The notes under the pieces are model-generated. The model made no database searches and was not told the DNA's origin. It saw nothing but the letters and a program-made list of their open reading frames with translations. A DNA stretch of 64,000 bases from Acidobacteriota bacterium (GTDB lineage: Bacteria; Acidobacteriota; Terriglobia; Bryobacterales; Bryobacteraceae), in assembly GCA_017307505.1 (NCBI GenBank), contig JAFKEE010000032.1, forward strand, positions 1 through 64,000, written 5' to 3'. Below, one piece after another: positions 1-64,000 of the stretch. Each line of letters opens with the position of its first letter. Positions within the stretch are counted from its first letter, which is position 1. The position numbers and the translations under genes were made by a program.

Positions 1-300
1 AGGGCCCGCCGCAACAACCCAAACTCTCCCAGCCAAACCCCTAAAACCCACCACCAACCCAATCCCGGAATCCCCCAACTCTCCCTCCAGCATTCCCCTG
101 GGCACTGCCCAGGGCCCGCCGCAACGACCCAATCCGCTCCAGCCAAACCCCAAAAACTCACCGCCAACCCAATCCCGGAATCCCCCAACTCCCCCTCCAG
201 CATTCCCCTGGGCATCGCCCAGGGCCCGCCGCAACGACCCAAACCGCTCCAGCCAAACCCAAAAAACCCGCAACCAACCCAATCCCGGAACCTCCCAACT
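1..300. repeat. 110-bp tandem array with hairpin (array A)
   Basis: There are two full 110-bp units (1-110, 111-220) and a third truncated at 300, where it runs into the TAG stop (299-301) of the permease gene. Each unit junction holds a 19-nt hairpin with 8-bp arms CCCTGGGC/GCCCAGGG and a 3-nt loop, at 96-114 and 206-224. The first four bases of the window are the end of another copy, so the array continues to the left. The plus strand is strongly C-rich and I see no coding potential. Read on the minus strand, i.e. as the 3' tail of the permease transcript, the hairpin is flanked by GGCGGGCC and GGAATGCTGGAGG, the same flanks as in the array at 15851-16234. Confidence 0.9.
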
Positions 301-1414
301 ACTCCGTCCCGTAGTTAATCTCCAGCCGCCGCACCGCCTTCGACGCAACCCACAGCACCAGCGCGGTCACCGCCAGCAGCCCCAGAATCGCCCCCATCTT
401 CGACGACGGCGACGCCGGATTCAGCAGCAGCTTCAACAACGCGGGCACATCGCTATCCATCGGAGCCGGCACCGGACACAACGACTGCAGGTAGTGGAGC
501 ACGCTCAGCTTCTGCAGCACATCCGGCAGGAACCCGTTGATCCCCTCCCAAGCCAGCAGCACCGCCGCCGGGATAATCGGATTGCGCAGCAGCAGGCCCG
601 CCGCCACGAACACACTTCCATACCCGACACACCCCAGCATCGCCGCCACGCAGTACCAGATCACATGGCTCCAGCCGACACTCTGCCAGTACGCCTGCAT
701 CTCCACCCCGCTGTGCGGCCACAGCATCGCCCAGTACGAAATCATCGCACCGCTCGTGAAGATCACACACGCCGCCGTCAGCCCGGCCAGGTACTTGCCC
801 AGCAACAGCACCTCCCGCCGCGTCGGAAACAGAAACCAGAAGTGCAGCGTCTTGTCCAGCATCTCGCCCCGGAACAGGTTCATGAAGATACCCAGACACC
901 CGAAGAAGATCGCCAGCCGCAGGTAGAAATACTGGAAGACCCCCGCGTAAATCGACCGGTCCTCCTCGAAATTCCCGATCCCCCGAACGTTCTTGCTCTC
1001 CAGCAGCCCGTTCACGAAATGCAGGTTCACCCGCCGCTGCCCGTCGAAGTACACCATATGCCGGTGCCGCTCTAATTCGGGCTGCTCCTCGTAACGCCGC
1101 ACACCATTCGGCCCACGCTCCTCTTTGTACTTGCGCCGGTTCCACTCGTTGTCGTCCGCCGGCTCGCCCAACCTCCTCAGAACCTCGCTATCCTTTTCAC
1201 CCCTCGACACTCCGTCAATGAGCGCGGCCGTCACCTTCGGCCCCGAGGCCCACCGCCGCTGCTGGAACTTCATCTCCAACGCGTGCCCGATGAAAATCAC
1301 AGAAGGGAACAGCGCCAGCAGATACACCCACAAGCCCCGCTTCGAGAAGAAGGCCCGGCGCATCTCGATCCGGGCAATCACCCACGCCTGGCTCGCCCGC
1401 GTCGACATCGTCAT
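299..1414 (-). CDS. ABC-2 type transporter permease (second module)
   Basis: This is a 371-aa membrane protein, probably the membrane subunit of an ABC exporter working with the ATPase at 1590-2522. One helix lies near residues 27-45, followed by a charged extracytoplasmic segment of about 110 residues. Around five more helices fill the C-terminal half, including stretches around YLRLAIFFGCLGIFMNLF and GAILGLLAVTALVLWVA. That arrangement (one TM, large loop, TM bundle) is usual for ABC-2 permeases acting on lipids, peptides or drugs; the substrate is unknown. The start ATG follows a GGGGGTGGGCG tract that is part of a duplicated repeat edge. It is the last gene of the sigma-factor operon and the only one separated by a real gap, which a repeat fills. 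Confidence 0.8.
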   Translation of the reverse strand: MTMSTRASQAWVIARIEMRRAFFSKRGLWVYLLALFPSVIFIGHALEMKFQQRRWASGPKVTAALIDGVSRGEKDSEVLRRLGEPADDNEWNRRKYKEERGPNGVRRYEEQPELERHRHMVYFDGQRRVNLHFVNGLLESKNVRGIGNFEEDRSIYAGVFQYFYLRLAIFFGCLGIFMNLFRGEMLDKTLHFWFLFPTRREVLLLGKYLAGLTAACVIFTSGAMISYWAMLWPHSGVEMQAYWQSVGWSHVIWYCVAAMLGCVGYGSVFVAAGLLLRNPIIPAAVLLAWEGINGFLPDVLQKLSVLHYLQSLCPVPAPMDSDVPALLKLLLNPASPSSKMGAILGLLAVTALVLWVASKAVRRLEINYGTE

Positions 1415-1600
1415 CGCCCACCCCCCATGCCTGTCAGTGGGGCAGACTTCAGTCTGCGCGAGACTTCAGTCTCGCCACCCGTCCAGCCAGCCCCTCCGCT
1501 CATCACCCACCCCCCCATACCTGTTAGTGGGGCAGACTTCAGTCTGCGCGAGACTTCAGTCTCACCACCCGTCCAGCCAGCCCCTCCACTCATCGCCCAC
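1415..1600. repeat. two 90-bp twin-hairpin repeats between operon genes
   Basis: Two nearly identical 90-bp units are present (the start of GGCAGACTTCAGTCTG is at 1441 and again at 1531). Each carries two adjacent perfect hairpins, GCAGACTTCAGTCTGC (1442-1457) and CGAGACTTCAGTCTCG (1459-1474), the latter closed by one base less in the second copy. The motif TCATCGCCCACCCCC occurs at the left edge (1411), in slightly changed form in the middle (about 1500) and at the right edge (1590). It therefore spans the start codon of the downstream permease and the stop codon of the upstream ATPase. This looks like a REP/MITE-type element inserted at an original ATGA gene junction and duplicated. Confidence 0.85.
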
Positions 1601-2522
1601 CCCCAATCAGATACTCGTACAACGCATCCACGTTCTCGTCCGCCGGAATCACGCTTGTCACGTCGTGGCCGCTCAGCGCGATCCTCGACAACGCCCGCGC
1701 AAACTCCTCCCGGTTCCGCGTCAGCACCAGCAGCCCAAGCCGGTCTTCGTTCAGCTTGATCTCCGTCACGTGCTCTTCGTGGAACAGCAGCGCCGCAATC
1801 CGCGAGGCATCCCGGCACCGGATGATGAACTGGCTCGGATGCTCGTGAATCTCTTCCCGCACCCCTCGAATCTCGCCCTCGGCCAGAATGCTGCCGTTCG
1901 CGATCAGCACCACCTGGTCACTGATCACGTCCACCTCCTGCAGCACGTGGCTCGACAGGATCACATGCCGGCCCATCGCCGCGTAGTCGCGGAACAGCGC
2001 AATCGTCTCCGCCCGCACCAGCGGATCCAGGCCGTTCAACGGTTCGTCCAGCACCAGCACTTCCGGCTCATGCGCAATCGCCTGCGCCAGCCGAACCCTC
2101 TGCCGCATGCCCTTCGAATACGCCGCCACCTTGCGGTGCGCCGCCTCCGTCAGACTCACCCGCTTCAGCGCTTCCCAGGCCTTCTGCTCCGCCTCCGCCT
2201 TCGAATACCCGTATAACTCCAGGCCCGTCGTCACAAACTGGAAACCCGAGGCCCACCGCGGAGCCGCATCATACTGCGTCGCATACCCGCTGATCCGCAT
2301 CAGCCTCTCGGGATCCCTCGGCGATAAACCGCGCACCGAAACCGTTCCGCGATCCGGATGGATCAACCCCATCATCAGGTTCATCAGCGTCGTCTTGCCG
2401 GATCCGTTCGGGCCCACCAGGCTCGTCAGCCCCGGCGGAATCCGCAGCGAAACCCGGTTCACGCCCAACACCTCGCCGTAGAACTTCGAAACGTTTTCGA
2501 ATACCACTTCCGGCTGGCTCAC
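1590..2522 (-). CDS. ABC transporter ATP-binding protein (second module)
   Basis: A 310-aa cytoplasmic ATPase subunit. Walker A GPNGSGKTT lies at residues 37-45, the signature appears as a degenerate SKGMRQR, and Walker B is LVLDEPLNGLDP. A D-loop and switch His (LSSHVL) follow, and about 90 residues of C-terminal extension follow the nucleotide-binding fold. I chose the GTG at 2522 because its first base pairs overlap the upstream TGA (GTGA) and a perfect GGAGGTGATC Shine-Dalgarno lies at 2525-2534. The reading frame remains open further upstream, but only inside the preceding gene. It should power the permease at 299-1414; the last codons (GGGR) are encoded by the edge of the repeat that follows. 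Confidence 0.88.
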   Translation of the reverse strand: MSQPEVVFENVSKFYGEVLGVNRVSLRIPPGLTSLVGPNGSGKTTLMNLMMGLIHPDRGTVSVRGLSPRDPERLMRISGYATQYDAAPRWASGFQFVTTGLELYGYSKAEAEQKAWEALKRVSLTEAAHRKVAAYSKGMRQRVRLAQAIAHEPEVLVLDEPLNGLDPLVRAETIALFRDYAAMGRHVILSSHVLQEVDVISDQVVLIANGSILAEGEIRGVREEIHEHPSQFIIRCRDASRIAALLFHEEHVTEIKLNEDRLGLLVLTRNREEFARALSRIALSGHDVTSVIPADENVDALYEYLIGGGR

Positions 2523-3424
2523 TTGATCACCTCCACCGGCCGGAGCTTGCGTTCCAGCACCAGGCCCAACACGCCCACCAGGCACAGCAGCGCAATCCCG
2601 CAGGCCACCGAACCCGGCCCGTCATATCCTTGCGACGATAGACCCACCACCGTGGAATCCACCCCCAGCATCTCCCCCCACACCACATACATCGCCTTCG
2701 CCGGATTCAGCAGCGTGCCCCAGTTCACGCGGAACACCGCGTTCACCATCGTCGCCACACCCGCCGTGATGAAAAAGAAGCCCAGCACCAGGGCGCCCGC
2801 CACGATCTTCCACTTCACATACGCGGAACTCGCCAGCGCCACCAGGCTCACCACCAGAATCCACAACACAAACCCCAGGAACAGCGCCATCGCCAGCCGC
2901 AGATGGTCCATCATCCAGTCCCACCCGGCCATGCCCGACTGAATCCCGAACAGCGTCAGCCCCGGGATCCAGGTCACCGTCGACAACAGCCCCACCAGCA
3001 CCAGCAGCCGTGCCATCACATAGTCTTTCCTCGTCAGGGGCCGGCTCAGATACAGCGGCAACGCATTGTTCGCCAGGTCCGGAGCAATCAGCCCCGGCCC
3101 GGCCAGCGCCGCCAGCAGGACACTGAACACCGATTGCGCATTCATGAAGATCAGGAAGAAGTTCCCGTTGATCTCCATGAACTTCGCCAGCCCGTTGTTG
3201 GAATCCCGGCTGTTCGTCAGGCTCGCGAAAATCTCCAGGTGATTCGACAGGTAGATGAACAGGCCGCACAACAGCGGCCAGAGCAGCGACGCCGTCAGCA
3301 GCAGCACCACCAGCCTCTGCTGGAACAGCCGCTCCCACGAAAACCTCGGCAGCGACAGCAGCCTCGTCCAATGGCCCGTCAAAGGACCCTGATACCGCTG
3401 ATACCCGCGCTTATAGACCGCCAT
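2519..3424 (-). CDS. ABC-2 type transporter permease (first module)
   Basis: A 301-aa integral membrane protein starting MAVYKRGYQRYQGPL. This short basic amphipathic N-terminus is typical of ABC-2 permeases next to a NatA-like ATPase. Helices are visible around residues 40-60, 100-130 (VFSVLLAALAGPGLIAPDL), 140-165, 180-205 and 210-235, with a last one near the C-terminus (CGIALLCLVGVLGLVLE). The motif LSRPLTRKDYVMARLL is the conserved cytoplasmic segment of the family. The start ATG lies inside the end of the upstream ATPase gene (14-nt overlap) and is preceded by AGGAGGTGG, so translation is probably coupled. It pairs with the ATPase at 3411-4394; the substrate is unknown. Confidence 0.85.
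   Translation of the reverse strand: MAVYKRGYQRYQGPLTGHWTRLLSLPRFSWERLFQQRLVVLLLTASLLWPLLCGLFIYLSNHLEIFASLTNSRDSNNGLAKFMEINGNFFLIFMNAQSVFSVLLAALAGPGLIAPDLANNALPLYLSRPLTRKDYVMARLLVLVGLLSTVTWIPGLTLFGIQSGMAGWDWMMDHLRLAMALFLGFVLWILVVSLVALASSAYVKWKIVAGALVLGFFFITAGVATMVNAVFRVNWGTLLNPAKAMYVVWGEMLGVDSTVVGLSSQGYDGPGSVACGIALLCLVGVLGLVLERKLRPVEVIK
2525..2534 (-). promoter_or_regulatory. perfect Shine-Dalgarno deciding the GTG start of the ATPase
   Basis: On the minus strand this reads GGAGGTGATC, fully complementary to the 16S 3' end, followed by two bases and the GTG at 2522. It lies inside the last codons of the permease gene (VEVIK-stop) and decides the GTG start over upstream in-frame codons. Confidence 0.8.
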
Positions 3425-4394
3425 TGGCCGCCACCTCCTGCGGAGCCGTCTCACCCGGCGTTCGCGCCAGGTGCCCCACCGCCCGCAGGAAGATCTCTTC
3501 CAGCGTGTCCCGGCGGTGTGTCAGCTTCCTCACCCGCAATCCCTCGCCCGCCGTCACCTTCCAAACCACCGCAATTTCCACGCCCGGCGGCAATACAATC
3601 CGCCACCGGCCCTGGCCTTCGCCGACGCCATCGGCGCCCACCTTGTGCAGCGCCTCCAGCAGCCCGCTGTCGTCGCCGGAAACTTCCAGCTCCACGAAAA
3701 ATCGGTTCGATTTGCGCTCGGCTTCCAGGTCGGCCTCGTGCACCACCTGCCCGTCCTTCAGGATCACCACCTCGTCGCAAACCTCTTCCACATCGCGCAG
3801 CAGGTGCGAGCACAACACCACGTTCATCCCGTGGTCTTCCTTCATCTCTTTCACCAGCCGCAGCATCCTCTGCCGCGCCGCCGGATCCAGGCCGTTTGTC
3901 GGCTCGTCCAGAATCACCAGCGGCGGACCGTGCACAATCGCCTGCGCCAGCTTCGCCATCTGCTTCATGCCCAGCGAATAGGTCCCCAGGTCGCGGTACC
4001 GCGCCTCGCCCAGGCCCACGTGGAACAACGTCTCGTGCGCCTTCTCCAGCGCCGTCTCCTTCGGCAGTCCCGAAAGCTCGCCCATCTGCCGCAGGAATCG
4101 AACCGCCGTCATGTTCGCGATGAACGAGTCGCTCTCCGGCATATAGCCGATCCGCGAACGCACCTCCCGAACCTGCTTGTGGCAGTCAAACCCCATGATC
4201 TTCGCCGTGCCCGACATCGGCTGGTGAAAGCCCAGCAGCGTCTGGATCAACGTCGACTTCCCTGCCCCGTTTGGTCCCAGCAGCCCGATCGCCCGGCCCT
4301 GGCCCGCAACGCCGAGCCGGCAGGAGATCCCCTTCAGGATCTCCCGCCGGCCTAGCTTCACTCTTAGGTTTTCGAGTTCAATTACTGGCGGCAT
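3411..4394 (-). CDS. ABC transporter ATP-binding protein (first module)
   Basis: A 327-aa ATPase of the NatA/CcmA type. Walker A is GPNGAGKST at residues 40-48, the Q-loop region contains MPESDSF, the signature is SLGMKQMAKLAQAI, and Walker B is LVILDEPTNGLDP. The switch His is in LCSHLL. A C-terminal extension of about 100 residues follows, as in ATPases of two-component exporters. Its start overlaps the 3' end of the anti-sigma-like gene by 17 nt and its stop overlaps the permease start, so all three are likely co-translated. It should energise the permease at 2519-3424. Presence of two complete ATPase/permease pairs suggests either two exporters or one heteromeric complex. Confidence 0.88.
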   Translation of the reverse strand: MPPVIELENLRVKLGRREILKGISCRLGVAGQGRAIGLLGPNGAGKSTLIQTLLGFHQPMSGTAKIMGFDCHKQVREVRSRIGYMPESDSFIANMTAVRFLRQMGELSGLPKETALEKAHETLFHVGLGEARYRDLGTYSLGMKQMAKLAQAIVHGPPLVILDEPTNGLDPAARQRMLRLVKEMKEDHGMNVVLCSHLLRDVEEVCDEVVILKDGQVVHEADLEAERKSNRFFVELEVSGDDSGLLEALHKVGADGVGEGQGRWRIVLPPGVEIAVVWKVTAGEGLRVRKLTHRRDTLEEIFLRAVGHLARTPGETAPQEVAANGGL

Positions 4395-6840
4395 TCTTCT
4401 TTATTTTCCGGTTGAATTTCATTGAGCTGTCATCGGCTGCCGTACCGGCCAGCATACCGTCGAGAATCAGGCTCGTTAATCGAGTACGACTCGCAACGCG
4501 AATTCGTTCCGTTTCTCCGCTCACTACCACCAGAACTGGATCCCGGTCCTTCGCAATTGACTTCAGCGCCTCGCTCGAAACCACTGAGGTCAAGCCTTCC
4601 AGCGCGCCCTTCATGTTCATCCACAGGAAGCCCGAAGGATGCACACCCGCCGCCGAAGGCATATGGCTCAGGAAGGCGGCGGACCGTGTCAGGGCAAAGC
4701 CGCCGTCCCGCGTCTTCAACGCCCGCTGAGCTACCGCCAGGTCCGAACTCATCACCACGTAGCCGCGGTCGTAGGTCCTGTACAGCGTCATCGGTGCCCC
4801 CGCGGCCTTGATCGTCATCCACAGCCGGCCTTCAATCGTCTCCTGGCCCATCACCAGCTTCCGCGCTTGATACTCAGCCGGCAGTTCCGCGTTGTAGGCT
4901 TCCACCAGCTTCGCGATCGTGCCGTCCAGCGTGCCCGGCTTGTATACTTCAGCCGCCGCAATCCAGCCCGGAATCGGGATATTTGCATTCTCGACCGCAA
5001 TCGCGAAGTCCGTGCCCAGTGCCGATGCCAGGTCCTTGCCGATGTCGATCCCCAGCTTACGCTGCGCCTCGTCCAGTTCCGATTTGGTCTTGGCGTCCAG
5101 CGAACCCATCAGGTTCGTGATCTCCGTGAACATCTGGCTCGGCTCCTTCGTCGAACCCGAGAACGCGATCAACGCGTCACTCGTGATGTACTCCGAAGCG
5201 CCCGAAGCACCCGCCGGAGCCAGCCAGGAGGCAATCCCCGCCCTCGCGCCGGCAAAGTTCAACGTGGCTTCGTTCTCTTCCTCACCGTCACTCGACCGCT
5301 GCTCGAAGAACAGCGTCTTCAGGGGCGTGCCCCCCGTCAGAACACTCACCTTCTCGGTCGAGCTCATCTGGAACGACTGAGCGTTCAGGCCCAGCAGCCA
5401 GCCCACGCCGCGCTGGTAGCGCTGCGCGATATCCGCCGCGAACGGGCTCGTCGCGCCCTGCCCTAGTTGCCCCATCGCCCACAACACGTGCGCCTGGCTG
5501 TCGCTGATCAGCACAACCTTATCGTTCACCCCGAAGTTCACGCCTTCCACCATCGGCGCCAGCGCCTTGCGCACCGCCGCCTGCTGGCCGGAGTTCACTT
5601 CCGCGAACACCATCGGAATCTTGTCGCGCTCGCCGCCCGGGCCCTGCGCCAGCGCAAACCCGATCTCCTCACCCAGCAGCGGCATCACCGCCTGCACCTT
5701 GCTGAGCATCTCGCGCACCTTCTCACCGTTGGCCGACTTCCACCATTCGCCGAACGTCGCATTCTGCTCCGCCCGCTGCTCCGCCAGCCGCACCGCCTCG
5801 TCCAGCGTCCCCGAAATATTCGGAGCCGCCCCAAAGGCCACTACATTCGAGGGCAGATAGGCCACCAGCTTGGCCTGCGTCCGCAGCGCCGGCGTCGGCA
5901 GCTCCGCAATCTGCTTCTCCAGCTTCGAAAACTCCGCCAGCAGGGCGAGATACTTCTCCCTCTCCGCGCTCCAGGCCACCGCGTCCTGGGCCGTCACCCC
6001 GCTCAAGGTCGAGGTCGAACCCGCCGCCTCGCCGGGCTTCAGCACTTTGTTGAATTGCGGCTGATTCACCTCCACTGCGCCTTCAACAACGGCCACGACC
6101 GATCCATTCATGCCCGTCGACACCGCGAATACCGTCCCCTTCACAGAGGCCTCGGAATCCCGAGTCCGCACCTTCAGGTGACCGCGCCGCTGCTTCGCCG
6201 CCTGCACAATCACATCGCCGCGATCCAGTTGGACCGTCGCGCCGCTCCAGGCCGCATGCACGAACAACTGGCTCCGCTCGTTCATCTCAACGGTCGAACC
6301 ATCGGCCAGCCGCAGCACCGCGCGCGATCCGGCGCCCGTCCGCACAACCTGTCCTTCACCCAGGGTCGCGCCAGGCCCCATCGCTACATCGGTCAACCCG
6401 TACACCTGGCCGGAGGCCAACTGAACCGTGGCCCGGGCACCCGAGGGCGCCAGCAACCCGTCAATCTTGTCCCGGCCGGTATACAGCGCCACCAGCCCGA
6501 TGCTCGCCGCCAGCGCCCACCGCTGCCACGCCGGCCTCGGCTTCCTTGCCGTCACGGCGGGCAGGACGACCACCTTTCGTTCCCCTTTGGCTTCCGCGTA
6601 CATGCGACGGCAGTCCGCGCACCGCCCCAGGTGGTCATCCATCAACGCCCGCCGGGTCTCAGCCAGCTCCCCTTTCAGGTAAGCCGCGAGATCTCCCTGA
6701 AACTGCATGCAAAGCGGTGGGGCCTGCCCCATCAGCTTGCGCAAAACCCGCTCCTGCGCCGCTGCCATTTCCCCGGTCGGCACAGGCTCGTTCCTCAATG
6801 CTTCCAACGCTTGATCCAGACGCTCTTCCGACATTTCCAT
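4378..6840 (-). CDS. large zinc-finger / FecR-domain transmembrane anti-sigma-like protein
   Basis: An 820-aa protein with several recognisable parts. Residues 40-82 form an anti-sigma zinc finger with the HxxxCxxC motif at H70, C74 and C77. One TM segment lies near 107-121 (WALAASIGLVALYTG). Residues about 160-260 form a FecR-like beta domain (GTVFAVSTGMNGSVVAVVEGAVEV). The remaining ~560 residues, probably extracytoplasmic, resemble DUF3352-type proteins in style but I cannot assign them firmly. The gene starts 7 bp after the ECF sigma gene, preceded by AAGGGGG, so it should hold that sigma factor at the membrane. FecR anti-sigma proteins are normally about 300-400 aa, so the very large sensor part is unusual. 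It overlaps the first ATPase gene by 17 nt. Confidence 0.85.
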   Translation of the reverse strand: MEMSEERLDQALEALRNEPVPTGEMAAAQERVLRKLMGQAPPLCMQFQGDLAAYLKGELAETRRALMDDHLGRCADCRRMYAEAKGERKVVVLPAVTARKPRPAWQRWALAASIGLVALYTGRDKIDGLLAPSGARATVQLASGQVYGLTDVAMGPGATLGEGQVVRTGAGSRAVLRLADGSTVEMNERSQLFVHAAWSGATVQLDRGDVIVQAAKQRRGHLKVRTRDSEASVKGTVFAVSTGMNGSVVAVVEGAVEVNQPQFNKVLKPGEAAGSTSTLSGVTAQDAVAWSAEREKYLALLAEFSKLEKQIAELPTPALRTQAKLVAYLPSNVVAFGAAPNISGTLDEAVRLAEQRAEQNATFGEWWKSANGEKVREMLSKVQAVMPLLGEEIGFALAQGPGGERDKIPMVFAEVNSGQQAAVRKALAPMVEGVNFGVNDKVVLISDSQAHVLWAMGQLGQGATSPFAADIAQRYQRGVGWLLGLNAQSFQMSSTEKVSVLTGGTPLKTLFFEQRSSDGEEENEATLNFAGARAGIASWLAPAGASGASEYITSDALIAFSGSTKEPSQMFTEITNLMGSLDAKTKSELDEAQRKLGIDIGKDLASALGTDFAIAVENANIPIPGWIAAAEVYKPGTLDGTIAKLVEAYNAELPAEYQARKLVMGQETIEGRLWMTIKAAGAPMTLYRTYDRGYVVMSSDLAVAQRALKTRDGGFALTRSAAFLSHMPSAAGVHPSGFLWMNMKGALEGLTSVVSSEALKSIAKDRDPVLVVVSGETERIRVASRTRLTSLILDGMLAGTAADDSSMKFNRKIKKNAASN

Positions 6841-6847
6841 ATCCCCC

Positions 6848-7366
6848 TTACTTCCCTAGTTCCGCCTGCAACACTTGCCGGATGCGGTGCAGTTTCACCG
6901 CCACCCTCGCCTTGTCCACATTGAAGATCTCCGCAATTTCCCCATTGCTGAGCCCTTCCACATACCGCAGAAGAAACATCTCGGCGTCGTCCTTCGGCAG
7001 TGCCGCCACGGCCTGGCGCAGCGTCTCCTTTAAGAGATAGGTGGACTCTTTCACCGCCTTCGGACCGCTCGCTTCCAGCGGAGCTTCCGCCTTCGATGCC
7101 TTCGATCTCAAAATGTCTATCGCCGCATTCGTGGCCGCCCGACGGAAGTACCGGTCGGGATGCCCCTGTGGATCCACGCCGTCAGCCCGGTTCCAAACCC
7201 GCATAAACACGGTCTGCAATGCGTCCTCCGCATCTGCAGTGTTGCCGGTCACGCGCAATGCGCTCTTGTACACGATGGCTGAGTATTGGTTGTAGAGTTC
7301 TGTGAATCCTGGTGGCGGGTTCATATGTACCGTTACGCTTGACGTCGCCAGGCTGAGTGATCCCAT
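6848..7366 (-). CDS. ECF-family RNA polymerase sigma factor
   Basis: A 172-aa (or 158-aa) sigma-70 family protein consisting only of regions 2 and 4. Region 2 includes YNQYSAIVYKSALRVTGN, DAEDALQTVFMRVW and the DNA-melting segment RYFRRAATNAAIDILR. Region 4 includes ALPKDDAEMFLLRYVEG and the helix-turn-helix LSNGEIAEIFNVDKARVAVK. Two starts are possible, ATG 7366 and ATG 7324; the second begins exactly where ECF proteins usually do (MNPPPGFTELYNQY), and neither has a strong ribosome-binding site. It is the first gene of an operon that continues with its probable anti-sigma factor and two ABC modules, which are therefore likely its targets. Confidence 0.9.
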   Translation of the reverse strand: MGSLSLATSSVTVHMNPPPGFTELYNQYSAIVYKSALRVTGNTADAEDALQTVFMRVWNRADGVDPQGHPDRYFRRAATNAAIDILRSKASKAEAPLEASGPKAVKESTYLLKETLRQAVAALPKDDAEMFLLRYVEGLSNGEIAEIFNVDKARVAVKLHRIRQVLQAELGK

Positions 7367-7419
7367 ATTCCGGTTGCCTCAGCCACCTATACGGGCCGTC
7401 TTGCGCCTTTATTTCAAAC

Positions 7420-8658
7420 TCATTCCAGCACGCGAACGAACTCAAAGTGGGTCTGCAGACTATATGTATCCACAGACTCGGTCCTCACCACGACCTGGAA
7501 TTTCCTTGGCCAGTTGCCCCCGAATCGCTTCTCGAGTTCGGCCAATCCTTCCGTCGACGTGAAGAACTTGGCGCCTGCCTCTGAGCCGTCCGAGTTGATG
7601 CCGGAGAAGATCACCAGCCTCCGGCGGCCGGCCTGGTCCGTCGGTAGCACCGTCACTAAGCCATAGTTAAGACGGAGGTTATCGGTCGCATACCACCACT
7701 CCGTCTCCCCCTTCCGGGGACTGCGGTTGTGGACCCCCAGGCGCCGGTGCACGGGGTTGTACTCCACCGTCACCCCATCGTCCGGCATCAGCGAACTCAC
7801 CGTTTCGCTGTACTCAGGCCGCCCGATCAGCACTGCATTGCGTTCCCTAAGTGCCACGGCATGAGTACGATAGGCAGGGATCGTCTCCACATGCGCGCCG
7901 CGGGACGCCAGGGCCTGGGTCACCACCAAGGCCGCCGAGGCATCACCCCATAAAGGGGAGTGATGGTTCGGATGGAGGAACGCGGTTTTGCCTAATGGGT
8001 GATTGCGCCACCTGGAGTACCACTGCTCGAACGCCGGAGTCCGGTCGATCTCCGTCCGAAATGCCGGGTCGCCCGTCGGGGCCGGATCGTTTCCAAAATC
8101 ACGGACATAGAGCTGCAGTGGAGTCGCCAGGGCGATGGTCACTTCCGTCCCCGGTTCCACCATCGGACCCCAGGCCGCTTTCAGCAGCCGCTCGCTCTCC
8201 GGTTGGGTTCGCGCCTGCCAAAGCCGCCATCCGCCCACCGCCAGCGCCACGCTGAGCGCCCCTAAAACGAACGGAAGCCAGGGCTTGGGCCGGCTCGCCG
8301 GTTTCAATTCGGGGACTTGGGCGACATACCGTACTCCGTAGGAGCCTTTCGGAATCTCCAACCGGAACTCGGCCGTGCTGGCCTCGCCGCCGTAATACTC
8401 CTCCAGCTTTTTTCGCAGCGAATGGATACGGGTTCGTACGGAAGAATCGGTCTCGGGCGAGAAATCCGCCGGCCGCCCCAGAGCCTGCACCCCGATCTCA
8501 TACTCCGTCACGGCGTTCGCCCGGCCCTGCTGTTCCTGCTGGCAAAGGTATTCGAGCAGCGCCTTGGACTGGTCCGACCGCCGGAAGGCGGCGCTCTCCA
8601 GAATGCTCTTTAAGGCCTGCTGTTTTTGCTCGGCTGTAAACGGGGCCGGCCGTGACAT
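7420..8658 (-). CDS. membrane-anchored winged-helix-like regulator with C-terminal sensor domain
   Basis: 412 aa from the ATG at 8658, which has GGGAG five bases upstream; a longer frame exists but is less likely. Residues 1-115 match the N-terminal DNA-binding-like domain common in acidobacterial CadC/TolB-type proteins, with the motifs EYEIGVQALGRPADFSPETD, RTRIHSLRKKLEEYY and IPKGSYGVRY. One TM helix follows (PFVLGALSVALAVGGWRLW) and then an extracytoplasmic domain of about 260 residues. The C-terminal domain is homologous to that of the protein at 30032-31306. The gene is divergent from the FAD oxidoreductase/Oar-receptor operon at 8821, which I infer to be its target. It lies 53 bp upstream of the sigma gene on the same strand. 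Confidence 0.75.
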   Translation of the reverse strand: MSRPAPFTAEQKQQALKSILESAAFRRSDQSKALLEYLCQQEQQGRANAVTEYEIGVQALGRPADFSPETDSSVRTRIHSLRKKLEEYYGGEASTAEFRLEIPKGSYGVRYVAQVPELKPASRPKPWLPFVLGALSVALAVGGWRLWQARTQPESERLLKAAWGPMVEPGTEVTIALATPLQLYVRDFGNDPAPTGDPAFRTEIDRTPAFEQWYSRWRNHPLGKTAFLHPNHHSPLWGDASAALVVTQALASRGAHVETIPAYRTHAVALRERNAVLIGRPEYSETVSSLMPDDGVTVEYNPVHRRLGVHNRSPRKGETEWWYATDNLRLNYGLVTVLPTDQAGRRRLVIFSGINSDGSEAGAKFFTSTEGLAELEKRFGGNWPRKFQVVVRTESVDTYSLQTHFEFVRVLE

Positions 8659-8820
8659 CGCGCTCCCGAGAGTAACACAAACTGCCCTCCGGGAACACCC
8701 GCATAACAAACTCGTAACGGCTGCATTCCACTCATTCCAAAGGGCAAATCAAAGAACATCGAGCTGACAACGGCGTGCTGGCCCGGAGTTGGCCGGATGG
8801 CTTCTCATAGCGGAAACGAT
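8659..8820. promoter_or_regulatory. divergent intergenic region with likely promoters
   Basis: 162 bp separate the divergent starts of the membrane regulator (minus) and the FAD oxidoreductase operon (plus). Promoters for both must lie here or just inside the genes. I see no convincing -35/-10 pair or palindrome. Confidence 0.4.
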
Positions 8821-10812
8821 ATGTCTCGCCTCGCGTTTCTGCTGTTGGTGGCCCTGGTTTGCCACGCCCAGGTGGATGTTCTGATCGTAGGAGGAAGCAG
8901 CGCCGGCGTCGGCGCGGCCATCGGAGCGGCCCGGTTGGGCGGTTCCGTGCTCCTTGTCGAGGACACCCCGGTCCTCGGCGGCATGCTCTCGAACGGAATC
9001 TCCAACATCGATTCCTACTCCTACGAATCGCTCAGCGGCGTCTTCGACGAGTTCCGGCAACAGGTTCGAGCCCACTACGGCTATTCGGGGCCGCTTCCTC
9101 CCCACAAACCTTCCCATGTCGATGGACATTCCCTCGCAGCCCATCACGCCGAAGCCGGTGGCCGATGGGAACCCCACGTCGCCGCCCAGATCTTCCGGAC
9201 GATGGCCGCCCGCTACCCCAACCTTCAGATCCGGTATCGGACTAACGCTACAGGTGTAGTGATGGAAGGACGCCGCATCGTGGGCGTCCACTTTGTAGAC
9301 GAGAAGGGCCAGAAGAGCACGGTCCTGGCGAAGGTCGTGGTCGATGCGACCCACGAAGGGGACATCGCCGCCTGGGCCGGAGCGCCCTACCGGGTCGGGC
9401 GGGAAGCCCGTTCCGCCACAGAGCCCCATGCCGGGCAGATCTTCTTTTATAACGCCACCAATGAGATTCTGCCGGGCTCGACCGGGCGGCAGGATCAGGC
9501 CATTCCGTCGTCCGGGTTGCGGCTCTGCATCAAGAAGTACCCCGCCGGGGCGCGCCTGATCCCGCGGCCGGCTGGCTATGATCCGGAGCAGTTTAAGTAC
9601 AGCACAAAGTCTTTGTCTACAGACGTTCCCGAAGGAAAGTTCGAGATGAACGTAAACCCGATCGGGAACGAGATCCAGGAGTTGAACTGGACTTGGCCGG
9701 AGGCTTCCGCCGCCGAGCGCCGAAAACTGTACGAACTGCATAAGAATCGCGCGCTCAGCTATCTCTACTACCTGCAGCACGACCTCGGCCGCACCGACCT
9801 CGGGCTGCCGGACGACGAGTTCGTTGACAACGGCAATCTGCCCTACCGGGTATTTGTACGGGAGGCGCGGCGCATCGAGGGCGAGGTCCTGATGACCGAG
9901 GCCGACATCAACCCCTTCCTGACAGGAAACACCTGGCTTCCGCCCTTTCGCGGCGACAGCATCGCCATCGGAGAGTACCCCATCGATGCCAAGCCGGTGC
10001 GCCCCAAGACGGACTTCACGAAGCCGGATAAGGGCGAGGGTGACTTCTATCTGATCGACGTAACCACTGCGTTTCAGGTGCCTTATGGCGCCATAGTCCC
10101 CAAACAGGTGGAAGGATTGCTGGTGCCGGCGGCCCTCTCCGCGACCCATGTGGCCTTCTCGGCGGTTCGCATGGATCCGACCTGGACAGTGCTCGGTCAG
10201 GCGGCCGGGGTGGCGGCGGCGCTCGCGGCCAAACAACAGGTCAGCCCACGCCAGCTCGCTGTCGGACAGGTGCAAAGCGAACTACTGCGGCAGAAGGCCC
10301 GGCTGGTGTTCTATTGGGACCTGCCGCTGGACCATCCGGCTTTTGAGGCCATTGAAGCGCTGTCCCTGCGCGGGTCGTTCCGCGGCTTCCCGGACCGGAT
10401 GTTCAATCCCGAGGATCCGCTCACACGGGCGCAGGCTGCTGCACTGATTGTAAAGCACTTCGGGCTGTGGCCCAGCGTCAGCGGACACCATTTCCAGGAC
10501 GTCCCCTACGCGCACTGGGCGTTCCGGGCTGTGGAGACCCTGCACGACCAGCAGGCTCTCGAACTGCTGGGCTTGCCACCCCTCTGGCCCCAGGCCGGTC
10601 CCTATCGCGGCCCGGTCCACGCCGGTTTCGCCAAACCGGCTACTGCTCGTCAATTCCTTCCGGATCAACCAATTACTTCACAAGAGTGGAGAAATTTGTT
10701 GAACCGGTTCCAGACCAATTCGCTACCTCCACTGCCACCCGGCCCAGTCTCGCGGGCGAGGGCGGCGCTGGATCTCTATTCACTGCCCGTTCAAGAGGGA
10801 GTCCATCCATAA
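8821..10812 (+). CDS. exported FAD-dependent oxidoreductase with C-terminal SLH-like region
   Basis: 663 aa from the ATG at 8821, which gives a clean signal peptide (MSRLAFLLLVALVCHAQ); an ATG eight codons upstream is in frame. The Rossmann FAD-binding motif VDVLIVGGSSAGVGAAIGAA follows the signal, and the body matches the FAD_oxidored family (RIEGEVLMTEADINP, AVRMDPTWTVLGQAAGVAAA). After the oxidoreductase, about residues 525-600 resemble S-layer homology repeats: RGFPDRMFNPEDPLTRAQAA and DVPYAHWAFRAVETL. SLH modules normally bind cell-wall polymers, so the enzyme may be attached outside the cytoplasm. The stop TAA shares its last base with the ATG of the Oar-like receptor (TAATG), so the two are coupled. 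Substrate unknown. Confidence 0.83.
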   Translation: MSRLAFLLLVALVCHAQVDVLIVGGSSAGVGAAIGAARLGGSVLLVEDTPVLGGMLSNGISNIDSYSYESLSGVFDEFRQQVRAHYGYSGPLPPHKPSHVDGHSLAAHHAEAGGRWEPHVAAQIFRTMAARYPNLQIRYRTNATGVVMEGRRIVGVHFVDEKGQKSTVLAKVVVDATHEGDIAAWAGAPYRVGREARSATEPHAGQIFFYNATNEILPGSTGRQDQAIPSSGLRLCIKKYPAGARLIPRPAGYDPEQFKYSTKSLSTDVPEGKFEMNVNPIGNEIQELNWTWPEASAAERRKLYELHKNRALSYLYYLQHDLGRTDLGLPDDEFVDNGNLPYRVFVREARRIEGEVLMTEADINPFLTGNTWLPPFRGDSIAIGEYPIDAKPVRPKTDFTKPDKGEGDFYLIDVTTAFQVPYGAIVPKQVEGLLVPAALSATHVAFSAVRMDPTWTVLGQAAGVAAALAAKQQVSPRQLAVGQVQSELLRQKARLVFYWDLPLDHPAFEAIEALSLRGSFRGFPDRMFNPEDPLTRAQAAALIVKHFGLWPSVSGHHFQDVPYAHWAFRAVETLHDQQALELLGLPPLWPQAGPYRGPVHAGFAKPATARQFLPDQPITSQEWRNLLNRFQTNSLPPLPPGPVSRARAALDLYSLPVQEGVHP

Positions 10813-13800
10813 TGCGCTTCAGGACACTGTCCGTCACGGCGTTGCTCGCCTTCTCGCTGGCCCTGTCGGCCCTGGCACAGAACGCCCAAATTACTGGAAT
10901 GGTAAAGGATCCGACGGATGCGCCCGTCGCCGGAGCCACCGTCCACATTATCGCTACCGACACCGGCACGTCCCGCGAGGTCACAACCAGCCCGGAGGGG
11001 TACTACACCGCACCACTTTTGCCTCGCGGCCGGTACGAAGTAGTGGTTGAGATGAAGGGCTTCAAAGGCTCAAAAAGCAAAGACTTATTGCTGGAAGAGG
11101 GTCAGTCGTTGAGGCTCGATATCCGGCTGGAGATGGGCCAGGTGAGTGAGACGGTGGAAGTAGTCGCCTCCGCTGGTCTGTTGAGCACGGAGACGACCTC
11201 GGTTTCGACGGTCGTACCGAACCAGCGCGTGGTCGATCTTCCCCTGAGCGGCCGCAACCCCTTGCTTCTGGCCAACTTAGTCCCCGGCGTGCGACCGGTC
11301 GGGTCGTTTGGGGGCATGACGGTTTCCAGCTTTGACGGATCGCGCGTCTCCATCGCCGGCGGCGCTCCGAGCACGAACAACTTCATGGTGGACGGCGTCG
11401 CGGCAGAGAACTTCGCCTCCGGGGGCATCCAGATTACCCTGTCGCCGGACGCCACGGAAGAGTTCCGCGTGATCACGCGCAACCCCAGCGCCGAGTATGG
11501 GCGGACCGGCGGCGGCATTGCCAATTTTGTCAGCAAGGCAGGCACGAACGACTGGCATGGTTCCGCCTTTGAGTTCCTGAGAAACAAGCAGTTGAACGCC
11601 AATAGCTTCTTCAGCAACTACGCCGGGGCGAAACGGGCTTCCTTCGTTTTCAACCAGTACGGCGCCACCCTGGGCGGGCCGGTCCGGAAGGACAGGACGT
11701 TCTTTTTCTTCAACTGGGAAAAGGTGGCCCAGCGCGGCCAGGACCAGACGTTCCGGACAGTTCCGACCGAACTGCAGCGCAAAGGCGACTTCAGCCAGAC
11801 CCTGGATGGAGCGGGGCGACTGGTGGTCGTTTATGATCCGACGACGACGGTTCCGAACCCGGACAAGCCAGGCTCGTACCTGCGTGCCCCGCTTGCCGGC
11901 AATGTGATTCCGGCCAATCGAATCAGCGCGGTAGCGGCCGCAGTCTCATCCTACTACCCAGCCGGCAACACAGCAGGCAACGCCTATACGCGGACGAATA
12001 ACTTCTTCGGCCAGGCCTCGGCGCCGGTAGACAAAGACGTCTATGGAGTCAGGATCGACCACAACTTCAATCAAAGCCGCCGGATCTTCGGGCGCTACAC
12101 GTATGACAAGACGTTCCGGGGTTCTTCGAATTTCTACGACAATGTAGCCGAAACCAATACCAGCGACCTGCCGTTCAAGCGGAACAGCGCTGTTCTCAGC
12201 TACATAGAGACGCTGCGGCCAACCCTGCTGCTGGAGACCCGAGCGGGTGTGAACCGCTACTTCACGCCGAGGGTGACGCGCAGCTACGGCTTCGATGTGA
12301 CCAAGCTCTCGATGAATCCTATCGTCAACAGCCAGATGCAGTTACCGGTCTTTCCGAGCTTCGGCATCGGGGACATGAGCGGACTGGGCGCCGCGGCGGA
12401 CGATCACCTGATCCAGGCCAACGACTCCTATACGGCGGCGGGGTCGGTGACCTGGATCCATTCGGCGCATAACTTCAAATTTGGAACGGAGTTCCGGGCC
12501 TACCGCGCAAACAATAACCAGATGTGCGGCTCGATTCTGTCGCTGGGTTTCAACCGCGGGTTCACGCAGGGGCCGGACCCCAACACGGCGGCCACGAACG
12601 CCGGTTTCGGCTATGCCTCGTTCCTGCTGGGCGACGCCGGGAGCGGCGGCCTAACTCGCTGCCCGACAGTGACTTATCAGGTCCCCTACGGCGCTTTCTA
12701 TGCTCAGGACGACTGGAAGGTGACGCCTCGTCTCACCTTGAACCTGGGCCTGAGGTATGACGTGGAAGGTGCTCTTACTGATCGATTTAACGCTATGTCG
12801 ATGTGGGATCCGACGGCCAGCTATACGAGCGGCGGCATCAACATGACCGGCGGGCTGGTGTATCCCGGCGTGAATGGCCGCGGGCGCGGCAATCGCGAAG
12901 TGTCGTACAAGGACTTCGAGCCACGCCTGGGCCTTTCCTATCAGTTGTTTAAGAAGTCGGTGGTGCGGGCCAGCTACGGCATCCTGCACCTGCCCACGAC
13001 AGGGGTGATTGTGCGGGTGGGCCAGAGCGGCTTCTCGGCCAGTTCAGCCATGGTGACTTCCGTGGATGGCGGCTTTACGCCATCGGGCAACATCGCCAAT
13101 CCATTCCCCGATGGGATCAATCTGCCCACGGGTTCCTCGCAGGGGCTGCTTACGGGCATCGGCACCAGTGTCGGCGGCAACCTGTTGAATCTGCAGCGTG
13201 GATACAGCCAGCAGTGGAACTTCAACGTACAGCAGGAATTGGGCGGCGGGTGGATTGTGGAGCTGGGCTACATGGGCAACCGAGGCGTTTCGCTGCCGGC
13301 CAACAAAGCCTTCCACTACCTGCCCCAGTCGACCCTTTCGCAGGGAACGGCGCTGCAGCAGTTGGTGCCTAACCCCTTTGCTGCCATCGTGAAGACGGGT
13401 CCGCTGGCGCAGGCGAACGTGACCCGGGCCACGCTGTTGAACTATTACCCGCAGTTCAGCGGCGCCAGCGGCCTGGATTCATGGGCCGACTCGATTTACC
13501 ACGCGGCGACGATGAGGCTGGAGAAGCGGTTCTCGCACGGGCTTTCGCTGCTCGCTTCGTACACCTTCTCGAAGCTGATCGACAACAACCTGGGCAATGG
13601 AGCCAACAACTTCGCCGATGGGGGCGACAACGGTGTGCAGAACTGGGACAACCTGCGGGCGGAGCGTGCCGTGTCGACCTCCGACCTGCCGCAACGCCTT
13701 GTGATGACAGCCAGTTACGAGCTGCCGTTCCTCAGGGACTCGAAAGGCATCGCGGGCGCGGTGCTGGGCGGCTGGCAGTTGAACCCGATCGTCACGCTGC

Positions 13801-14204
13801 AAAGCGGCAACGTGATCTCGGTGACGGCCAATGCTCCGGCCTTCGGAGGCAGCCGGCCTGATCTGATTGGGGATCCGTCGGTTAGCAATCCAACCATCGA
13901 CAACTGGTTGAACAAGGCGGCGTTCGCACCCATCCTTCCCTTCACCTATGGGAATGCGCCCCGGAACCTGCCGACAGTGCGGACCGACGGGCTACAGAAC
14001 ATCGACCTTTCGGTACTGAAGAACTTCCGGTTGAAAGAGCGCTACAAGGTGCAGTTTCGGGCGGAGTTCTTTAACCTGACGAATACACCCACATTCGGCA
14101 ATCCGACTGCGAACATCAGTTCGGGTAGCTTTGGGACCATCCGGTCGCTGGCGACGAACACGGGTCCGCGGAACGTCCAACTGGCGCTGAAGTTCCTCTT
14201 CTAG
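10812..14204 (+). CDS. Oar-like TonB-dependent outer-membrane receptor
   Basis: An 1130-aa outer-membrane protein. It starts with a signal peptide (to about residue 22, ALSALAQ), then a carboxypeptidase-regulatory beta-sandwich (QITGMVKDPTDAPVAGATVH). A plug-like domain follows (VVDLPLSGRNPLLLANLVPG, FMVDGVAAENF), and then a long beta-barrel region ending in the aromatic C-terminus ALKFLF expected for BAM-dependent proteins. This domain order is characteristic of the expanded receptor family of Acidobacteria, related to Myxococcus Oar and Bacteroidetes SusC; the ligand is probably a polymer fragment but is not known. The start is fixed by the TAATG overlap with the preceding gene, and its stop lies 2 bp before the next ATG. 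Confidence 0.88.
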   Translation: MRFRTLSVTALLAFSLALSALAQNAQITGMVKDPTDAPVAGATVHIIATDTGTSREVTTSPEGYYTAPLLPRGRYEVVVEMKGFKGSKSKDLLLEEGQSLRLDIRLEMGQVSETVEVVASAGLLSTETTSVSTVVPNQRVVDLPLSGRNPLLLANLVPGVRPVGSFGGMTVSSFDGSRVSIAGGAPSTNNFMVDGVAAENFASGGIQITLSPDATEEFRVITRNPSAEYGRTGGGIANFVSKAGTNDWHGSAFEFLRNKQLNANSFFSNYAGAKRASFVFNQYGATLGGPVRKDRTFFFFNWEKVAQRGQDQTFRTVPTELQRKGDFSQTLDGAGRLVVVYDPTTTVPNPDKPGSYLRAPLAGNVIPANRISAVAAAVSSYYPAGNTAGNAYTRTNNFFGQASAPVDKDVYGVRIDHNFNQSRRIFGRYTYDKTFRGSSNFYDNVAETNTSDLPFKRNSAVLSYIETLRPTLLLETRAGVNRYFTPRVTRSYGFDVTKLSMNPIVNSQMQLPVFPSFGIGDMSGLGAAADDHLIQANDSYTAAGSVTWIHSAHNFKFGTEFRAYRANNNQMCGSILSLGFNRGFTQGPDPNTAATNAGFGYASFLLGDAGSGGLTRCPTVTYQVPYGAFYAQDDWKVTPRLTLNLGLRYDVEGALTDRFNAMSMWDPTASYTSGGINMTGGLVYPGVNGRGRGNREVSYKDFEPRLGLSYQLFKKSVVRASYGILHLPTTGVIVRVGQSGFSASSAMVTSVDGGFTPSGNIANPFPDGINLPTGSSQGLLTGIGTSVGGNLLNLQRGYSQQWNFNVQQELGGGWIVELGYMGNRGVSLPANKAFHYLPQSTLSQGTALQQLVPNPFAAIVKTGPLAQANVTRATLLNYYPQFSGASGLDSWADSIYHAATMRLEKRFSHGLSLLASYTFSKLIDNNLGNGANNFADGGDNGVQNWDNLRAERAVSTSDLPQRLVMTASYELPFLRDSKGIAGAVLGGWQLNPIVTLQSGNVISVTANAPAFGGSRPDLIGDPSVSNPTIDNWLNKAAFAPILPFTYGNAPRNLPTVRTDGLQNIDLSVLKNFRLKERYKVQFRAEFFNLTNTPTFGNPTANISSGSFGTIRSLATNTGPRNVQLALKFLF

Positions 14205-14206
14205 TC

Positions 14207-15808
14207 ATGAAACCGATTTGGTTGACGGAAGCAACAATATTACTTGTCAGTGTCAACTTATTTGGCGCGCCGCCAGCCGTGCAGGATGTGGTGGTTTACG
14301 GTGGGACAGCCGCGGGGGTGACCGCGGCTGTCCAGGCCGCGAGGATGGGTAAGCGGGTGGTGCTGGTCGCCCCGGAGAAGCACGTTGGGGGGATTTCGGT
14401 CGAGGGTTTGGGTGGATCCGATATCGATAATCATGATTTCCGAAACAGTACCGCGGTGGGCGGATTGGCGCTCGAGTTCTATACGAGGGTCGGCCAGAAG
14501 TATGGGAAGCAGAATCCGGTGTGGCGTTTTGAGCCGCATGTGGCCGAGGCGGTGTTCGACGACCTGCTGGAACAAAATCATGTCCCAGTGTTTCGGGGGA
14601 GAAGGCTGAAGGAACCGCTCGCCTCTTCCGTCCTCTGGGCAGCAGAGAAGCAGTTGAAGTCGATTGTGACGGAGACGGGCGAGGTATATTCCGGGCGGCA
14701 GTTCATCGACGCTTCGATCGAAGGCGATCTGTTGTACGCGGCGGGCGTGGAGACGGTGATCGGGCGCGAGGCGAACTCGAAGTATGGGGAGACGAAGAAC
14801 GGGATCCGGGGGGAGAACGACTACCGGCAGTTTGCGGTGCGGGTGGATCCGTATCGTGTGCCGGGTGTGCCGGCGAGCGGGTTGATTGCGACGATCCAGG
14901 ATGAGGAACTGGGGGTGCCGGGGTCGGGTGACGCGCGCGTGCAGGGGTATTGTTTTCGCCTGTGCCTGACGCGGAGGCCGGAGAACCGGCTGGTGATCGG
15001 CAAGCCGGCCCACTATGATCCGGCGCAGTATGAGATCTACCGGCGGTATGTGAAAGCGGGCGGGCAGCTGTTTGTTCCGCAGGAGAACGTGCCGAACGGA
15101 AAGACGGATTTGGGGTCGTGGCACGACCTGTCGGCGAATCTGTATGGGATGAATGCGGCGTATCCGGGCGGGTCGTATGCAGTGCGGGCCCAAGTGTACC
15201 AGCAGCATCTGGAGTTCACGTGGGGGCTGCTGTATTTCCTGGCGCACGATGCCGGGCTGCCGGAGAGTGTGCGGGCGGCGTGGCGGGACTGGGGGTTATG
15301 CCAGGACGAGTTCACGGACAACGGGGGTTGGCCGCGACAGGTCTATGTGCGGGATGCGCGGCGCATGGTGTCTGATTATGTCCTGACGGAGTGGAATACG
15401 CGGCGGGTGAACGCTCCGCTGGTGGAGGATGCGGTGGCGGTGGCGTACTGGCCGCCGGATCTTCATCATGCGCGGCGGATTGTGAAGGACGGGGCGGCCT
15501 ACAACGAAGGGTTTGTGTTTGGCGGGCAGGAGTGGGGGCCGTTCAGTATTCCGTACCGGGCGTTGACTCCGAGGCGGGGGGAGGCTCGGAATTTGCTGGC
15601 GGCGTCGTGTCCGTCTTCGTCGCATGTGGCGTACGGGGCGGTGCGGTTGGAATGGACGTTTATGGCGCTGGGGCAGGCGGCGGGGGCGGCGGCGGCACTG
15701 GCAGATGGGGCTGTGCAGGATGTGCGGTATCCGAAGTTGCGGAGGGTATTGGTGGAGGCTGGGGCGGTGGTGTCGGTGCAGGGGGTGACGGGGTTGGCGG
15801 GGCGGTGA
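14207..15808 (+). CDS. exported FAD-dependent oxidoreductase (FAD_oxidored family)
   Basis: A 533-aa protein with an N-terminal signal sequence (about 20 residues, ending near LFGAPPA) and the dinucleotide-binding motif DVVVYGGTAAGVTAAVQAA. Later family landmarks are present: IDASIEGDLLYAAGVETVIG, RQVYVRDARRMVSDYVLTE and WTFMALGQAAGAAAAL. It shares the fold and several motifs with the enzyme at 8821 but has no SLH-like tail. It begins 2 bp after the receptor stop, so the three genes form one operon, probably for uptake and oxidation of one class of substrate at the cell surface or in the periplasm. Its last ~80 codons are unusually G-rich, like the adjacent repeat. Confidence 0.83.
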   Translation: MKPIWLTEATILLVSVNLFGAPPAVQDVVVYGGTAAGVTAAVQAARMGKRVVLVAPEKHVGGISVEGLGGSDIDNHDFRNSTAVGGLALEFYTRVGQKYGKQNPVWRFEPHVAEAVFDDLLEQNHVPVFRGRRLKEPLASSVLWAAEKQLKSIVTETGEVYSGRQFIDASIEGDLLYAAGVETVIGREANSKYGETKNGIRGENDYRQFAVRVDPYRVPGVPASGLIATIQDEELGVPGSGDARVQGYCFRLCLTRRPENRLVIGKPAHYDPAQYEIYRRYVKAGGQLFVPQENVPNGKTDLGSWHDLSANLYGMNAAYPGGSYAVRAQVYQQHLEFTWGLLYFLAHDAGLPESVRAAWRDWGLCQDEFTDNGGWPRQVYVRDARRMVSDYVLTEWNTRRVNAPLVEDAVAVAYWPPDLHHARRIVKDGAAYNEGFVFGGQEWGPFSIPYRALTPRRGEARNLLAASCPSSSHVAYGAVRLEWTFMALGQAAGAAAALADGAVQDVRYPKLRRVLVEAGAVVSVQGVTGLAGR

Positions 15809-15850
15809 GGTTTGGGGCCGCTTCCGCGTGCTGGGCGGCCTATAGATGGG

Positions 15851-16234
15851 CTTCGGCGAGGATTATTCGGTTGGTGGTGAGGACCGTTGGGATTGGGGCC
15901 GGCCACCGGCAATGCCGGTGGGAATGCTGGGGGAGCAGGGTTCGGCGTTGGGAGGTTGGGTTCTTGGATGGGGTTGTGGCGGTGGTGCACGTTGGTTGGC
16001 GTCGGCGAGGATTCATCAGTTGGTGGTGACGGGCGTTGGAATTGGGGCCGGCCACCGGCAATGCCGGTGGGAATGCTGGGGGAGCAGGGTTCGGCGTTGG
16101 GAGGTTGGGTTTTTGGATGGGGTCGTGGTGGTGGTGCACGTTGGTTGGCTTCGGTGAGGATTCATCAGTTGGTGGTGAGGGTCGTTGGGATTGGGGCGGG
16201 CCACCGGCAATGCCGGTGGGAATGCTGGAGGAGT
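15851..16234. repeat. 149-bp tandem array with hairpin (array B)
   Basis: Units of 149 bp begin at about 15851, 16000 and 16149; the third breaks off after about 85 bp. Each contains the 19-nt hairpin CCACCGGCAATGCCGGTGG (8-bp arms, loop AAT) at 15903-15921, 16052-16070 and 16201-16219, followed by GAATGCTGG. In the third unit the flanks are GGCGGGCC before and GGAATGCTGGAGG after, identical to those of array A read on its minus strand. The stem sequence differs from array A but remains fully paired. The array starts about 40 bp after the stop of the FAD oxidoreductase. Confidence 0.88.
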
Positions 16235-16295
16235 CGAGTGCTGGGTTGGGACAGCGGCTGGGGTTGGGATGGAGGCTGGGGTTGGTTCCGCTTTG

Positions 16296-16373
16296 GGGGA
16301 CGGTCCGCTCTGCCCACGTCGGCATTCTTCTGGGTTGCAGTCGCTTTGGTTGGGTGCAGAGAGGACCGTCCCC
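16296..16373. repeat. 78-bp inverted repeat (MITE-like hairpin)
   Basis: The arms GGGGACGGTCCGCTCTGC (16296-16313) and GCAGAGAGGACCGTCCCC (16356-16373) are complementary over 18 bp with one mismatch and enclose 42 nt. It lies 55 bp beyond the stop of the propeller gene (minus strand) and could act as its transcript end or be a small dispersed element. No T-tract follows on either strand. Confidence 0.75.
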
Positions 16374-16428
16374 GGGACGCGTTGGAATCGCTTGGGCGCG
16401 GCGTCCCGGTGGCTGTCAATGTTGGTGG

Positions 16429-18087
16429 CTAGGGTTTCAGGGCCAGGTCGAACCGCAACCAGAATGAGTTCGGGTTGGCCTCGGATTCGCAGACCACGGG
16501 CTGCTGGTGATTGGGCGTCGATGGAAGACGGGCCGGCATCAGGAGGTTCACCTGGTAGAGGCCGAATTGACCAGGCACCAGGCCCGCCGAGGGCTTCTCC
16601 AGACGGGATGCCGGGTCGGCGCTGTTCCAGGTGCAAGTGAGTTCATACTGGAGCGTTGGCGCGGGGGTGGCTGGTTGTGGTTTGCCCGTCTCTACCGGAG
16701 CCTTCACCGGGCCCAGGCCCAGGGCATAGAAACTGATCTCCTCTCCGGGTTGGGCCGGGTCGTCCAGGGTTACGGGTTGCTGCGTGTTGGCGTGCCTCGG
16801 CACACCGTAGATGTCCGGGTACAGGGCGTTCACGTAGACCTGGAATTGCAAGGGTTCCACCAGCGGATATTCCGCCTTGGTCTGCAGTGCTACCTGGGTT
16901 TCTGGATCCGCTGCACACTCCCACGGAACTTGAACGAGGAGTTCTCCGGGCCTGGCCTGGACGATGGGCGCGAGTAGGCCTCCGATCGTCACCTGGAGAT
17001 CCGGTTCATCCAGTGCCGTTCCTTTGATCACCATGGCCGAGCCGATGGCGCCGTGGAGGGATTCCGCTTCCACATGGGCCGTTCGGCCCAGGATCTCGGT
17101 TGTTTTGGACTCTTCCACTTCAATGCGGAGCAGGCGTCCTCCGAAGGTGAGGGCGTAGGCTACGCGGCCGTTGCCGGAGAGGATGGCGGTCTGGATGCCG
17201 TCGGTCTCGCTAGTGAGTTGGCGGAGTCCGGTGCCGTCGGCGTTCAGGATGAAGATCTGACTGTTGCTCACCGTGAGGAGGATCGATCCGTCGTTGCTGA
17301 CCGCGGGCTGGCTGAAGTCGGCTGGGCCCTCGAGCACCGTGATGAGTTCGCCGGAGGTGAGGTCGAGGCGGCGGAGGCGGCTGTACTGGTGGTAGGGGGC
17401 GGGCCAACGGGAGGTGAAGACGATGGAACGGCCTTCGGCGTCGATGGCGGCGCCCTCGATGGTTTCGCTGCCGAAGGTGACGCGTGTGAGGGTGCCGCGC
17501 TGGAACAACTGGAGGTCGTCGTCGTACTTGAGCAGGACTGTGCCTTCGTTCGTGACCATGCGGCCGGAGGGGGCAAAGGAGTTGTAGGGCAGGGGCCAGG
17601 ATTCACCGGTTTCGAGATCCCACTCACTGCGGCGGGCTCCGGTGGGGCGGGGGATGCCGGTGATGGTGGCGGCGAGGTAACGGCCGTTCTGACTGAGACG
17701 GGCAGGTCCGAAGTAGTCCTTGGGTTCGCCCCGGCCGCGCAGGGTGGTCATGATGTTGACGGTCGAGCCGCAGAAGTTTTCGCTGCAGAGGCGACTGGCG
17801 GCGGTGGCTGTGATGCGGCCGTCTCCGGAGACGTCGATCCCGGAAATATTGTAGTAATTCGAGATCATGTTGAACGGCGCCTCGACGATATCCATGATCC
17901 GGGCTTCCTCGAGGGCCAGGCCCTGGGCGTCAATCCGAAAGGATTTGCCGTGGGCGGGCTGGGCGGTTCCGCGTTGGACGAAGGGGGTTGTGAAGTAGAG
18001 GACGCTGCCGTCGTCGGTGGTGCTGAGACTGGCGATTTGGGCTTGGAGGGAGGCGGCTAGGAGGAGGGATAGGATGGCGGGTTTCAC
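16429..18087 (-). CDS. exported beta-propeller protein with TIGR03437-type C-terminal domain
   Basis: 552 aa from a GTG start at 18087, chosen because it opens a signal peptide (VKPAILSLLLAASLQAQ) and has GGAG seven bases upstream. The preceding open frame is low-complexity and unlikely to be coding. Residues 20-330 carry TolB/WD40-like blades (DGRITATAASRLC, SQNGRYLAATITG, GEGRSIVFTSRWP-like repeats, SNDGSILLTVSNS). The last ~210 residues (AMVIKGTALDEPDLQVTIGG, PGEEISFYALGLGPV, GLYQVNLLMPARLP) match the Solibacter-type C-terminal domain known as TIGR03437. Such proteins are secreted and expanded in Solibacteres; the function is unknown. It stands alone, convergent with the FAD oxidoreductase operon. 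Confidence 0.82.
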   Translation of the reverse strand: MKPAILSLLLAASLQAQIASLSTTDDGSVLYFTTPFVQRGTAQPAHGKSFRIDAQGLALEEARIMDIVEAPFNMISNYYNISGIDVSGDGRITATAASRLCSENFCGSTVNIMTTLRGRGEPKDYFGPARLSQNGRYLAATITGIPRPTGARRSEWDLETGESWPLPYNSFAPSGRMVTNEGTVLLKYDDDLQLFQRGTLTRVTFGSETIEGAAIDAEGRSIVFTSRWPAPYHQYSRLRRLDLTSGELITVLEGPADFSQPAVSNDGSILLTVSNSQIFILNADGTGLRQLTSETDGIQTAILSGNGRVAYALTFGGRLLRIEVEESKTTEILGRTAHVEAESLHGAIGSAMVIKGTALDEPDLQVTIGGLLAPIVQARPGELLVQVPWECAADPETQVALQTKAEYPLVEPLQFQVYVNALYPDIYGVPRHANTQQPVTLDDPAQPGEEISFYALGLGPVKAPVETGKPQPATPAPTLQYELTCTWNSADPASRLEKPSAGLVPGQFGLYQVNLLMPARLPSTPNHQQPVVCESEANPNSFWLRFDLALKP

Positions 18088-18398
18088 GGGGCGGCTCCGG
18101 TTTTGATCGGGCGGAATATGAGATCGATTTTTGAGAATCGAGATATCGATTATTTCGGATGTGTTTATCTTATCGTGATTGGGATTAGAGGAGTGACGGG
18201 GGGGCTTGCGGAGGATTGGGTGGACTGCCGCTTTCGCTTCGGGGTGGAGCGGGGTTGTCCGGGGTTGCGGCGGAGTGGCGGGCCTTGGGGGCGTTGAGGA
18301 GGCTGTCCGTGGCCCGCTCCTTACCAGTCGCGGTTCGCAGCGCGGGGGGACCGCTCTGTTGCGGTTGTGGTTCGTTGCTGGGGTGGGTTCCCGGGGGA
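18088..18398. other. 311-bp intergenic region with an AT-rich palindromic patch
   Basis: This lies between two minus-strand genes and probably contains the promoter of the propeller gene. An AT-rich island (18110-18185) contrasts with the G-rich surroundings and contains AATCGAGATATCGATT at 18136-18151 (6-bp arms, 4-nt spacer), a possible operator. The remainder is G-rich without features I recognise. Confidence 0.4.
18136..18151. promoter_or_regulatory. candidate operator palindrome
   Basis: AATCGA-GATA-TCGATT is a perfect 6-bp inverted repeat inside the only AT-rich stretch, about 50 bp upstream of the GTG of the propeller gene. A further ATCGAT half-site lies at about 18124. No regulator can be assigned. 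Confidence 0.3.
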
Positions 18399-19382
18399 TC
18401 AGCGGGGGCGGCACTCTACTACGTAGTAGGCCGGCTGGGGTCCGGCGGATGTCACTTCCAGGCCGCTTTGGCTGGCGAGGGGTTTGAATTCGTCCAGCGT
18501 GCGGTGCTTGCCGGCCAGCAGCACCATCTCTATGGTCATCGTCCGCCGCGGGGTGTTGGGGCTGACGCTTTTCAGCACGACGACACGGCCGTTGGGCCGG
18601 GCTGCCTCGGCGGCTCGCGTCAGGATGGCTACGGTTTCCTCGTCGGGCCAGTCGTTGAGGATGCCCCTCAGGAGGTAGAGGTCCGCTCCAGGTGGGAGCG
18701 GATCGAAGAAGCTTTGGCCGCGCAAGGTCGCCCGTTCAGAGACCCCGGCCTGCTGGAGGATCGCGGCGGCCCGGGCGACGGTGCCGGGCTGGTCGACGAG
18801 GGTGCCCTGGAGGTAGGGATGGGCTTGCAACATCGCGGCCAGCATCGCGCCGGTGCCGCCGCCGAGATCGACCACCGTTTGAAGGGAGTCCCAGCCTCCA
18901 GTGATCTCGAAGTCCGGGCTGGGCAGGCCGTGGCCCTGGGGACCGATGAGGGCGTCGAACTGGGCGGCGATGGGCGGGTGCGCTTCGAGGTCTTCCCAGA
19001 AGCCGCGTCCGAAGACGGTGTGATATGCGGGGCGGCCGGTGCGGACGTAGCTGAGCATGGTGCCCCAGGCATGGGCCATGCGGCCGCCGAAGCCGTCGAG
19101 GTCGAGGCCGAGCAACAGGCCCGGATCGAGCAGGCCGCGGGCGGCGTCGTTCAAGGCGTAGCGGCCGGGTCCCGTCTGCTCGAAGACGCCTTTGGAGACG
19201 AGGTAGCCGAGGAGGCAGTCGAGCACATAGGCATCGCAACCGGCAGCGGCGGCGATTTCGTTCACATCGGAGAGACCGGCCTCGATGTGGTTGGCGATGC
19301 GTAGCGTGGCGGCGGTGTGGATGCACCAGGGCGTCTGCAGGTCGCACAGTTGCCAGAGGTCTACCGGGGACTGCTGGGACAT
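18399..19382 (-). CDS. SAM-dependent O-methyltransferase (family 2)
   Basis: A 327-aa cytoplasmic methyltransferase of the small-molecule O-methyltransferase type (DnrK / acetylserotonin-methyltransferase-like). The N-terminal ~90 residues form the winged-helix dimerisation domain (AATLRIANHIEAGLSDVNEI, YALNDAARGLL). The SAM-binding glycine loop is VVDLGGGTGAML near residue 170, followed by an acidic residue in TLVDQPG. The late motifs LLRGILNDWPDEETVAIL and GRVVVLKSV correspond to the catalytic segment; the usual His is replaced by Asn in the motif LNDW (commonly LHDW or LHNW). It has no biosynthetic neighbours that would indicate a substrate. The start ATG follows a weak ribosome-binding region. 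Confidence 0.85.
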   Translation of the reverse strand: MSQQSPVDLWQLCDLQTPWCIHTAATLRIANHIEAGLSDVNEIAAAAGCDAYVLDCLLGYLVSKGVFEQTGPGRYALNDAARGLLDPGLLLGLDLDGFGGRMAHAWGTMLSYVRTGRPAYHTVFGRGFWEDLEAHPPIAAQFDALIGPQGHGLPSPDFEITGGWDSLQTVVDLGGGTGAMLAAMLQAHPYLQGTLVDQPGTVARAAAILQQAGVSERATLRGQSFFDPLPPGADLYLLRGILNDWPDEETVAILTRAAEAARPNGRVVVLKSVSPNTPRRTMTIEMVLLAGKHRTLDEFKPLASQSGLEVTSAGPQPAYYVVECRPR

Positions 19383-19740
19383 GGGGTGAATCGCCTCGTG
19401 ATGAGAATTGAACGCCAGAGCCGCGGAGGAGATCCGCTGCGCATCTATTCAGCATTGTAAGCCGGTGCCGGTGAATGGGGGGCTCGTTGTGCGAGGCGGG
19501 CGTTTTGGTTGTGGCCGACTGGCTGGAGGCCGGGGGGGCTGGCCGCGAGCCCGTCGCTTCCGCTCTGGGACTGGACCGGGGGGCTGGCTAGAGGGCGCGA
19601 CTGCTGGAGGGTCTGGAGGGCGGCCTACTGATTCAGGGGGAAGACTTCTACCCGACGGAGGCTAGCTCCGGGAGAGGGCGATGCCACGTCCATAGGGGTG
19701 ACCGAGCAAGAAGCGAGGTCCTGACAAGGAGAGCAAGACA
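19383..19740. other. 358-bp divergent intergenic region
   Basis: It separates the O-methyltransferase (minus) from the PEGA protein (plus) and should carry both promoters. The sequence is G-rich on the plus strand up to about 19630. I recognise no riboswitch, RNA gene or repeat; AAGGAG at 19728-19733 is the ribosome-binding site for an ATG at 19741. Confidence 0.5.
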
Positions 19741-20187
19741 ATGACACTCACGAATGGCGGGAACGACGCGGGACGCCGAATTGGAGCAGGAATGCTGCGA
19801 AAGCTGATGCTGGTGTCCGCCGCCCTGGTGATGGCTCTGCCGGCGAGCGCGGGCGTGCGCTATTTCCGAGGCGGTTTCGGATATGGCGGAGGCTGGGGTC
19901 CGTGGGGCTTCGGGTATGACCCCTACTTTTACGGCGGCTACCCGATGGTGACGCATCCGAATGCGGGCCAGGTGAAGCTGGATACGAAGGTAAAGGACGC
20001 CGAGGTTTACGTGAACGGGTCGTATGCCGGCACGACGGGGGAGTTGAAGTCGATGTGGCTGCGTCAGGGTTCGTACAAGCTGGAGGTGCGGGCCGCGGGG
20101 CGTGAGGCGTTCGACCGCCAGATTTATGTGGTGAACGGCAAAACGATGAAAGTGCGGCCCGACCTGAGACCGGAGCCGAGGTCTTGA
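19741..20187 (+). CDS. exported PEGA-domain protein
   Basis: A 148-aa protein, or 131 aa if the ATG at 19792 is used. Both starts have Shine-Dalgarno sequences (AAGGAG nine bases before 19741; GGAG five bases before 19792). The later start gives a normal signal peptide (MLRKLMLVSAALVMALPASA), so I favour it functionally but cannot exclude the longer form. A Gly/Tyr/Phe-rich stretch (FRGGFGYGGGWGPWGFGYDP) precedes a PEGA domain (GQVKLDTKVKDAEVYVNGSY, YKLEVRAAGREAFDRQIYV). PEGA domains are small beta-sandwiches of the cell surface, and the protein is probably an envelope component. A clear terminator follows. Confidence 0.78.
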   Translation: MTLTNGGNDAGRRIGAGMLRKLMLVSAALVMALPASAGVRYFRGGFGYGGGWGPWGFGYDPYFYGGYPMVTHPNAGQVKLDTKVKDAEVYVNGSYAGTTGELKSMWLRQGSYKLEVRAAGREAFDRQIYVVNGKTMKVRPDLRPEPRS

Positions 20188-20235
20188 CGGCGCCGCGGCA
20201 GGGCGAAGAGCGCTCTCACATCATTCGAAGAATGC

Positions 20236-20280
20236 CCGGCCCAAAGCCCCCAAGGGAGGACTTTGGGCCGGTTGTTTTCT
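20236..20280 (+). terminator. rho-independent terminator after the PEGA gene
   Basis: CCGGCCCAAAG (20236-20246) pairs perfectly with CTTTGGGCCGG (20261-20271) around a 14-nt loop and is followed by TTGTTTTCT. It lies 49 bp after the stop and separates the gene from the protease downstream. Confidence 0.88.
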
Positions 20281-20387
20281 TACAAACTTACGAAGAAACT
20301 GGACAGGGCCTGCTGTCATCCAAAACGGCAGGCGGATTGATCAGCGGCGAGGCCGCTGGCCCGTAACGGGCAGAGGGAAGGCATTTC

Positions 20388-21800
20388 ATGACGAGGCTTG
20401 TTGTTTATAGCACTCTGGCAATTGCACTGACGGCGGGTAGCGGGCTGGCGCAGCTGCGGCCGAAAGCGCCTGTGGCGGCGCCGTCGAAATCCCTGGCTGA
20501 TTACAGCGAGGCCATGGAGAACCTGTCTGAAGCGGCGAGCCCGGCGGTGGTGCAGATTCTAGTGCAGGGCGTGGCCGCGGTGGGCCAGGGCGAATCGAAG
20601 CGGATGGGTTTTGTGTCGGAGCAGGAGGCGACGGGCTCCGGCGTGATTGTGGATCCTACCGGCTACATCATTACTAACGCGCATGTGGTGCAGAATGCAC
20701 GGCGCATCAATGTGAAGGTGATGCAGGTGGACGCGAAGAACCAGACGCCGCACGGCCACCTGTGGCCGGCGAAACTGATCGGGCTGGACACGCAGGTAGA
20801 CATTGCGGTGCTGAAGATTGAAGGCACGAATCTGCCGACCCTGTCCTTCATGAATTCGGACACCCTGCGGCAGGGACGGCTGGTGATGGCGTTGGGCAGT
20901 CCGCTGGGTTTGCAGAACACGCTGACGCACGGCGTGGTGAGCGCGACGCTGCGGCAGTTGAAGCCGGAGAGCCCGATGGTGTACATCCAGACGGATGCTC
21001 CGATTAACCCGGGGAACAGCGGCGGACCGCTGCTGGACATCAACGGGCAGATTGCCGGGATCAACACGATGATCTACACGGAGTCGGGCGGGAATGAGGG
21101 GATCGGTTTCGCGATTCCGGCGAACCTGGCGAAGGATGTTTACCTGAAGCTGCGGAAAGACGGTCGAGTGCGGCGGGGCGCCATCGGGGTGCTGCCGGAG
21201 GCGATTACGCCGGCGCTGGCGGCGGGTCTGGGCCTGGACCGGGACTCTGGGGTGATTCTGTCGGATGTGGCTCCGCATGGGGCTGCCGATGCGGCGGGCC
21301 TGCAGCCGGGCGATGTTCTGATTTCGATCGACGGGAAGCCGATCAAAGAGGTGCGGGACCTGGCGTTGACGGTGTTTCAAAGGGCTCCGGGCGATGAGTT
21401 GAAGATCGTGGTGCAGCGCGGCAAGGAAGAGATCGCCAAGACAGTGGCGGTGCTGGAGAGGAAGAACGAACCCAGCCTGCTGGCGGACCAGGCAAACTAC
21501 CAGGAGGCGCTGGTGCGGGAACTGGGCATCCTGGCCGTGACGGTGGACGAGAAGGTGACGGCGGTGCTGCCGGACCTGCGGCGGTTGTCGGGGGTAGCCG
21601 TGGCAGCGGTGCCGACGGAGTTCGCGGGCCTGAATCCAGGGCTGCTGGCGGGCGATGTGATCTATGAGGTGAATACGAAGGGTGTCGCGTCGCTGGACGA
21701 GTTGAAGGCGATTCTGAAGGAGAAGAAGCCGGGCGATTCGATTGTGCTGCTGGTGGAACGGATGGGGCAGCTGATTTACGTGACGGCAACGCTCGAGTGA
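20388..21800 (+). CDS. HtrA/DegP-like periplasmic serine protease
   Basis: A 470-aa protein with a signal peptide (to about residue 21, SGLAQ), a trypsin-like domain and two PDZ domains. The catalytic triad is visible: His in TNAHVV, Asp in QVDIAVLK and Ser in NPGNSGGPL. PDZ1 spans roughly residues 270-360 (GAADAAGLQPGDVLISIDGK) and PDZ2 about 380-465 (FAGLNPGLLAGDVIYEVNTK). The family degrades or refolds damaged envelope proteins. The start is supported by GGAAGG seven bases upstream. It stands alone after a terminator but faces a set of envelope genes on the other strand and may share their stress response; that is inference. Confidence 0.9.
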   Translation: MTRLVVYSTLAIALTAGSGLAQLRPKAPVAAPSKSLADYSEAMENLSEAASPAVVQILVQGVAAVGQGESKRMGFVSEQEATGSGVIVDPTGYIITNAHVVQNARRINVKVMQVDAKNQTPHGHLWPAKLIGLDTQVDIAVLKIEGTNLPTLSFMNSDTLRQGRLVMALGSPLGLQNTLTHGVVSATLRQLKPESPMVYIQTDAPINPGNSGGPLLDINGQIAGINTMIYTESGGNEGIGFAIPANLAKDVYLKLRKDGRVRRGAIGVLPEAITPALAAGLGLDRDSGVILSDVAPHGAADAAGLQPGDVLISIDGKPIKEVRDLALTVFQRAPGDELKIVVQRGKEEIAKTVAVLERKNEPSLLADQANYQEALVRELGILAVTVDEKVTAVLPDLRRLSGVAVAAVPTEFAGLNPGLLAGDVIYEVNTKGVASLDELKAILKEKKPGDSIVLLVERMGQLIYVTATLE

Positions 21801-21821
21801 GCGCTGCCGTCGAGGGTAGGG

Positions 21822-22841
21822 CTATTGCAGGGTGACGGTGACGCGGGCACTGTCGTCACCGAGGTTGGGCGCGCCGGTCAGGGCGAGAGTGACGGGGCAG
21901 AACTGGCCGGCGGCCGAGTTCTCGACATCGCCAATCTTCTGAACCACGGCGTGGAGAACGACGTTGGGTTCGCTGTCGAGGGTCACAGTGGCTAACTGGC
22001 CCACGTGCACGGAGGAGATGCCGGCCTGCGGAATGTGGGTTTCGACCTGGCGCGCGAGGCTGGAGACGACCTGGAGCTTCCCGGAGAACTCATCGCGCAG
22101 GACGAGGTAACCGTCAGCGGGGGCGAGGACCGGAAGGCTGACGGCCGCCGCCGCGGGATTCAGGGCAGCGGCTTCAGCGGCCCGCTGCTGCTCCCGGGCT
22201 TCGCGCAAAGTCGCCCGGGCTGTAGCCTCTTCGGCCTCGAGTTGTTCCTGCCTGCTGATGGTGCTGCCGGCGGCTTCCGACTGCCGGTCGGCGTGTAGTC
22301 GGACGGACTGCTGGAGCGAGAGTTCTTCGTCGTGTCTCAACTGGCTCTCCATGCCTTCGCGGTAGAGCAGGTCGTCGCGCTGAATGACCTCGTCCGCCTG
22401 GCCGACGGCAATTTCCGTGCCGACCATGCGATTGCTGGCGTCCTCGGCGCGGGCACGGGCGGCGAGGGCGCGAGCCTGGATGTCCTGAAACTGTGCGCGG
22501 GCCTGGACAACGGCGGCACGGGCGGCATCGAGGCTGGCGCGTGAGCTGAGGAATTCCGCGGGCTCGGGCAGGGTCTGGGGCTGGGTCTGCCCGATGAGCT
22601 CATCCTTGCGGACGAGGGTGTTCAAGGGGACCTCGAGTTCGGTGACGGTTTGGGGGACAGGAACTGAACGGGCGCTGACAAGTTCGCCGGGGTAGCGGAG
22701 AGGCGCGTCGCCGCCGGTGAACTGGCTGGAGCTGTCACTCTGCCAGTGGTGGAGGGAAGCCTGGTTGGCGCGGGTCCAGACTGCGGCGACGATGCAAGCG
22801 GTGGTGACAAGGACGACGGCCGGCGTGGTGTGGAACTTCAT
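21822..22841 (-). CDS. membrane-fusion (HlyD/RND-adaptor-like) protein
   Basis: 339 aa from the ATG at 22841, preceded by AAAGGA; the longer open frame upstream overlaps another gene and is not used. One N-terminal TM/signal anchor (AVVLVTTACIVAAVWT) is followed by a short lipoyl-like half (VPLNTLVRKDELIGQ). A long alpha-helical hairpin rich in Ala, Arg and Glu comes next (residues about 100-220, ARAAVVQARAQFQDIQARAL), then the second lipoyl half and beta-barrel (LAPADGYLVLRDEFSGKLQV). Such adaptors link inner-membrane exporters to the outer membrane or act in surface polymer handling. No exporter partner is adjacent; it is the last gene of the 24098-21822 cluster. Confidence 0.75.
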   Translation of the reverse strand: MKFHTTPAVVLVTTACIVAAVWTRANQASLHHWQSDSSSQFTGGDAPLRYPGELVSARSVPVPQTVTELEVPLNTLVRKDELIGQTQPQTLPEPAEFLSSRASLDAARAAVVQARAQFQDIQARALAARARAEDASNRMVGTEIAVGQADEVIQRDDLLYREGMESQLRHDEELSLQQSVRLHADRQSEAAGSTISRQEQLEAEEATARATLREAREQQRAAEAAALNPAAAAVSLPVLAPADGYLVLRDEFSGKLQVVSSLARQVETHIPQAGISSVHVGQLATVTLDSEPNVVLHAVVQKIGDVENSAAGQFCPVTLALTGAPNLGDDSARVTVTLQ

Positions 22842-22884
22842 GGACAGGTCCTTTCTGCTGGGCCGGGCTTGGAGAGGGGTGCGA

Positions 22885-23091
22885 TCAGTGGCCCAGTCTA
22901 TGAGCGTGAGGGAGGAAGATCGAGACGGCGAAACCGAGCAGAATGCCGAGGATTCCGCCTGAGAAATAGAGACCGGCGGCTTCCAGGATGAGGATGAAAA
23001 GCAGTTGCCTGCCCTGCCGGAGCGGCAGCCGCGCGGAGTGCGGCGGAGCAGCGGCGGGCGTGGAGAGGGTGTCGATGATAGGGGTGTCCAT
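22885..23091 (-). CDS. small hydrophobic membrane protein
   Basis: A 68-aa protein I do not recognise. A Pro/Ala/Arg-rich cytoplasmic N-terminus of about 28 residues is followed by one or two closely spaced TM segments (LLFILILEAAGLYFSGGILG, ILLGFAVSIFLPH). The ATG has GGGAG eight bases upstream. It lies between the STAS gene (78 bp upstream) and the membrane-fusion gene (43 bp downstream) on the same strand, so it is probably co-transcribed and may be an accessory of the adaptor protein. Short and without a known family, but hydrophobic pattern, ribosome-binding site and position all favour a real gene. Confidence 0.6.
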   Translation of the reverse strand: MDTPIIDTLSTPAAAPPHSARLPLRQGRQLLFILILEAAGLYFSGGILGILLGFAVSIFLPHAHRLGH

Positions 23092-23169
23092 CGCGCTGCT
23101 CCCTGGGTTCGAACGCTTGAGAGCGAGGGGCGCCGGAGCGGAGGCAGGCGAATCCGGCGCCCGGAGAAT

Positions 23170-23541
23170 TTATCCGATATACCATTCGCTGCCGGCCTGC
23201 CACCTGACGGGCGTGAGGTCGGGCGTCTCGCCGGCACCGCCGATGAGGTGGATGATGCGCGTGGTGCGCAGCACTTCGGCCGTGGAGCCGGAGAGGTTGA
23301 GCAAGCGGAGTTCGCCGCCTGCGAGAGTGACCAGGGCGTAGCCGACCATGAGTTCGCCTATATCCTCGATGTCGAGCGAGGGCACGCCGGACAGATCGAG
23401 CATGATGTGCGAACGGCCGCCCTCCACCAGCCGGCGCAATTGCTGGTGGAGGGAGTCCTGCTCTTCCGTCGAGGAGAGTTTTCCGTGCGCGCCGATGATG
23501 GTGAAGCCGCCGCGCTCGTGAACAGTGAGGCGGGAACCCAT
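23170..23541 (-). CDS. STAS-domain (anti-anti-sigma-like) protein
   Basis: A 123-aa single-domain protein with STAS features: LTVHERGGFTIIGAHGKL (first strands), HIMLDLSGVPSLDIEDIGEL (conserved loop and helix), and ELRLLNLSGSTAEVLRTTRI. In SpoIIAA proteins the loop carries a phosphorylatable Ser after an Asp (DSSG); here the position reads S-L-D-I-E-D, so phosphorylation control as in SpoIIAA is doubtful. Its ATG shares one base with the TAA of the upstream gene (TAATG), so the two are translationally coupled. It may relay envelope status to a partner-switching pathway not present in the window. Confidence 0.8.
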   Translation of the reverse strand: MGSRLTVHERGGFTIIGAHGKLSSTEEQDSLHQQLRRLVEGGRSHIMLDLSGVPSLDIEDIGELMVGYALVTLAGGELRLLNLSGSTAEVLRTTRIIHLIGGAGETPDLTPVRWQAGSEWYIG

Positions 23542-24098
23542 TAATTCGCCCCCGGCGTGATGGTGTTGTGGAGTTGTTCTTCCTGGTTCTGGACCTTCTC
23601 GTACTTCAAATAGGTTTTGAGGGTTTTGGATATCTGGGCGGCGTCCTGGTTCACTTTCTGGGCATAGCCGCGGTATTCAGGGCTCCAGAGGTAGTTGTGG
23701 TTGTTATTGAAGAACTGGATGGCTTCTTCCGTATTGCTGGCGGCTTCTTTCAACAGCGGCAGCACCTTGTCGATGGCCTGCTGTTCCCAGGGCTGGAGAG
23801 TGCCGCGTTCGGCTTGGAGCGTAGCGATCTCCTTGCCCATGGTATTGATGTCGGTTTTCATGGTCCACAGCGGGCTGAGTTGTGCGTCGCTGGAGAGGGC
23901 ATAGTTGGCGCCATACATTCTGACCCGCTCGGCCTGGTTGGCCGTGGTGGAGGCCAGGGTGCGCATCTCCTCCAGCGTTACGCGAGGGGCGTCCGTGCCA
24001 TGGCTCGCGGGAGCAGGCGCGGCGAAAGTGGGTGCGGCGAATGCAACCAGCGAACCGATGGTGGCCATCACAGTAAAGGTGAAGCTCTGCTTGTTCAT
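23541..24098 (-). CDS. exported alpha-helical protein of unknown function
   Basis: 185 aa from the ATG at 24098, which opens a signal peptide (MNKQSFTFTVMATIGSLVAFAAPTFAAPA); AGGAG lies eleven bases upstream. The mature part is almost entirely predicted helix, with charged heptad-like segments (TLEEMRTLASTTANQAERVR, NTMGKEIATLQAERGTLQPW, LKTYLKYEKVQNQEEQLHN). I do not recognise a family. It is the first gene of a coupled cluster (helical protein, STAS, small membrane protein, membrane-fusion protein) and is divergent from the DUF3300 gene. The pattern resembles a periplasmic sensor or chaperone-like helical bundle, but this is only an impression. Confidence 0.7.
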   Translation of the reverse strand: MNKQSFTFTVMATIGSLVAFAAPTFAAPAPASHGTDAPRVTLEEMRTLASTTANQAERVRMYGANYALSSDAQLSPLWTMKTDINTMGKEIATLQAERGTLQPWEQQAIDKVLPLLKEAASNTEEAIQFFNNNHNYLWSPEYRGYAQKVNQDAAQISKTLKTYLKYEKVQNQEEQLHNTITPGAN

Positions 24099-24350
24099 GA
24101 CTTTCTTTTCTCCTGATCTCTTGTTTGCCGGTCGTGTTTTTTCCGGCTCACTTAGCAAGACGAAGCAAGGCGGCAAATGGAGACTCCCGCCGATACGGCA
24201 TTCGCAGGCGAGTTGAGTTGGTAGATGCGGCGGGGCTGCCGGCAGGGCGCGGGAGCGGCTACCCCTGGCCGGGTATTTGCCGTGGGCGCGCGAGGGTAGC
24301 CGGTATCTTTGGAGTCCGGTGGGGCGTCGAGAAGAGCAGGAGACACCACC
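24099..24350. promoter_or_regulatory. divergent intergenic region, 252 bp
   Basis: It contains the promoters for the helical-protein cluster (minus) and the DUF3300 gene (plus). I find no convincing -35/-10 pair. GAGCAGGAGACACC at 24337-24350 is the ribosome-binding region of the DUF3300 gene. Confidence 0.35.
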
Positions 24351-25211
24351 ATGAGAGAGGCGATTTCTACCGGTCGCAATTTTAAGTGGAGGCGGCTGGG
24401 GCTGGCCGGTCTGGTCTGCGCGGGGCTATTCGTCCCGGATACACCGGCGAAGGCGCAGGTTCAGTTCTCAGCGCAGCAACTGGACGACCTGGTTTCGCGG
24501 ATCGCGCTGTATCCGGATCCGCTGCTGGCGCAGGTGCTGACGGCGTCGACCTACTCCGAGCAGATTGGGGAGGCGGCGCAGTGGGCGGAGCAACATAGTT
24601 ATCTGTCGGGCGACGGACTGGCGGCGGCGATCCAGCAGGACAACCTGCCGTGGGATCCGAGCGTGCAGGCGCTGCTGCCCTTCCCTTCCGTACTGGACAT
24701 GATGGCGGGCAACATTTTCTGGACGCGTCAATTGGGCGGTGCGGTGCTGGGCCAGCGCGGCGAAGTGATGGACGCCGTGCAGGTGATGAGGCAGAAGGCG
24801 AGGGATTTCGGCTATCTGCAGGACAACGGGCAGTACCGGGTCATGAACGGGGGTCCGGGGCAGATCCAGATTATGCCGGTGGATCCGGGCTTCTACTGTG
24901 TGCCGGTCTATGATCCGCTGATTGTCTTTGGCAGGCCGAGGGTGGGGCTTGCGGTGGGGATCAGCTTTGGGCCGCGGATTGCGGTGGGCGCGGCGTTCGC
25001 GCCCTGGGGTTGGGGGCGATCGGGCTTCGAATGGAGATCCCATTCGCTGCTAGTGGACGGGCACGCCTGGGCGCGGACGAGGGAAAACCACGAGATTTAC
25101 CGGCATCCCTATGTCCGGCCGCCGCATATAGCGGGTCCGCGGGTGGAGCGGCATGAATTGCGGCCGGCGCGGCCGGAACGGCGCAGCGGCAGGGAAGAGC
25201 ACAGGCGATGA
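24351..25211 (+). CDS. exported DUF3300-family protein
   Basis: 286 aa from the ATG at 24351, chosen for AGGAG eight bases upstream; an ATG 14 codons earlier lacks one. An Arg-rich n-region and hydrophobic stretch (LGLAGLVCAGLFVP) act as signal. Residues about 35-185 match DUF3300: QQLDDLVSRIALYPDPLLAQ, VLTASTYSEQIGEAAQWAEQ, DPSVQALLPFPSVLDMM, and the Tyr-rich end VPVYDPLIVFG. A basic His/Arg/Pro-rich tail follows. The family is secreted and its function is unknown; it often occurs beside other envelope proteins, as here. Confidence 0.82.
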   Translation: MREAISTGRNFKWRRLGLAGLVCAGLFVPDTPAKAQVQFSAQQLDDLVSRIALYPDPLLAQVLTASTYSEQIGEAAQWAEQHSYLSGDGLAAAIQQDNLPWDPSVQALLPFPSVLDMMAGNIFWTRQLGGAVLGQRGEVMDAVQVMRQKARDFGYLQDNGQYRVMNGGPGQIQIMPVDPGFYCVPVYDPLIVFGRPRVGLAVGISFGPRIAVGAAFAPWGWGRSGFEWRSHSLLVDGHAWARTRENHEIYRHPYVRPPHIAGPRVERHELRPARPERRSGREEHRR

Positions 25212-25356
25212 GCAGAGACGGGTTAAGGGGGCCGGGCTACGGGATTTCCCGAGGCCAGATCCCCGGTTCCACCAGGTCGATTTACCGCGCTGGTGGTATG
25301 GGATTGGCAGGCCGGACACCGCATGATGGGGGTGCCCGAGAGAAGGCGGGCCAGCC

Positions 25357-25923
25357 GTGATCGAGAGTCTCAGATGGTTTCCAGCAGTGGCTTCCGCGCG
25401 CCGGGGCATGTTGCCCGTGGCGAAGCTGGTAAAGCGGATTCAGGCCGTGGTGCAGTCGATGAGGGGGCGTAGAAGCGTCGAAGAGACGCCCGCCCTGCCC
25501 GAGCGGGAAGCAGGTCCACGGACGATGGCCGTGGTGTGCGATGGCGTGGACCGGGCTGCCCTGCAGGCTGCCTTTGATGAGAAGGGCTGGGCGTTCACCG
25601 TGGTGGACAACACGACGGAGGCTCTGGTGCAGCAGATGCAGGAGCGATTCCCGGTGGTGTTGTTTCAACGGGATGTGGCGGGCAAAGACTGGCGGCCGGC
25701 GGTGCGGGTGCTGTCGCGCATGACACCGAGGCCGTGCGTGGTGCTGTTGTCGGACACCTACGATATGAACCAGTGGGACGAACTGGTGCGGTGTGGAGGG
25801 TTCGACGTGGCGCGGACGCCGGTGGACGGCGCGGCGGTGATCCGGATGGTATCCGCCGCATGGTCCGTGTGGAAGCAGCAGGACAGCCACGCGGCGCGGC
25901 CTCTGGCAGAGGTCAAGAGATAA
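25357..25923 (+). CDS. degenerate response-regulator receiver-like protein
   Basis: A 188-aa protein with GTG start; internal ATGs at codons 18, 35 and 57 are alternatives. The C-terminal ~125 residues have the alternating strand/helix pattern of a receiver domain (MAVVCDGVDRAALQAAFDEK, FPVVLFQRDVAG, PCVVLLSDTY, GGFDVARTPVD). The phosphoacceptor position is not a clean Asp (VVLFQRD) and the conserved Lys before Pro is Thr, so it is probably not phosphorylated in the usual way. Its 3' end overlaps the convergent NarL-type regulator by 11 bp. Position next to a two-component system suggests a related role, but this is inference. Confidence 0.55.
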   Translation: MIESLRWFPAVASARRGMLPVAKLVKRIQAVVQSMRGRRSVEETPALPEREAGPRTMAVVCDGVDRAALQAAFDEKGWAFTVVDNTTEALVQQMQERFPVVLFQRDVAGKDWRPAVRVLSRMTPRPCVVLLSDTYDMNQWDELVRCGGFDVARTPVDGAAVIRMVSAAWSVWKQQDSHAARPLAEVKR

Positions 25924-26557
25924 CGCCCTTGCGGACGGCGTAGAGGATGAGCTCCGGCACGCTGTGCAGGTTGAGCTTTTCCATCAAATTGCCGCGGTGG
26001 GTTTCCACGGTGTAGAGGCTGAGGTTGAGCATGTTCGCCACGTCTTTGTTGCTTTTGCCTTCGGCGATCAACTGGAGGAGCTCCCGTTCGCGCTGGGTGA
26101 GGAGTTCGTAGCTGTCCTCGATGTCCTTGTCCTGCAACTGGCGGACGTAGTCTTCGACGAGCAGACGGCTGACGGCGGGGCTGAAGAAGGCTTTGCCGGC
26201 GCTGACGGAGCGGATGGCGAGGATGAAGTCCGACTCGGCGGATTCCTTTAAGAGGTAGCCGCGGGCTCCGGCTTTGAGGGCGCGCAGGACGTAGCTTTCG
26301 TCGGAGTGCATGCTGAGGACGACGATGGAGACGCCGGACTGTTTCTCGCTGATCTGGCGGGCGGCCTCGATGCCGTTCATGTTGGGCATGCTGATGTCGA
26401 GGACGACGAGGTCGGGCTTGAGTTCCTCGACGAGGGCCACGGCTTCGCGGCCGTCGCTGGCTTCGCCGACAACCTGAAAGTCCTTATTTTCCTCAATCAC
26501 GAGGCGCAGTCCGCGCCGCATTACGGCGTGATCGTCAGCAAGAACGATTCGAATCAT
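25913..26557 (-). CDS. NarL/FixJ-type response regulator
   Basis: A 214-aa DNA-binding regulator. The receiver domain (residues 1-120) has the acidic pair in VLADDH, the phosphoacceptor Asp in VVLDISMPNMNG, and the conserved Lys in YLLKE. The LuxR-type helix-turn-helix is at about 145-210 (LTQRERELLQLIAEGKSNKD, VANMLNLSLYTVETHRGNLM). Its ATG overlaps the stop of the histidine kinase gene by 4 nt (ATGA), so it is the cognate partner of that kinase. Target genes are unknown; flanking envelope genes are candidates. Confidence 0.93.
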   Translation of the reverse strand: MIRIVLADDHAVMRRGLRLVIEENKDFQVVGEASDGREAVALVEELKPDLVVLDISMPNMNGIEAARQISEKQSGVSIVVLSMHSDESYVLRALKAGARGYLLKESAESDFILAIRSVSAGKAFFSPAVSRLLVEDYVRQLQDKDIEDSYELLTQRERELLQLIAEGKSNKDVANMLNLSLYTVETHRGNLMEKLNLHSVPELILYAVRKGVIS

Positions 26558-27978
26558 GGAGTGTCCTTTGTAGGGTGCTGTGTGTCGTCGGGAAGAGGCA
26601 GGAGGATGGAGAGCACGGCCCCTTGGCCGGGGGCGGAGTCGATGGAGAAGCTGCCGCCGAGTTGTTCGACGCGCTCCTCCATGCCGAGCAGGCCCATGCC
26701 CTTTTCCCGGCGGGGATCGAAACCAACGCCGTCATCCTGCACTGTCACGGAGAGGCTGTGGTGGTCGCGGCGGACGACGACGCGGACCTGGGAGGCCTGG
26801 GCGTGGCGGGTGCAGTTGTTGAGAGCCTCCTGCACGACGCGGTAGACGCAGGTACGGTGGGAGTCCGGGAGATCTTCGACGATTTCGTCGGCCACCATTT
26901 TCACTTTGAGGCCGGAGCGGCGGGAGACCTCGCGGGCCTGCCAGCGGAGGGCGGCGACGAGGCCGAGGTCGTCCAGCATGGAGGGCCGCAGGAGGAGGGC
27001 CATGTTGCGGACCATGCCGACGCTGGATTCGGCGAGGCTCCGGACGGATTTCAGACGTTCGCCGCGCGCTTCGGGATCGGGGGATGTTTCGAGGCGTCCG
27101 AGTTCGACGAGCATGGCGGACATGGTCTGGCCGATTTCGTCGTGCAGTTCGCGGGAGAGGTTGCGGCGTTCCTCTTCCTGCGCGCTGACCAGGCGGGTGG
27201 AGAGATTCTGCATTTCGCGCCGGGCGATTTCGGCTTCTTCGTAGCGAAGCCGGGCTTCTTGTTCGAGGCGGCGGACGCGGCGGATGGTGAGGGTGGCCAG
27301 GACCAAGCCGAGCAGGAGCGCGGTGAGGGAGATGACTATGACGCGGCGGCGGAAGCCGGACTGGACGGCACGGATGCGTCCCTCGGCGGCGTCGAGATCG
27401 CGTTCGTTCATGGCGGTGATGCGGCGGGTGAGCTGCAGCACCTGTGTGCGGAAGGGGAGGATGACGTCGAACAGGAAGGTGTTGGCCTTGGCGCGGCGGA
27501 CCTGGGCGTCCCACCCAAGAGCGGGCTCGAGGAGGCGCCAGTAGGATTCGATTTCGCCGCGAAGATCGCGGAAGGCCTGGCGCTCAGAGGGGATGAGGCG
27601 GCCTTCGTAGGCATTCAGGGTGTCGGCGACGTGACTGCGCAGCTGATGGAGTTCGACCTTCTGATTGTCGGCGCGAGCGCCGTCGAGTTCGAGAAGGTAG
27701 TCCCGGACGATGGTGGAGATGCGGAGAATGTCGGAGCGCAGCTGATCGAGCAGGGCGTCGCGCGCGCGGGCTTCGTCCCGGAGAGCAGCGGTGGCGAGTT
27801 CGACGCGGCGCAGGGAGGTGGTGGCGTCGACGGCAATGGCGGCCATGAGCAGCAGGAGTCCGGCAAAGCCGATGCTGAGGGCGCGGGCCCAGGATGCCAG
27901 CCATTGCCGGCCTAGTGCGCGGAGTGACCAGGGTGAGGTGGTAGGATCCGCCATCTGAGGATTGAGGCCTTGTCCCAT
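26554..27978 (-). CDS. membrane sensor histidine kinase (HisKA_3 type)
   Basis: About 474 aa from the ATG at 27978 (a GTG three codons upstream and an ATG eight codons downstream are alternatives; none has a strong ribosome-binding site). TM1 (ALSIGFAGLLLLMAAIAV) and TM2 (VIVISLTALLLGLVLATLTI) enclose a periplasmic helical sensor of about 165 residues, CHASE3-like in pattern. After a short coiled segment comes the dimerisation/phosphoacceptor helix with His in NLSRELHDEIGQ, then an HATPase domain with N-box VVQEALNNCTRHAQA and G-boxes DDGVGFD and GMGLLGM. It is the DegS/NarX class that pairs with NarL-type regulators, as it does here. Confidence 0.92.
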   Translation of the reverse strand: MGQGLNPQMADPTTSPWSLRALGRQWLASWARALSIGFAGLLLLMAAIAVDATTSLRRVELATAALRDEARARDALLDQLRSDILRISTIVRDYLLELDGARADNQKVELHQLRSHVADTLNAYEGRLIPSERQAFRDLRGEIESYWRLLEPALGWDAQVRRAKANTFLFDVILPFRTQVLQLTRRITAMNERDLDAAEGRIRAVQSGFRRRVIVISLTALLLGLVLATLTIRRVRRLEQEARLRYEEAEIARREMQNLSTRLVSAQEEERRNLSRELHDEIGQTMSAMLVELGRLETSPDPEARGERLKSVRSLAESSVGMVRNMALLLRPSMLDDLGLVAALRWQAREVSRRSGLKVKMVADEIVEDLPDSHRTCVYRVVQEALNNCTRHAQASQVRVVVRRDHHSLSVTVQDDGVGFDPRREKGMGLLGMEERVEQLGGSFSIDSAPGQGAVLSILLPLPDDTQHPTKDTP

Positions 27979-28040
27979 TGTTAGCACAAGGGCCGGGCAT
28001 CCTTGGATATCGGGCGGAGCCGGTACAAACGGGCAGCGGC

Positions 28041-29984
28041 TCAGCGATAGAAGGGGCGCCAGGTGAGCCAGCGCGGGCCGTAGTGCGGTTCGGGCTGGCC
28101 GAGTTCCAGGGCTCCCAGATCCGGCGCCTTGCCGGTGAAGCCATCGTTGACGGTGGGCAGGGGGACTCCGGCGTCCACCGCCCTGCCGCCGGCTTTGAGG
28201 CGGAAGTTCAGGTCCATGGAATGGTAGACGGCATGGCGTGTGGCCGGGTTGGGTGGAGCGAGCTGTTCGAAGATGTCGAAGTCGACTTCGAGGCCGTGCT
28301 GCTCCTGGCCACTGGCGGCACGGAATTCAGAGAGAGTTCCGAAGGTCTTCCAATCGGTGGGCTTGGGTTCGTAAGCACGCTGTCCGGCGGCCGGCGCGAG
28401 CCAGGCATATTGCGCCGCTACGCCGCGATTGGGGCGGTAGCCGTTGTAGTCGGAGCTGTAGGTATCCGTCGCATTGGCCCATGTCATGATGCCGCGGTTG
28501 GGCGTATCGCGACCCAGGAAGAGGTTATTGCGGAAGTGCATGTTCGACGAAGGATCGCGGACGGTCTGCTCGCCGATGATCGTGTTGTGGAAGACAAAGA
28601 GGCCGGCGGGCTTGGCGGAGAACTTGAAGGCGACGCCGGAGGGTACGTTGTAGAGGATGTTGCGGTAGAAGTAGACGGGTCCGCCGAAGACGGGCTGGGA
28701 ACTGTAGCCGCCCTGGGCGGCATTGATGCCGCGGTTCTCAAAGACACGGACGTTGTGGACGCCGCCGTCGGACTCGATGAAGTCGTCGTTGGACATGTGG
28801 ATGTCGTTGGCGTAGATGTCGATGGAGGAGGCGCGGCGGTCCGGGTCGGCTTCGGGCGTGCCGTAGGTGGAGATGCCGATGGCGTCGTGGAAGTAGGCGA
28901 TGGCGTTGTGGGCGATGACGTGGCCGGGGCCGTAGACTTTGATGGCGTAGTAGCTCTTGAGGCCGTGGGAGCCGTAGTCCCCGGCGCTGCGGGCATTCGG
29001 GTAGGTCCAGCCGATGAGGCGCATGCGGTCTTCGCGGCCGAGGATGAGGTTGTCGGCGATGTAGAAATCGCTGGAGCCGGCGTACTCCGTCCAGACGGCA
29101 AAGCCGACGTTCTCGAAGCGGCAGTTTTTGACGGTGAGGCCGACGGCACCGAGCACTTCTTTCTGGCCGGCGAAGAGGGCGACGTCGGTGTTGCGGAAGG
29201 TGAGGCCGTCGAAGATGTGATAGCGCGAGGCCATGACGTCAAAGAGGCGGTAGTTGCCGTCGCCATCGAAAATGACTTCGCCGTCGCCGGCGGCTTTGAT
29301 GGTGATGGGCTTTTCGGGCGTCCCCTTCAGGGTGAGGAGCATGGTGCCGTCAAAGGGCGCCATCATGGGGTCGACGTAGTTGAGGCGCTCGGGTTTGTAG
29401 AGTCCGGCATGGACGAGGAGTGTATCGCCGGGCTGGGCGCGGCGTTCCCAGACGACGTTCCAATCGCCGAGCCCGGCTCCGTAGTAGGCCTGGAGGATGC
29501 CAGTGAAGCTGGGCTCCTGTTTGACGCCCGGGTATTCGGCCGGGTAGACGTGCAGGGTGCGGCCGGAAGTGGAGGGCTGGGGCTCGGTACGGGTCCGGAC
29601 TTTGACTGTGTGGGCAGTTTCGCCGGAGGCTCCGTCAGGGTCAGTGAGCTGGAAGCGGCATTCGTACTCCGTGCCGGGCTGGAGGTTGAGGATGCTGCCG
29701 GCGAAACCGTCGGGCACGGTGTAGTCGAGGTTCTCGCGGCGGCGGTAGACGTTTTCTCCTCCGATGCGCACGAGCGGCAGGGCTTTCCGCCAGGCGGTTT
29801 CGCCGGCCGGGCGGAACTCGACGGAGACGGCGGCATTGCGGTTGGCGTCGCCCTCAATCGACCATTCAAAGCCGAGGTTGAGCAGGGTGGGATGTTCGAC
29901 GGTGAAGCGGCCGGCCTTGGTTGAGTTCTGCGCGAACAGGGAGACGGTCGAAAGCAGGAGGAGCAGCAAACTGCGGGGGCCCAT
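28041..29984 (-). CDS. exported right-handed beta-helix protein
   Basis: 647 aa from the ATG at 29984, which opens a signal peptide (MGPRSLLLLLLSTVSLFAQN). Residues 25-145 look like a fibronectin-III-type domain (FEWSIEGDANRNAAVSVEFR, GTEYECRFQLTDPDG). The long remainder shows parallel beta-helix (PbH1) repeats rich in Asn, Asp and Gly (GLTFRNTDVALFAG, NCRFENVGFAVWTEYAGSSD, HVIAHNAIAYFHDAIGIST). This fold is typical of polysaccharide lyases and related surface enzymes; the catalytic class cannot be stated. No ribosome-binding site precedes the ATG, while TATAAT ends 10 bp upstream, suggesting a leaderless transcript. Confidence 0.8.
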   Translation of the reverse strand: MGPRSLLLLLLSTVSLFAQNSTKAGRFTVEHPTLLNLGFEWSIEGDANRNAAVSVEFRPAGETAWRKALPLVRIGGENVYRRRENLDYTVPDGFAGSILNLQPGTEYECRFQLTDPDGASGETAHTVKVRTRTEPQPSTSGRTLHVYPAEYPGVKQEPSFTGILQAYYGAGLGDWNVVWERRAQPGDTLLVHAGLYKPERLNYVDPMMAPFDGTMLLTLKGTPEKPITIKAAGDGEVIFDGDGNYRLFDVMASRYHIFDGLTFRNTDVALFAGQKEVLGAVGLTVKNCRFENVGFAVWTEYAGSSDFYIADNLILGREDRMRLIGWTYPNARSAGDYGSHGLKSYYAIKVYGPGHVIAHNAIAYFHDAIGISTYGTPEADPDRRASSIDIYANDIHMSNDDFIESDGGVHNVRVFENRGINAAQGGYSSQPVFGGPVYFYRNILYNVPSGVAFKFSAKPAGLFVFHNTIIGEQTVRDPSSNMHFRNNLFLGRDTPNRGIMTWANATDTYSSDYNGYRPNRGVAAQYAWLAPAAGQRAYEPKPTDWKTFGTLSEFRAASGQEQHGLEVDFDIFEQLAPPNPATRHAVYHSMDLNFRLKAGGRAVDAGVPLPTVNDGFTGKAPDLGALELGQPEPHYGPRWLTWRPFYR

Positions 29985-29994
29985 AGGTGGAGTG

Positions 29995-30000
29995 ATTATA
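29995..30000 (-). promoter_or_regulatory. TATAAT -10 box 10 bp before an ATG (leaderless candidate)
   Basis: On the minus strand the sequence reads TATAAT, then CACTCCACCT, then the ATG of the beta-helix gene. A start about 7 bases after the box would leave only about three leader bases. No good -35 is visible at 16-18 bp. Confidence 0.5.
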
Positions 30001-30031
30001 TCCGGACAGGACTGTGGCAGGGCGCAGGTGC

Positions 30032-31306
30032 TCAGGGTGCGGGCGTGCCGGTGACCCAATGGTGGGTCACATAGCTGGTGGCGATGGGCTGCCGGTCCTT
30101 GACGAGTACTTTGACGAGCACCTGAAGGCCGGCATCGCGCCGGGCTGCGCCGTCCGCTTCCAGCTTCCGGCCGAGTTCGCGCAGGCTGGGGGCATCGACA
30201 ACATAGTCGGCCGCGCCCTGCGTGCCCCAGGTGTAGACCCCGCTCAGGGACATAATGCGGCGCCCGGGCTGAGGGCTGGGCCAGACGGAGATCACGGCGT
30301 AGTCGTAGTTGTCGGAGTTAGGGTCCATGACCGGCGCATAGACTTTGGCTTCCCCCGCTCGAGGGCGCAGGTTGTTGATGGCCGTGTGGTCGCCATCGAA
30401 CTCAAAGTCGTGGGGGAGGTTCATCTCCTGGCCCAGGGTTCGAAACCGGAAGGATGAGAATAGGACGAGGTTGCCGTGGGCGACATCCTGCCAGCGGGCG
30501 AGGCGATTGCGCACCAGGGGGAGTTCCTTGCCGCCCCTGGCGAAGAAGCGGCCCAACGTGTAGAGGCCGGCGGCTTCGCCCAGACCGGTGTAGATCTCAT
30601 CGGGCCGCGCTTTCGTATGGAAATAGTCGGCCATCTTATGGATCCGGTCGCTCTTCTCCAGTTCCTCCGGGGTATTGACCTGGGAATCTCGAAGGTAGAC
30701 GCCGTTGAGGAAGATGAACATCGGCGCGCCCATGACGAGTTGGGTGGAGGAGTCCTGATCGAAGAAGCCGTGCCAGAGGGGATGGTGCTGCCACTCAAAG
30801 GGTGGCACGGGCGGGTTGGCAAGGGAGCGGAACGGGATCCAGAGGATAAGCCCGAGGAGGAGGCCCAGTCCAGCCAGGGCGAGGTCGCGAGTCCAGGGCC
30901 GGTGGGGCGGAGGCACAGGAGGCGGCTGTGAGGTTTCGGGGGAACGAAGCTGGAAGCGGGCGGAGTAGTGGCCGCGGGGAATTTCGATGGTGACCGGTTC
31001 CTGGCGGCCGGCGGTTTCGTAGTAGGCGGCGAGCTTCCTGCGGAGTACCCCCATCTGGACGCGGACAATGGAGTCGGTGCGGGGATCGAAGTCGTCGCCG
31101 CGCTTGAAGACGGAGACTCCGAGGTTGTACTCCTTCAGGTCCTTGCCACCGGTGGCGAGGGTTTCTTCGACGATAAAGCGGAGCAGGCGCTGGAGAGTGG
31201 GGGCGTCGCGGAAGGGTTCCTGTGCCAGGACGGCCTCCAGGTGAAGTCGGACTAAATCATCAGGAATGAGCCCAGGCTGACCTGCGGTATCGGAGCCGTC
31301 GTTCAT
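30032..31306 (-). CDS. membrane-anchored winged-helix-like regulator (paralogue)
   Basis: 424 aa from the ATG at 31306; ATGs further upstream are in frame but lie in the AT-richer intergenic part. The N-terminal ~115 residues contain LQRLLRFIVEETLATGGKDL, EYNLGVSVFKRGDDFDPRTD, QMGVLRRKLAAYYET and IPRGHYSARFQ, the same DNA-binding-like domain as the protein at 7420-8658. One TM (LALAGLGLLLGLILWIPF) leads to a C-terminal domain homologous to that paralogue (GDHTAINNLRPRAGEAKVY, LVKVLVKDRQ, HHWV). It is divergent from the Oar-like receptor at 31545, reproducing the arrangement at 8658/8821, so it probably regulates that receptor gene. Confidence 0.75.
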   Translation of the reverse strand: MNDGSDTAGQPGLIPDDLVRLHLEAVLAQEPFRDAPTLQRLLRFIVEETLATGGKDLKEYNLGVSVFKRGDDFDPRTDSIVRVQMGVLRRKLAAYYETAGRQEPVTIEIPRGHYSARFQLRSPETSQPPPVPPPHRPWTRDLALAGLGLLLGLILWIPFRSLANPPVPPFEWQHHPLWHGFFDQDSSTQLVMGAPMFIFLNGVYLRDSQVNTPEELEKSDRIHKMADYFHTKARPDEIYTGLGEAAGLYTLGRFFARGGKELPLVRNRLARWQDVAHGNLVLFSSFRFRTLGQEMNLPHDFEFDGDHTAINNLRPRAGEAKVYAPVMDPNSDNYDYAVISVWPSPQPGRRIMSLSGVYTWGTQGAADYVVDAPSLRELGRKLEADGAARRDAGLQVLVKVLVKDRQPIATSYVTHHWVTGTPAP

Positions 31307-31544
31307 CCTGGAGGGTGTCAGACCCACGGGAAGGCCTCTCTCTCTTGCTGTAGCGATCATTATTACACACGGGAGAATCCCCCACAAGCCATTACAAATA
31401 CAGGACTTCACATGTGAATTGACAGTTACTCTACTTCGATTCGCTCCTTGTTACCGGAGGTTCCCCTTTAGGATCTCGCCAGGGGCAGCCGCGGGCAGCG
31501 CGGCATCTCGTACCGACGAAATTCCAGGGAGTGGGAGCAAGGCT
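31307..31544. promoter_or_regulatory. divergent regulator/receptor intergenic region
   Basis: 238 bp lie between the divergent starts, with an AT-richer patch at 31360-31440 (ATTATTACAC, CATTACAAATACAGG). TTGACA occurs at 31419-31424 on the plus strand, but no matching -10 lies 16-18 bp downstream. It is the likely site of action of the adjacent membrane regulator. Confidence 0.4.
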
Positions 31545-34500
31545 ATGTTTGCCAACCGAGGACCAGTTCTCCTTTCGATTTTGCTGTTGATTAGCCTGGG
31601 CGCCGCCGCCCAGACCACGACGGGCACCGTGAACGGGCGGGTGACCGACACGGCAGCGGCGTTCATTCCGGACACATCGGTCACGCTGACAAACGTGCGG
31701 ACCGGGATCAGCCAGAGCAGCCAGACCAATGAAGAGGGGCTGTTCGTATTTCCCCTGGTGCAGCCGGGCTCGTACCGCATGGAGGTGTCGAAGTCCGGCT
31801 TCAAGAAGTTCATCTCGCAGTTTGAGCTGGCGGTGAACCAGACGGTTCGCATCGATGCGGCGCTGGAGGTGGGCGAGGTGTCGTCGACGGTGACGGTGAG
31901 TGAGAAGTCGGTGCTGATCGAGAGCGAGACGTCGTCGCTGGGCCAGGTGATCAGCAGCCGGCAGGTGGAAGAGCTGCCCCTGAACGGCCGCAATCCCTTC
32001 GCTCTTGCTTCGCTGAGCGCGGGCGTGGTGCCGCTGGGTTCGTTCGGAGTCGGGCTGAATGCCACGCGCATGGCGGCGCAGATGGCCGGGGCGAACAACT
32101 TCATGGCCAACGGCGGCATCGCGGGTAGCAATGAAGTTCTGCTGGACGGCGTTCCGATTACGGTGTGCTGCCAGGGCCAACCGGCGATTATCCCTTCTGT
32201 GGAGGTGACGCAGGAGTTCAAGATCCAGACGAACGCGTCGACGGCGGAGTTTGGACGGACCAGCGGCGGCATTCTGAACCTGGTCACGCGATCGGGCAGC
32301 AATGCGTTTCATGGCGGCGTGTATGAGTTCCTGCGCAACGATCAACTGAGCGCGGCGAACTGGTTCACCAACCGGGCGGGCAAGGCGCCGATTCCCGGCC
32401 GGGACGATTACCGTACGCCGCTGCGCTACAACCAGTACGGCTTCACGGTGGGGGGTCCGGTGGAGATTCCGAAGCTGTACTCGGGGAAGGACAAGACGTT
32501 CTTCTTCGGCGGCTATGAGGGGACGAATGTCCGGCAGTACGGCTATGTGAACTCGACTGTGCCGACAAACCTGATGCGGGCCGGCAACTTCAGCGAGGCT
32601 CCGGCCAACATTTATGACCCGGCGACGACGCAGGCGGATCCGAACAACGCCGGGCAGTTCGTGCGCTCGCCGTTTCCGGGCAACGTGATCCCGGCCGGCC
32701 GGCAGAATGCGATCACGAAGAACTATAACGCGTATTTTCCGGTGCAGAACGCCCCGGGCATCGTGAACAACTTCAACTGGGTGCAGTCGCTGGCGACCGA
32801 CGATGCGCAGGGCACGGTGCGGGTGGATCACAACTTCAATCCGGCGAACCGGCTGTTCGCGCGGTGGAGTGTGACGGATGACAGCTACAAGAATGGGGAC
32901 TGGGAGAACGGGATCTCGGGCTGGTCGCAGGCAATCCATGCGAATACGTTTGTGTTGAGCTACATGAAGGTACTGAGCCCGTCGCTGGTGGCGGATTTGC
33001 GGTACGGGCTGGCGATCCAGCGCAATCAGTTTCTGCCGGACTCAGTCGGCGAGGATGTGACGAAACTCGGATTCCCGTCGACGTTCGCGGCCCAGCAGAC
33101 CGTGCATGCGATTCCGCTGCTGAACGTTTCCGGGCTGCGAAGCATCGGGTTCGACAGCCTGCGGAACTGGTCGCGCTATACGCACGCCCTGTCGGCCAAC
33201 CTGAGCTGGATCCACGGCGCGCATACGGTGAAGTTCGGATGGGACGGGCGGCTGCTACGCGACAACGAGCTCACACTGGACGGCGGCGCGGGCAACTTCT
33301 CGTATGGGACCGGATTCGCGAACGGTCCGAATCCGCGGGCCGGGGTTCCGGCCGGCCAGTCGACGTTCGATTCCTACGCGACGTTCCTGCTGGGACTGCC
33401 GTCCAGCGGAAGCATCGGGTACAGCGATACGTGGGCGAGGCAACAGTTCTATCACGGGTTCTATATCCAGGACGACTGGCACGTCACGCGCAAGCTGACG
33501 GTAAACCTGGGGCTGCGGTATGAGTTGGAGACCGGGTTCACTGAGCGGTACGACCGGCAGGCATGGTTCGATCCAGGCATGGCTACGCCGCTGGCGCAGC
33601 AGACCGGGCTGCCGCTGACGGGCGGTGTGGCATTCAGCGGCGTGGGCGGACAGCCGCGCAACCTGTGGAAGACGGACAAGAACAACTTCTCGCCGCGCGT
33701 CGGCCTGGCGTACCAGATCACACCGAAGACGGTGCTGCGCAGCGGCTTCGGGCTCTTCTTCCTGCCGACCTCGCAGCGTGGTTATGCGAGCGGGAATCCG
33801 GGCTTCCAGGTGTCGACGCCGTTCGTGAGTTCGATTGACGGCGTGACGCCGGTGGGCACGATCAGCAATCCGTTCCCGGCGGGCACGATTCCGCTGGCGG
33901 GGTCGGCGAATGGCCCGCTGACGCTGGTGGGCGCGGGAGTGAGCGGGTTGTACTACGACAGCCCGATGTCGTATACGCAGCAGTGGAACTTCGGCATCCA
34001 GCAAGAACTGCCGTGGAAGGTGCTGCTGAATGTGGCGTATGCGGGCAGTGAGAGCGTCAAGCTCCCGCTGAACGTCAATCCGAATGCCCTGCCCCTGCAG
34101 TATTACGGCGCGCCGGGCGACCAGTCGCAGGTGGCCTATCTCACGCAACTGGTGAAGAATCCATTCTTCGGCATTATCCAGACAGGCGGCCTGGCGGCGG
34201 CGACGGTGCAGCGGAATGCGCTGCTGCGGGCCTTCCCGCAGTTTACGAGTGTCGGACAGAACTACCTGCCGCAGGCGACTTCGAGCTATAACTCGCTGCA
34301 GGTGACGGTGCAGAAGAGCCTGAGCCACGGGCTTTCGCTGCTGTCATCCTATACGTGGTCGAAGAACCTGGGTGTGGCCAACAATCTCACTACGGGCTTC
34401 CTGGATGTCGGCACGCCGGGCTTTCAGAACGACCTGAACCGGTCGATTGAGAGATCGGTGCTGGCGACGGACATTCCGCACCGCCTGGTGGTGAGCGCGA

Positions 34501-35042
34501 ACTACGAGCTACCGGTGGGCCGGGGCAAGGCGTACGGATCAAACATGAACCGCTGGCTGGATGCGCTGGCGGGCGGCTGGCAGATGAATACGGTAATGTC
34601 GTTCAACAGCGGCTTCCCGTTGAGCTTCTCGAATTCCGGCGCGGCTTCCTTTGCCGGGTCGAGGCCGAGCTACACGTCATCGACAGTGAATCCACAGACT
34701 AGCGGCGACATCGAGAGCAGGCTGGGCGGTGTATCGGGCGGCACGGGGTATCTGGATGCCGCAGCCTTCCGTCAGCCATTGTCTTTCGAATTTGGCGATG
34801 TGGCGCGGCTGACGGACAACATCCGGAGTCCGGCGAAGAGCAACATCGACGTTTCGCTGATGAAGAACTTCGTGGTGAAGGAAGGGATCCGGGTGCAACT
34901 GAGGGCTGAGGCGTACAACCTGCCGAACCACCCGGTGTTCAACTCGCCCAGCACGTCGGTGGGCAGCGCCGGATTCGGCGTGATCACCAGCCAGGCAAAC
35001 TCGCCCCGCAACGTGCAGGTGGCGCTGCGAGTGATCTGGTAA
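31545..35042 (+). CDS. Oar-like TonB-dependent outer-membrane receptor
   Basis: 1165 aa from the ATG at 31545, preceded by GGGAGCAAGG; upstream in-frame TTG codons give no signal peptide. A signal sequence (VLLSILLLISLGAAAQ) is followed by a carboxypeptidase-regulatory domain (GTVNGRVTDTAAAFIPDTSV) and a plug-like domain (EELPLNGRNPFALASLSAGV, NEVLLDGVPITV). A beta-barrel of about 900 residues ends in ALRVIW, with a terminal aromatic. The family is the expanded SusC/Oar-like group of Acidobacteria, and the ligand is unknown. It stands as a single gene divergent from a membrane-anchored regulator and is followed by a strong terminator. Confidence 0.88.
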   Translation: MFANRGPVLLSILLLISLGAAAQTTTGTVNGRVTDTAAAFIPDTSVTLTNVRTGISQSSQTNEEGLFVFPLVQPGSYRMEVSKSGFKKFISQFELAVNQTVRIDAALEVGEVSSTVTVSEKSVLIESETSSLGQVISSRQVEELPLNGRNPFALASLSAGVVPLGSFGVGLNATRMAAQMAGANNFMANGGIAGSNEVLLDGVPITVCCQGQPAIIPSVEVTQEFKIQTNASTAEFGRTSGGILNLVTRSGSNAFHGGVYEFLRNDQLSAANWFTNRAGKAPIPGRDDYRTPLRYNQYGFTVGGPVEIPKLYSGKDKTFFFGGYEGTNVRQYGYVNSTVPTNLMRAGNFSEAPANIYDPATTQADPNNAGQFVRSPFPGNVIPAGRQNAITKNYNAYFPVQNAPGIVNNFNWVQSLATDDAQGTVRVDHNFNPANRLFARWSVTDDSYKNGDWENGISGWSQAIHANTFVLSYMKVLSPSLVADLRYGLAIQRNQFLPDSVGEDVTKLGFPSTFAAQQTVHAIPLLNVSGLRSIGFDSLRNWSRYTHALSANLSWIHGAHTVKFGWDGRLLRDNELTLDGGAGNFSYGTGFANGPNPRAGVPAGQSTFDSYATFLLGLPSSGSIGYSDTWARQQFYHGFYIQDDWHVTRKLTVNLGLRYELETGFTERYDRQAWFDPGMATPLAQQTGLPLTGGVAFSGVGGQPRNLWKTDKNNFSPRVGLAYQITPKTVLRSGFGLFFLPTSQRGYASGNPGFQVSTPFVSSIDGVTPVGTISNPFPAGTIPLAGSANGPLTLVGAGVSGLYYDSPMSYTQQWNFGIQQELPWKVLLNVAYAGSESVKLPLNVNPNALPLQYYGAPGDQSQVAYLTQLVKNPFFGIIQTGGLAAATVQRNALLRAFPQFTSVGQNYLPQATSSYNSLQVTVQKSLSHGLSLLSSYTWSKNLGVANNLTTGFLDVGTPGFQNDLNRSIERSVLATDIPHRLVVSANYELPVGRGKAYGSNMNRWLDALAGGWQMNTVMSFNSGFPLSFSNSGAASFAGSRPSYTSSTVNPQTSGDIESRLGGVSGGTGYLDAAAFRQPLSFEFGDVARLTDNIRSPAKSNIDVSLMKNFVVKEGIRVQLRAEAYNLPNHPVFNSPSTSVGSAGFGVITSQANSPRNVQVALRVIW

Positions 35043-35052
35043 AGGGTAAGAG

Positions 35053-35090
35053 CCCGGGCCGGCCTGGATGCCGGTCCGGGTTTAGTCTTC
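35053..35090 (+). terminator. rho-independent terminator after the second receptor
   Basis: CCCGGGCCGGC (35053-35063) pairs with GCCGGTCCGGG (35070-35080), an 11-bp stem with one G-U pair and a 6-nt loop, followed by TTTAGTCTTC. It lies between convergent genes and overlaps the stop of the CorA-like gene. Confidence 0.85.
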
Positions 35091-36782
35091 GTCTTCCTGA
35101 CCGATGGTGCGGCGGAGGCTTTCCACCTTGGTGATGCGAGGTGGCAGAAGAATCTTGCGGTAGTCCTGCCAGTTGCTGATGACCAGGAAGATGGTGAACA
35201 GGACAGAACCGACGGTCACGAGAGTGACCAGGATGATGGCCAGGATGTGGATCCAGCCGCCGCCGGGCGGGTTGAAGAAGATGCGCTCGAACTCCTGACC
35301 GAAGTTCATCCCGAAGTAGCCGGTGACCATCGCGCCGCCGCCGAGGATCATGCTGAGCATGGCCAGGCGGTTGATGGATTCCGTATTGCGTAACTGGTAG
35401 ATGCGGTCAAGGGAATAGTTGAGTTTCTCGATTTCCTGCTCGACTTCGGACTTCATGGGCCCGAGGCGGAAGGCGTCGCACTGCATCTGGAAGTGCTCGA
35501 TCTCTTCGTCCTTATTGGCGAGTTCGCTGAAGTGCCAGTAGTTGGAGAAGAGCTGGAACTCGGCCATGAGTTTGGCGACGTTGCGGGTGTCTTCATCCGT
35601 GACCTTGGTGCTGCCGAAGCGGCGGCCCAGGGCCCGGGAGACGAGGGCGGTGCGTTCGCTGAAGTCGAGTAAAGTCGCGCGGTAGAAGAGGGCCACGACG
35701 GCCGTCAGGTAGTACCGCGACATGAACATGCGGTGGACGAGGAAGCCTTCCTTCAACTGGTGTTCATCGCAGTCGAAGCGGCCGAGCACCATCGTCACGT
35801 TGGAATAGCTGGTGAAGCCGTAGAGCGTGCCCTGGTGGGCCCAGCGGCGGTAGACCTGTTTGCGGAGGGCCTCGCGCGTAAAGTCGGCGTCGTAGCGGTA
35901 CTCGTCGCCCCAGCGGTCGACGAAGAGCAGGCGCGACATCAGGATTTCGTAATCCTCGCTCATGTGGAACTCCGGAGGCACGGAGTTGCCATCTACCGAA
36001 AGATAAGAGTAGACGATCATCCGCTCATCAAGGAGCGGCTCGAATTCCTGCTTGGCGTAGTTGAGGAAGTAGAGGAGTTCGGTGATGGTGCGGGAGAGCG
36101 GGGGCAGGTAGCCCTTCATGACGCACCTGGCGAAATTCTCCTCGACGATGACCTGGGTTTCGCCGCCGCCTTCCAGCTTGAGGGTGAGGCGCGAGGGGGT
36201 GCGGCCTTCCCGCAGCTGGCGGCCGCTGGAGGGGTACACCTTGCGCATCATCTCGTTGATCCAGAGAGCGTCGGCGACGGGCAGATGGGTAGCCTCGACG
36301 CCGAGAGTGAGGATCCCGATGCCGTTGGAGAACATGAACAGCCGCAGGTCCGAGACGCGCAGGGAGGCGCTGCGGCCGCGGGCGTCCTCGGCTTCAAACA
36401 CAAGCTGGCGGCCTGTTTCACCGAGGTGCAGCAGGGGGATGGTGTAGCAGTGGACCATGTTTTCGGTCTCACCGCATTCGGCGCTGAAGCTGTCGCCGGT
36501 ATCGAAAAAGACGCGCCGCACGAAGGGATGGAAAAAGACCATGTCCTGGTAGGCGAACGAGTCCATGTCGAAGCGTTTGAACGCGTCACGCTGCCATTTG
36601 CCCAGGCGGCCGGGCACGGCGCTGCCGGCGGACTGGCCGTGATCGGCGATCCAGTCGTCGAGCCCTTCCACCCAGTAATCGTGGCGGGCCCAGACGCGTT
36701 GGTGATCCTGCATAACCGCTTCCTTGTCCACCGAGAAGGGGAACACGAAGTAGGTATGAAGATGCAGAGCCTGCGCTTCCAT
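35082..36782 (-). CDS. CorA-like divalent-cation transporter, long form
   Basis: About 566 aa from the ATG at 36782. The C-terminus has the two TM helices of the CorA superfamily with the signature GYFGMNFG (GMN near residue 491) at the end of TM1 and a second helix (ILAIILVTLVTVGSVLFTIF). The loop between the helices is NPPGGGW-containing rather than the usual MPE-type. The cytoplasmic domain is about 460 residues, much longer than the ~250 of typical CorA, and ends in a helical stalk (SEVEQEIEKLNYSLDRIYQL). Mg2+ or another divalent metal is the expected substrate. Only 26 bp separate its start from that of the divergent SDR gene; no ribosome-binding site is visible. Confidence 0.78.
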   Translation of the reverse strand: MEAQALHLHTYFVFPFSVDKEAVMQDHQRVWARHDYWVEGLDDWIADHGQSAGSAVPGRLGKWQRDAFKRFDMDSFAYQDMVFFHPFVRRVFFDTGDSFSAECGETENMVHCYTIPLLHLGETGRQLVFEAEDARGRSASLRVSDLRLFMFSNGIGILTLGVEATHLPVADALWINEMMRKVYPSSGRQLREGRTPSRLTLKLEGGGETQVIVEENFARCVMKGYLPPLSRTITELLYFLNYAKQEFEPLLDERMIVYSYLSVDGNSVPPEFHMSEDYEILMSRLLFVDRWGDEYRYDADFTREALRKQVYRRWAHQGTLYGFTSYSNVTMVLGRFDCDEHQLKEGFLVHRMFMSRYYLTAVVALFYRATLLDFSERTALVSRALGRRFGSTKVTDEDTRNVAKLMAEFQLFSNYWHFSELANKDEEIEHFQMQCDAFRLGPMKSEVEQEIEKLNYSLDRIYQLRNTESINRLAMLSMILGGGAMVTGYFGMNFGQEFERIFFNPPGGGWIHILAIILVTLVTVGSVLFTIFLVISNWQDYRKILLPPRITKVESLRRTIGQEDED

Positions 36783-36808
36783 CAAGTGAGATGATAGCAA
36801 GCGGAACC

Positions 36809-37618
36809 ATGCAACTTGCGGACAAGATCGCAGTCATAACGGGCGCATCGAGCGGCCTGGGCGAGGTGTTCGCCCGGAAGCTGGCGCAGAGGGGCTACAG
36901 TCTGCTGCTGGTGGCGCGCCGGGCGGAGAAGCTGGAGGCGATCCGGGAGAGCATCCGGACCACTGCCAACGTGGCGGTGGAGTGCTACCCCTGCGATCTG
37001 GCGTCGAGCGAGGACACCGAGCGGCTGGCTCTGCAGCTGGAGCAGCGGCCGGTGGAGTTGCTGGTGAACAACGCGGGTTTCGGCACAATGGGCCGGTTTG
37101 TGCAGACGGATTACGCGCGCCAGGTGGATATGGTGCACGTGCATGTGCTGGCCACGATGCGGCTGACCAGGGCCGTGCTGCCGGGGATGATGCAGCGCGG
37201 GCATGGGGGCATCATCAATGTTGCTTCGGTGGCCGGGTTCTGGCGGAGCGCGGGCAATGTGAGCTACTGCGCCACGAAGGGCTGGATGAACGACTTCACG
37301 GAAGGCATCCGGCTGGAACTGGAGACGGCGGGCTCGGCCGTGAAGGTGCAGTCGCTGTGCCCCGGGTTCACGTATACGGAGTTTCACGACACGGCGGGGA
37401 TCAACCGGGCGGCTATCCCGAAGATGCTGTGGATGCCGGCGGATTACGTGGTGGAGGAGTCGCTGAAGGGGCTGGAGTCAGGCAAGTTGTTTGTGATTCC
37501 GAACTGGAAATACCGGCTGGGGGCGGCCTTCGGAGAGTTACTGCCTTGGCGGTGGCGGCTGAAGCTGGAGAAGGCGAGCCCTCACAAACGCGAGATTCCG
37601 CATTCCCGTTTGACCTGA
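36809..37618 (+). CDS. short-chain dehydrogenase/reductase (SDR)
   Basis: 269 aa from the ATG at 36809. It is a classical SDR with cofactor motif TGASSGLG (residues 12-19), NNAGFG, and the active-site pattern Ser-Tyr-xxx-Lys in NVSYCATKGW. An Arg-Arg pair after the second strand (VARRAEKLEAI) suggests NADP(H). The closest style is the DltE/YqjQ group of short-chain dehydrogenases; the substrate cannot be predicted. It is divergent from the CorA-like gene with a 26-bp gap and is followed 55 bp downstream by a zinc-ribbon/RDD membrane protein that has its own promoter-like sequence. Confidence 0.87.
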   Translation: MQLADKIAVITGASSGLGEVFARKLAQRGYSLLLVARRAEKLEAIRESIRTTANVAVECYPCDLASSEDTERLALQLEQRPVELLVNNAGFGTMGRFVQTDYARQVDMVHVHVLATMRLTRAVLPGMMQRGHGGIINVASVAGFWRSAGNVSYCATKGWMNDFTEGIRLELETAGSAVKVQSLCPGFTYTEFHDTAGINRAAIPKMLWMPADYVVEESLKGLESGKLFVIPNWKYRLGAAFGELLPWRWRLKLEKASPHKREIPHSRLT

Positions 37619-37638
37619 TATTCCTGCTGTGACATGAT
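37610..37638 (+). promoter_or_regulatory. sigma-70-like promoter for the RDD/DUF2752 pair
   Basis: TTGACC (37610-37615) and CATGAT (37633-37638) are separated by 17 bp; matches are 5/6 and 4/6 to the consensus. It begins within the last codons of the SDR gene. The start of transcription would be near 37645, leaving a leader of about 29 nt before the ATG with GGGAGGAG. Confidence 0.5.
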
Positions 37639-37673
37639 TCCTGCTTAACCTGACTCGGGTTGTGGGAGGAGTA

Positions 37674-38315
37674 ATGTACTGTTCCAATTGCGGCACGAAT
37701 GTGCCCGACGGTCAACCATTCTGTACAAACTGCGGCCGCCAGATGGGCGGCGGCCAGCAACCACCGCAGGGGGCGCCACCTCCGCCTCCTCAGTACGGAG
37801 GCGGATTCAATCCGCAGCCGGCAGCGGTGATGATTCCGGCGGGCATGGAGTGCGCGCCCTGGGCTACGCGCGTCATCGGCTACATCATTGACAGCCTCAT
37901 GGTGATGGTGGTGGTGTTCGCGCTGTACGCCGTGGCGGGGGTTGTGCTGGGAGCGAGTTTCGGACTCGGGCAAATGGTGGGCTCGGATGGTCTTTCCGGA
38001 CTGGGCGGGCTGGGCTGCTGCTGCACGTTGAGCATCTTCCCGGTCTCGTTTCTGATTGTCGGCGTGTATAACCGGGTGATCCTGGTGGCCCAGCGCGGCT
38101 ACTCGATTGGCCAGGGCGTGGTGAAGGTGAAGGTCGTGGATGCCAACGGGCAACTGCTGTCGCAGCAGACAGCGGGCATCCGGCTGCTGGCCCAGGTAGG
38201 GCTCGGCTTCATTCCGCTGCTGGGCCTGATCGACCTGCTGTGGCCGTTATGGGATCCGGCCAAGCAGACGCTGCATGACAAGGCGGTCGGCAGCTTCGTG
38301 GTGATGAATCAGTAA
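37674..38315 (+). CDS. zinc-ribbon RDD-family membrane protein
   Basis: 213 aa from the ATG at 37674, directly preceded by GGGAGGAGTA. The N-terminus is a zinc ribbon with two CxxC knuckles (YCSNCGTNV, FCTNCGRQM), followed by a Pro/Gln/Gly-rich linker. Then comes an RDD domain with TM helices (YIIDSLMVMVVVFALYAVAG, CTLSIFPVSFLIVGVYNRVI, LLAQVGLGFIPLLGLIDLLW) and the final motif LHDKAVGSFVV. The RDD function is not settled; some members are ion exchangers or transport-related. The stop TAA shares a base with the ATG of the DUF2752 gene. Confidence 0.85.
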   Translation: MYCSNCGTNVPDGQPFCTNCGRQMGGGQQPPQGAPPPPPQYGGGFNPQPAAVMIPAGMECAPWATRVIGYIIDSLMVMVVVFALYAVAGVVLGASFGLGQMVGSDGLSGLGGLGCCCTLSIFPVSFLIVGVYNRVILVAQRGYSIGQGVVKVKVVDANGQLLSQQTAGIRLLAQVGLGFIPLLGLIDLLWPLWDPAKQTLHDKAVGSFVVMNQ

Positions 38316-38746
38316 TGACCGGAGCGGCACCCATGGGCCACCGTTTGCGGATGGCTCCTCTGGTGACAGGCGCAGTGCTGCTGCTGCACGTAGCAGTGCT
38401 GCGCCTGTTCTGCCGCGCGGGCGCCGACTGGGTCACGATATTCGGACGGGATCCTGGGCTGGCCTGTGCGTTCCGCGTGCACACCGGGCATCCATGTCCG
38501 GGCTGCGGGCTGACGCGGGCGGTCGTCCTGTCGGTGTGCGGCCAGTGGGCGCAGGCATTCTCATTGAACCCGCTGGGGCCATGGCTGGTGCTGGGCATGG
38601 TGCTGTTTGGCGTGTCGCTGGTGTGGCTGGGGCTGACGCCTCACGCGCGTGGACCGGCGGAGCGGGCGTTGCGGCTGGGCGGCGCCGCGTATGCCGCGGT
38701 GGCGTGTGTGTTCTGGCTCGGCGGGTGGTTGTGGCGGCTGGCCTGA
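38315..38746 (+). CDS. DUF2752 membrane protein
   Basis: A 143-aa small integral membrane protein. The family hallmark CPGCGLTRA is present (residues about 60-68), followed by the amphipathic helix and NPLGPWL motif. Three to four helices are visible (LVTGAVLLLHVAVLRLFC, WLVLGMVLFGVSLVWLGL, YAAVACVFWLGGWLWRL). The family is widespread and its function unknown; it often neighbours zinc-ribbon or RDD-type membrane proteins, as here. TAATG overlap with the preceding gene indicates translational coupling. Confidence 0.83.
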   Translation: MTGAAPMGHRLRMAPLVTGAVLLLHVAVLRLFCRAGADWVTIFGRDPGLACAFRVHTGHPCPGCGLTRAVVLSVCGQWAQAFSLNPLGPWLVLGMVLFGVSLVWLGLTPHARGPAERALRLGGAAYAAVACVFWLGGWLWRLA

Positions 38747-38757
38747 CTTCGGCCGGA

Positions 38758-39495
38758 CTACTTGGCTTCCGGTTGGCGAACCGCGTCGTTGAGCCGGGCC
38801 GGATTCGCATAGTAGGACGAATCCACACTGCGCAATGCGTCCGAGCTGCCGCCCTGGCCGTTCGTGATGAGCGAGACCACCTGGCCGGGGCTCATCTCGC
38901 GATAGTCGCCGGGGAGAGCGAAGAGCCAATCCGGATAGGTCCCGGCCTGGACCTCTTCTGTTTTGAGCAGCAGGGCGAGTTGCCAGGGCTGATCGGGAGT
39001 CTTGCGGATCTCTCCGGTGGATTGCAGCACCAGGCAGCCGAGTTCGGGCGCGGCCCAATCGGTCCAGCGGACGCGCGGGCCACGCAGTTCCTGCAACATG
39101 AGCACGCGCTGGCCCAGAATCCGGGTCTCCCCTGCCAGTTTGCCGGAGGCCGGCTGTCCGCTTGCCTTGAGCGTACAGTTCGACTCGGGCGTGGCGAAGG
39201 GCGAGACGCCGCGGGCCACGCGATCGAAGGTCGAGCGCGCCTTCACCTGATCGCTGACGATGATGACGGTGCCGGAGCCGCTGATCAGCTCGCGGCTCTC
39301 TTTGGAAGTGGTATGAGCCATCCAGCCGTCGCCGCGCCGGGCCCAGAAGCTGACGCGGGACTCACCGGCCCGCTGTTCGACGAGTTTGGCGTAGAAGGCA
39401 CCGGGCTCGCGCTTTTGGGCGGCGCCGGGCTGCGCCGAGTAGATCATCGCGGTGGCGATGGCGGCCAGGCTCACTGTGGCCAGAATTGCTCTCAT
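38758..39495 (-). CDS. exported protein of unknown function
   Basis: A 245-aa protein with an N-terminal signal peptide (MRAILATVSLAAIATAMIYSAQPGAAQ) and a mature part rich in short beta segments. I do not recognise a family, but similar hypothetical secreted proteins of about this size occur in Solibacter-like genomes. Segments such as VRWTDWAAPELGCLVLQSTG and WLFALPGDYREMSPGQV could come from a fold similar to outer-membrane lipoprotein-sorting proteins; that is speculative. Convergent with the DUF2752 gene (11-bp gap) and 62 bp downstream of the ADOP permease on the same strand. No ribosome-binding site is visible before the ATG. Confidence 0.65.
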   Translation of the reverse strand: MRAILATVSLAAIATAMIYSAQPGAAQKREPGAFYAKLVEQRAGESRVSFWARRGDGWMAHTTSKESRELISGSGTVIIVSDQVKARSTFDRVARGVSPFATPESNCTLKASGQPASGKLAGETRILGQRVLMLQELRGPRVRWTDWAAPELGCLVLQSTGEIRKTPDQPWQLALLLKTEEVQAGTYPDWLFALPGDYREMSPGQVVSLITNGQGGSSDALRSVDSSYYANPARLNDAVRQPEAK

Positions 39496-39557
39496 GAAGA
39501 CAGAACCAGCGGTTTCCTCAGAATTGAGTTTTCAGTTCCATTCTACCCCGCGGGTTT

Positions 39558-42263
39558 CTACTCCTCGCGTAGCGCGGCCATGGGATCGATGCGGGCGGCG
39601 CGGCGGGCCGGCAGATAGGCGGCGAGGGCGGTGACGGTGCAAAGCAGCAGCGCGGCGCCGCTGAGGACGAACGGATCGCCTGGTTTCAATCCATAGAGCA
39701 GGGTCCCGACGAACTTCCCTGCCCCGAGAGAGATGACCGTCCCGGCCACCAGACCTGCGAGCAGCAGCGCACCGGTGTTGCGCAGAATCAGCCAGACGAC
39801 CGAGGCGCGCTGGGCACCGAGGGCGATGCGGATGCCGATTTCGCCGCGCCGCCGGGCGACGGAGTAGGCCGTGACGCCGAAGAGGCCCACCACGGCCAGC
39901 AGGAGCGCCAGGGCTCCGAAGATTGTTGAGAGCACGGCGACCAGGCGGGGCTGCAGGAGCGAGTCGTTCACGCGGGCTTCGAAGCTGCTGAACTCCAAGG
40001 CGGCGTCGCGCTGGACATCGAGGATGGCGGTCCGGACGGCGGGCACGAGAGTGTCCATGGAACTGCCGGAGCGGATGGCCAGGCGAATGGACGAGCCGGG
40101 TTCGGGATCCTGTGCGAAGGCGAGGTAACCGATGCGGCGCGGCGCCTCATCCATGCGGCTGTACTTCGTGTCCTTGACGACACCGACCACTTCGTAGCTG
40201 TCCATCTCTGTGCGGCTGCCGAGCTTGTTCATGCGAATGGTGCGGCCCACGGCGCTGGTGGTGCCGAAGAACTGACGGGCAGACGTCTCGTTGATGATCA
40301 GGCCGAGAGGGGCGGTGAGGGTGTCGCGCTGGTTGAACTCGCGGCCGGCCAGCAGGGCTGTGCCGAAGGTCCTGAAGTAACCGGGCGAAACGCGGTTGAG
40401 GAAGAGCAGGCCATCGCGGCGGGACTTGGGGGTGAAGCCCTCCGGTTGGACGACCTGCGCCCAGCCAGCACTGCCGATGGGCTGGAACAGCGAACTGGCC
40501 ACGGAAGCGACACCGGGCGTGACCTCCAACCGGTGGAGGACCTCCTCGTAAACGGCGGCGCGCCGGGCCGGCGGCACGGCTTCCTGCAAATCGAGGCTGA
40601 CCAGCAGGACGTTGTTCCGGTCGAAGCCGGCATCGACATTGAGCAGATTTCGCAGCGAGACGACGAACATGCCGGCGCCGGCCAACAGGACGAGGGAGAG
40701 TGCCACCTGGCCCGCGACCAGCGCCTTGCCCAGGGCCATGCGGCGCGAGCCGTGCAGGGTTCCGCGATCCTGCTCTTTCAGCGCGGTGTGTACGCCGAGG
40801 CGTGTGCCCCGGATGGCAGGCGCGAGGCCAAAGAGGATCGCCGTAAGTCCGGCGACGGCGATGGTGAAGGCGAGCAAGCGCAGGTCGGGCGAGGTGTCGA
40901 GATCCACTACGCGCGCGGAGGTGGAGAGCATGCGAACCAGTGCGCGGCTGCCCCAGAGAGAGAGCAGGAAGCCGCCGCCCGCGCCGAGCAGGGCAAGCAG
41001 CAAGCTCTCCGTCATCAACTGACGGATGATGCGCAGGCGGCTGGCGCCGATGGCGAGGCGCACCGAGAGCTCCCGCTGGCGGGCGGCTGCCCGGGCCAGC
41101 AGCAGGTTCGCGATGTTGGCGCAGGCGATGAGCAGGACCAGGCCCACCGTACCCATCAGAACGTAGAGCGCGGTGCGGTACTGAGTCCGGGTGGCGGAAA
41201 AGCCGAGGCCGGCGGGGCGGAGGCTGAAGGTGGTCTTGCGATACTCCGCCTGGTCGCGGCCACTTTGCTCGGGCGGCGTGGTGGCCTTGAGAATGTCCGG
41301 CGTGATTGCCTGAAGGCGCTGGTCTGCTTCCTGGATGGTGCGGCCGGCGGGGATGCGGCCCACGATGCGCAGCCACCAGTGATGGATCTCGTCTTCCTGG
41401 GTGGCGCCTGCCCGCACGACCGGCTGGCAGCCGATGGGGATGGCGACGTCGTAGGACTGCTCGAGGTCGAGGCCGGTAAACCAGGGCGGCGTCACGCCGA
41501 CGATGACGAACGGCTTGCGGTTGAGATGAATGGTTTTCCCGATCACCTGTTCGCCCTCGGCGAAGTGGGCGCGGGCGAAGCGGTAGCTGATGACGGCCAC
41601 GGGGCCTTGCGGGCCGCCGCCCCAGCGGTCGTCGTCCACGGTGAAGGCGCGGCCTTGCATGGCGGGCACGCCCAGCACGCGAAAGAAGTCGCCGCTCACC
41701 CAGAGCCCCTGGGCAAAGCGGCTGTCCGAGGGGGCGCCGAGCGTCAGGCGTTCCGAGGAATAGGCGAGCACTCCGGAGAAGGATTGCTGGTGGTCGCGGA
41801 TCTGCTCCCAGAGGGGAGTATTCAGCTCGTCGTCGCCGCCCCCGCCCAGCTTGAGCTGTACCAGCGCCTGGGGGTCCTCCACGGGCAGGGTGCGCAGCAT
41901 TACGGCGTTGATGATGCTGAAGATGGCGGTGTTGGCTCCGATGCCCAGGGCGAGGGACAGGACCGCGGTGAGCGTAAAGCCCGGATTGGCGGCGAGGGCG
42001 CGCATGCCGTAGCGCAGGTCCTGCTGCAGGCGGTCGAGGAAGATCCAGCTCCAGGCTGCCCGGCTGTCTTCGCCGATGCGGGCCTCGTTGCCGAACTTTC
42101 TGCGGGCTGCCAAACGGGCCTCGGAGCCGGTGGATCCGGCGTCCTGGAACTCCTGCGTCCGCAGGTCCTGGTGCAGCTGCATCTCTTCGGCCAGATCCTG
42201 GTCGAAGCGGGCGCGCTGGAATCGGAAACGAAGACGGCGGAGGAGTTCAAGCACCCAGTTCAT
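39558..42263 (-). CDS. ADOP-family (acidobacterial duplicated orphan permease) protein
   Basis: A 901-aa MacB/FtsX-like permease with internal duplication, a family expanded in Acidobacteria. The N-terminal 60 residues carry the family-specific segment ([20 protein letters not shown]). TM1 follows a [16 protein letters not shown] motif, then a first MacB periplasmic domain and three TM helices ([20 protein letters not shown]). A second MacB periplasmic domain (about 540-760) and final FtsX helices ([20 protein letters not shown]) end in the motif [15 protein letters not shown]. No ATPase is adjacent, which is usual for this family ('orphan'). The transport role is not established. The ATG is preceded by AGAAGGAT. 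Confidence 0.92.
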
Positions 42264-42308
42264 GCGGGGATCCTTCTTCAGCTGGCGGTTTGGCCGTGGA
42301 AACAGCTT

Positions 42309-42325
42309 CCATAGTTAGACTATGG
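42309..42325. promoter_or_regulatory. palindrome upstream of the ADOP permease
   Basis: CCATAG-TTAGA-CTATGG is a perfect 6-bp inverted repeat with 5-nt spacer, 46 bp upstream of the ADOP ATG. ADOP genes are often controlled by PadR-type repressors that bind such palindromes; no regulator gene is nearby, so this is a tentative operator. Confidence 0.4.
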
Positions 42326-42392
42326 CAGCATGGGCGGCCAGTCAATACGCCGAGCATGGGCTGGGGTCACATGTTACACAGGCGCCTGGCTG

Positions 42393-42438
42393 GCAAAAGA
42401 AAACGCGGCGCCGGATCGGAAGGATCCAACGCCGCGTT
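42393..42438 (-). terminator. rho-independent terminator of the aconitase gene
   Basis: AACGCGGCG (42402-42410) and CGCCGCGTT (42430-42438) form a 9-bp stem. Read on the minus strand the hairpin is followed by TTCTTTTGCC. It lies 16 bp after the aconitase stop. Confidence 0.85.
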
Positions 42439-42454
42439 GTCTGTTCGATCGAAG

Positions 42455-45079
<2,625 letters not shown>

Positions 45080-45168
45080 GGATATCTCCAGTTTACCTGC
45101 CCGGAGCGCCTTTTGGAGGTTCGGCGGCGCTCCGGGCATCAGGTTGTGAGGCGGGAGCGGACAGGCAA

Positions 45169-46020
45169 TCAGGAACGGCGCCGGCGATACAGGGCCAGAG
45201 CAACCAGGCCGGTGAGAGCCAGGCTGAGGCTGGCTGGTTCCGGACTGGGTATGGCCTGCGGGCCGGGGGCATCGAGGATGGCCAGGGACCAGCCGAACCA
45301 ATCCCCATTGGAAGTCAGGGACATGCGGTTGTCACCGGACTGAACCTGCACGGGCAGCTTGAACAGGCTGCCGTATGGGCCCAGATTCCCGTCGATGGGC
45401 CCGCCCACCTGGCCGGCATTGAAGTAGATGCCTTCGCCGGTGGTCTGCGGATCATCGGCATTGGTCAGCAGCCAGAGGGTGCCTGCGCCGGCGTACGGGC
45501 TGTTCAACTGGAGATTCATCTCGGGCGTTCCGGCGGTGGCCCCAAAGCCGTCGGGCGCCGAAACCTCTTTCGAGAAATCTGTCAGCGTCACCGTGCGGTC
45601 GGGCCTGCCTGGTGTCGAATAGACGATCGCCAGGGCAACAGAGTAGATCTGCGCGCCTCCAGAGAGGTCGAAGTCGTAGCTGCCGTTTCCGTTGATCGCA
45701 TCGGTGACGTCCCAACGATAGTTGCTGAACTGACCATCACTACTGGACGGGGCTGCACCGCCCACATCCTTGGATCCAAAGTTCGCCTGCAGAGAGGCGG
45801 TGGAGAACCAATCGCTGGTGTACAGATAAGCGGCCTTGACGGTCGCACTGGAGGGGATACCCGTGACCTTTAGAGTACCCTTTGCCTCTGACACACCAGG
45901 GAAAGCTTCGGCCGAGACCATTGCCGCAACCGGACCGGTATACACCTCGTACAGAGGAGTACTAAAGGCCGGCAGGCACACAAAAACTACCCAGATTGCA
46001 CACAGACGGACGAGTGGCAT
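45169..46020 (-). CDS. PEP-CTERM sorted extracellular protein
   Basis: 283 aa from the ATG at 46020, with GGAGGAGGAA immediately upstream. A signal peptide ([15 protein letters not shown]) starts the protein, and the C-terminus carries a PEP-CTERM sorting tag: [20 protein letters not shown] followed by YRRRRS. The mature part is a beta-rich domain with [18 protein letters not shown] and [17 protein letters not shown], similar in style to the DUF3344-type adhesin-like domain. PEP-CTERM proteins are processed by an exosortase (not in this window) and usually end up in extracellular matrix. The gene lies 89 bp upstream of acnA on the same strand but is unlikely to be functionally linked. Confidence 0.83.
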
Positions 46021-46120
46021 TTCCTCCTCCAAGGAACTATGGAGGTAGTGTGTCATCCTTCCCGACGGATGTCCATCACGGAACAGGGAATCGAACTACT
46101 TTTTCCTGTACTCAAAAGAT

Positions 46121-47527
46121 TCAGAAGCTGAGCACGAGGTGCCAGATGTAGAGATAAGCCAAAGAATCAACGTCTTCCCACACTTTTCGACAGAGCTGAG
46201 GATCACCGCTAATAGATGGAAGTTCCTTCATTTTTGAGGCCCAATCCAGGCAAATTCCAGCCGGAATGCGGCCTTGCGGCCAGGTGGGTGCGGACGGCCG
46301 AGCGTCGGGTGGACCTGGTGGTACGTCCATGTTCGGGCACTGTGAGTACTGACCGTACTCTCGTGTGGCATCTGTCATCGCGCGTACATTGTCCACCGTG
46401 GCATCGTTCTGCATGATGGCACTGGCGTCCATAATGAAGCCGCCTTCATTTGCGCAGGTATCGATGAGCAACCGGCAGTGCTGCTTCACCTGTTGAGGTG
46501 TGCCGAAGGCGAGCAGGCTGTTTGGGACTCCGCCGCTGAGGCAGAAGCGGCTACCGAGTTTCTGGTGAGCCAGGCGGAAGTCGCTGCGATCGAGATGGAA
46601 GATGATGCTGCCCGCGGGCAGTTCGGCGAAGGCGTCGAGATGGGCATCCCATTTGCCTTCGGCGTAGAAGAGAGTCTGGTTGCCACGGGCCCAGATCGCT
46701 TCGACGATGGGCTTGAGAGTCGGCCAGTAGATGGATTGGAAGTGCTCGCGCGAGATGAAGGGCACGCAGCCGCGATGCATCCAGATGGGAATGGGCGCGA
46801 GGCGCGCGGGATCGAGGCTGCCGAGAGCGATGTGCGCGAGGTGCGGCATCAGCGCGCGGCAGGCGGCTTCCACCTTCTGCGGGATCTCCATCAGATCAAA
46901 CGCCAGCCCGAGATAACCGCGGAACTTGTCGGCCAGCACATCCAGCGGCGCCTTCAACATGCCGCAGATGGCGGAAGGAGTGGCGGTCTCGCTGCGCATG
47001 CGCTCGACTTGCGGACCGAAGGCGTTGAAGTAGTTCGCCATGGCCCAGGTGCTCTTCACGAGGGCCAGACTCTGGCGATAGGGGCCGAGGGCGAAGTCGG
47101 CGGAGACGCGCGGCAGCCAGGTGCGATAGAGGAACCCGACGGGGTCCTCGATGAGTTCGTCGTACTCCTCGCGGCGCATCCAGGCGTTGTCCTGTTCGGG
47201 CTCCCTGTACTGAAACGCGATGTCGGGCCCGATGTCGATGCCGGGCGTGGCGTAGTAGCGCAGGCTGGCTGCCTGGGTGAGGCCGGTCCAGACGTAGACC
47301 ATGTTCGGCACGGCGGCGTCCCAGTCGAAGCCTGCACAGGTGCGGATGACGGCCTCAAACGCCTGGTTGTAGTCGTGGGTGACCTGCTGGTTGGTGAAGC
47401 CTGCATAGGTCGCGGTGAACTCCGCGGCGAAGGGGCGCAGCGGCACACGGTCGGGTTTGCCGTTCCGCATCGTGGTGACGTAGCGGTGCAGGCGTTGTGC
47501 GTACAGTTCCGACAGGTCTTGGGACAT
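46121..47527 (-). CDS. uroporphyrinogen-decarboxylase (URO-D) family protein
   Basis: A 468-aa cytoplasmic protein of the URO-D superfamily, in the branch of methyltransferase-like members (MtaA/CmuA relatives) rather than the haem enzyme HemE. Supporting segments are GKPDRVPLRPFAAEF at the N-terminus, WMHRGCVPFISREHFQSIYW, LFYAEGKWDAHLDAFAELPA, IIFHLDRSDFRLAHQKLGS and the late SGGVPNSLLAFGTPQQVKQ. The last ~80 residues are extended relative to HemE. HemE's N-terminal RQAGR motif is absent, which argues against haem synthesis. It is likely a corrinoid-linked or other C1-related enzyme; the substrate is unknown. No partner methyltransferase gene is near. Confidence 0.78.
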   Translation of the reverse strand: MSQDLSELYAQRLHRYVTTMRNGKPDRVPLRPFAAEFTATYAGFTNQQVTHDYNQAFEAVIRTCAGFDWDAAVPNMVYVWTGLTQAASLRYYATPGIDIGPDIAFQYREPEQDNAWMRREEYDELIEDPVGFLYRTWLPRVSADFALGPYRQSLALVKSTWAMANYFNAFGPQVERMRSETATPSAICGMLKAPLDVLADKFRGYLGLAFDLMEIPQKVEAACRALMPHLAHIALGSLDPARLAPIPIWMHRGCVPFISREHFQSIYWPTLKPIVEAIWARGNQTLFYAEGKWDAHLDAFAELPAGSIIFHLDRSDFRLAHQKLGSRFCLSGGVPNSLLAFGTPQQVKQHCRLLIDTCANEGGFIMDASAIMQNDATVDNVRAMTDATREYGQYSQCPNMDVPPGPPDARPSAPTWPQGRIPAGICLDWASKMKELPSISGDPQLCRKVWEDVDSLAYLYIWHLVLSF

Positions 47528-47600
47528 ACTGGCAACAAATTATCAGATTTTGAGACCTGGATTGCCAGATTCCTGCGGAAACGGCGCGAGGGAGAGGGCG

Positions 47601-47649
47601 CGGCAAAGAAGAAGGCCGGCGCCCCTCCGTTGGGAAGAGCGCCGGCCTT
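47601..47649 (-). terminator. rho-independent terminator of the third receptor
   Basis: AAGGCCGGCGC (47612-47622) pairs with GCGCCGGCCTT (47639-47649), an 11-bp perfect stem with 16-nt loop. On the minus strand it is followed by CTTCTTTGCC. It lies 28 bp after the receptor stop. Confidence 0.88.
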
Positions 47650-47677
47650 GAGGATTCCACCGGGTGGTGCGCTGAGG

Positions 47678-50600
47678 TTAGAACTCGTAGCGCAGGCCGA
47701 ACTGCATGACGCGCGGCTGGGTGAGCTGCGCGCTGTAGGCGCCGAACGTGCCGCCCACCGAGATGTCCAGGGAAGCGCTGTTCACGTCAAACTTGGCGGT
47801 GTTGGTGAGGTTGAAGGTCTCCCAGCGGAACTGCAGGGAGTGCTTCTCGTTGAACGGCATGATGAACCGCTTGGAGAGGTTCAGGTCGATGTTGAAGATG
47901 CCGTCGCCGCGCAACCCGTTGCGGGTTCCGATGCCGCCGGGCAGTTCGTAGTCGAAGGCCGCCATGGCCTTCTCCGGATCGGCAAACATGTTCTCACCAT
48001 GCTGGGTCTTGACCGGAGCGCCGGTCCAGCGCGCCCAGTTGTTGTTGTTCCAGTTGGTGGGCCAGACGCCGGTTTCGAACACGCTGATGGGGAAGCCGCT
48101 GGACCAGCGCCATACACCGGAGAGCTGCCAGCCGCCGATGATGGCGTCCGCCCAGCGGGGGATGTCGGTGGAGAACTTCTTGCCGCGGCCGACCGGCAGG
48201 TTATAGACCGCCAGCATGTTGAACAGGTGGGTATTGTCGTAGTCGGAGACGCCCCTCATCAGGCCGGGCTGCCAGGGGTTCCAGACGACGCCGGTTGAAC
48301 TGCCGGCGCGCTCGGTGTTGGAACGGATGTCGATCGACTTCGAGAACGTGTAGTTCATGTCGATCACGTCGCCGTTGTTGAAGCGCTTGCGCACGTTCAA
48401 CTGAGCGCCGTGGTAGCTGCCGCCGCCGACAGAGCTGAACACCGACAAATAGGAGAACTGCGGGCTGTAGAACGTGTACGGACCCTGGTCCGAGCAGCGG
48501 TTGCGCGAGTCGCAACCACCCTGGCCTGCGCCGGTATCGAGCTGGTAGAGCGCGTAGGTCCAGTCATACGTGTTGGCCGCGAACCGGTTGTAGGCGACCT
48601 GCGTGGCCGACAGGGTTGGCGTGGCGATCTTGCTGAACATGTTCTCCCAGAAGGGAACCTTCTGGACGCTGGCGGTGGGTACGCCGTCGAGCACCTGCTG
48701 GGCCAGGATGGAGCCGGCCTGGAAATAGGTCTGGCCGGACTTCGGATCCTTCAGGTCGGTCGGCATCGCCGCGTCGCGGCGCACCAGGGAGCGGCGGGAG
48801 AGCCGGCCTACATAGGATCCCTGGACGAACCAGCCGTTGCTGAGTTCGCGCCCGATGCTGAAGTTCATATTCATGTTGTAGGGCGCCTTCAGGGTGTCAT
48901 CCAGACCGTTCGTGATGGCGAACAGGTTCGGATAAGTGGCCGGGAAGGTGGCAGCTGGAGCGGCCGGCAGCAGGCCCGCCGGGATCTGATTGATCGCTGT
49001 ATAGCGCGGAGCGGTTGCAATCGTCTGGGTCGCCGCCGGATTCGTGAGGGAATTCGACAGACCGAACGCAGTGGCGTCGTACGAGCGCATCAGGCTGCTG
49101 CCGAACAGGTCGTAGTACATGCCCCAGCCGGCGCGGATGGAGGTCTTTCCGGGGCCGCCGAAGAAGAACTTGCTCAGGCCGCTATCGCCCTGGGGCGAGT
49201 ACGCCAGAGAGATGCGAGGCGCCCAGTTGTCCTTGTGGAAGGGGTAGAGATCCCGCCCGCCGGCGGATTTCGGAAGGAACGAGATCAGGCCGGCGCCCAT
49301 CTGGGACAGGCCCTGCTGGGCGAGGCCGCCGCGCTTGTCGAACCAGTCGCCGATGGGGATGTTCGGCGAAACCTGCTGGCCGTTGGCTTCATAGATAGGC
49401 GGCATCAGCGAATAACGGATACCGGCGGTGACCGTCAGAGCGCGGCTGACTTTCCAGGTGTCCTGGAGGTAGAGTTCATACTCCTGGTTCCTGAAGTTGC
49501 GCTCCACCGGCGTGCCTTCGGGCAACACCGAGCCATCCACCTTGTAGTTGTACTGAGCGTTGCCCTGCGTGACCAAGCCCATGATGTCGGTCATCGCCCA
49601 GCGGAATAGCGTGTACTGGCTGCTGGGCAGGTCCGGGAACGGAGCAGTAAGACCCGCACCGCTGCTGTCCAGCCAGGAGGCATTGGCGGATGCGCTCGAG
49701 AACGAGTTCGCCAGGTTATTGCGCCGGTTCTGGCTGAAGCGGCCAATGGCACCGAACTGAATGTTGTGCGAGCCCTTGATGTAGTTCATGTCCTCGCTGA
49801 GGGTATGGACCGGAATGATCGACACAAAGCCACGGCTCAGGCCCACATTCGGATCGATACCGCGGAGCGTCACAGCCGAGAAGTTGGCGATGCCGGTGGA
49901 TTCATTGCCCTGCCGGGTGAGGCCATAGCGAAAGTTGCTGATCAAGTTGGGACGGAAGAGGCTGGTGAGACCGATGCCGAAGCCCTTGTTGTTGTTCAGA
50001 GCAACGCTGTTGGCCGGCTGGCCGGGCAACTGGGGCAACCCCTGCTCATTGTCGTTCTGCAGGTTGCCGCGTACGAACAGCGTGTGCTTGTTCTGCGAAT
50101 CGAGGATCCAGTCGTAGCGGGCGATGTAGGTGTTATAGCGCAGCGGGGTCGGCGCCTTGAAGCGATAGCCGACGAAGTTCAGGCCGTCACCGACAGTTGT
50201 ATCGTTGGGTACGGGGTAGCTCTTCAGCAACGACAGGACATTCTGGTTGACGCCGCGCGGATCCAGCTTGGCCACTACGTCAGCGGGGGTGACGGTCGCC
50301 ACACTCCCGTCGGTGCGTGTGTAGTGCAGGATGCCCTGGCGCATGTCCATCGAAGGCACGTTCCGCAGAGCGCTGTCGTCTTTCGCGTCGCGGCGGCCTT
50401 CCCAGTTGCCGAAGAGGAACATGCGGTTCTTCTTGATGGGCCCGCCGAGGGATGCGCCAAAAATGTTGCGGATGAGCTTGGGCCGCTCGACGCCCGACTT
50501 GTTGTTGAAGAAGCCGTTGGCCGTCGTGATGGTGTTGCGATGGTACTCGTACATGCTGCCGTGCAGCTCGTTGGTGCCGCCCTTGGTTACCAGAACGACC

Positions 50601-51295
50601 TGCGCGCCGGACGAACGGCCGCTGTCGGCGTTCGCATTCAAGGTCGTGACACGGAACTCCTGGACCGAGTCGGGCGTCATGCGCAGTACCGAGGTGAATG
50701 CCTTGCGGTCCATCTGGTCGTTCACGTCGATGCCGTCGAGGGTGACGTTCGCCTGGTCGCTCTTGCCGCCGTTGACGGCGCCATTGCGGGAATCCGTGTC
50801 GCCTTCGCTGGTGAACACGACGCCCGGTTGCAGCGCCAGCAGACCCACAATATTGCGGGCATTCAGCGGCAACTGGACGATCGGCTTATTGGCAATCGCG
50901 TTGCCGATGGAGGCGTCGACGGTGTTCAGATTCTCGGTTTCGGCGACAACGGCCACCGTCTCTGTAATCTGCCCGACCTCGAGTTTCACGTTCACAGTCG
51001 CCGGGTTGTTCACCAGCAACTGGACGCCGTTGACGGTCGCGGTGCGGAAGCCGTTGGCTTTGACGGTAATCCGGTATTTGCCGGGTGTGACCTGGAGGAA
51101 CGAGTAGATGCCCGAAGCATCGGAGGTCGCGCTACGCTTCGCGCTGGTGTCGATGTTTTCCAGGTCGGCGACGGCATTCGGGACAACCGCGCCCGAGGAA
51201 TCCGTAATCACACCCGAAACTTGAGACGATGCCTGCCCCCACATGGTCAGGTGTAGGGCAAAGAGCCCGACAAGCCCCAAAAGCACTTTCTTCAT
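47678..51295 (-). CDS. Oar-like TonB-dependent outer-membrane receptor
   Basis: A 1205-aa protein starting MKKVLLGLVGLFALHLTMWG (signal peptide), with AGGGGAG before the ATG. The carboxypeptidase-regulatory domain (VSGVITDSSGAVVPNAVADL) and plug (VQLPLNARNIVGLLALQPGV, VTLDGIDVNDQMDRKAF) precede a long beta-barrel ending FGLRYEF. It has the same domain order as the receptors at 10812 and 31545 but belongs to a different subfamily: it has the ARNI/N motif rather than GRNP. It is a single gene with its own terminator and promoter region; unlike the other two it lacks an adjacent membrane-anchored regulator. Ligand unknown. Confidence 0.88.
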   Translation of the reverse strand: MKKVLLGLVGLFALHLTMWGQASSQVSGVITDSSGAVVPNAVADLENIDTSAKRSATSDASGIYSFLQVTPGKYRITVKANGFRTATVNGVQLLVNNPATVNVKLEVGQITETVAVVAETENLNTVDASIGNAIANKPIVQLPLNARNIVGLLALQPGVVFTSEGDTDSRNGAVNGGKSDQANVTLDGIDVNDQMDRKAFTSVLRMTPDSVQEFRVTTLNANADSGRSSGAQVVLVTKGGTNELHGSMYEYHRNTITTANGFFNNKSGVERPKLIRNIFGASLGGPIKKNRMFLFGNWEGRRDAKDDSALRNVPSMDMRQGILHYTRTDGSVATVTPADVVAKLDPRGVNQNVLSLLKSYPVPNDTTVGDGLNFVGYRFKAPTPLRYNTYIARYDWILDSQNKHTLFVRGNLQNDNEQGLPQLPGQPANSVALNNNKGFGIGLTSLFRPNLISNFRYGLTRQGNESTGIANFSAVTLRGIDPNVGLSRGFVSIIPVHTLSEDMNYIKGSHNIQFGAIGRFSQNRRNNLANSFSSASANASWLDSSGAGLTAPFPDLPSSQYTLFRWAMTDIMGLVTQGNAQYNYKVDGSVLPEGTPVERNFRNQEYELYLQDTWKVSRALTVTAGIRYSLMPPIYEANGQQVSPNIPIGDWFDKRGGLAQQGLSQMGAGLISFLPKSAGGRDLYPFHKDNWAPRISLAYSPQGDSGLSKFFFGGPGKTSIRAGWGMYYDLFGSSLMRSYDATAFGLSNSLTNPAATQTIATAPRYTAINQIPAGLLPAAPAATFPATYPNLFAITNGLDDTLKAPYNMNMNFSIGRELSNGWFVQGSYVGRLSRRSLVRRDAAMPTDLKDPKSGQTYFQAGSILAQQVLDGVPTASVQKVPFWENMFSKIATPTLSATQVAYNRFAANTYDWTYALYQLDTGAGQGGCDSRNRCSDQGPYTFYSPQFSYLSVFSSVGGGSYHGAQLNVRKRFNNGDVIDMNYTFSKSIDIRSNTERAGSSTGVVWNPWQPGLMRGVSDYDNTHLFNMLAVYNLPVGRGKKFSTDIPRWADAIIGGWQLSGVWRWSSGFPISVFETGVWPTNWNNNNWARWTGAPVKTQHGENMFADPEKAMAAFDYELPGGIGTRNGLRGDGIFNIDLNLSKRFIMPFNEKHSLQFRWETFNLTNTAKFDVNSASLDISVGGTFGAYSAQLTQPRVMQFGLRYEF

Positions 51296-51338
51296 GTAAA
51301 CTCCCCTGTAACAAACCTCAATGAACGGTTAGATACAT

Positions 51339-51355
51339 TTCCAATGGGTTTGGAA
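51339..51355. promoter_or_regulatory. candidate operator upstream of the third receptor
   Basis: TTCCAA-TGGGT-TTGGAA is a perfect inverted repeat (6-bp arms, 5-nt spacer), 44 bp upstream of the receptor ATG. On the minus strand TATCTA, a possible -10, lies a few bases downstream of it. This position would allow repressor control; no regulator is known. Confidence 0.35.
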
Positions 51356-51601
51356 GCGAAAAAACGTTCCCGCCGTCCGGAAGCAGCGAGTGACTGCCCG
51401 GCAGCGGAGTCAAAACCTGTTGTTTTAGTTATGTAGACCCAGGACCAAAGAGCAACTCGACGGGGAGGCGCTGCAGCGACGGGAACTGGTCCTTTCGCCT
51501 GAAGGCAACCTATAGGAGTTGGTTGTAACAGTGAATCACCCGGACTGTCAATCGGATTCTTGGATCGACCCTATCTTCCGGCCGTTGCGTGGAGGGTAAG
51601 C

Positions 51602-51632
51602 GAAGAAAAGGCCCCGGAAGCAAGCCGGGGCC
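51602..51632 (-). terminator. rho-independent terminator of the PilZ gene
   Basis: GGCCCCGG (51610-51617) and CCGGGGCC (51625-51632) form an 8-bp perfect stem with a 7-nt loop. On the minus strand it is followed by TTTTCTTCG. It lies 31 bp after the PilZ-gene stop. Confidence 0.85.
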
Positions 51633-51663
51633 ATGGAGAGAGAGGGGAGGGTAAAAATCGAGG

Positions 51664-52032
51664 TTAGATCGCCAGGCCGTGAGCGCCGACGGTCCGGAAT
51701 TCGTACTGCAGAATTTCGACGGCCGCGGTGCCTTTTTCACAGCGCACGATGCGTCCACGCGCCACCAGCTTCAGGGCGCACTTGTTGTCGAGTTGGGCCG
51801 GCCAGCTGATAGCCATTTCCAGCCGCTTGCCCGGGATCAGCGCCTTTTCCGTCTGAAAGAGTACGCCGCCGCTGCTCAGGTTGATGGTGGTGCCGGAACC
51901 GGCTTCGTCACCAAGTCTCTTACTGAGTAGTTTGAATTTGAGTTCGCGTTCGATCGGAAAGCGATCCGACGTCCGGCGATCGGTTTTGCCCCTCTTACCA
52001 GGGATGATTGGTTCTGATCCGATAAAGTTCAT
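51664..52032 (-). CDS. PilZ-domain protein
   Basis: A 122-aa single-domain protein. PilZ domains bind cyclic di-GMP through an Arg-rich N-terminal motif and a (D/N)xSxxG motif; both are recognisable as DRRTSDRFPIER and TINLSSGGVLF. Downstream strands (EMAISWPAQLDNKCALKLVA, RGRIVRCEKGTAAVEILQYE) complete the barrel. It may act as a free c-di-GMP effector for motility, pili or polysaccharide synthesis, none of which is encoded nearby. Expressed alone, with a terminator behind it; the start has only a weak ribosome-binding site. Confidence 0.85.
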   Translation of the reverse strand: MNFIGSEPIIPGKRGKTDRRTSDRFPIERELKFKLLSKRLGDEAGSGTTINLSSGGVLFQTEKALIPGKRLEMAISWPAQLDNKCALKLVARGRIVRCEKGTAAVEILQYEFRTVGAHGLAI

Positions 52033-52104
52033 AGCTGGTGCTCACAAAGAATAGTCGCCCGGATCGCTGCATAACTTCAATGGGGTGTTAGTTTTAATTG
52101 TGGG

Positions 52105-52120
52105 TGGTACGTTGGTACCA
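52105..52120. promoter_or_regulatory. palindrome before the exported RidA gene
   Basis: TGGTAC-GTTG-GTACCA is a perfect 6-bp inverted repeat with a 4-nt spacer, 21 bp upstream of the first ATG. It lies in the short AT-rich stretch between the PilZ and RidA genes and may be an operator or a leader hairpin. Confidence 0.4.
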
Positions 52121-52141
52121 TCCCGCTGCGGCCGGTCGGGT

Positions 52142-52594
52142 ATGATCTTCCGTATGCGTTCCCTCTTTGTTTGTGTACTGGCCCTCGCCGGGTCCCTGGT
52201 TCTTTCGGCCGCCGATAAGGTAGCCGTGGTACCAGAGGGTGCCTCCGCCTCCGGGCCTTTTTCTCCGGGGATTCGCGCCGGCGATACCCTCTACTGTTCC
52301 GGCCAGGTGGGCCGCACGAAAGATGGCAAAATCCCTGAAAATTTTGAGGATGAGGTGAAAGCGGCGCTCGACGCGGCCAATGAGATCCTCAAGAAGGGTG
52401 GTTATTCCATTGAGGACGTGGTCGCCGCCCAGGTGTACCTCACCGATATGGAGCTTTTTTCGCGGATGAATGCGGTCTATACGAAGTACTTCCCGGAGCC
52501 GCGTCCAGCCCGTACCACAGTTGGAGTGGCCAAGCTCGTAGGTACTGCCCGGATTGAGATCACTCTGACGGCTTGGAAGCGTCCGGCTCGCTAG
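52142..52594 (+). CDS. exported RidA/YjgF-family protein
   Basis: 150 aa from ATG 52142, or 146 aa from ATG 52154. The second start directly opens a signal peptide (MRSLFVCVLALAGSLVLSAA). The RidA fold follows: GPFSPGIRAGDTLYCSGQVG, LDAANEILKKGGYSIEDVVA and the active-site Arg in PARTTVGVAKL. Cytoplasmic RidA hydrolyses reactive enamine/imine intermediates of amino-acid metabolism. A secreted form is less usual and may have another substrate. The 3' end overlaps the convergent RarA gene by 35 bp. No good ribosome-binding site precedes either ATG. Confidence 0.82.
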   Translation: MIFRMRSLFVCVLALAGSLVLSAADKVAVVPEGASASGPFSPGIRAGDTLYCSGQVGRTKDGKIPENFEDEVKAALDAANEILKKGGYSIEDVVAAQVYLTDMELFSRMNAVYTKYFPEPRPARTTVGVAKLVGTARIEITLTAWKRPAR

Positions 52595-53888
52595 CGCGCT
52601 GTTCGGCGACCCATTTTCTGATCTCTTCTAAACGATCTTTAATGCGAGCTTCGGTTCCGCGAGCGGTCGGTTCGTAGAATTTCACGCCTTCCATGCCGTC
52701 CGGCAGGCAGTCCATGCCCGTCAGGCCGGCCTGGTTGGCGTGTGCGTGCTGGTAGCCTTTCGAGTAGCCCCACTCCTTCATCGCTTTGGTTGGAGCATTG
52801 CGCAGATGCATGGGCACCGGGAACGAGGGGTTGTTGCGGACGAACTCGCGGGCCGAGTTCAGGGCGCGGTAGCCGGCATCGGACTTCGGCGCCACAGCCA
52901 GATAGATGGCGATCTGGGCCAGGGCCTGGTCGCCCTCCGGCACGCCGAGGAAATGGACAGTCTGCATGCAGGCGATGGCCTGTTCGGCGGCGCGCGGGTC
53001 GGCCAACCCGATATCCTCTACCGCCATGCGAACTAAACGGCGGGCAAGGTACATGCGATCCTCACCGGCTTCCAGCATCCGGGCCAGCCAGTACAGGGCC
53101 GCGTCGGGGTCGGACGACCGGACGCTCTTGTGCAGGGCCGACACGAGGTTGAAGTGCTCTTCCCCGCCCTTGTCGTAGAGCAGCATCTTGCGCTCCACGG
53201 CATCTTCCACCGCCTGCCTCTCCAGTTTGCCGCTCTCGCTGGCCGCGGCGGCGATTTCCAGGATGTTATAGGCGGTGCGGGCATCGCCGCCGGCGTAGGC
53301 GCCGATCTGCTCCAACAGATCGTCTTCCGCCTCGACGCCAACCACAGGGAGCGCCCCGCGTAGCAGTTGCACCAATTCCTCGGTGGTGAGGGCGCGCAGC
53401 GCATAGACCTTCGACCGCGAGAGCAGGGCCGAGATGACCTCGAACGACGGGTTTTCCGTGGTCGCGCCGATGAGGATGATGTCGCCGCGCTCCACGTAAG
53501 GCAGGAACGCGTCCTGCTGCGCCTTGTTGAAACGGTGGATTTCGTCGACAAAGAGGACGGTGCGCAGACCCTGGCGCCGGTTGCGCTCGGCCTCCACCAT
53601 GACGCCCTTGATCTCCTTGATGCCGCTCAGGACGGCGCTGAAGGGGATGAACGCGCACTTGGTCTGCCGGGCGATCAGGCTGGCCAGCGTGGTCTTCCCA
53701 ACGCCGGGCGGACCCCAAAGAATGATCGAAGTGAGACGGTCTTTTTCGATCTGGACGCGCAAGGGCTTGCCGGGGCCCAGGATATGTTCCTGACCCACAT
53801 AGCCATCGAGGGTCTCGGGCCGCATGCGTTCGGCCAGGGGGCGCGGAGCATTGTCCTGCAGGCCGGGCGCGGCGTCGAAGAGGCTCAC
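52560..53888 (-). CDS. rarA: replication-associated recombination protein A (AAA+ ATPase)
   Basis: A 442-aa cytoplasmic clamp-loader-like AAA+ ATPase (RarA/MgsA), which acts at stalled replication forks. Walker A is GPPGVGKTT (near residue 60), Walker B is VLFVDEIHRF, and sensor 1 is IGATTENPSFEV with the Arg finger region SALLSRSKVY. The C-terminal tetramerisation domain contains RMAVEDIGLADPRAAEQAIA and YKYPHDY-like end motif HANQAGLTGMDCLPDGMEG. The N-terminus PLAERMRPETLDGYVGQEHI is typical. Its ATG overlaps the stop of the RNA methyltransferase gene by 4 nt (ATGA). Confidence 0.95.
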   Translation of the reverse strand: MSLFDAAPGLQDNAPRPLAERMRPETLDGYVGQEHILGPGKPLRVQIEKDRLTSIILWGPPGVGKTTLASLIARQTKCAFIPFSAVLSGIKEIKGVMVEAERNRRQGLRTVLFVDEIHRFNKAQQDAFLPYVERGDIILIGATTENPSFEVISALLSRSKVYALRALTTEELVQLLRGALPVVGVEAEDDLLEQIGAYAGGDARTAYNILEIAAAASESGKLERQAVEDAVERKMLLYDKGGEEHFNLVSALHKSVRSSDPDAALYWLARMLEAGEDRMYLARRLVRMAVEDIGLADPRAAEQAIACMQTVHFLGVPEGDQALAQIAIYLAVAPKSDAGYRALNSAREFVRNNPSFPVPMHLRNAPTKAMKEWGYSKGYQHAHANQAGLTGMDCLPDGMEGVKFYEPTARGTEARIKDRLEEIRKWVAEQRASEPDASKPSE

Positions 53889-54676
53889 TGGACGGTCCTC
53901 TGACGCCAGGCCTCATAAAGGAGGATGCCGGCGGCCATGGCTGCGTTCAAACTCTCGACCCCCGTGGTGGGGATGTGCAGGTTCAAGCCGGCTCCCTCCA
54001 TTTCCTTGCTGACGCCCCGGCCTTCGCTGCCGATCACCAGGGCGCATCGCCCGTTGAGGGCTGCATCCTTCAGGCTGAGGGACGCGCGCGGGACGGCCAC
54101 GAAGACCTCCATCTTATTTTGGGAGAGGGCTTTCCGGGCGAGATCGGGCGCCACGGCCTCGAGAAATGGCACACGGAAGAGGGAGCCCGCACTGGCGCGC
54201 AGTGTTTTGGCATTCCAGGGGCTAACGGTACCCTTCAGCAGTAACAGGCCCGTGGCTCCGAAGGCCTCGGCGGCCCGGACGATGGCTCCGGCATTGCCCG
54301 GATCCTGCACGCCATCCAGCACAACTACCAGGGAATGGCCGCGCAGGACGTGTTCCATGGTCCACTGGGGGGGCCGGACGAGGGCAAGGACGCCCTGAGC
54401 CGCCTCGGTGGCGGAGACTTCCTGAAAAACCGCGTCGGGCACGGTGAGCAGCCGCACTCCGTTCAACCGGCCGATGTGACGTTCCACGACACCCCGGACA
54501 CTATCGGCGGCGACCACCACCGGGGTCTCCAGGCCGGACCGCAGCGCTTCCTCCAGCAGATGGAAGGTCTCGGCAACACACAGCCCATCAGCGGTTAGCG
54601 TCCCCCGGGACAACGCACGGCGCACCTCTTTGAGGAGAGGATTCCGGGCACTGGTGATCACTTCGGCACGGGACAT
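53885..54676 (-). CDS. TrmH/SpoU-family RNA methyltransferase
   Basis: A 263-aa SPOUT methyltransferase that probably 2'-O-methylates rRNA or tRNA. The N-terminal substrate-binding domain (ITSARNPLLKEVRRALSRGT) is followed by the knot domain with motif 1 VLDGVQDPGNAGAIVRAAEA, motif 2 CALVIGSEGRGVSKEM and motif 3 HIPTTGVESLNAAMAAGILL. The Asn and Glu residues of the family are conserved. Exact target nucleotide cannot be inferred. It is co-transcribed with rarA (ATGA overlap) and divergent from the DUF218 gene; only 23 bp separate the two starts. Confidence 0.9.
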   Translation of the reverse strand: MSRAEVITSARNPLLKEVRRALSRGTLTADGLCVAETFHLLEEALRSGLETPVVVAADSVRGVVERHIGRLNGVRLLTVPDAVFQEVSATEAAQGVLALVRPPQWTMEHVLRGHSLVVVLDGVQDPGNAGAIVRAAEAFGATGLLLLKGTVSPWNAKTLRASAGSLFRVPFLEAVAPDLARKALSQNKMEVFVAVPRASLSLKDAALNGRCALVIGSEGRGVSKEMEGAGLNLHIPTTGVESLNAAMAAGILLYEAWRQRTVQ

Positions 54677-54681
54677 AACGC

Positions 54682-54687
54682 TAGAAT
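54682..54687 (+). promoter_or_regulatory. -10-like TAGAAT close to the DUF218 start
   Basis: TAGAAT ends 12 bp before the ATG at 54700, in a 23-bp gap between divergent starts. There is no ribosome-binding site, so a leaderless or near-leaderless mRNA is likely. No clear -35 is seen. Confidence 0.4.
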
Positions 54688-54699
54688 CAATATCGTACG

Positions 54700-55287
54700 A
54701 TGAGGCGGCTCATTGCCATTGCAATTCTGGTTGTTGGTCTTCCGCTGGCGGTCTATCTGGTCGTTCTGGCGAAGGAGATCGAAGGGCAATCCGTCATTGA
54801 TGACTCGCAGAAGGCGGACATCATCGTGGTCCTGGGCGCGGCGGAATACAACGGCCGGCCTTCGCCCGTCCTGAAAGCACGGCTCGACCATGCCTTCGAC
54901 CTTTACCAGAAGGGGCATTCGAACCTGATTCTCACCACCGGGGGCGCCGGCGGCGACCAGCAGTTCACCGAGGGCCAGGTGGGCCGCGACTACCTGGTGC
55001 GGCGCGGCATCGCCTCGGAAGCCATTGTGGTGGAAGGGGAAGGCGATTCCACGGTGCGCAGCCTGCTGGCCGTCAGCGAGATTATGCGCCGAATGAACCT
55101 TGTCTCGGCCATCGTGGTCAGCGACGGCTATCACATCTTCCGGGCCAAGCGGATCCTGCAGCACGAGGGGATGAAAGTATACGGTTCCCCCCGGCCTTAC
55201 CGGCAGCAGGGCACCTGGAAAGAGCAGTGGCTGTATGTGCGCCAGGCGGTCGGTTACGTGCTTTGGCGCATGGGCATCAACATCTAG
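54700..55287 (+). CDS. DUF218 / YdcF-family membrane-anchored protein
   Basis: A 195-aa protein with an N-terminal TM anchor (IAIAILVVGLPLAVYLVVLA) and a Rossmann-like DUF218 domain. Family motifs are visible: ADIIVVLGAAEYNGRPSPVL, DLYQKGHSNLILTTGG, IVVEGEGDSTVRSLLAVSEI and SDGYHIFRAKRI. Relatives include SanA and YdcF/ElyC, linked to envelope and peptidoglycan-lipid homeostasis. The gene ends 18 bp before the stop of the convergent S9 peptidase. The start ATG has no ribosome-binding site but a -10-like box lies close upstream. Confidence 0.87.
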   Translation: MRRLIAIAILVVGLPLAVYLVVLAKEIEGQSVIDDSQKADIIVVLGAAEYNGRPSPVLKARLDHAFDLYQKGHSNLILTTGGAGGDQQFTEGQVGRDYLVRRGIASEAIVVEGEGDSTVRSLLAVSEIMRRMNLVSAIVVSDGYHIFRAKRILQHEGMKVYGSPRPYRQQGTWKEQWLYVRQAVGYVLWRMGINI

Positions 55288-55305
55288 CTCCGGCGCCCAC
55301 CGTTC

Positions 55306-57306
55306 CTACTGCCCCTCCCCCCAGATCCATTTCGTAAACCAGGCCAGGTTGTCCTCCATGACGTGGCGCTGCTGTTTCGGCTTATTGATGCCGTGGCCGA
55401 AGCCTTTGTAGACCACCAGCCGGGTTTCGATGCCCTGATCCTTCAGCCCCTGGTAGAGTTCGTAGGCATTGGGCAGCGGCACGCGCTGGTCGTTGCCGCC
55501 ATGCTGGATGAGCGTCGGAGTGCGGGCCTGTTTGATGTTCGTGATGGGGGAGGTTTTGCGGTAGATCTCGGGATCGTCCCACGGCGTGGCCTTCAGGTAT
55601 TGCCGCGTGAAGGGATGGATGTCGGTGTTGACATAGTAAGTCATCCAGTCGCTGATGCCCGCTCCTACGCTGATGGCCTTGAAGCGGTCGCTGCCGGTGG
55701 TGAGGAAGGCGCTGATGTAGCCGCCCTGGCTCCAGCCCATGCAGCCGACACGCTCGGGGTCGGCCATGCCCTGGGCGACCAGGGAATCCACACCGCTGAG
55801 CACATCCCAGGCGTCGCCGACGCCCAGATTCCTGACGTTGAGGGAGCGAAACTCCTCGCCGTAGCCGGCGGAGCCGCGGTAGTTGGGCTTCAGGATGATG
55901 GCGCCTTTGGCGGCAAACTGTTCGATGGGATAGTAGCGGTCGGCGGCGCGGTAGGGCCGGTCCACGCCGGTCGGGCCGCCATGGATCACCACCAGCAGCG
56001 GGTACTTCCTGCCCACCTGAAAGTCGGCCGGTTTGATGAGGACCCCTTCGATGAGAGTGTCGTCCTTTGATTTCCACGAGATCACCTCGCGGGTGGCCAG
56101 CCGGAAGTCCTTATATTGTTCGCGGTAGGTGGTCAGGGGCTTGGGTTCAAAAGGAGCTACGGGCGAGTGGTAGACCTCAGTGAAATCGTCCAGGGCGGCC
56201 CCGGTGAAGGCCATCCAGCGGCCATCCCTGGTGAAGGAAGGTGTGCCCGGAGAAAAGGAGGAATCGCCGAAAGCGGCACGGTAGGTCCCTTCCCTGGGAT
56301 CCAGCAGGAACACGGTGGAGGCGGTCTTCTGCAGGCCGCTGAACCAGATGCCGTCCTCCGTCCAGTCGATGAGGGAAGGCTCTTCGTCAAAATTCCGGGT
56401 GAGCAGGCGACTGGGTCCGCCGGCGGCGGAGACCGCGGCCAGGCGCGCGTTCTTGAAATAGAAGAAAGGTTCGCCGTTGGCCGTTTCGTAGGCGATCCAC
56501 TCGCCATCGGGCGACCAGTGCGGATTGCCGTCCGGACCCGGCGTGTCCACCAGTTTCTTCAGGCTCTTGTCTTTCACCGTGATCACGTAGATGTCGGCGG
56601 TGTCGTTGTGACTGAGGTCGGTGTCCTTCTGTGCGCTGAAGGCGATGCGGGTGGAGTCGGGCGACCAGGAGAAATCGTTGACCGTAAAGCTCTCCCCCGA
56701 AGTAAGAGCTTCAGGTTTGGTCTTGGCACCTGGTTCGGCGGGCAGGTCGACAATATAGATGTGGGAGTAAGTGTGGTCGCCGCCCACTACCTCATATTCG
56801 CCGTACTTCTCTTTGCGATCTTTCAAGCTCTTGGACTCGGGCCCGGAGGAGGTGAAGGCGATCCGCTTGCCGTCGGGCGCCCACTCATACGCCTGGACCT
56901 CGATGTCGCCGGAAGTCAATTGCCAGGCCTCGCCGCCCTTCGGAGCGATTACCCAGATGTGCTTCTTCCCGTCGCGGTTTGCGACGAAGGAGATCCACTT
57001 CCCGTCGGGCGACCATTCCGGCGCGGAGGCTCCTTTGGGGTTCTGCGTCAGTTGCAGCGGAGTTCCGCCGGTCGTTTTGGCAAGCCAGACCTGGGTCCGG
57101 AACTCGTTCTCTTCCCAGTTCGCGAAGCCCGCGGTGTAGACCACCATCTGGCCATCGGGCGAGATGCGCACGGCCGAGGGGGCGGAGAAATTCAGCGACT
57201 GTTCGATGGTGGGCACCTTCGGGGCGCCCGCCGCGGATGCGAGCGAAACTACCAGCAGGAGGAGAGCGGCAGCAGGACGGCAGAAGAAGACAGCAAGTCG
57301 CGCCAT
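55306..57306 (-). CDS. exported S9-family prolyl oligopeptidase-like peptidase
   Basis: 666 aa from the ATG at 57306, chosen because it opens a signal peptide (MARLAVFFCRPAAALLLLVV). The first ~390 residues form a beta-propeller with repeated SPDG motifs (SAVRISPDGQMVVY, APEWSPDGKWISFV, NPHWSPDGEWIAYE). The catalytic alpha/beta-hydrolase domain follows with nucleophile GWSQGG, acid in GGNDQRVP and His in GFGHGI. The family cleaves short peptides or acyl-amino acids. Divergent from the aminopeptidase P gene (72 bp between starts), suggesting a shared role in peptide use. Confidence 0.92.
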   Translation of the reverse strand: MARLAVFFCRPAAALLLLVVSLASAAGAPKVPTIEQSLNFSAPSAVRISPDGQMVVYTAGFANWEENEFRTQVWLAKTTGGTPLQLTQNPKGASAPEWSPDGKWISFVANRDGKKHIWVIAPKGGEAWQLTSGDIEVQAYEWAPDGKRIAFTSSGPESKSLKDRKEKYGEYEVVGGDHTYSHIYIVDLPAEPGAKTKPEALTSGESFTVNDFSWSPDSTRIAFSAQKDTDLSHNDTADIYVITVKDKSLKKLVDTPGPDGNPHWSPDGEWIAYETANGEPFFYFKNARLAAVSAAGGPSRLLTRNFDEEPSLIDWTEDGIWFSGLQKTASTVFLLDPREGTYRAAFGDSSFSPGTPSFTRDGRWMAFTGAALDDFTEVYHSPVAPFEPKPLTTYREQYKDFRLATREVISWKSKDDTLIEGVLIKPADFQVGRKYPLLVVIHGGPTGVDRPYRAADRYYPIEQFAAKGAIILKPNYRGSAGYGEEFRSLNVRNLGVGDAWDVLSGVDSLVAQGMADPERVGCMGWSQGGYISAFLTTGSDRFKAISVGAGISDWMTYYVNTDIHPFTRQYLKATPWDDPEIYRKTSPITNIKQARTPTLIQHGGNDQRVPLPNAYELYQGLKDQGIETRLVVYKGFGHGINKPKQQRHVMEDNLAWFTKWIWGEGQ

Positions 57307-57378
57307 TCGCCTATTCTGCGCGCTTCCCGGGGCCAGGCACAACCAGGACGTTGTGCCGTGAAACACAACAGCAGGTGA

Positions 57379-58491
57379 ATGTTACAATTGAGGGGTTTGA
57401 CTCGTGTTCCCGATTCCCGCCGTGAGCGGTGCGCCAGGCTGCTTGCCCTGCTGGAACAGCAGAAAGCAGCGGCCGCCGTCATCACCCATCTCCCCAATGT
57501 CCGCTACCTGAGCGGCTTCACGGGTAGCAATGCCATCTTATTGATTTCAGGCCGCGGATCGACCCTCTACACAGATCCTCGCTACGACATCCAGGCGCGT
57601 CAGCAGGCGAACTGCCCGGTGCGGATTGTTCGTGGTCCGCTGTGGCCGGAGGTGGCCGCGGAGGTGAGAAAACGCCGTCTGTCCAGCATCGCGCTGGAGG
57701 CCGACAAGGTCTCGCATGCCGACTGGCTGGAAGTGGCCAAAACTCTCGGCAAAGGCGTCAAGCTGCGGCCCATGAAGGGCGTGGTGGAATCGCTGCGCGC
57801 CGTGAAGTCGTTGGCCGAGATCGAAACCATCCGGCGTTCGGTGCAGGTGAACTCGAAGGCGCTGGCCCAGACCCTCAAAAAGGTGAAGCCGGGCATGACA
57901 GAGCTGGAAGTTGCCGCCGAGCTGGACTACCGGATGCGGAAGCTGGGCGCGGAAGGAGCGGCGTTCGAAACGATAGTCGCCTGCGGGGCCCGTTCGGCCC
58001 TGCCGCACGCCCAGCCGACGAACGAACAGCTGAAAAACGATCAGGTACTATTGATAGACATGGGCGCAAGCCTGGAAGGCTACGCGAGCGATATGACTCG
58101 GGTGGTTCATCTGGGCGAACCGGGCGCCCGCATCCGCGGCCTGTATGAGGCCGTGTTGGAAGCGCAGTTGCAGGCAATAGCCGCCGTCAAGCCGGGCGCG
58201 TCGTGCGCCGAGGTGGATGCGGCGGCCCGCGGTGCGTTGAAGAAACGGAAGCTGGATCAATATTTTACGCACTCCACCGGCCATGGCCTGGGTCTTGAGA
58301 TCCACGAGAATCCCAGGGTTGGCGCCAAGGTGGAGACGGTCCTCCAGGCGGGCATGGTGATTACCATCGAGCCCGGCGTTTATGTGAAGGACTTCGGAGG
58401 CGTACGGATTGAAGATACCGTCCTGGTGACGGAGACCGGCGTTGACGTGCTCACGCCGACGACAAAGGAATTTGTGGTACTCGCATCATGA
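57379..58491 (+). CDS. aminopeptidase P / Xaa-Pro dipeptidase family (M24)
   Basis: 370 aa from the ATG at 57379; a GTG nine codons later (57406) would fit the family N-terminus equally well. The N-terminal creatinase-like domain includes THLPNVRYLSGFTGSNA. The metallopeptidase domain shows the five metal ligands: Asp in LIDMGASLEGYASDMTRVVH (two), His in HSTGHGLGLEIHENP, and Glu in TIEPGVYV and RIEDTVLV. It removes N-terminal residues before proline. The stop overlaps the accB start (ATGA), an arrangement common in bacteria where a M24 peptidase gene precedes accBC. Confidence 0.92.
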   Translation: MLQLRGLTRVPDSRRERCARLLALLEQQKAAAAVITHLPNVRYLSGFTGSNAILLISGRGSTLYTDPRYDIQARQQANCPVRIVRGPLWPEVAAEVRKRRLSSIALEADKVSHADWLEVAKTLGKGVKLRPMKGVVESLRAVKSLAEIETIRRSVQVNSKALAQTLKKVKPGMTELEVAAELDYRMRKLGAEGAAFETIVACGARSALPHAQPTNEQLKNDQVLLIDMGASLEGYASDMTRVVHLGEPGARIRGLYEAVLEAQLQAIAAVKPGASCAEVDAAARGALKKRKLDQYFTHSTGHGLGLEIHENPRVGAKVETVLQAGMVITIEPGVYVKDFGGVRIEDTVLVTETGVDVLTPTTKEFVVLAS

Positions 58492-58985
58492 CCATTGAAG
58501 AGATTCGTGAACTGATCCATACGGTGTGCTCCACGGGAGTGGCGGAACTGGAAGTACAGCGCGGCGAGAACCGCGTCTGGATCAAGCGCACAGCGGGTGT
58601 CGTCACGCAGGAAATCCATGTGCCGCAGCAGACCCAGCCGCCGGTCCCGCCGCCCGTACACTCCAGCCTCCCTCCGGCCCAGGTGACGGTGGCCGCTCCG
58701 TCGGCACAACCCGCGCCGGGCGAACCCGACCTCACTGACCCGACGCTGGAACCGATCAAATCGCCCATTGTCGGCACGTTCTATGCCGCGGGCGCTCCGG
58801 GTGCGGAGAACTTCGTCAAAGTCGGTGACAGCATCAAGCCAGGCAAGGTGCTGTGCATCATCGAGTCGATGAAACTGATGAACGAGATCGAATCAGAAGT
58901 TTCGGGCACCATCGTCAAGAGGTTGGTCGAAAACGGCCAGCCGGTGGAGTACGGTGAAGTGTTGTTCCTGGTGAAGCCCAACTAA
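58488..58985 (+). CDS. accB: acetyl-CoA carboxylase biotin carboxyl carrier protein
   Basis: A 165-aa BCCP, the carrier of the first step of fatty-acid synthesis. A short N-terminal dimerisation segment ([20 protein letters not shown]) is followed by a Pro/Ala-rich flexible linker (residues about 45-88) and the biotinyl domain. The biotinylation site is ESMKLMNE with Lys129, preceded by the thumb region [20 protein letters not shown]. The site reads S-M-K-L rather than the frequent A-M-K-M or A-M-K-V, which is within family variation. Its ATG overlaps the M24 peptidase stop; accC follows after 15 bp. Confidence 0.95.
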
Positions 58986-59000
58986 CGGGAACCGCCCCTC

Positions 59001-60368
59001 ATGATCCAGAAAGTTCTGATCGCCAACCGCGGAGAGATCGCCCTGCGCGTGATCTGCGCCTGCAAGGACATGGGCATCAAGACGGTGGCCGTGTACTCCG
59101 AGGCCGACCGCTACTCGCTCCACGTCCGATTTGCCGACGAGGCCGTCTGCATCGGTCCGGCGAAGAGTGCGCTGAGCTATCTGAACATCCCGTCCGTGAT
59201 CAGCGCGGCGGAAATAACGAACGTCGACGCCATTCACCCGGGCTACGGTTTCCTCAGCGAGAACTCCGACTTCGCCGAAGTCTGCAAGGCATCGGGCCTG
59301 AAGTTCATTGGCCCGGAACCGGACGTGACGCGGTCGATGGGTTTGAAGCAGATCGCCCGCGAGAAGATGAAGGCTCACGGCGTGCCGATTCTGCCGGGCT
59401 CCGAGGGGATCATCGAGAGCCCCGAACACGCCCTGGCGATCGCGGAAGAAATCGGATATCCCGTCATTCTGAAGGCTTCGGCCGGCGGCGGCGGGCGCGG
59501 CATGCGCATCGTGCGCTCGCCCGAGGAACTGCCGGGCCAACTGGCCCAGGCCCAGCAGGAAGCGCAGGCCGCCTTCTCGAACGGCGACATGTACTGCGAG
59601 AAGTTCATCGAGAAGCCGCGCCACATCGAGTTCCAGATCATCGCCGACGAACACGGCAATGTGGAGGTGCTGGGAGAGCGCGAATGCTCCATCCAGCGCC
59701 GTCACCAGAAACTGATCGAGGAAGCTCCTTCCGCCGCGATGACTCCGGCCCTTCGCAAGAAGACCGCAGCCGCGTTGAAGAAGGCCCTCTCGGCGATCGG
59801 CTATACGAATGCCGGCACGGTCGAGTTCCTGATGGACGAGACCGGCAACCTGTACTTCATCGAAGTGAACGCCCGCATCCAGGTGGAGCACCCGGTGACG
59901 GAGCTGATCACGGGCATCGATCTGGTAAAGGCGCAGATCCGCGTGGCCCAGGGGGAGAAGCTCCCCGATATTCTGGGCGGGCCGATCGAGATCCGGGGCC
60001 ATGCCCTGGAGTGCCGCATCAACGCGGAGCATCCGGTGACTTTCACCCCATCGCCCGGCCGTATCCAGGCTCTGAACCTGCCCGGAGGCATCGGCGTTCG
60101 TGTGGATACCGCCACCTATAATGACGGTGTGATTCCGCCTTATTACGATTCGCTGGTGGCGAAGCTGATTACGCACGGCCGCGACCGGGCGGAAGCGATC
60201 GCCCGCATGCAGCGCGCGCTCGACATGTTCGTGATTGAGGGGATCCATACCTCGATCCCGCTGCACCAGGCGATCCTGGCGGACCCCGAGTTCCAAAGCG
60301 CCTCCATCGACACGCACTTCATTACGCGATTCCTGGAACGGCGGAAAGCTGCCGCGGCTGCCGAATAG
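59001..60368 (+). CDS. accC: acetyl-CoA carboxylase biotin carboxylase subunit
   Basis: A 455-aa biotin carboxylase that charges BCCP-biotin with CO2 using ATP and bicarbonate. The N-terminal domain starts [20 protein letters not shown]. The ATP-grasp domain carries the glycine-rich loop [33 protein letters not shown] and metal/substrate residues in [15 protein letters not shown]. The C-terminal domain includes [18 protein letters not shown]. Length and motifs are normal. It lies directly after accB, as usual. The SecA-like gene begins 29 bp downstream. Confidence 0.97.
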
Positions 60369-60383
60369 TCGTTCGCTCCGTTC

Positions 60384-60400
60384 GGGAGGAGGGTGTCATT
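60384..60400 (+). promoter_or_regulatory. strong Shine-Dalgarno plus ATT start candidate
   Basis: GGGAGGAGGG (60384-60393) is followed after four bases by ATT (60398-60400). In this frame no ATG, GTG or TTG occurs between the upstream TGA (60236-60238) and 60602, while conserved SecA sequence is encoded well before 60602. ATT is therefore the best start codon. Confidence 0.6.
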
Positions 60401-62512
60401 CGACGATTCCTGCAATCCCTGCTGCCCGCCGCGAGGCGGGAAGCCAACGCCGTCCAGCAGATCAACGGCCTGCGGGACGAGTTCCGCCAAAGAACCGACG
60501 CGGAGCTGAATGCGGCCAAGCCGGACGATCTGTACCACTGGATCGCGCTGGCGGCCGTACTGGCGGAACGTGAGCTCGGCCTCTCCCTCTTCGATGTCCA
60601 GTTGATGGGCTGCCTGGCCCTGACGAACGGCAGTATCGCCGAGATGCAGACCGGCGAAGGCAAAACCCTGGCCGCGGTACCCGCCATCTCGTGGTTCGCG
60701 CGGCAGCACCAGGGCGTTCATGTGATGACCGTGAACGACTATCTGGCCGCGCGGGACGCGGAGTGGATGGGCCCGGTCTACCGGCGCCTGGGGCTGACCG
60801 TGGGCGCGATTCAACAGGGGATGACCAGCGCCGAACGCCGGGCTGCCTACCGCTGCGACATCACTTACTCCACGGCGAACGAGATCGGGTTCGATTTCCT
60901 GCGCGACCGCCTGGCCTTGTATCCCGGGGACCAGGTCCACCGTCCGTTCGCAGCGGCGGTGATCGACGAAGCCGATTCCATCCTGATCGACGAGGCGCGC
61001 ATCCCTCTGGTCATCGCCGGAGGAAACGACGACGAGGGCGGAGTGGCTGTGCGGGCCGATCAGGTGGTGCGGCACCTGCAGCCCTACCTGCATTCGACCG
61101 TGGATCCGGGCCAGCGGAATGTCGCGCTCACCGATGCCGGCATCCGGGCGGTGGAGAGCGCCTTCGGCTGCGGCAATCTGTTCGACGAGCGGAACCTGGC
61201 ACTCCATACTGCTGTTCAGGATGCACTGCACGCCCACCGACTGCTGCACCGCGACGTGGATTATGTGGTGAAGGACGGCTCCATTGAGCTGGTGGATGAA
61301 TTCAAGGGCCGCATTGCCCAGGATCGCCGCTGGCCGGCAGGACTGCATGCGGCGATCGAAGCCAAGGAGGGGGTGTCGGCCAAGCCGCAGGGCTCGATTC
61401 TGGGCTCCATCACCCTGCAGCACCTGATCGCACTCTACCCGATGGTTTGCGGGATGACCGGTACCGCGGCCACGCAGCGCGAGGAGTTCGAGAAGGTCTA
61501 CGGACTCGCGGTAGAGGTGATTCCTCCGAACAAGCCCATCATCCGCACGGATCTGCCCGACGCGTTGTTCCCTACGAAAGCGGCCAAGGAGAGAGCCCTG
61601 CTGCAGGAGATCAGCCGGGTGCACGACAGCGGCCAGCCGCTGCTGGTGGGGACCGCCAGCGTAGCCGAGTCGGAACAGCTCAGCCAGCTGCTGGCTGGTG
61701 TTCCGCACGAAGTCCTGAACGCCCGTGACGACCGGGCGGAAGCCTCGATCATTGCGCGCGCAGGAGAACGCGGCGCGGTGACGATCTCAACGAACATGGC
61801 CGGACGCGGCACCGATATCCGGCTGGGCGACGGGGTCGCCGAGCTCGGCGGTTTGTACGTCATCGGGACCAACAAGCACGAGAGCCGGCGGATCGACAAC
61901 CAGTTGCGCGGGCGGGCCGGACGGCAGGGCGATCCAGGGTGTTCCCGCTACTTCGTCTCGCTGGAGGATGACCTGATTGTGAAGTTCGGGGACGTGATGC
62001 CGAAGTTCCGCCACGAACCGTCAACGGTGCAGAAGTTCGTGGAAGGCCAGAACCTGGACATCCGGCAGTTCCTGCAGAAGTACGAGATGCCAATCGAAGG
62101 CCAGCGCCACCGGCTGCATACGTACCGTCAAAGCGTGCTGGAGGGCGAATCGACCTGTGCCTCGGAGCTGGAGAGACTCGTCACGCTGCGGACGATCGAC
62201 GACCTGTGGGCGGACTACCTGGCGCGCGTAGCCGATTTTCGGACCGGGGTCCACTGGATTTCGTGGGGCGGCAAGGATCCGCACCAGGAGTACCTGCGCA
62301 CTGTGCACCAGTGGTTTGAAGAGCTGGAAGAGAACCTCCCGGTAGAGATCGAGGCCCGGCTGCGGGCGGCCGAAGAGGCGGGCGGAATCGAACCCACGGA
62401 ACGCGGGGCGGTCTGGACGTATACAACCACGGACCAGCCGTTCGGGACCTGGAGCGAGCGCGTCGTGAAGGGTCTGCGGCGGATGTTCAGCGAGCGCCAC
62501 GGCGGCGCATAG
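60398..62512 (+). CDS. short SecA-like translocation ATPase (accessory SecA), AUU start
   Basis: 704 aa from the ATT at 60398 (see the ribosome-binding entry). The conserved N-terminus (LRDEFRQRTDAELNAAK, LGLSLFDVQLMGCLALTNGS) precedes Walker A MQTGEGKT. The DEAD-type motif is VIDEADSILIDEARIPL, the preprotein cross-linking domain follows, and NBD2 has GMTGTAATQREEFEKVYGL and TNMAGRGTDIRLGDG with QLRGRAGRQGDPG. The C-terminal helical region is short and the zinc-binding SecB tail (CxC...CH) is missing. Housekeeping SecA is normally 830-900 aa, so this is probably an accessory SecA for a subset of proteins. Its stop lies 1 bp from the stop of the convergent glycine-zipper protein. Confidence 0.85.
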   Translation: MRRFLQSLLPAARREANAVQQINGLRDEFRQRTDAELNAAKPDDLYHWIALAAVLAERELGLSLFDVQLMGCLALTNGSIAEMQTGEGKTLAAVPAISWFARQHQGVHVMTVNDYLAARDAEWMGPVYRRLGLTVGAIQQGMTSAERRAAYRCDITYSTANEIGFDFLRDRLALYPGDQVHRPFAAAVIDEADSILIDEARIPLVIAGGNDDEGGVAVRADQVVRHLQPYLHSTVDPGQRNVALTDAGIRAVESAFGCGNLFDERNLALHTAVQDALHAHRLLHRDVDYVVKDGSIELVDEFKGRIAQDRRWPAGLHAAIEAKEGVSAKPQGSILGSITLQHLIALYPMVCGMTGTAATQREEFEKVYGLAVEVIPPNKPIIRTDLPDALFPTKAAKERALLQEISRVHDSGQPLLVGTASVAESEQLSQLLAGVPHEVLNARDDRAEASIIARAGERGAVTISTNMAGRGTDIRLGDGVAELGGLYVIGTNKHESRRIDNQLRGRAGRQGDPGCSRYFVSLEDDLIVKFGDVMPKFRHEPSTVQKFVEGQNLDIRQFLQKYEMPIEGQRHRLHTYRQSVLEGESTCASELERLVTLRTIDDLWADYLARVADFRTGVHWISWGGKDPHQEYLRTVHQWFEELEENLPVEIEARLRAAEEAGGIEPTERGAVWTYTTTDQPFGTWSERVVKGLRRMFSERHGGA

Positions 62513-62513
62513 A

Positions 62514-63791
62514 CTACGGCGCCGCCAGCGGGATGTGGATCATTTCGAATTTGCCGCGCAGCGGCGCCAGCGCGCCATCCTCGCCATAGACCTTCACCGC
62601 CCACTCGTTGGCTGACTTGTGCCAGTCCTGCATCTGGGCCACTGACTTCCCTCCGGCTTCGAACATCTTGGCCTCCGGCACGTACTGTGTGAGATAGACC
62701 TGCGCTTTGTCGGGGGTGATGGTCTCCAGATGGTAGTGCGGGCGTTCGCCCCAGGCGATGCGTTCATCGGACCATTTGCCCGTTACGGGATCCTGCTTGA
62801 TGCGGAACGGGCCGTCGCGCCGGTTGGCCGGCGGCGGAACGTGACCTTCGGGATCGATGCGCACACATTCGACCATGCCGTTGCCGCGATCGCGCATCCA
62901 TATCTCACTCTGGAAATCGGTATACGTGCCTCCGCCCGGCTTGGCCTCACCCGGCCTGCGCACGGAGGCTTTCTTGGTGAAGCCATTGGCCTTGAGCCAG
63001 CCCTGGAGCTCTGACACGGTGTGGCGGTAGAAACTGGGCATGTCGCCGAAGGGCTTGGCCGCGGCGGCCGCTTTGGCCTTCACTTCCTTCACCGCCCCTT
63101 CGGGCGTTTCGGCGATGCCCTCGGTGACGGTGGCTTTGGCCAGGCCGTTTTTGTACTTGGCCTCCAGGGGCTTCAAGTTCTTGACGATGTAGGATTCCAG
63201 CCCTTTGCAGAGTTCGCTCAGGCGGCTGCTGAAGATCTTCATGCGCTCTTCGGCGGGACGCCGGGTGAGTACGATGATCAGGGCCATCACCAGGGCACCG
63301 AAGAACTTGCCGATCCCTTCGGCCAGGTGGCGGGCCGCCCAGTCGATGCGGATGGTGTAGTAGGGGTTGCCGAAGTCGCCGGAATTCCAGGCGCACTCAA
63401 TACCCACATAGAAGTGATAGCCGATGGTTCCGAGCTCAGAGCCGATGTAGGCAATCAGCAACCCGACACCCAGAACGTTGAGGAATCCCGTGGCGATCAG
63501 ATTCCCCAGGGCACGTCCGGCAGCGGCGCCGGGTACGGCTCCTGCACCTCCGGCGAGCGACCCGAGCGCCCCGCCGATGGCGGCTCCGGCAACATTGCCG
63601 ATGATGATCACCATCGCCGCACCCAGCACCATGGTGATGACTCCGCCGACGAGACCGGCAAAGTCCTGGGTGGTGTGTTTGACGATAGCGTCCATGACAT
63701 ACCGGCCCTGCGCCCGGTTCCAGGCGTCGACCAGACAGTCTTTTCGCTTTACGAGTTCATCCGAGGAGAGTCCAAGCCAGGAGATCGCCAT
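62514..63791 (-). CDS. glycine-zipper membrane protein with polymorphic-toxin-like C-terminus
   Basis: A 425-aa protein. Residues 40-120 are hydrophobic with GxxxG glycine-zipper repeats (GNVAGAAIGGALGSLAGGAG, GAAAGRALGNLIATGFL), followed by another hydrophobic helix (FFGALVMALIIVLT). This resembles the DUF6861-type N-terminus of effectors from contact-dependent or type VI systems. A Lys/Ala-rich helical linker (about 215-265) leads to a 155-residue Trp/His-rich domain (GTYTDFQSEIWMRDRGNGMV, WGERPHYHLETITPDKAQVY) that looks like a secreted enzyme or toxin domain which I cannot name. No immunity gene or secretion gene other than the neighbouring SecA-like ATPase is seen. A start with weak ribosome-binding site (CGGAA) is used. 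Confidence 0.6.
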   Translation of the reverse strand: MAISWLGLSSDELVKRKDCLVDAWNRAQGRYVMDAIVKHTTQDFAGLVGGVITMVLGAAMVIIIGNVAGAAIGGALGSLAGGAGAVPGAAAGRALGNLIATGFLNVLGVGLLIAYIGSELGTIGYHFYVGIECAWNSGDFGNPYYTIRIDWAARHLAEGIGKFFGALVMALIIVLTRRPAEERMKIFSSRLSELCKGLESYIVKNLKPLEAKYKNGLAKATVTEGIAETPEGAVKEVKAKAAAAAKPFGDMPSFYRHTVSELQGWLKANGFTKKASVRRPGEAKPGGGTYTDFQSEIWMRDRGNGMVECVRIDPEGHVPPPANRRDGPFRIKQDPVTGKWSDERIAWGERPHYHLETITPDKAQVYLTQYVPEAKMFEAGGKSVAQMQDWHKSANEWAVKVYGEDGALAPLRGKFEMIHIPLAAP

Positions 63792-63871
63792 TTCCGACAG
63801 TTCCTGTCTAGATCGCGGAGAATCCGTACCGGATCACTCACAAGCCGGCAAGAAAAGTCAGAATCCCTTCC

Positions 63872-63911
63872 AACGCAAAACGGCCCGGAGCAGGTTGCGC
63901 TCCGGGCCGTT
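63872..63911 (-). terminator. rho-independent terminator of the gene at the window end
   Basis: AACGGCCCGGAGC (63879-63891) and GCTCCGGGCCGTT (63899-63911) form a 13-bp perfect stem with a 7-nt loop. On the minus strand it is followed by TTGCGTTGG, after the two Ts of the stem itself. It lies 17 bp after the stop of the partial gene. Confidence 0.85.
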
Positions 63912-63928
63912 CCGATTGAGTTTCCAGC

Positions 63929-64000
63929 TTACTGCAAGGGCAGGTCGGCCTGGCCGTTGTCGGCCACTTCCTCGCCGTCCACCTGTTCGGCTTCCTGCAC
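63929..64000 (-). CDS. partial gene, C-terminal end only
   Basis: The minus strand is open from the window edge to a TAA at 63929-63931 and encodes an acidic 23-residue tail (VQEAEQVDGEEVADNGQADL, then PLQ). A strong terminator directly follows, which supports this frame as the real 3' end of a gene that continues beyond the window. Acidic, Gln/Glu/Asp-rich tails occur on several housekeeping proteins; no identity can be given from this fragment. Confidence 0.55.
   Translation of the reverse strand: MQEAEQVDGEEVADNGQADLPLQ

What the first reader, a model, noticed from the sequence alone, without database searches (positions are those of the whole stretch)
1..16234. Two 3'-end tandem arrays share a hairpin element whose stem covaries
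Array A (1-300, read on the minus strand) and array B (15851-16234, plus strand) have different unit lengths (110 and 149 bp) but a common core: GGCGGGCC, an 8-bp stem with 3-nt loop, then GGAATGCTGGAGG. The stems are CCCTGGGC/GCCCAGGG in A and CCACCGGC/GCCGGTGG in B. Three adjacent base pairs differ with both partners changed, so pairing is kept while flanks stay identical. Each array begins within 0-40 bp of a gene's stop codon and has the same orientation relative to that gene's transcription. Compensatory change argues for selection on RNA or ssDNA structure rather than simple repeat drift. Candidates are a transcript-end element, a REP-like transposed hairpin, or a structured non-coding RNA.
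Basis: partly seen in the sequence, partly recalled or inferred. Interest (0 to 1): 0.8.

Follow-up and report, generated by a model that had tools for sequence, protein, structure and literature searches.

The report
Mobile DNA hairpins oriented by skew
The two repeat arrays carry a transposon-like DNA hairpin found some 70 to 90 times in each of three related genomes, in places right beside its likely transposase gene, and most copies point the way the surrounding DNA's strand bias points, which hints at where this chromosome is exposed as single strands.

Summary
The arrays and the covarying hairpin are real. The 53-nt element has 76, 93 and 82 matches in the window's genome and two genomes of its genus; 243 of these form 98 clusters. 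In 131 flank-anchored copies about 96% of stem cells pair, against 83-90% with arms shuffled; five stem types dominate. At the orthologous sites of arrays A and B a sister genome has elements with another, still paired stem.

The 3'-end interpretation fails: the upstream gene is co-oriented in 39 of 87 clusters. The REP-like reading holds: 7 of 8 close copies of a small HUH, Y----Q transposase (class-3 TnpA_Y1-like) have the element 74-91 bp upstream, antisense; this transposase and high copy number coincide in the same 3 of 41 genomes; 41 of 56 spacers recur in other arrays.

Unexpected: element strand follows local GC skew in 88 of 98 clusters whatever the gene strand, and in 20 arrays examined the largest origin-like skew step lies a median 8.3 kb behind. 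Strong local skew also occurs in congeners without the element, so the element probably follows, not makes, it. Mobility, strand exposure and local replication initiation are inferred, not shown.

The parts
1..300 (-). array A, 110-bp units, cut by the contig end
   Evidence: contig C9 starts at window base 1
82..134 (-). element A1 (53 nt); hairpin 96-114, stem CCCTGGGC/GCCCAGGG read on minus
   Evidence: R1 match 63.6 bits
192..244 (-). element A2 (53 nt); hairpin 206-224
   Evidence: R1 match 67 bits
15849..16233 (+). array B, 149-bp units
15883..15935 (+). element B1; hairpin 15903-15921, stem CCACCGGC/GCCGGTGG
   Evidence: R1 69.9 bits
16032..16084 (+). element B2; hairpin 16052-16070
   Evidence: R1 72.8 bits
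16181..16233 (+). element B3; hairpin 16201-16219
   Evidence: R1 76.3 bits
299..1414 (-). gene whose 3' end touches array A; no Pfam match at E<=1e-5; next gene is an ABC transporter; 4-fold GC skew -0.76 on plus strand
14279..15808 (+). gene whose 3' end precedes array B; FAD dependent oxidoreductase; 4-fold GC skew +0.70
8659..14278 (.). centre of the local GC-skew switch (minus to plus) between A and B
14200..50000 (+). plus-skew domain from about 1.6 kb before array B onwards, decaying to near zero; end placed by eye
1411..1604 (-). second tandem array (period 90) with CTGAAG-loop hairpins on the minus strand, another hairpin family

Best explanation
The arrays are tandemly amplified copies of a REP-like mobile hairpin, the DNA substrate of a small Y1 HUH transposase resembling class 3 TnpA_Y1 (RAYT-like). 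Shown: copy number, covariation, position beside the transposase gene, recurrence of element plus spacer in different arrays, some sites shared between species and many not, orientation along local GC skew. Inferred: the transposase recognises the folded single strand by shape and conserved flanks, so the middle of the stem may drift while pairing is kept; it moves the element as single-stranded DNA, which is available mainly on one strand (the lagging-strand template), so copies end up in one orientation relative to local fork direction; arrays then grow in place by slippage or repeated unit insertion. The GC-skew switches some 4-14 kb behind the arrays would mark places where forks commonly start or restart; this last step is the weakest.
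For: Genome-wide family: 76 matches in the own genome at E<=0.1, 93 and 82 at E<=0.001 in G005 and G006; more than one match in only 3 of 41 genomes; E<=1e-6 in 4 of 200 order genomes, one of them a single hit. A transposase with E<1e-50 occurs in the same 3 of 41 genomes; 7 of its 8 copies have the element 74-91 bp from the start of the match, on the opposite strand. In G005 three tandem transposase copies are framed by elements on both sides, and their reading frame runs into the downstream element. The gene lies beside infB in G000, G005 and G006. H-x-H, W and Y----Q invariant in 10 of 10 aligned. Covariation. Other stems at orthologous sites in G006. Spacers recur in 41 of 56 arrays. Orientation follows flanking GC skew in 88 of 98 clusters with 500 bp on each side masked and in 85 of 98 at 4-fold sites, in genes on either strand alike. 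Skew 14-20 kb upstream is negative in 16 of 18 usable arrays against 43-53% of null positions.
Against: No mobility, cleavage or binding was shown, and no empty site was demonstrated base by base. Only 5 of 98 clusters lie beside the close transposase. The hairpin lacks the GTAG/GGAG foot of classical REPs and the CnGA foot reported for class 3. In G000 and G006 elements lie on one side of the transposase only. Profile match to solved TnpA chains is weak (E 0.13). In G006 element strand does not follow replichores drawn from dnaA (11 of 32, p 0.11), so the link between skew and fork direction is an assumption; no DnaA-box enrichment at the steps (0.017 against 0.019 per kb). 10 of 98 clusters lie against the skew. 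Skew peaks without the element exist.
Confidence: 0.72

Rival explanations
1. Structured RNA or transcript-end element acting in mRNA 3' ends.
For: Arrays A and B follow co-oriented stop codons, also at the orthologous sites in G006; convergent gaps somewhat enriched (26 of 81 against 40 of 211).
Against: Upstream gene co-oriented in 39 of 87; divergent gaps hold 24 of 81 clusters; no Rfam match at gathering score; orientation follows skew in genes of either strand.
Confidence: 0.06
2. Immobile minisatellites: tandem arrays grown by slippage, stems kept paired by arm-copying template switches, spread only by recombination.
For: Locus-specific unit lengths (137 of 145 intervals between 93 and 284 bp); elements at some orthologous sites; skewed, low-complexity units.
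Against: Shared core in 98 clusters with different gene neighbours, unit families spanning up to 15 arrays in three genomes, tight link to a transposase gene.
Confidence: 0.12
3. The arrays cause the skew: a transposase nick at the hairpin starts strand displacement, the displaced element strand is exposed and mutates, giving G-rich element strands that decay downstream.
For: Skew peaks at arrays and decays over tens of kb downstream of array B; after infB the skew is 0.29-0.40 with elements and 0.05-0.13 in G001-G003 without.
Against: The mosaic exists in G003 without R1 matches (sd of gene skew 0.304), at element-free peaks such as C9 100-104 kb, and infB has 4-fold skew of -0.86 to -0.89 in G004, G007 and G008, which have no R1 match there; the step lies kilobases behind the array.
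Confidence: 0.08
4. The skew mosaic is a record of inversions of segments once carrying ordinary replichore skew, with elements inserted strand-specifically before the inversions.
For: A rearrangement between window and G006 has one breakpoint beside a G006 array; skew of infB differs in sign between congeners.
Against: Inversion predicts even amplitude and equally sharp rises and falls; grid positions with steps above 0.5 outnumber those below -0.5 by 17 to 5, 20 to 3 and 16 to 0 (neighbouring positions overlap), and amplitude reaches 0.7 near arrays A and B and decays.
Confidence: 0.2

Closest known systems
Class 3 TnpA_Y1 and its atypical secondary structures (Quentin et al. 2018, PMC6006769; passages seen)
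   Same: Occurs in Acidobacteria, short protein, W and Y----Q signature, flanking hairpins that reach high copy number (about 600 in Solibacter usitatus in that paper).
   Different: HUH reads THLH or THIH in this clade against NHVH; hairpin foot is not CnGA; elements stand in one-directional clusters; orientation along local GC skew is not mentioned in the passages seen.
Classical REP/BIME with RAYT (TnpA_REP)
   Same: Short intergenic palindromes in many copies, a cognate Y1 transposase gene beside them, kept at one locus in three species.
   Different: No GTAG/GGAG foot next to the stem, direct not inverted arrangement, Y----Q instead of the YI..NP-type motifs listed.
IS200/IS605 insertion sequences (IS608, ISDra2)
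   Same: Y1 HUH enzyme; in G005 hairpins on the same strand on both sides of the gene; strand-biased placement resembles lagging-strand insertion reported for them (passages).
   Different: Gene not multicopy as a unit except in one tandem array; sequence similarity weak; tnpB was not searched for.
TIRYT/TIRtrons of Acidobacteria (PMC3733652; passages seen)
   Same: Tyrosine transposase genes, some of Acidobacteria, with own flanking repeat families.
   Different: Those repeats are described as terminal inverted repeats; these are hairpins in direct orientation.
Cyanobacteria with irregular GC skew and multiple origins (PMC7198777; abstract and passages seen)
   Same: Irregular chromosome skew.
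   Different: There multiple origins are reported from experiments; here only composition is known.

Membership tests
Class 3 TnpA_Y1 system | HUH motif and catalytic Y with Y----Q | tested here: met
   H69, H71, Y129, Q134 invariant in 10 of 10
Class 3 TnpA_Y1 system | W[TA] motif | tested here: met
   W108 invariant; next residue A in 9 of 10, G in one
Class 3 TnpA_Y1 system | belongs to the published class-3 sequence cluster | not testable with these tools
   the published profile is not in the libraries; members closest to the published motifs (L032, L104) are 28 and 35% identical to the G000 protein
Class 3 TnpA_Y1 system | flanking hairpins with 5' foot CnGA | tested here: not met
   the four bases before the stem are mostly CGGG or ATGG on one strand, ATTC or ATTA on the other; foot description
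Class 3 TnpA_Y1 system | hairpins present in high copy number | tested here: met
   76, 93, 82 matches
Classical GTAG REP/RAYT | GTAG or GGAG foot at one end of the palindrome | tested here: not met
   a GGAG stands 10 nt beyond the stem in many copies, not adjacent
Classical GTAG REP/RAYT | elements flank a Y1 transposase gene | tested here: met
   7 of 8 close copies have one upstream; both sides only in the G005 array
Classical GTAG REP/RAYT | inverted pairs (BIME/REPIN) | tested here: not met
   opposite-strand neighbours within about 1.5 kb in 2 places among 98 clusters (read from the listing)
IS200/IS605 insertion sequence | hairpins at both ends on one strand with tnpA between | tested here: inconclusive
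   so in the G005 tandem array, upstream only in G000 and G006
IS200/IS605 insertion sequence | insertion into lagging-strand template | tested here: inconclusive
   strand follows local GC skew 88 of 98 but not dnaA-based replichores in G006, 11 of 32
Known RNA family | Rfam match at gathering score | tested here: not met
   0 matches in the window
Substrate of a Y1 enzyme | cleavage and strand transfer by the enzyme | not testable with these tools
   needs protein biochemistry

The most novel reading that the evidence does not exclude
This genus has many local zones where replication starts or restarts without an evident DnaA-box cluster, leaving N-shaped domains of extreme strand bias tens of kb wide, and a single-strand transposase has written strand-specific hairpin arrays on the shoulders of these zones, so that the arrays are natural arrows pointing along local fork movement.
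Probability: 0.2. Interest if true: 0.88.

Novelty: new variant of a known kind. Interest (0 to 1): 0.64.

Why it matters
It links a little-studied transposase class to a defined hairpin with a handful of compensatory stem types, a ready test of structure-specific recognition. More surprising, the element's strand is predicted by local GC skew and not by genes, beside origin-like skew switches that are strong and local (4-fold skew up to 0.76 in the window). Either single-strand transposition tracks an unknown pattern of replication initiation in these bacteria, or some other strand-specific process does; marker-frequency sequencing of one culture would tell.

Tried and rejected
Gene 3'-end bias: tested and rejected. 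Replichore as the explanation for strand: 11 of 32 in G006 with dnaA taken as origin. Transcription as the cause of skew: gene strand correlates 0.06 and 0.03 with 4-fold skew, neighbouring genes 0.87 and 0.71. C-to-T deamination alone: at 4-fold sites A and T barely change while C falls to 0.17 and G rises to 0.70, so that simple reading is not enough. DnaA-like boxes at the steps: no enrichment. Array-mediated inversion: I first took both breakpoints to lie at arrays; one search shows that at most one does, so it is not claimed. Spacers as transposase remnants in general: 5 of 56 spacers match the transposase regions, 3 of them from the arrays beside it; clear for the G005 array only. Relatives of the gene before array B in genome contigs: 17 loci, best 68% identical; not examined further. 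TGAA-loop hairpins along the skew: G000 12 of 12 (loci chosen around arrays), G005 4 of 4, G006 1 of 3, G003 0 of 1, G016 2 of 2; too few.

Rows dropped and limits: of 76, 93 and 82 matches I entered 71, 91 and 81 (243) in the cluster script, leaving out the weakest and partial ones. Alignment A1 used 33 of 35 short-hairpin candidates (one with a shortened and one with a lengthened hairpin left out, besides one false match). One search counts distinct copies only and its 131 include a few evident chance matches. Gene calls come from a simple codon-usage caller of my own, not a standard program. One search took the longest open frame as infB, which was wrong for G004 and G008; its gene-skew values are replaced. 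This correction weakens the rival that arrays cause the skew; I lowered its odds from 0.10 to 0.08.
Full report
OBSERVATION. Both arrays are as described. The window is bases 1-64000 of contig C9 of a 9.39-Mb, 75-contig genome, so array A is cut by the assembly. A blastn search of array B in the own genome gave 26 places, two of them array B itself. I collected copies by their flanks with no demand on pairing, aligned 33 and counted pairs: 96.6% of cells paired (shuffled mean 83.7%), 40 cells with a change on both sides (14.2), covariation score 0.391 against 0.161 in shuffles and at most 0.122 in slid alignments; the number of pairs with such a change (4) and of pair types (7) are not above shuffles. 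The model R1 built from them finds 76 matches in the own genome at E<=0.1.

DISTRIBUTION. Among 41 genomes, 7 have a match at E<=0.01, but more than one match only in G000, G005 and G006, all of one genus; full lists give 93 in G005 and 82 in G006 at E<=0.001. Among 200 genomes drawn from the order 4 have a match at E<=1e-6, the fourth a single one (that run scored 29 candidates per genome). I grouped 243 of these matches into 98 clusters, 41 single and 57 with two or more copies; 137 of 145 intervals between neighbours in a cluster are 93-284 bp.

COVARIATION IN THREE GENOMES. With flank anchors only, 40, 43 and 48 distinct copies (131) in G000, G006 and G005 pair in 0.966, 0.959 and 0.964 of cells; with arms dealt anew 0.832, 0.901 and 0.856 on average, never reaching the observed value in 500 shuffles each. 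109 copies pair fully; their 5' arms are CCCCCGGC (49), CCCTGGGC (32), CCTCCGGC (15), CCCCCAGC (8), CCACCGGC (3) and two singletons. In G006, directly after the orthologs of the two stop codons (proteins 87% and 90% identical), there are three elements at the A site and one at the B site, all with stem CCCCCGGC/GCCGGGGG. Pairing is thus kept while sequence differs at an orthologous site. This need not mean selection: template switching at palindromes can copy one arm into the other (established knowledge, not tested).

NOT A GENE-END ELEMENT. With my own gene caller, 92 of 98 clusters overlap no called gene other than ones lying inside the cluster. Where the upstream gene is known (87), it is co-oriented in 39 and anti-oriented in 48. 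Of 81 with both neighbours 26 lie in convergent, 24 in divergent and 31 in tandem gaps; other gaps of 100 bp or more in the same loci are 40, 59 and 112 of 211. Arrays A and B belong to the 17 of 98 clusters whose first element lies within 100 bp after a co-oriented stop.

THE TRANSPOSASE. Y1_Tnp (PF01797) occurs in 27 of 41 genomes at E<=0.001, so the domain alone says little. One clade is specific: a protein of 154-184 aa with E<1e-50 occurs in 8 copies, in G000 (1), G005 (5) and G006 (2), and at that level in none of the other 38 genomes. In 7 of the 8 an element ends or starts 74-91 bp from the start of the match, on the opposite strand (coordinates; sequences). The eighth, G005 C3:2372496, 53% identical, is framed by another tandem hairpin, and a 45% identical gene in G004 by a third one: each transposase lineage may have its own hairpin. 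In G005 three gene copies and ten elements form one array, with element-gene-element spacing of 630-634 bp and element-element spacing of 178-182 bp; gene-less units retain the 3' end of the gene, so there they look like deletion derivatives. The gene sits between infB and a PRK07208-family gene in G006 and at the corresponding place in G005, and beside infB in G000. Four of the eight matches run over one or two stop codons; read to the first stop they are 154-161 aa, so the stops may be natural ends.

FAMILY. The alignment has H-x-H, W and Y----Q invariant in 10 of 10. Passages of Quentin et al. 2018 (PMC6006769) give class 3 TnpA_Y1 as rare, found principally in Planctomycetes, Acidobacteria and Proteobacteria, with Y----Q, atypical hairpins with a CnGA foot, and about 600 copies in Solibacter usitatus. 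The protein signature fits; the foot does not. I therefore call it class-3-like and not a member. NCBIfam REP_Tyr_transpos and transpos_IS200 match all 10 members at E<=0.1, for the first member far below their cut-offs; solved transposase chains (best 2xo6) match at E 0.13 only.

SPREAD AND TURNOVER. 41 of 56 interior spacers resemble the spacer of another array; the largest family links 15 arrays of all three genomes, and that of array A seven (one of them, C60, probably the other side of array A itself). So element plus spacer seems to spread as a unit. By flanking genes, 20 of 32 G006 clusters have a counterpart next to an array in G000 and 7 of 32 in G005, three in both (one shared gene of the two nearest on a side was enough and paralogs are not excluded, so these are upper estimates).

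ORIENTATION AND SKEW. In G006 I noticed that element strand follows the sign of the surrounding GC skew. With 500 bp on either side masked, 88 of 98 clusters agree (29 of 32, 31 of 34, 28 of 32 in G000, G005, G006). At 4-fold sites of flanking genes 85 of 98 agree (binomial p 4e-14), with weighted skew 0.241 in genes on the element's strand and 0.293 in genes on the other. In the window the 4-fold skew is -0.76 beside A, passes zero at 9-14 kb and is +0.70 beside B, then fades over tens of kb. For 20 arrays of G006 with flanks up to 20 kb, mean skew in element sense climbs from -0.12 at -20 kb through zero near -8 kb to +0.17 at the array, and is +0.14 to +0.07 downstream. Skew at -14 to -20 kb is negative in 16 of 18 usable arrays; at null positions it is negative in 43-53%, depending on the local-skew cut, and none of 20,000 bootstrap sets was as low (null positions come from three stretches and are autocorrelated). 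The largest upward step lies 4.4-14.2 kb upstream, median 8.3 kb, with heights from 0.20 to 0.92 (steps closer than 1.5 kb could not be seen, and two pairs of arrays share one upstream segment). So arrays point outward from origin-like switches, sometimes in divergent pairs (window A/B; G006 575/590 and 6218/6235 kb).

WHAT THE SKEW IS. It is a mosaic of local domains, independent of gene strand. Sharp rises outnumber sharp falls on a 500-bp grid in C9, G006 and G003 (17 to 5, 20 to 3, 16 to 0 positions beyond 0.5). G003, which has no R1 match, has the mosaic too (sd 0.304), G016 of another genus hardly (0.139) (one 200-kb stretch each). At infB the 4-fold skew is 0.18-0.22 in the three genomes with elements there, 0.12-0.26 in G001-G003 and -0.86 to -0.89 in G004, G007 and G008, none of which has an R1 match there. 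Hence extreme skew does not need the element, and the element is probably a follower of the asymmetry. The sequence after infB is more skewed with elements (0.29-0.40) than in G001-G003 (0.05-0.13; -0.16 to -0.20 in G004, G007, G008), so a local contribution of the arrays is not excluded. A dnaA C-terminal domain is present in all five genomes tested. Some cyanobacteria with irregular skew replicate from multiple origins (PMC7198777, abstract and passages). Seven searches of the open-access library (listings) showed me no title or abstract start describing such a link between REP-like elements and local skew; the papers listed were mostly not opened.

VERDICT. A REP-like mobile hairpin family with a class-3-like transposase: well supported. 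Strand-specific placement along local skew: measured. Lagging-strand insertion near local initiation zones: my preferred but unproven mechanism.

Noticed in passing
window 1411-1604: Second tandem array (period 90) with hairpins GCAGACTGAAGTCTGC and GCGAGACTGAAGTCTCGC on the minus strand; a CTGAAG-loop hairpin also stands beside a G004 transposase.
   Followed up: partly
L030 (G000:C61) 3526-4221 minus: A RAYT-like gene (NCBIfam REP_Tyr_transpos 74.4 bits, cut-off 80) lies about 430 bp from R1 elements at the contig end; chance or a second user is open.
   Followed up: partly
C9 100-104 kb (L251, L252): Skew peak of -0.71 at 4-fold sites without an R1 match or a tandem array found nearby.
   Followed up: partly
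G000 contig ends (C9, C13, C35, C39, C60, C61, C63): Several contigs of this draft genome end in or next to the arrays, so copy number is probably underestimated.
   Followed up: no
L098 (G005:C3 2370000-2376000): Transposase paralog framed on both sides by another tandem hairpin family, CCCCAAACCGAAGGTTGGGG.
   Followed up: partly
window 18399-27978 against G006 562-572 kb: This segment lies on the other side of the A-B block in G006: a rearrangement with one breakpoint beside a G006 array.
   Followed up: partly
L312, L314, L315 (infB of G004, G008, G007): infB has a 4-fold skew of -0.86 to -0.89 in these genomes against +0.12 to +0.26 in six congeners, so skew peaks differ in place or sign within the genus.
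   Followed up: partly
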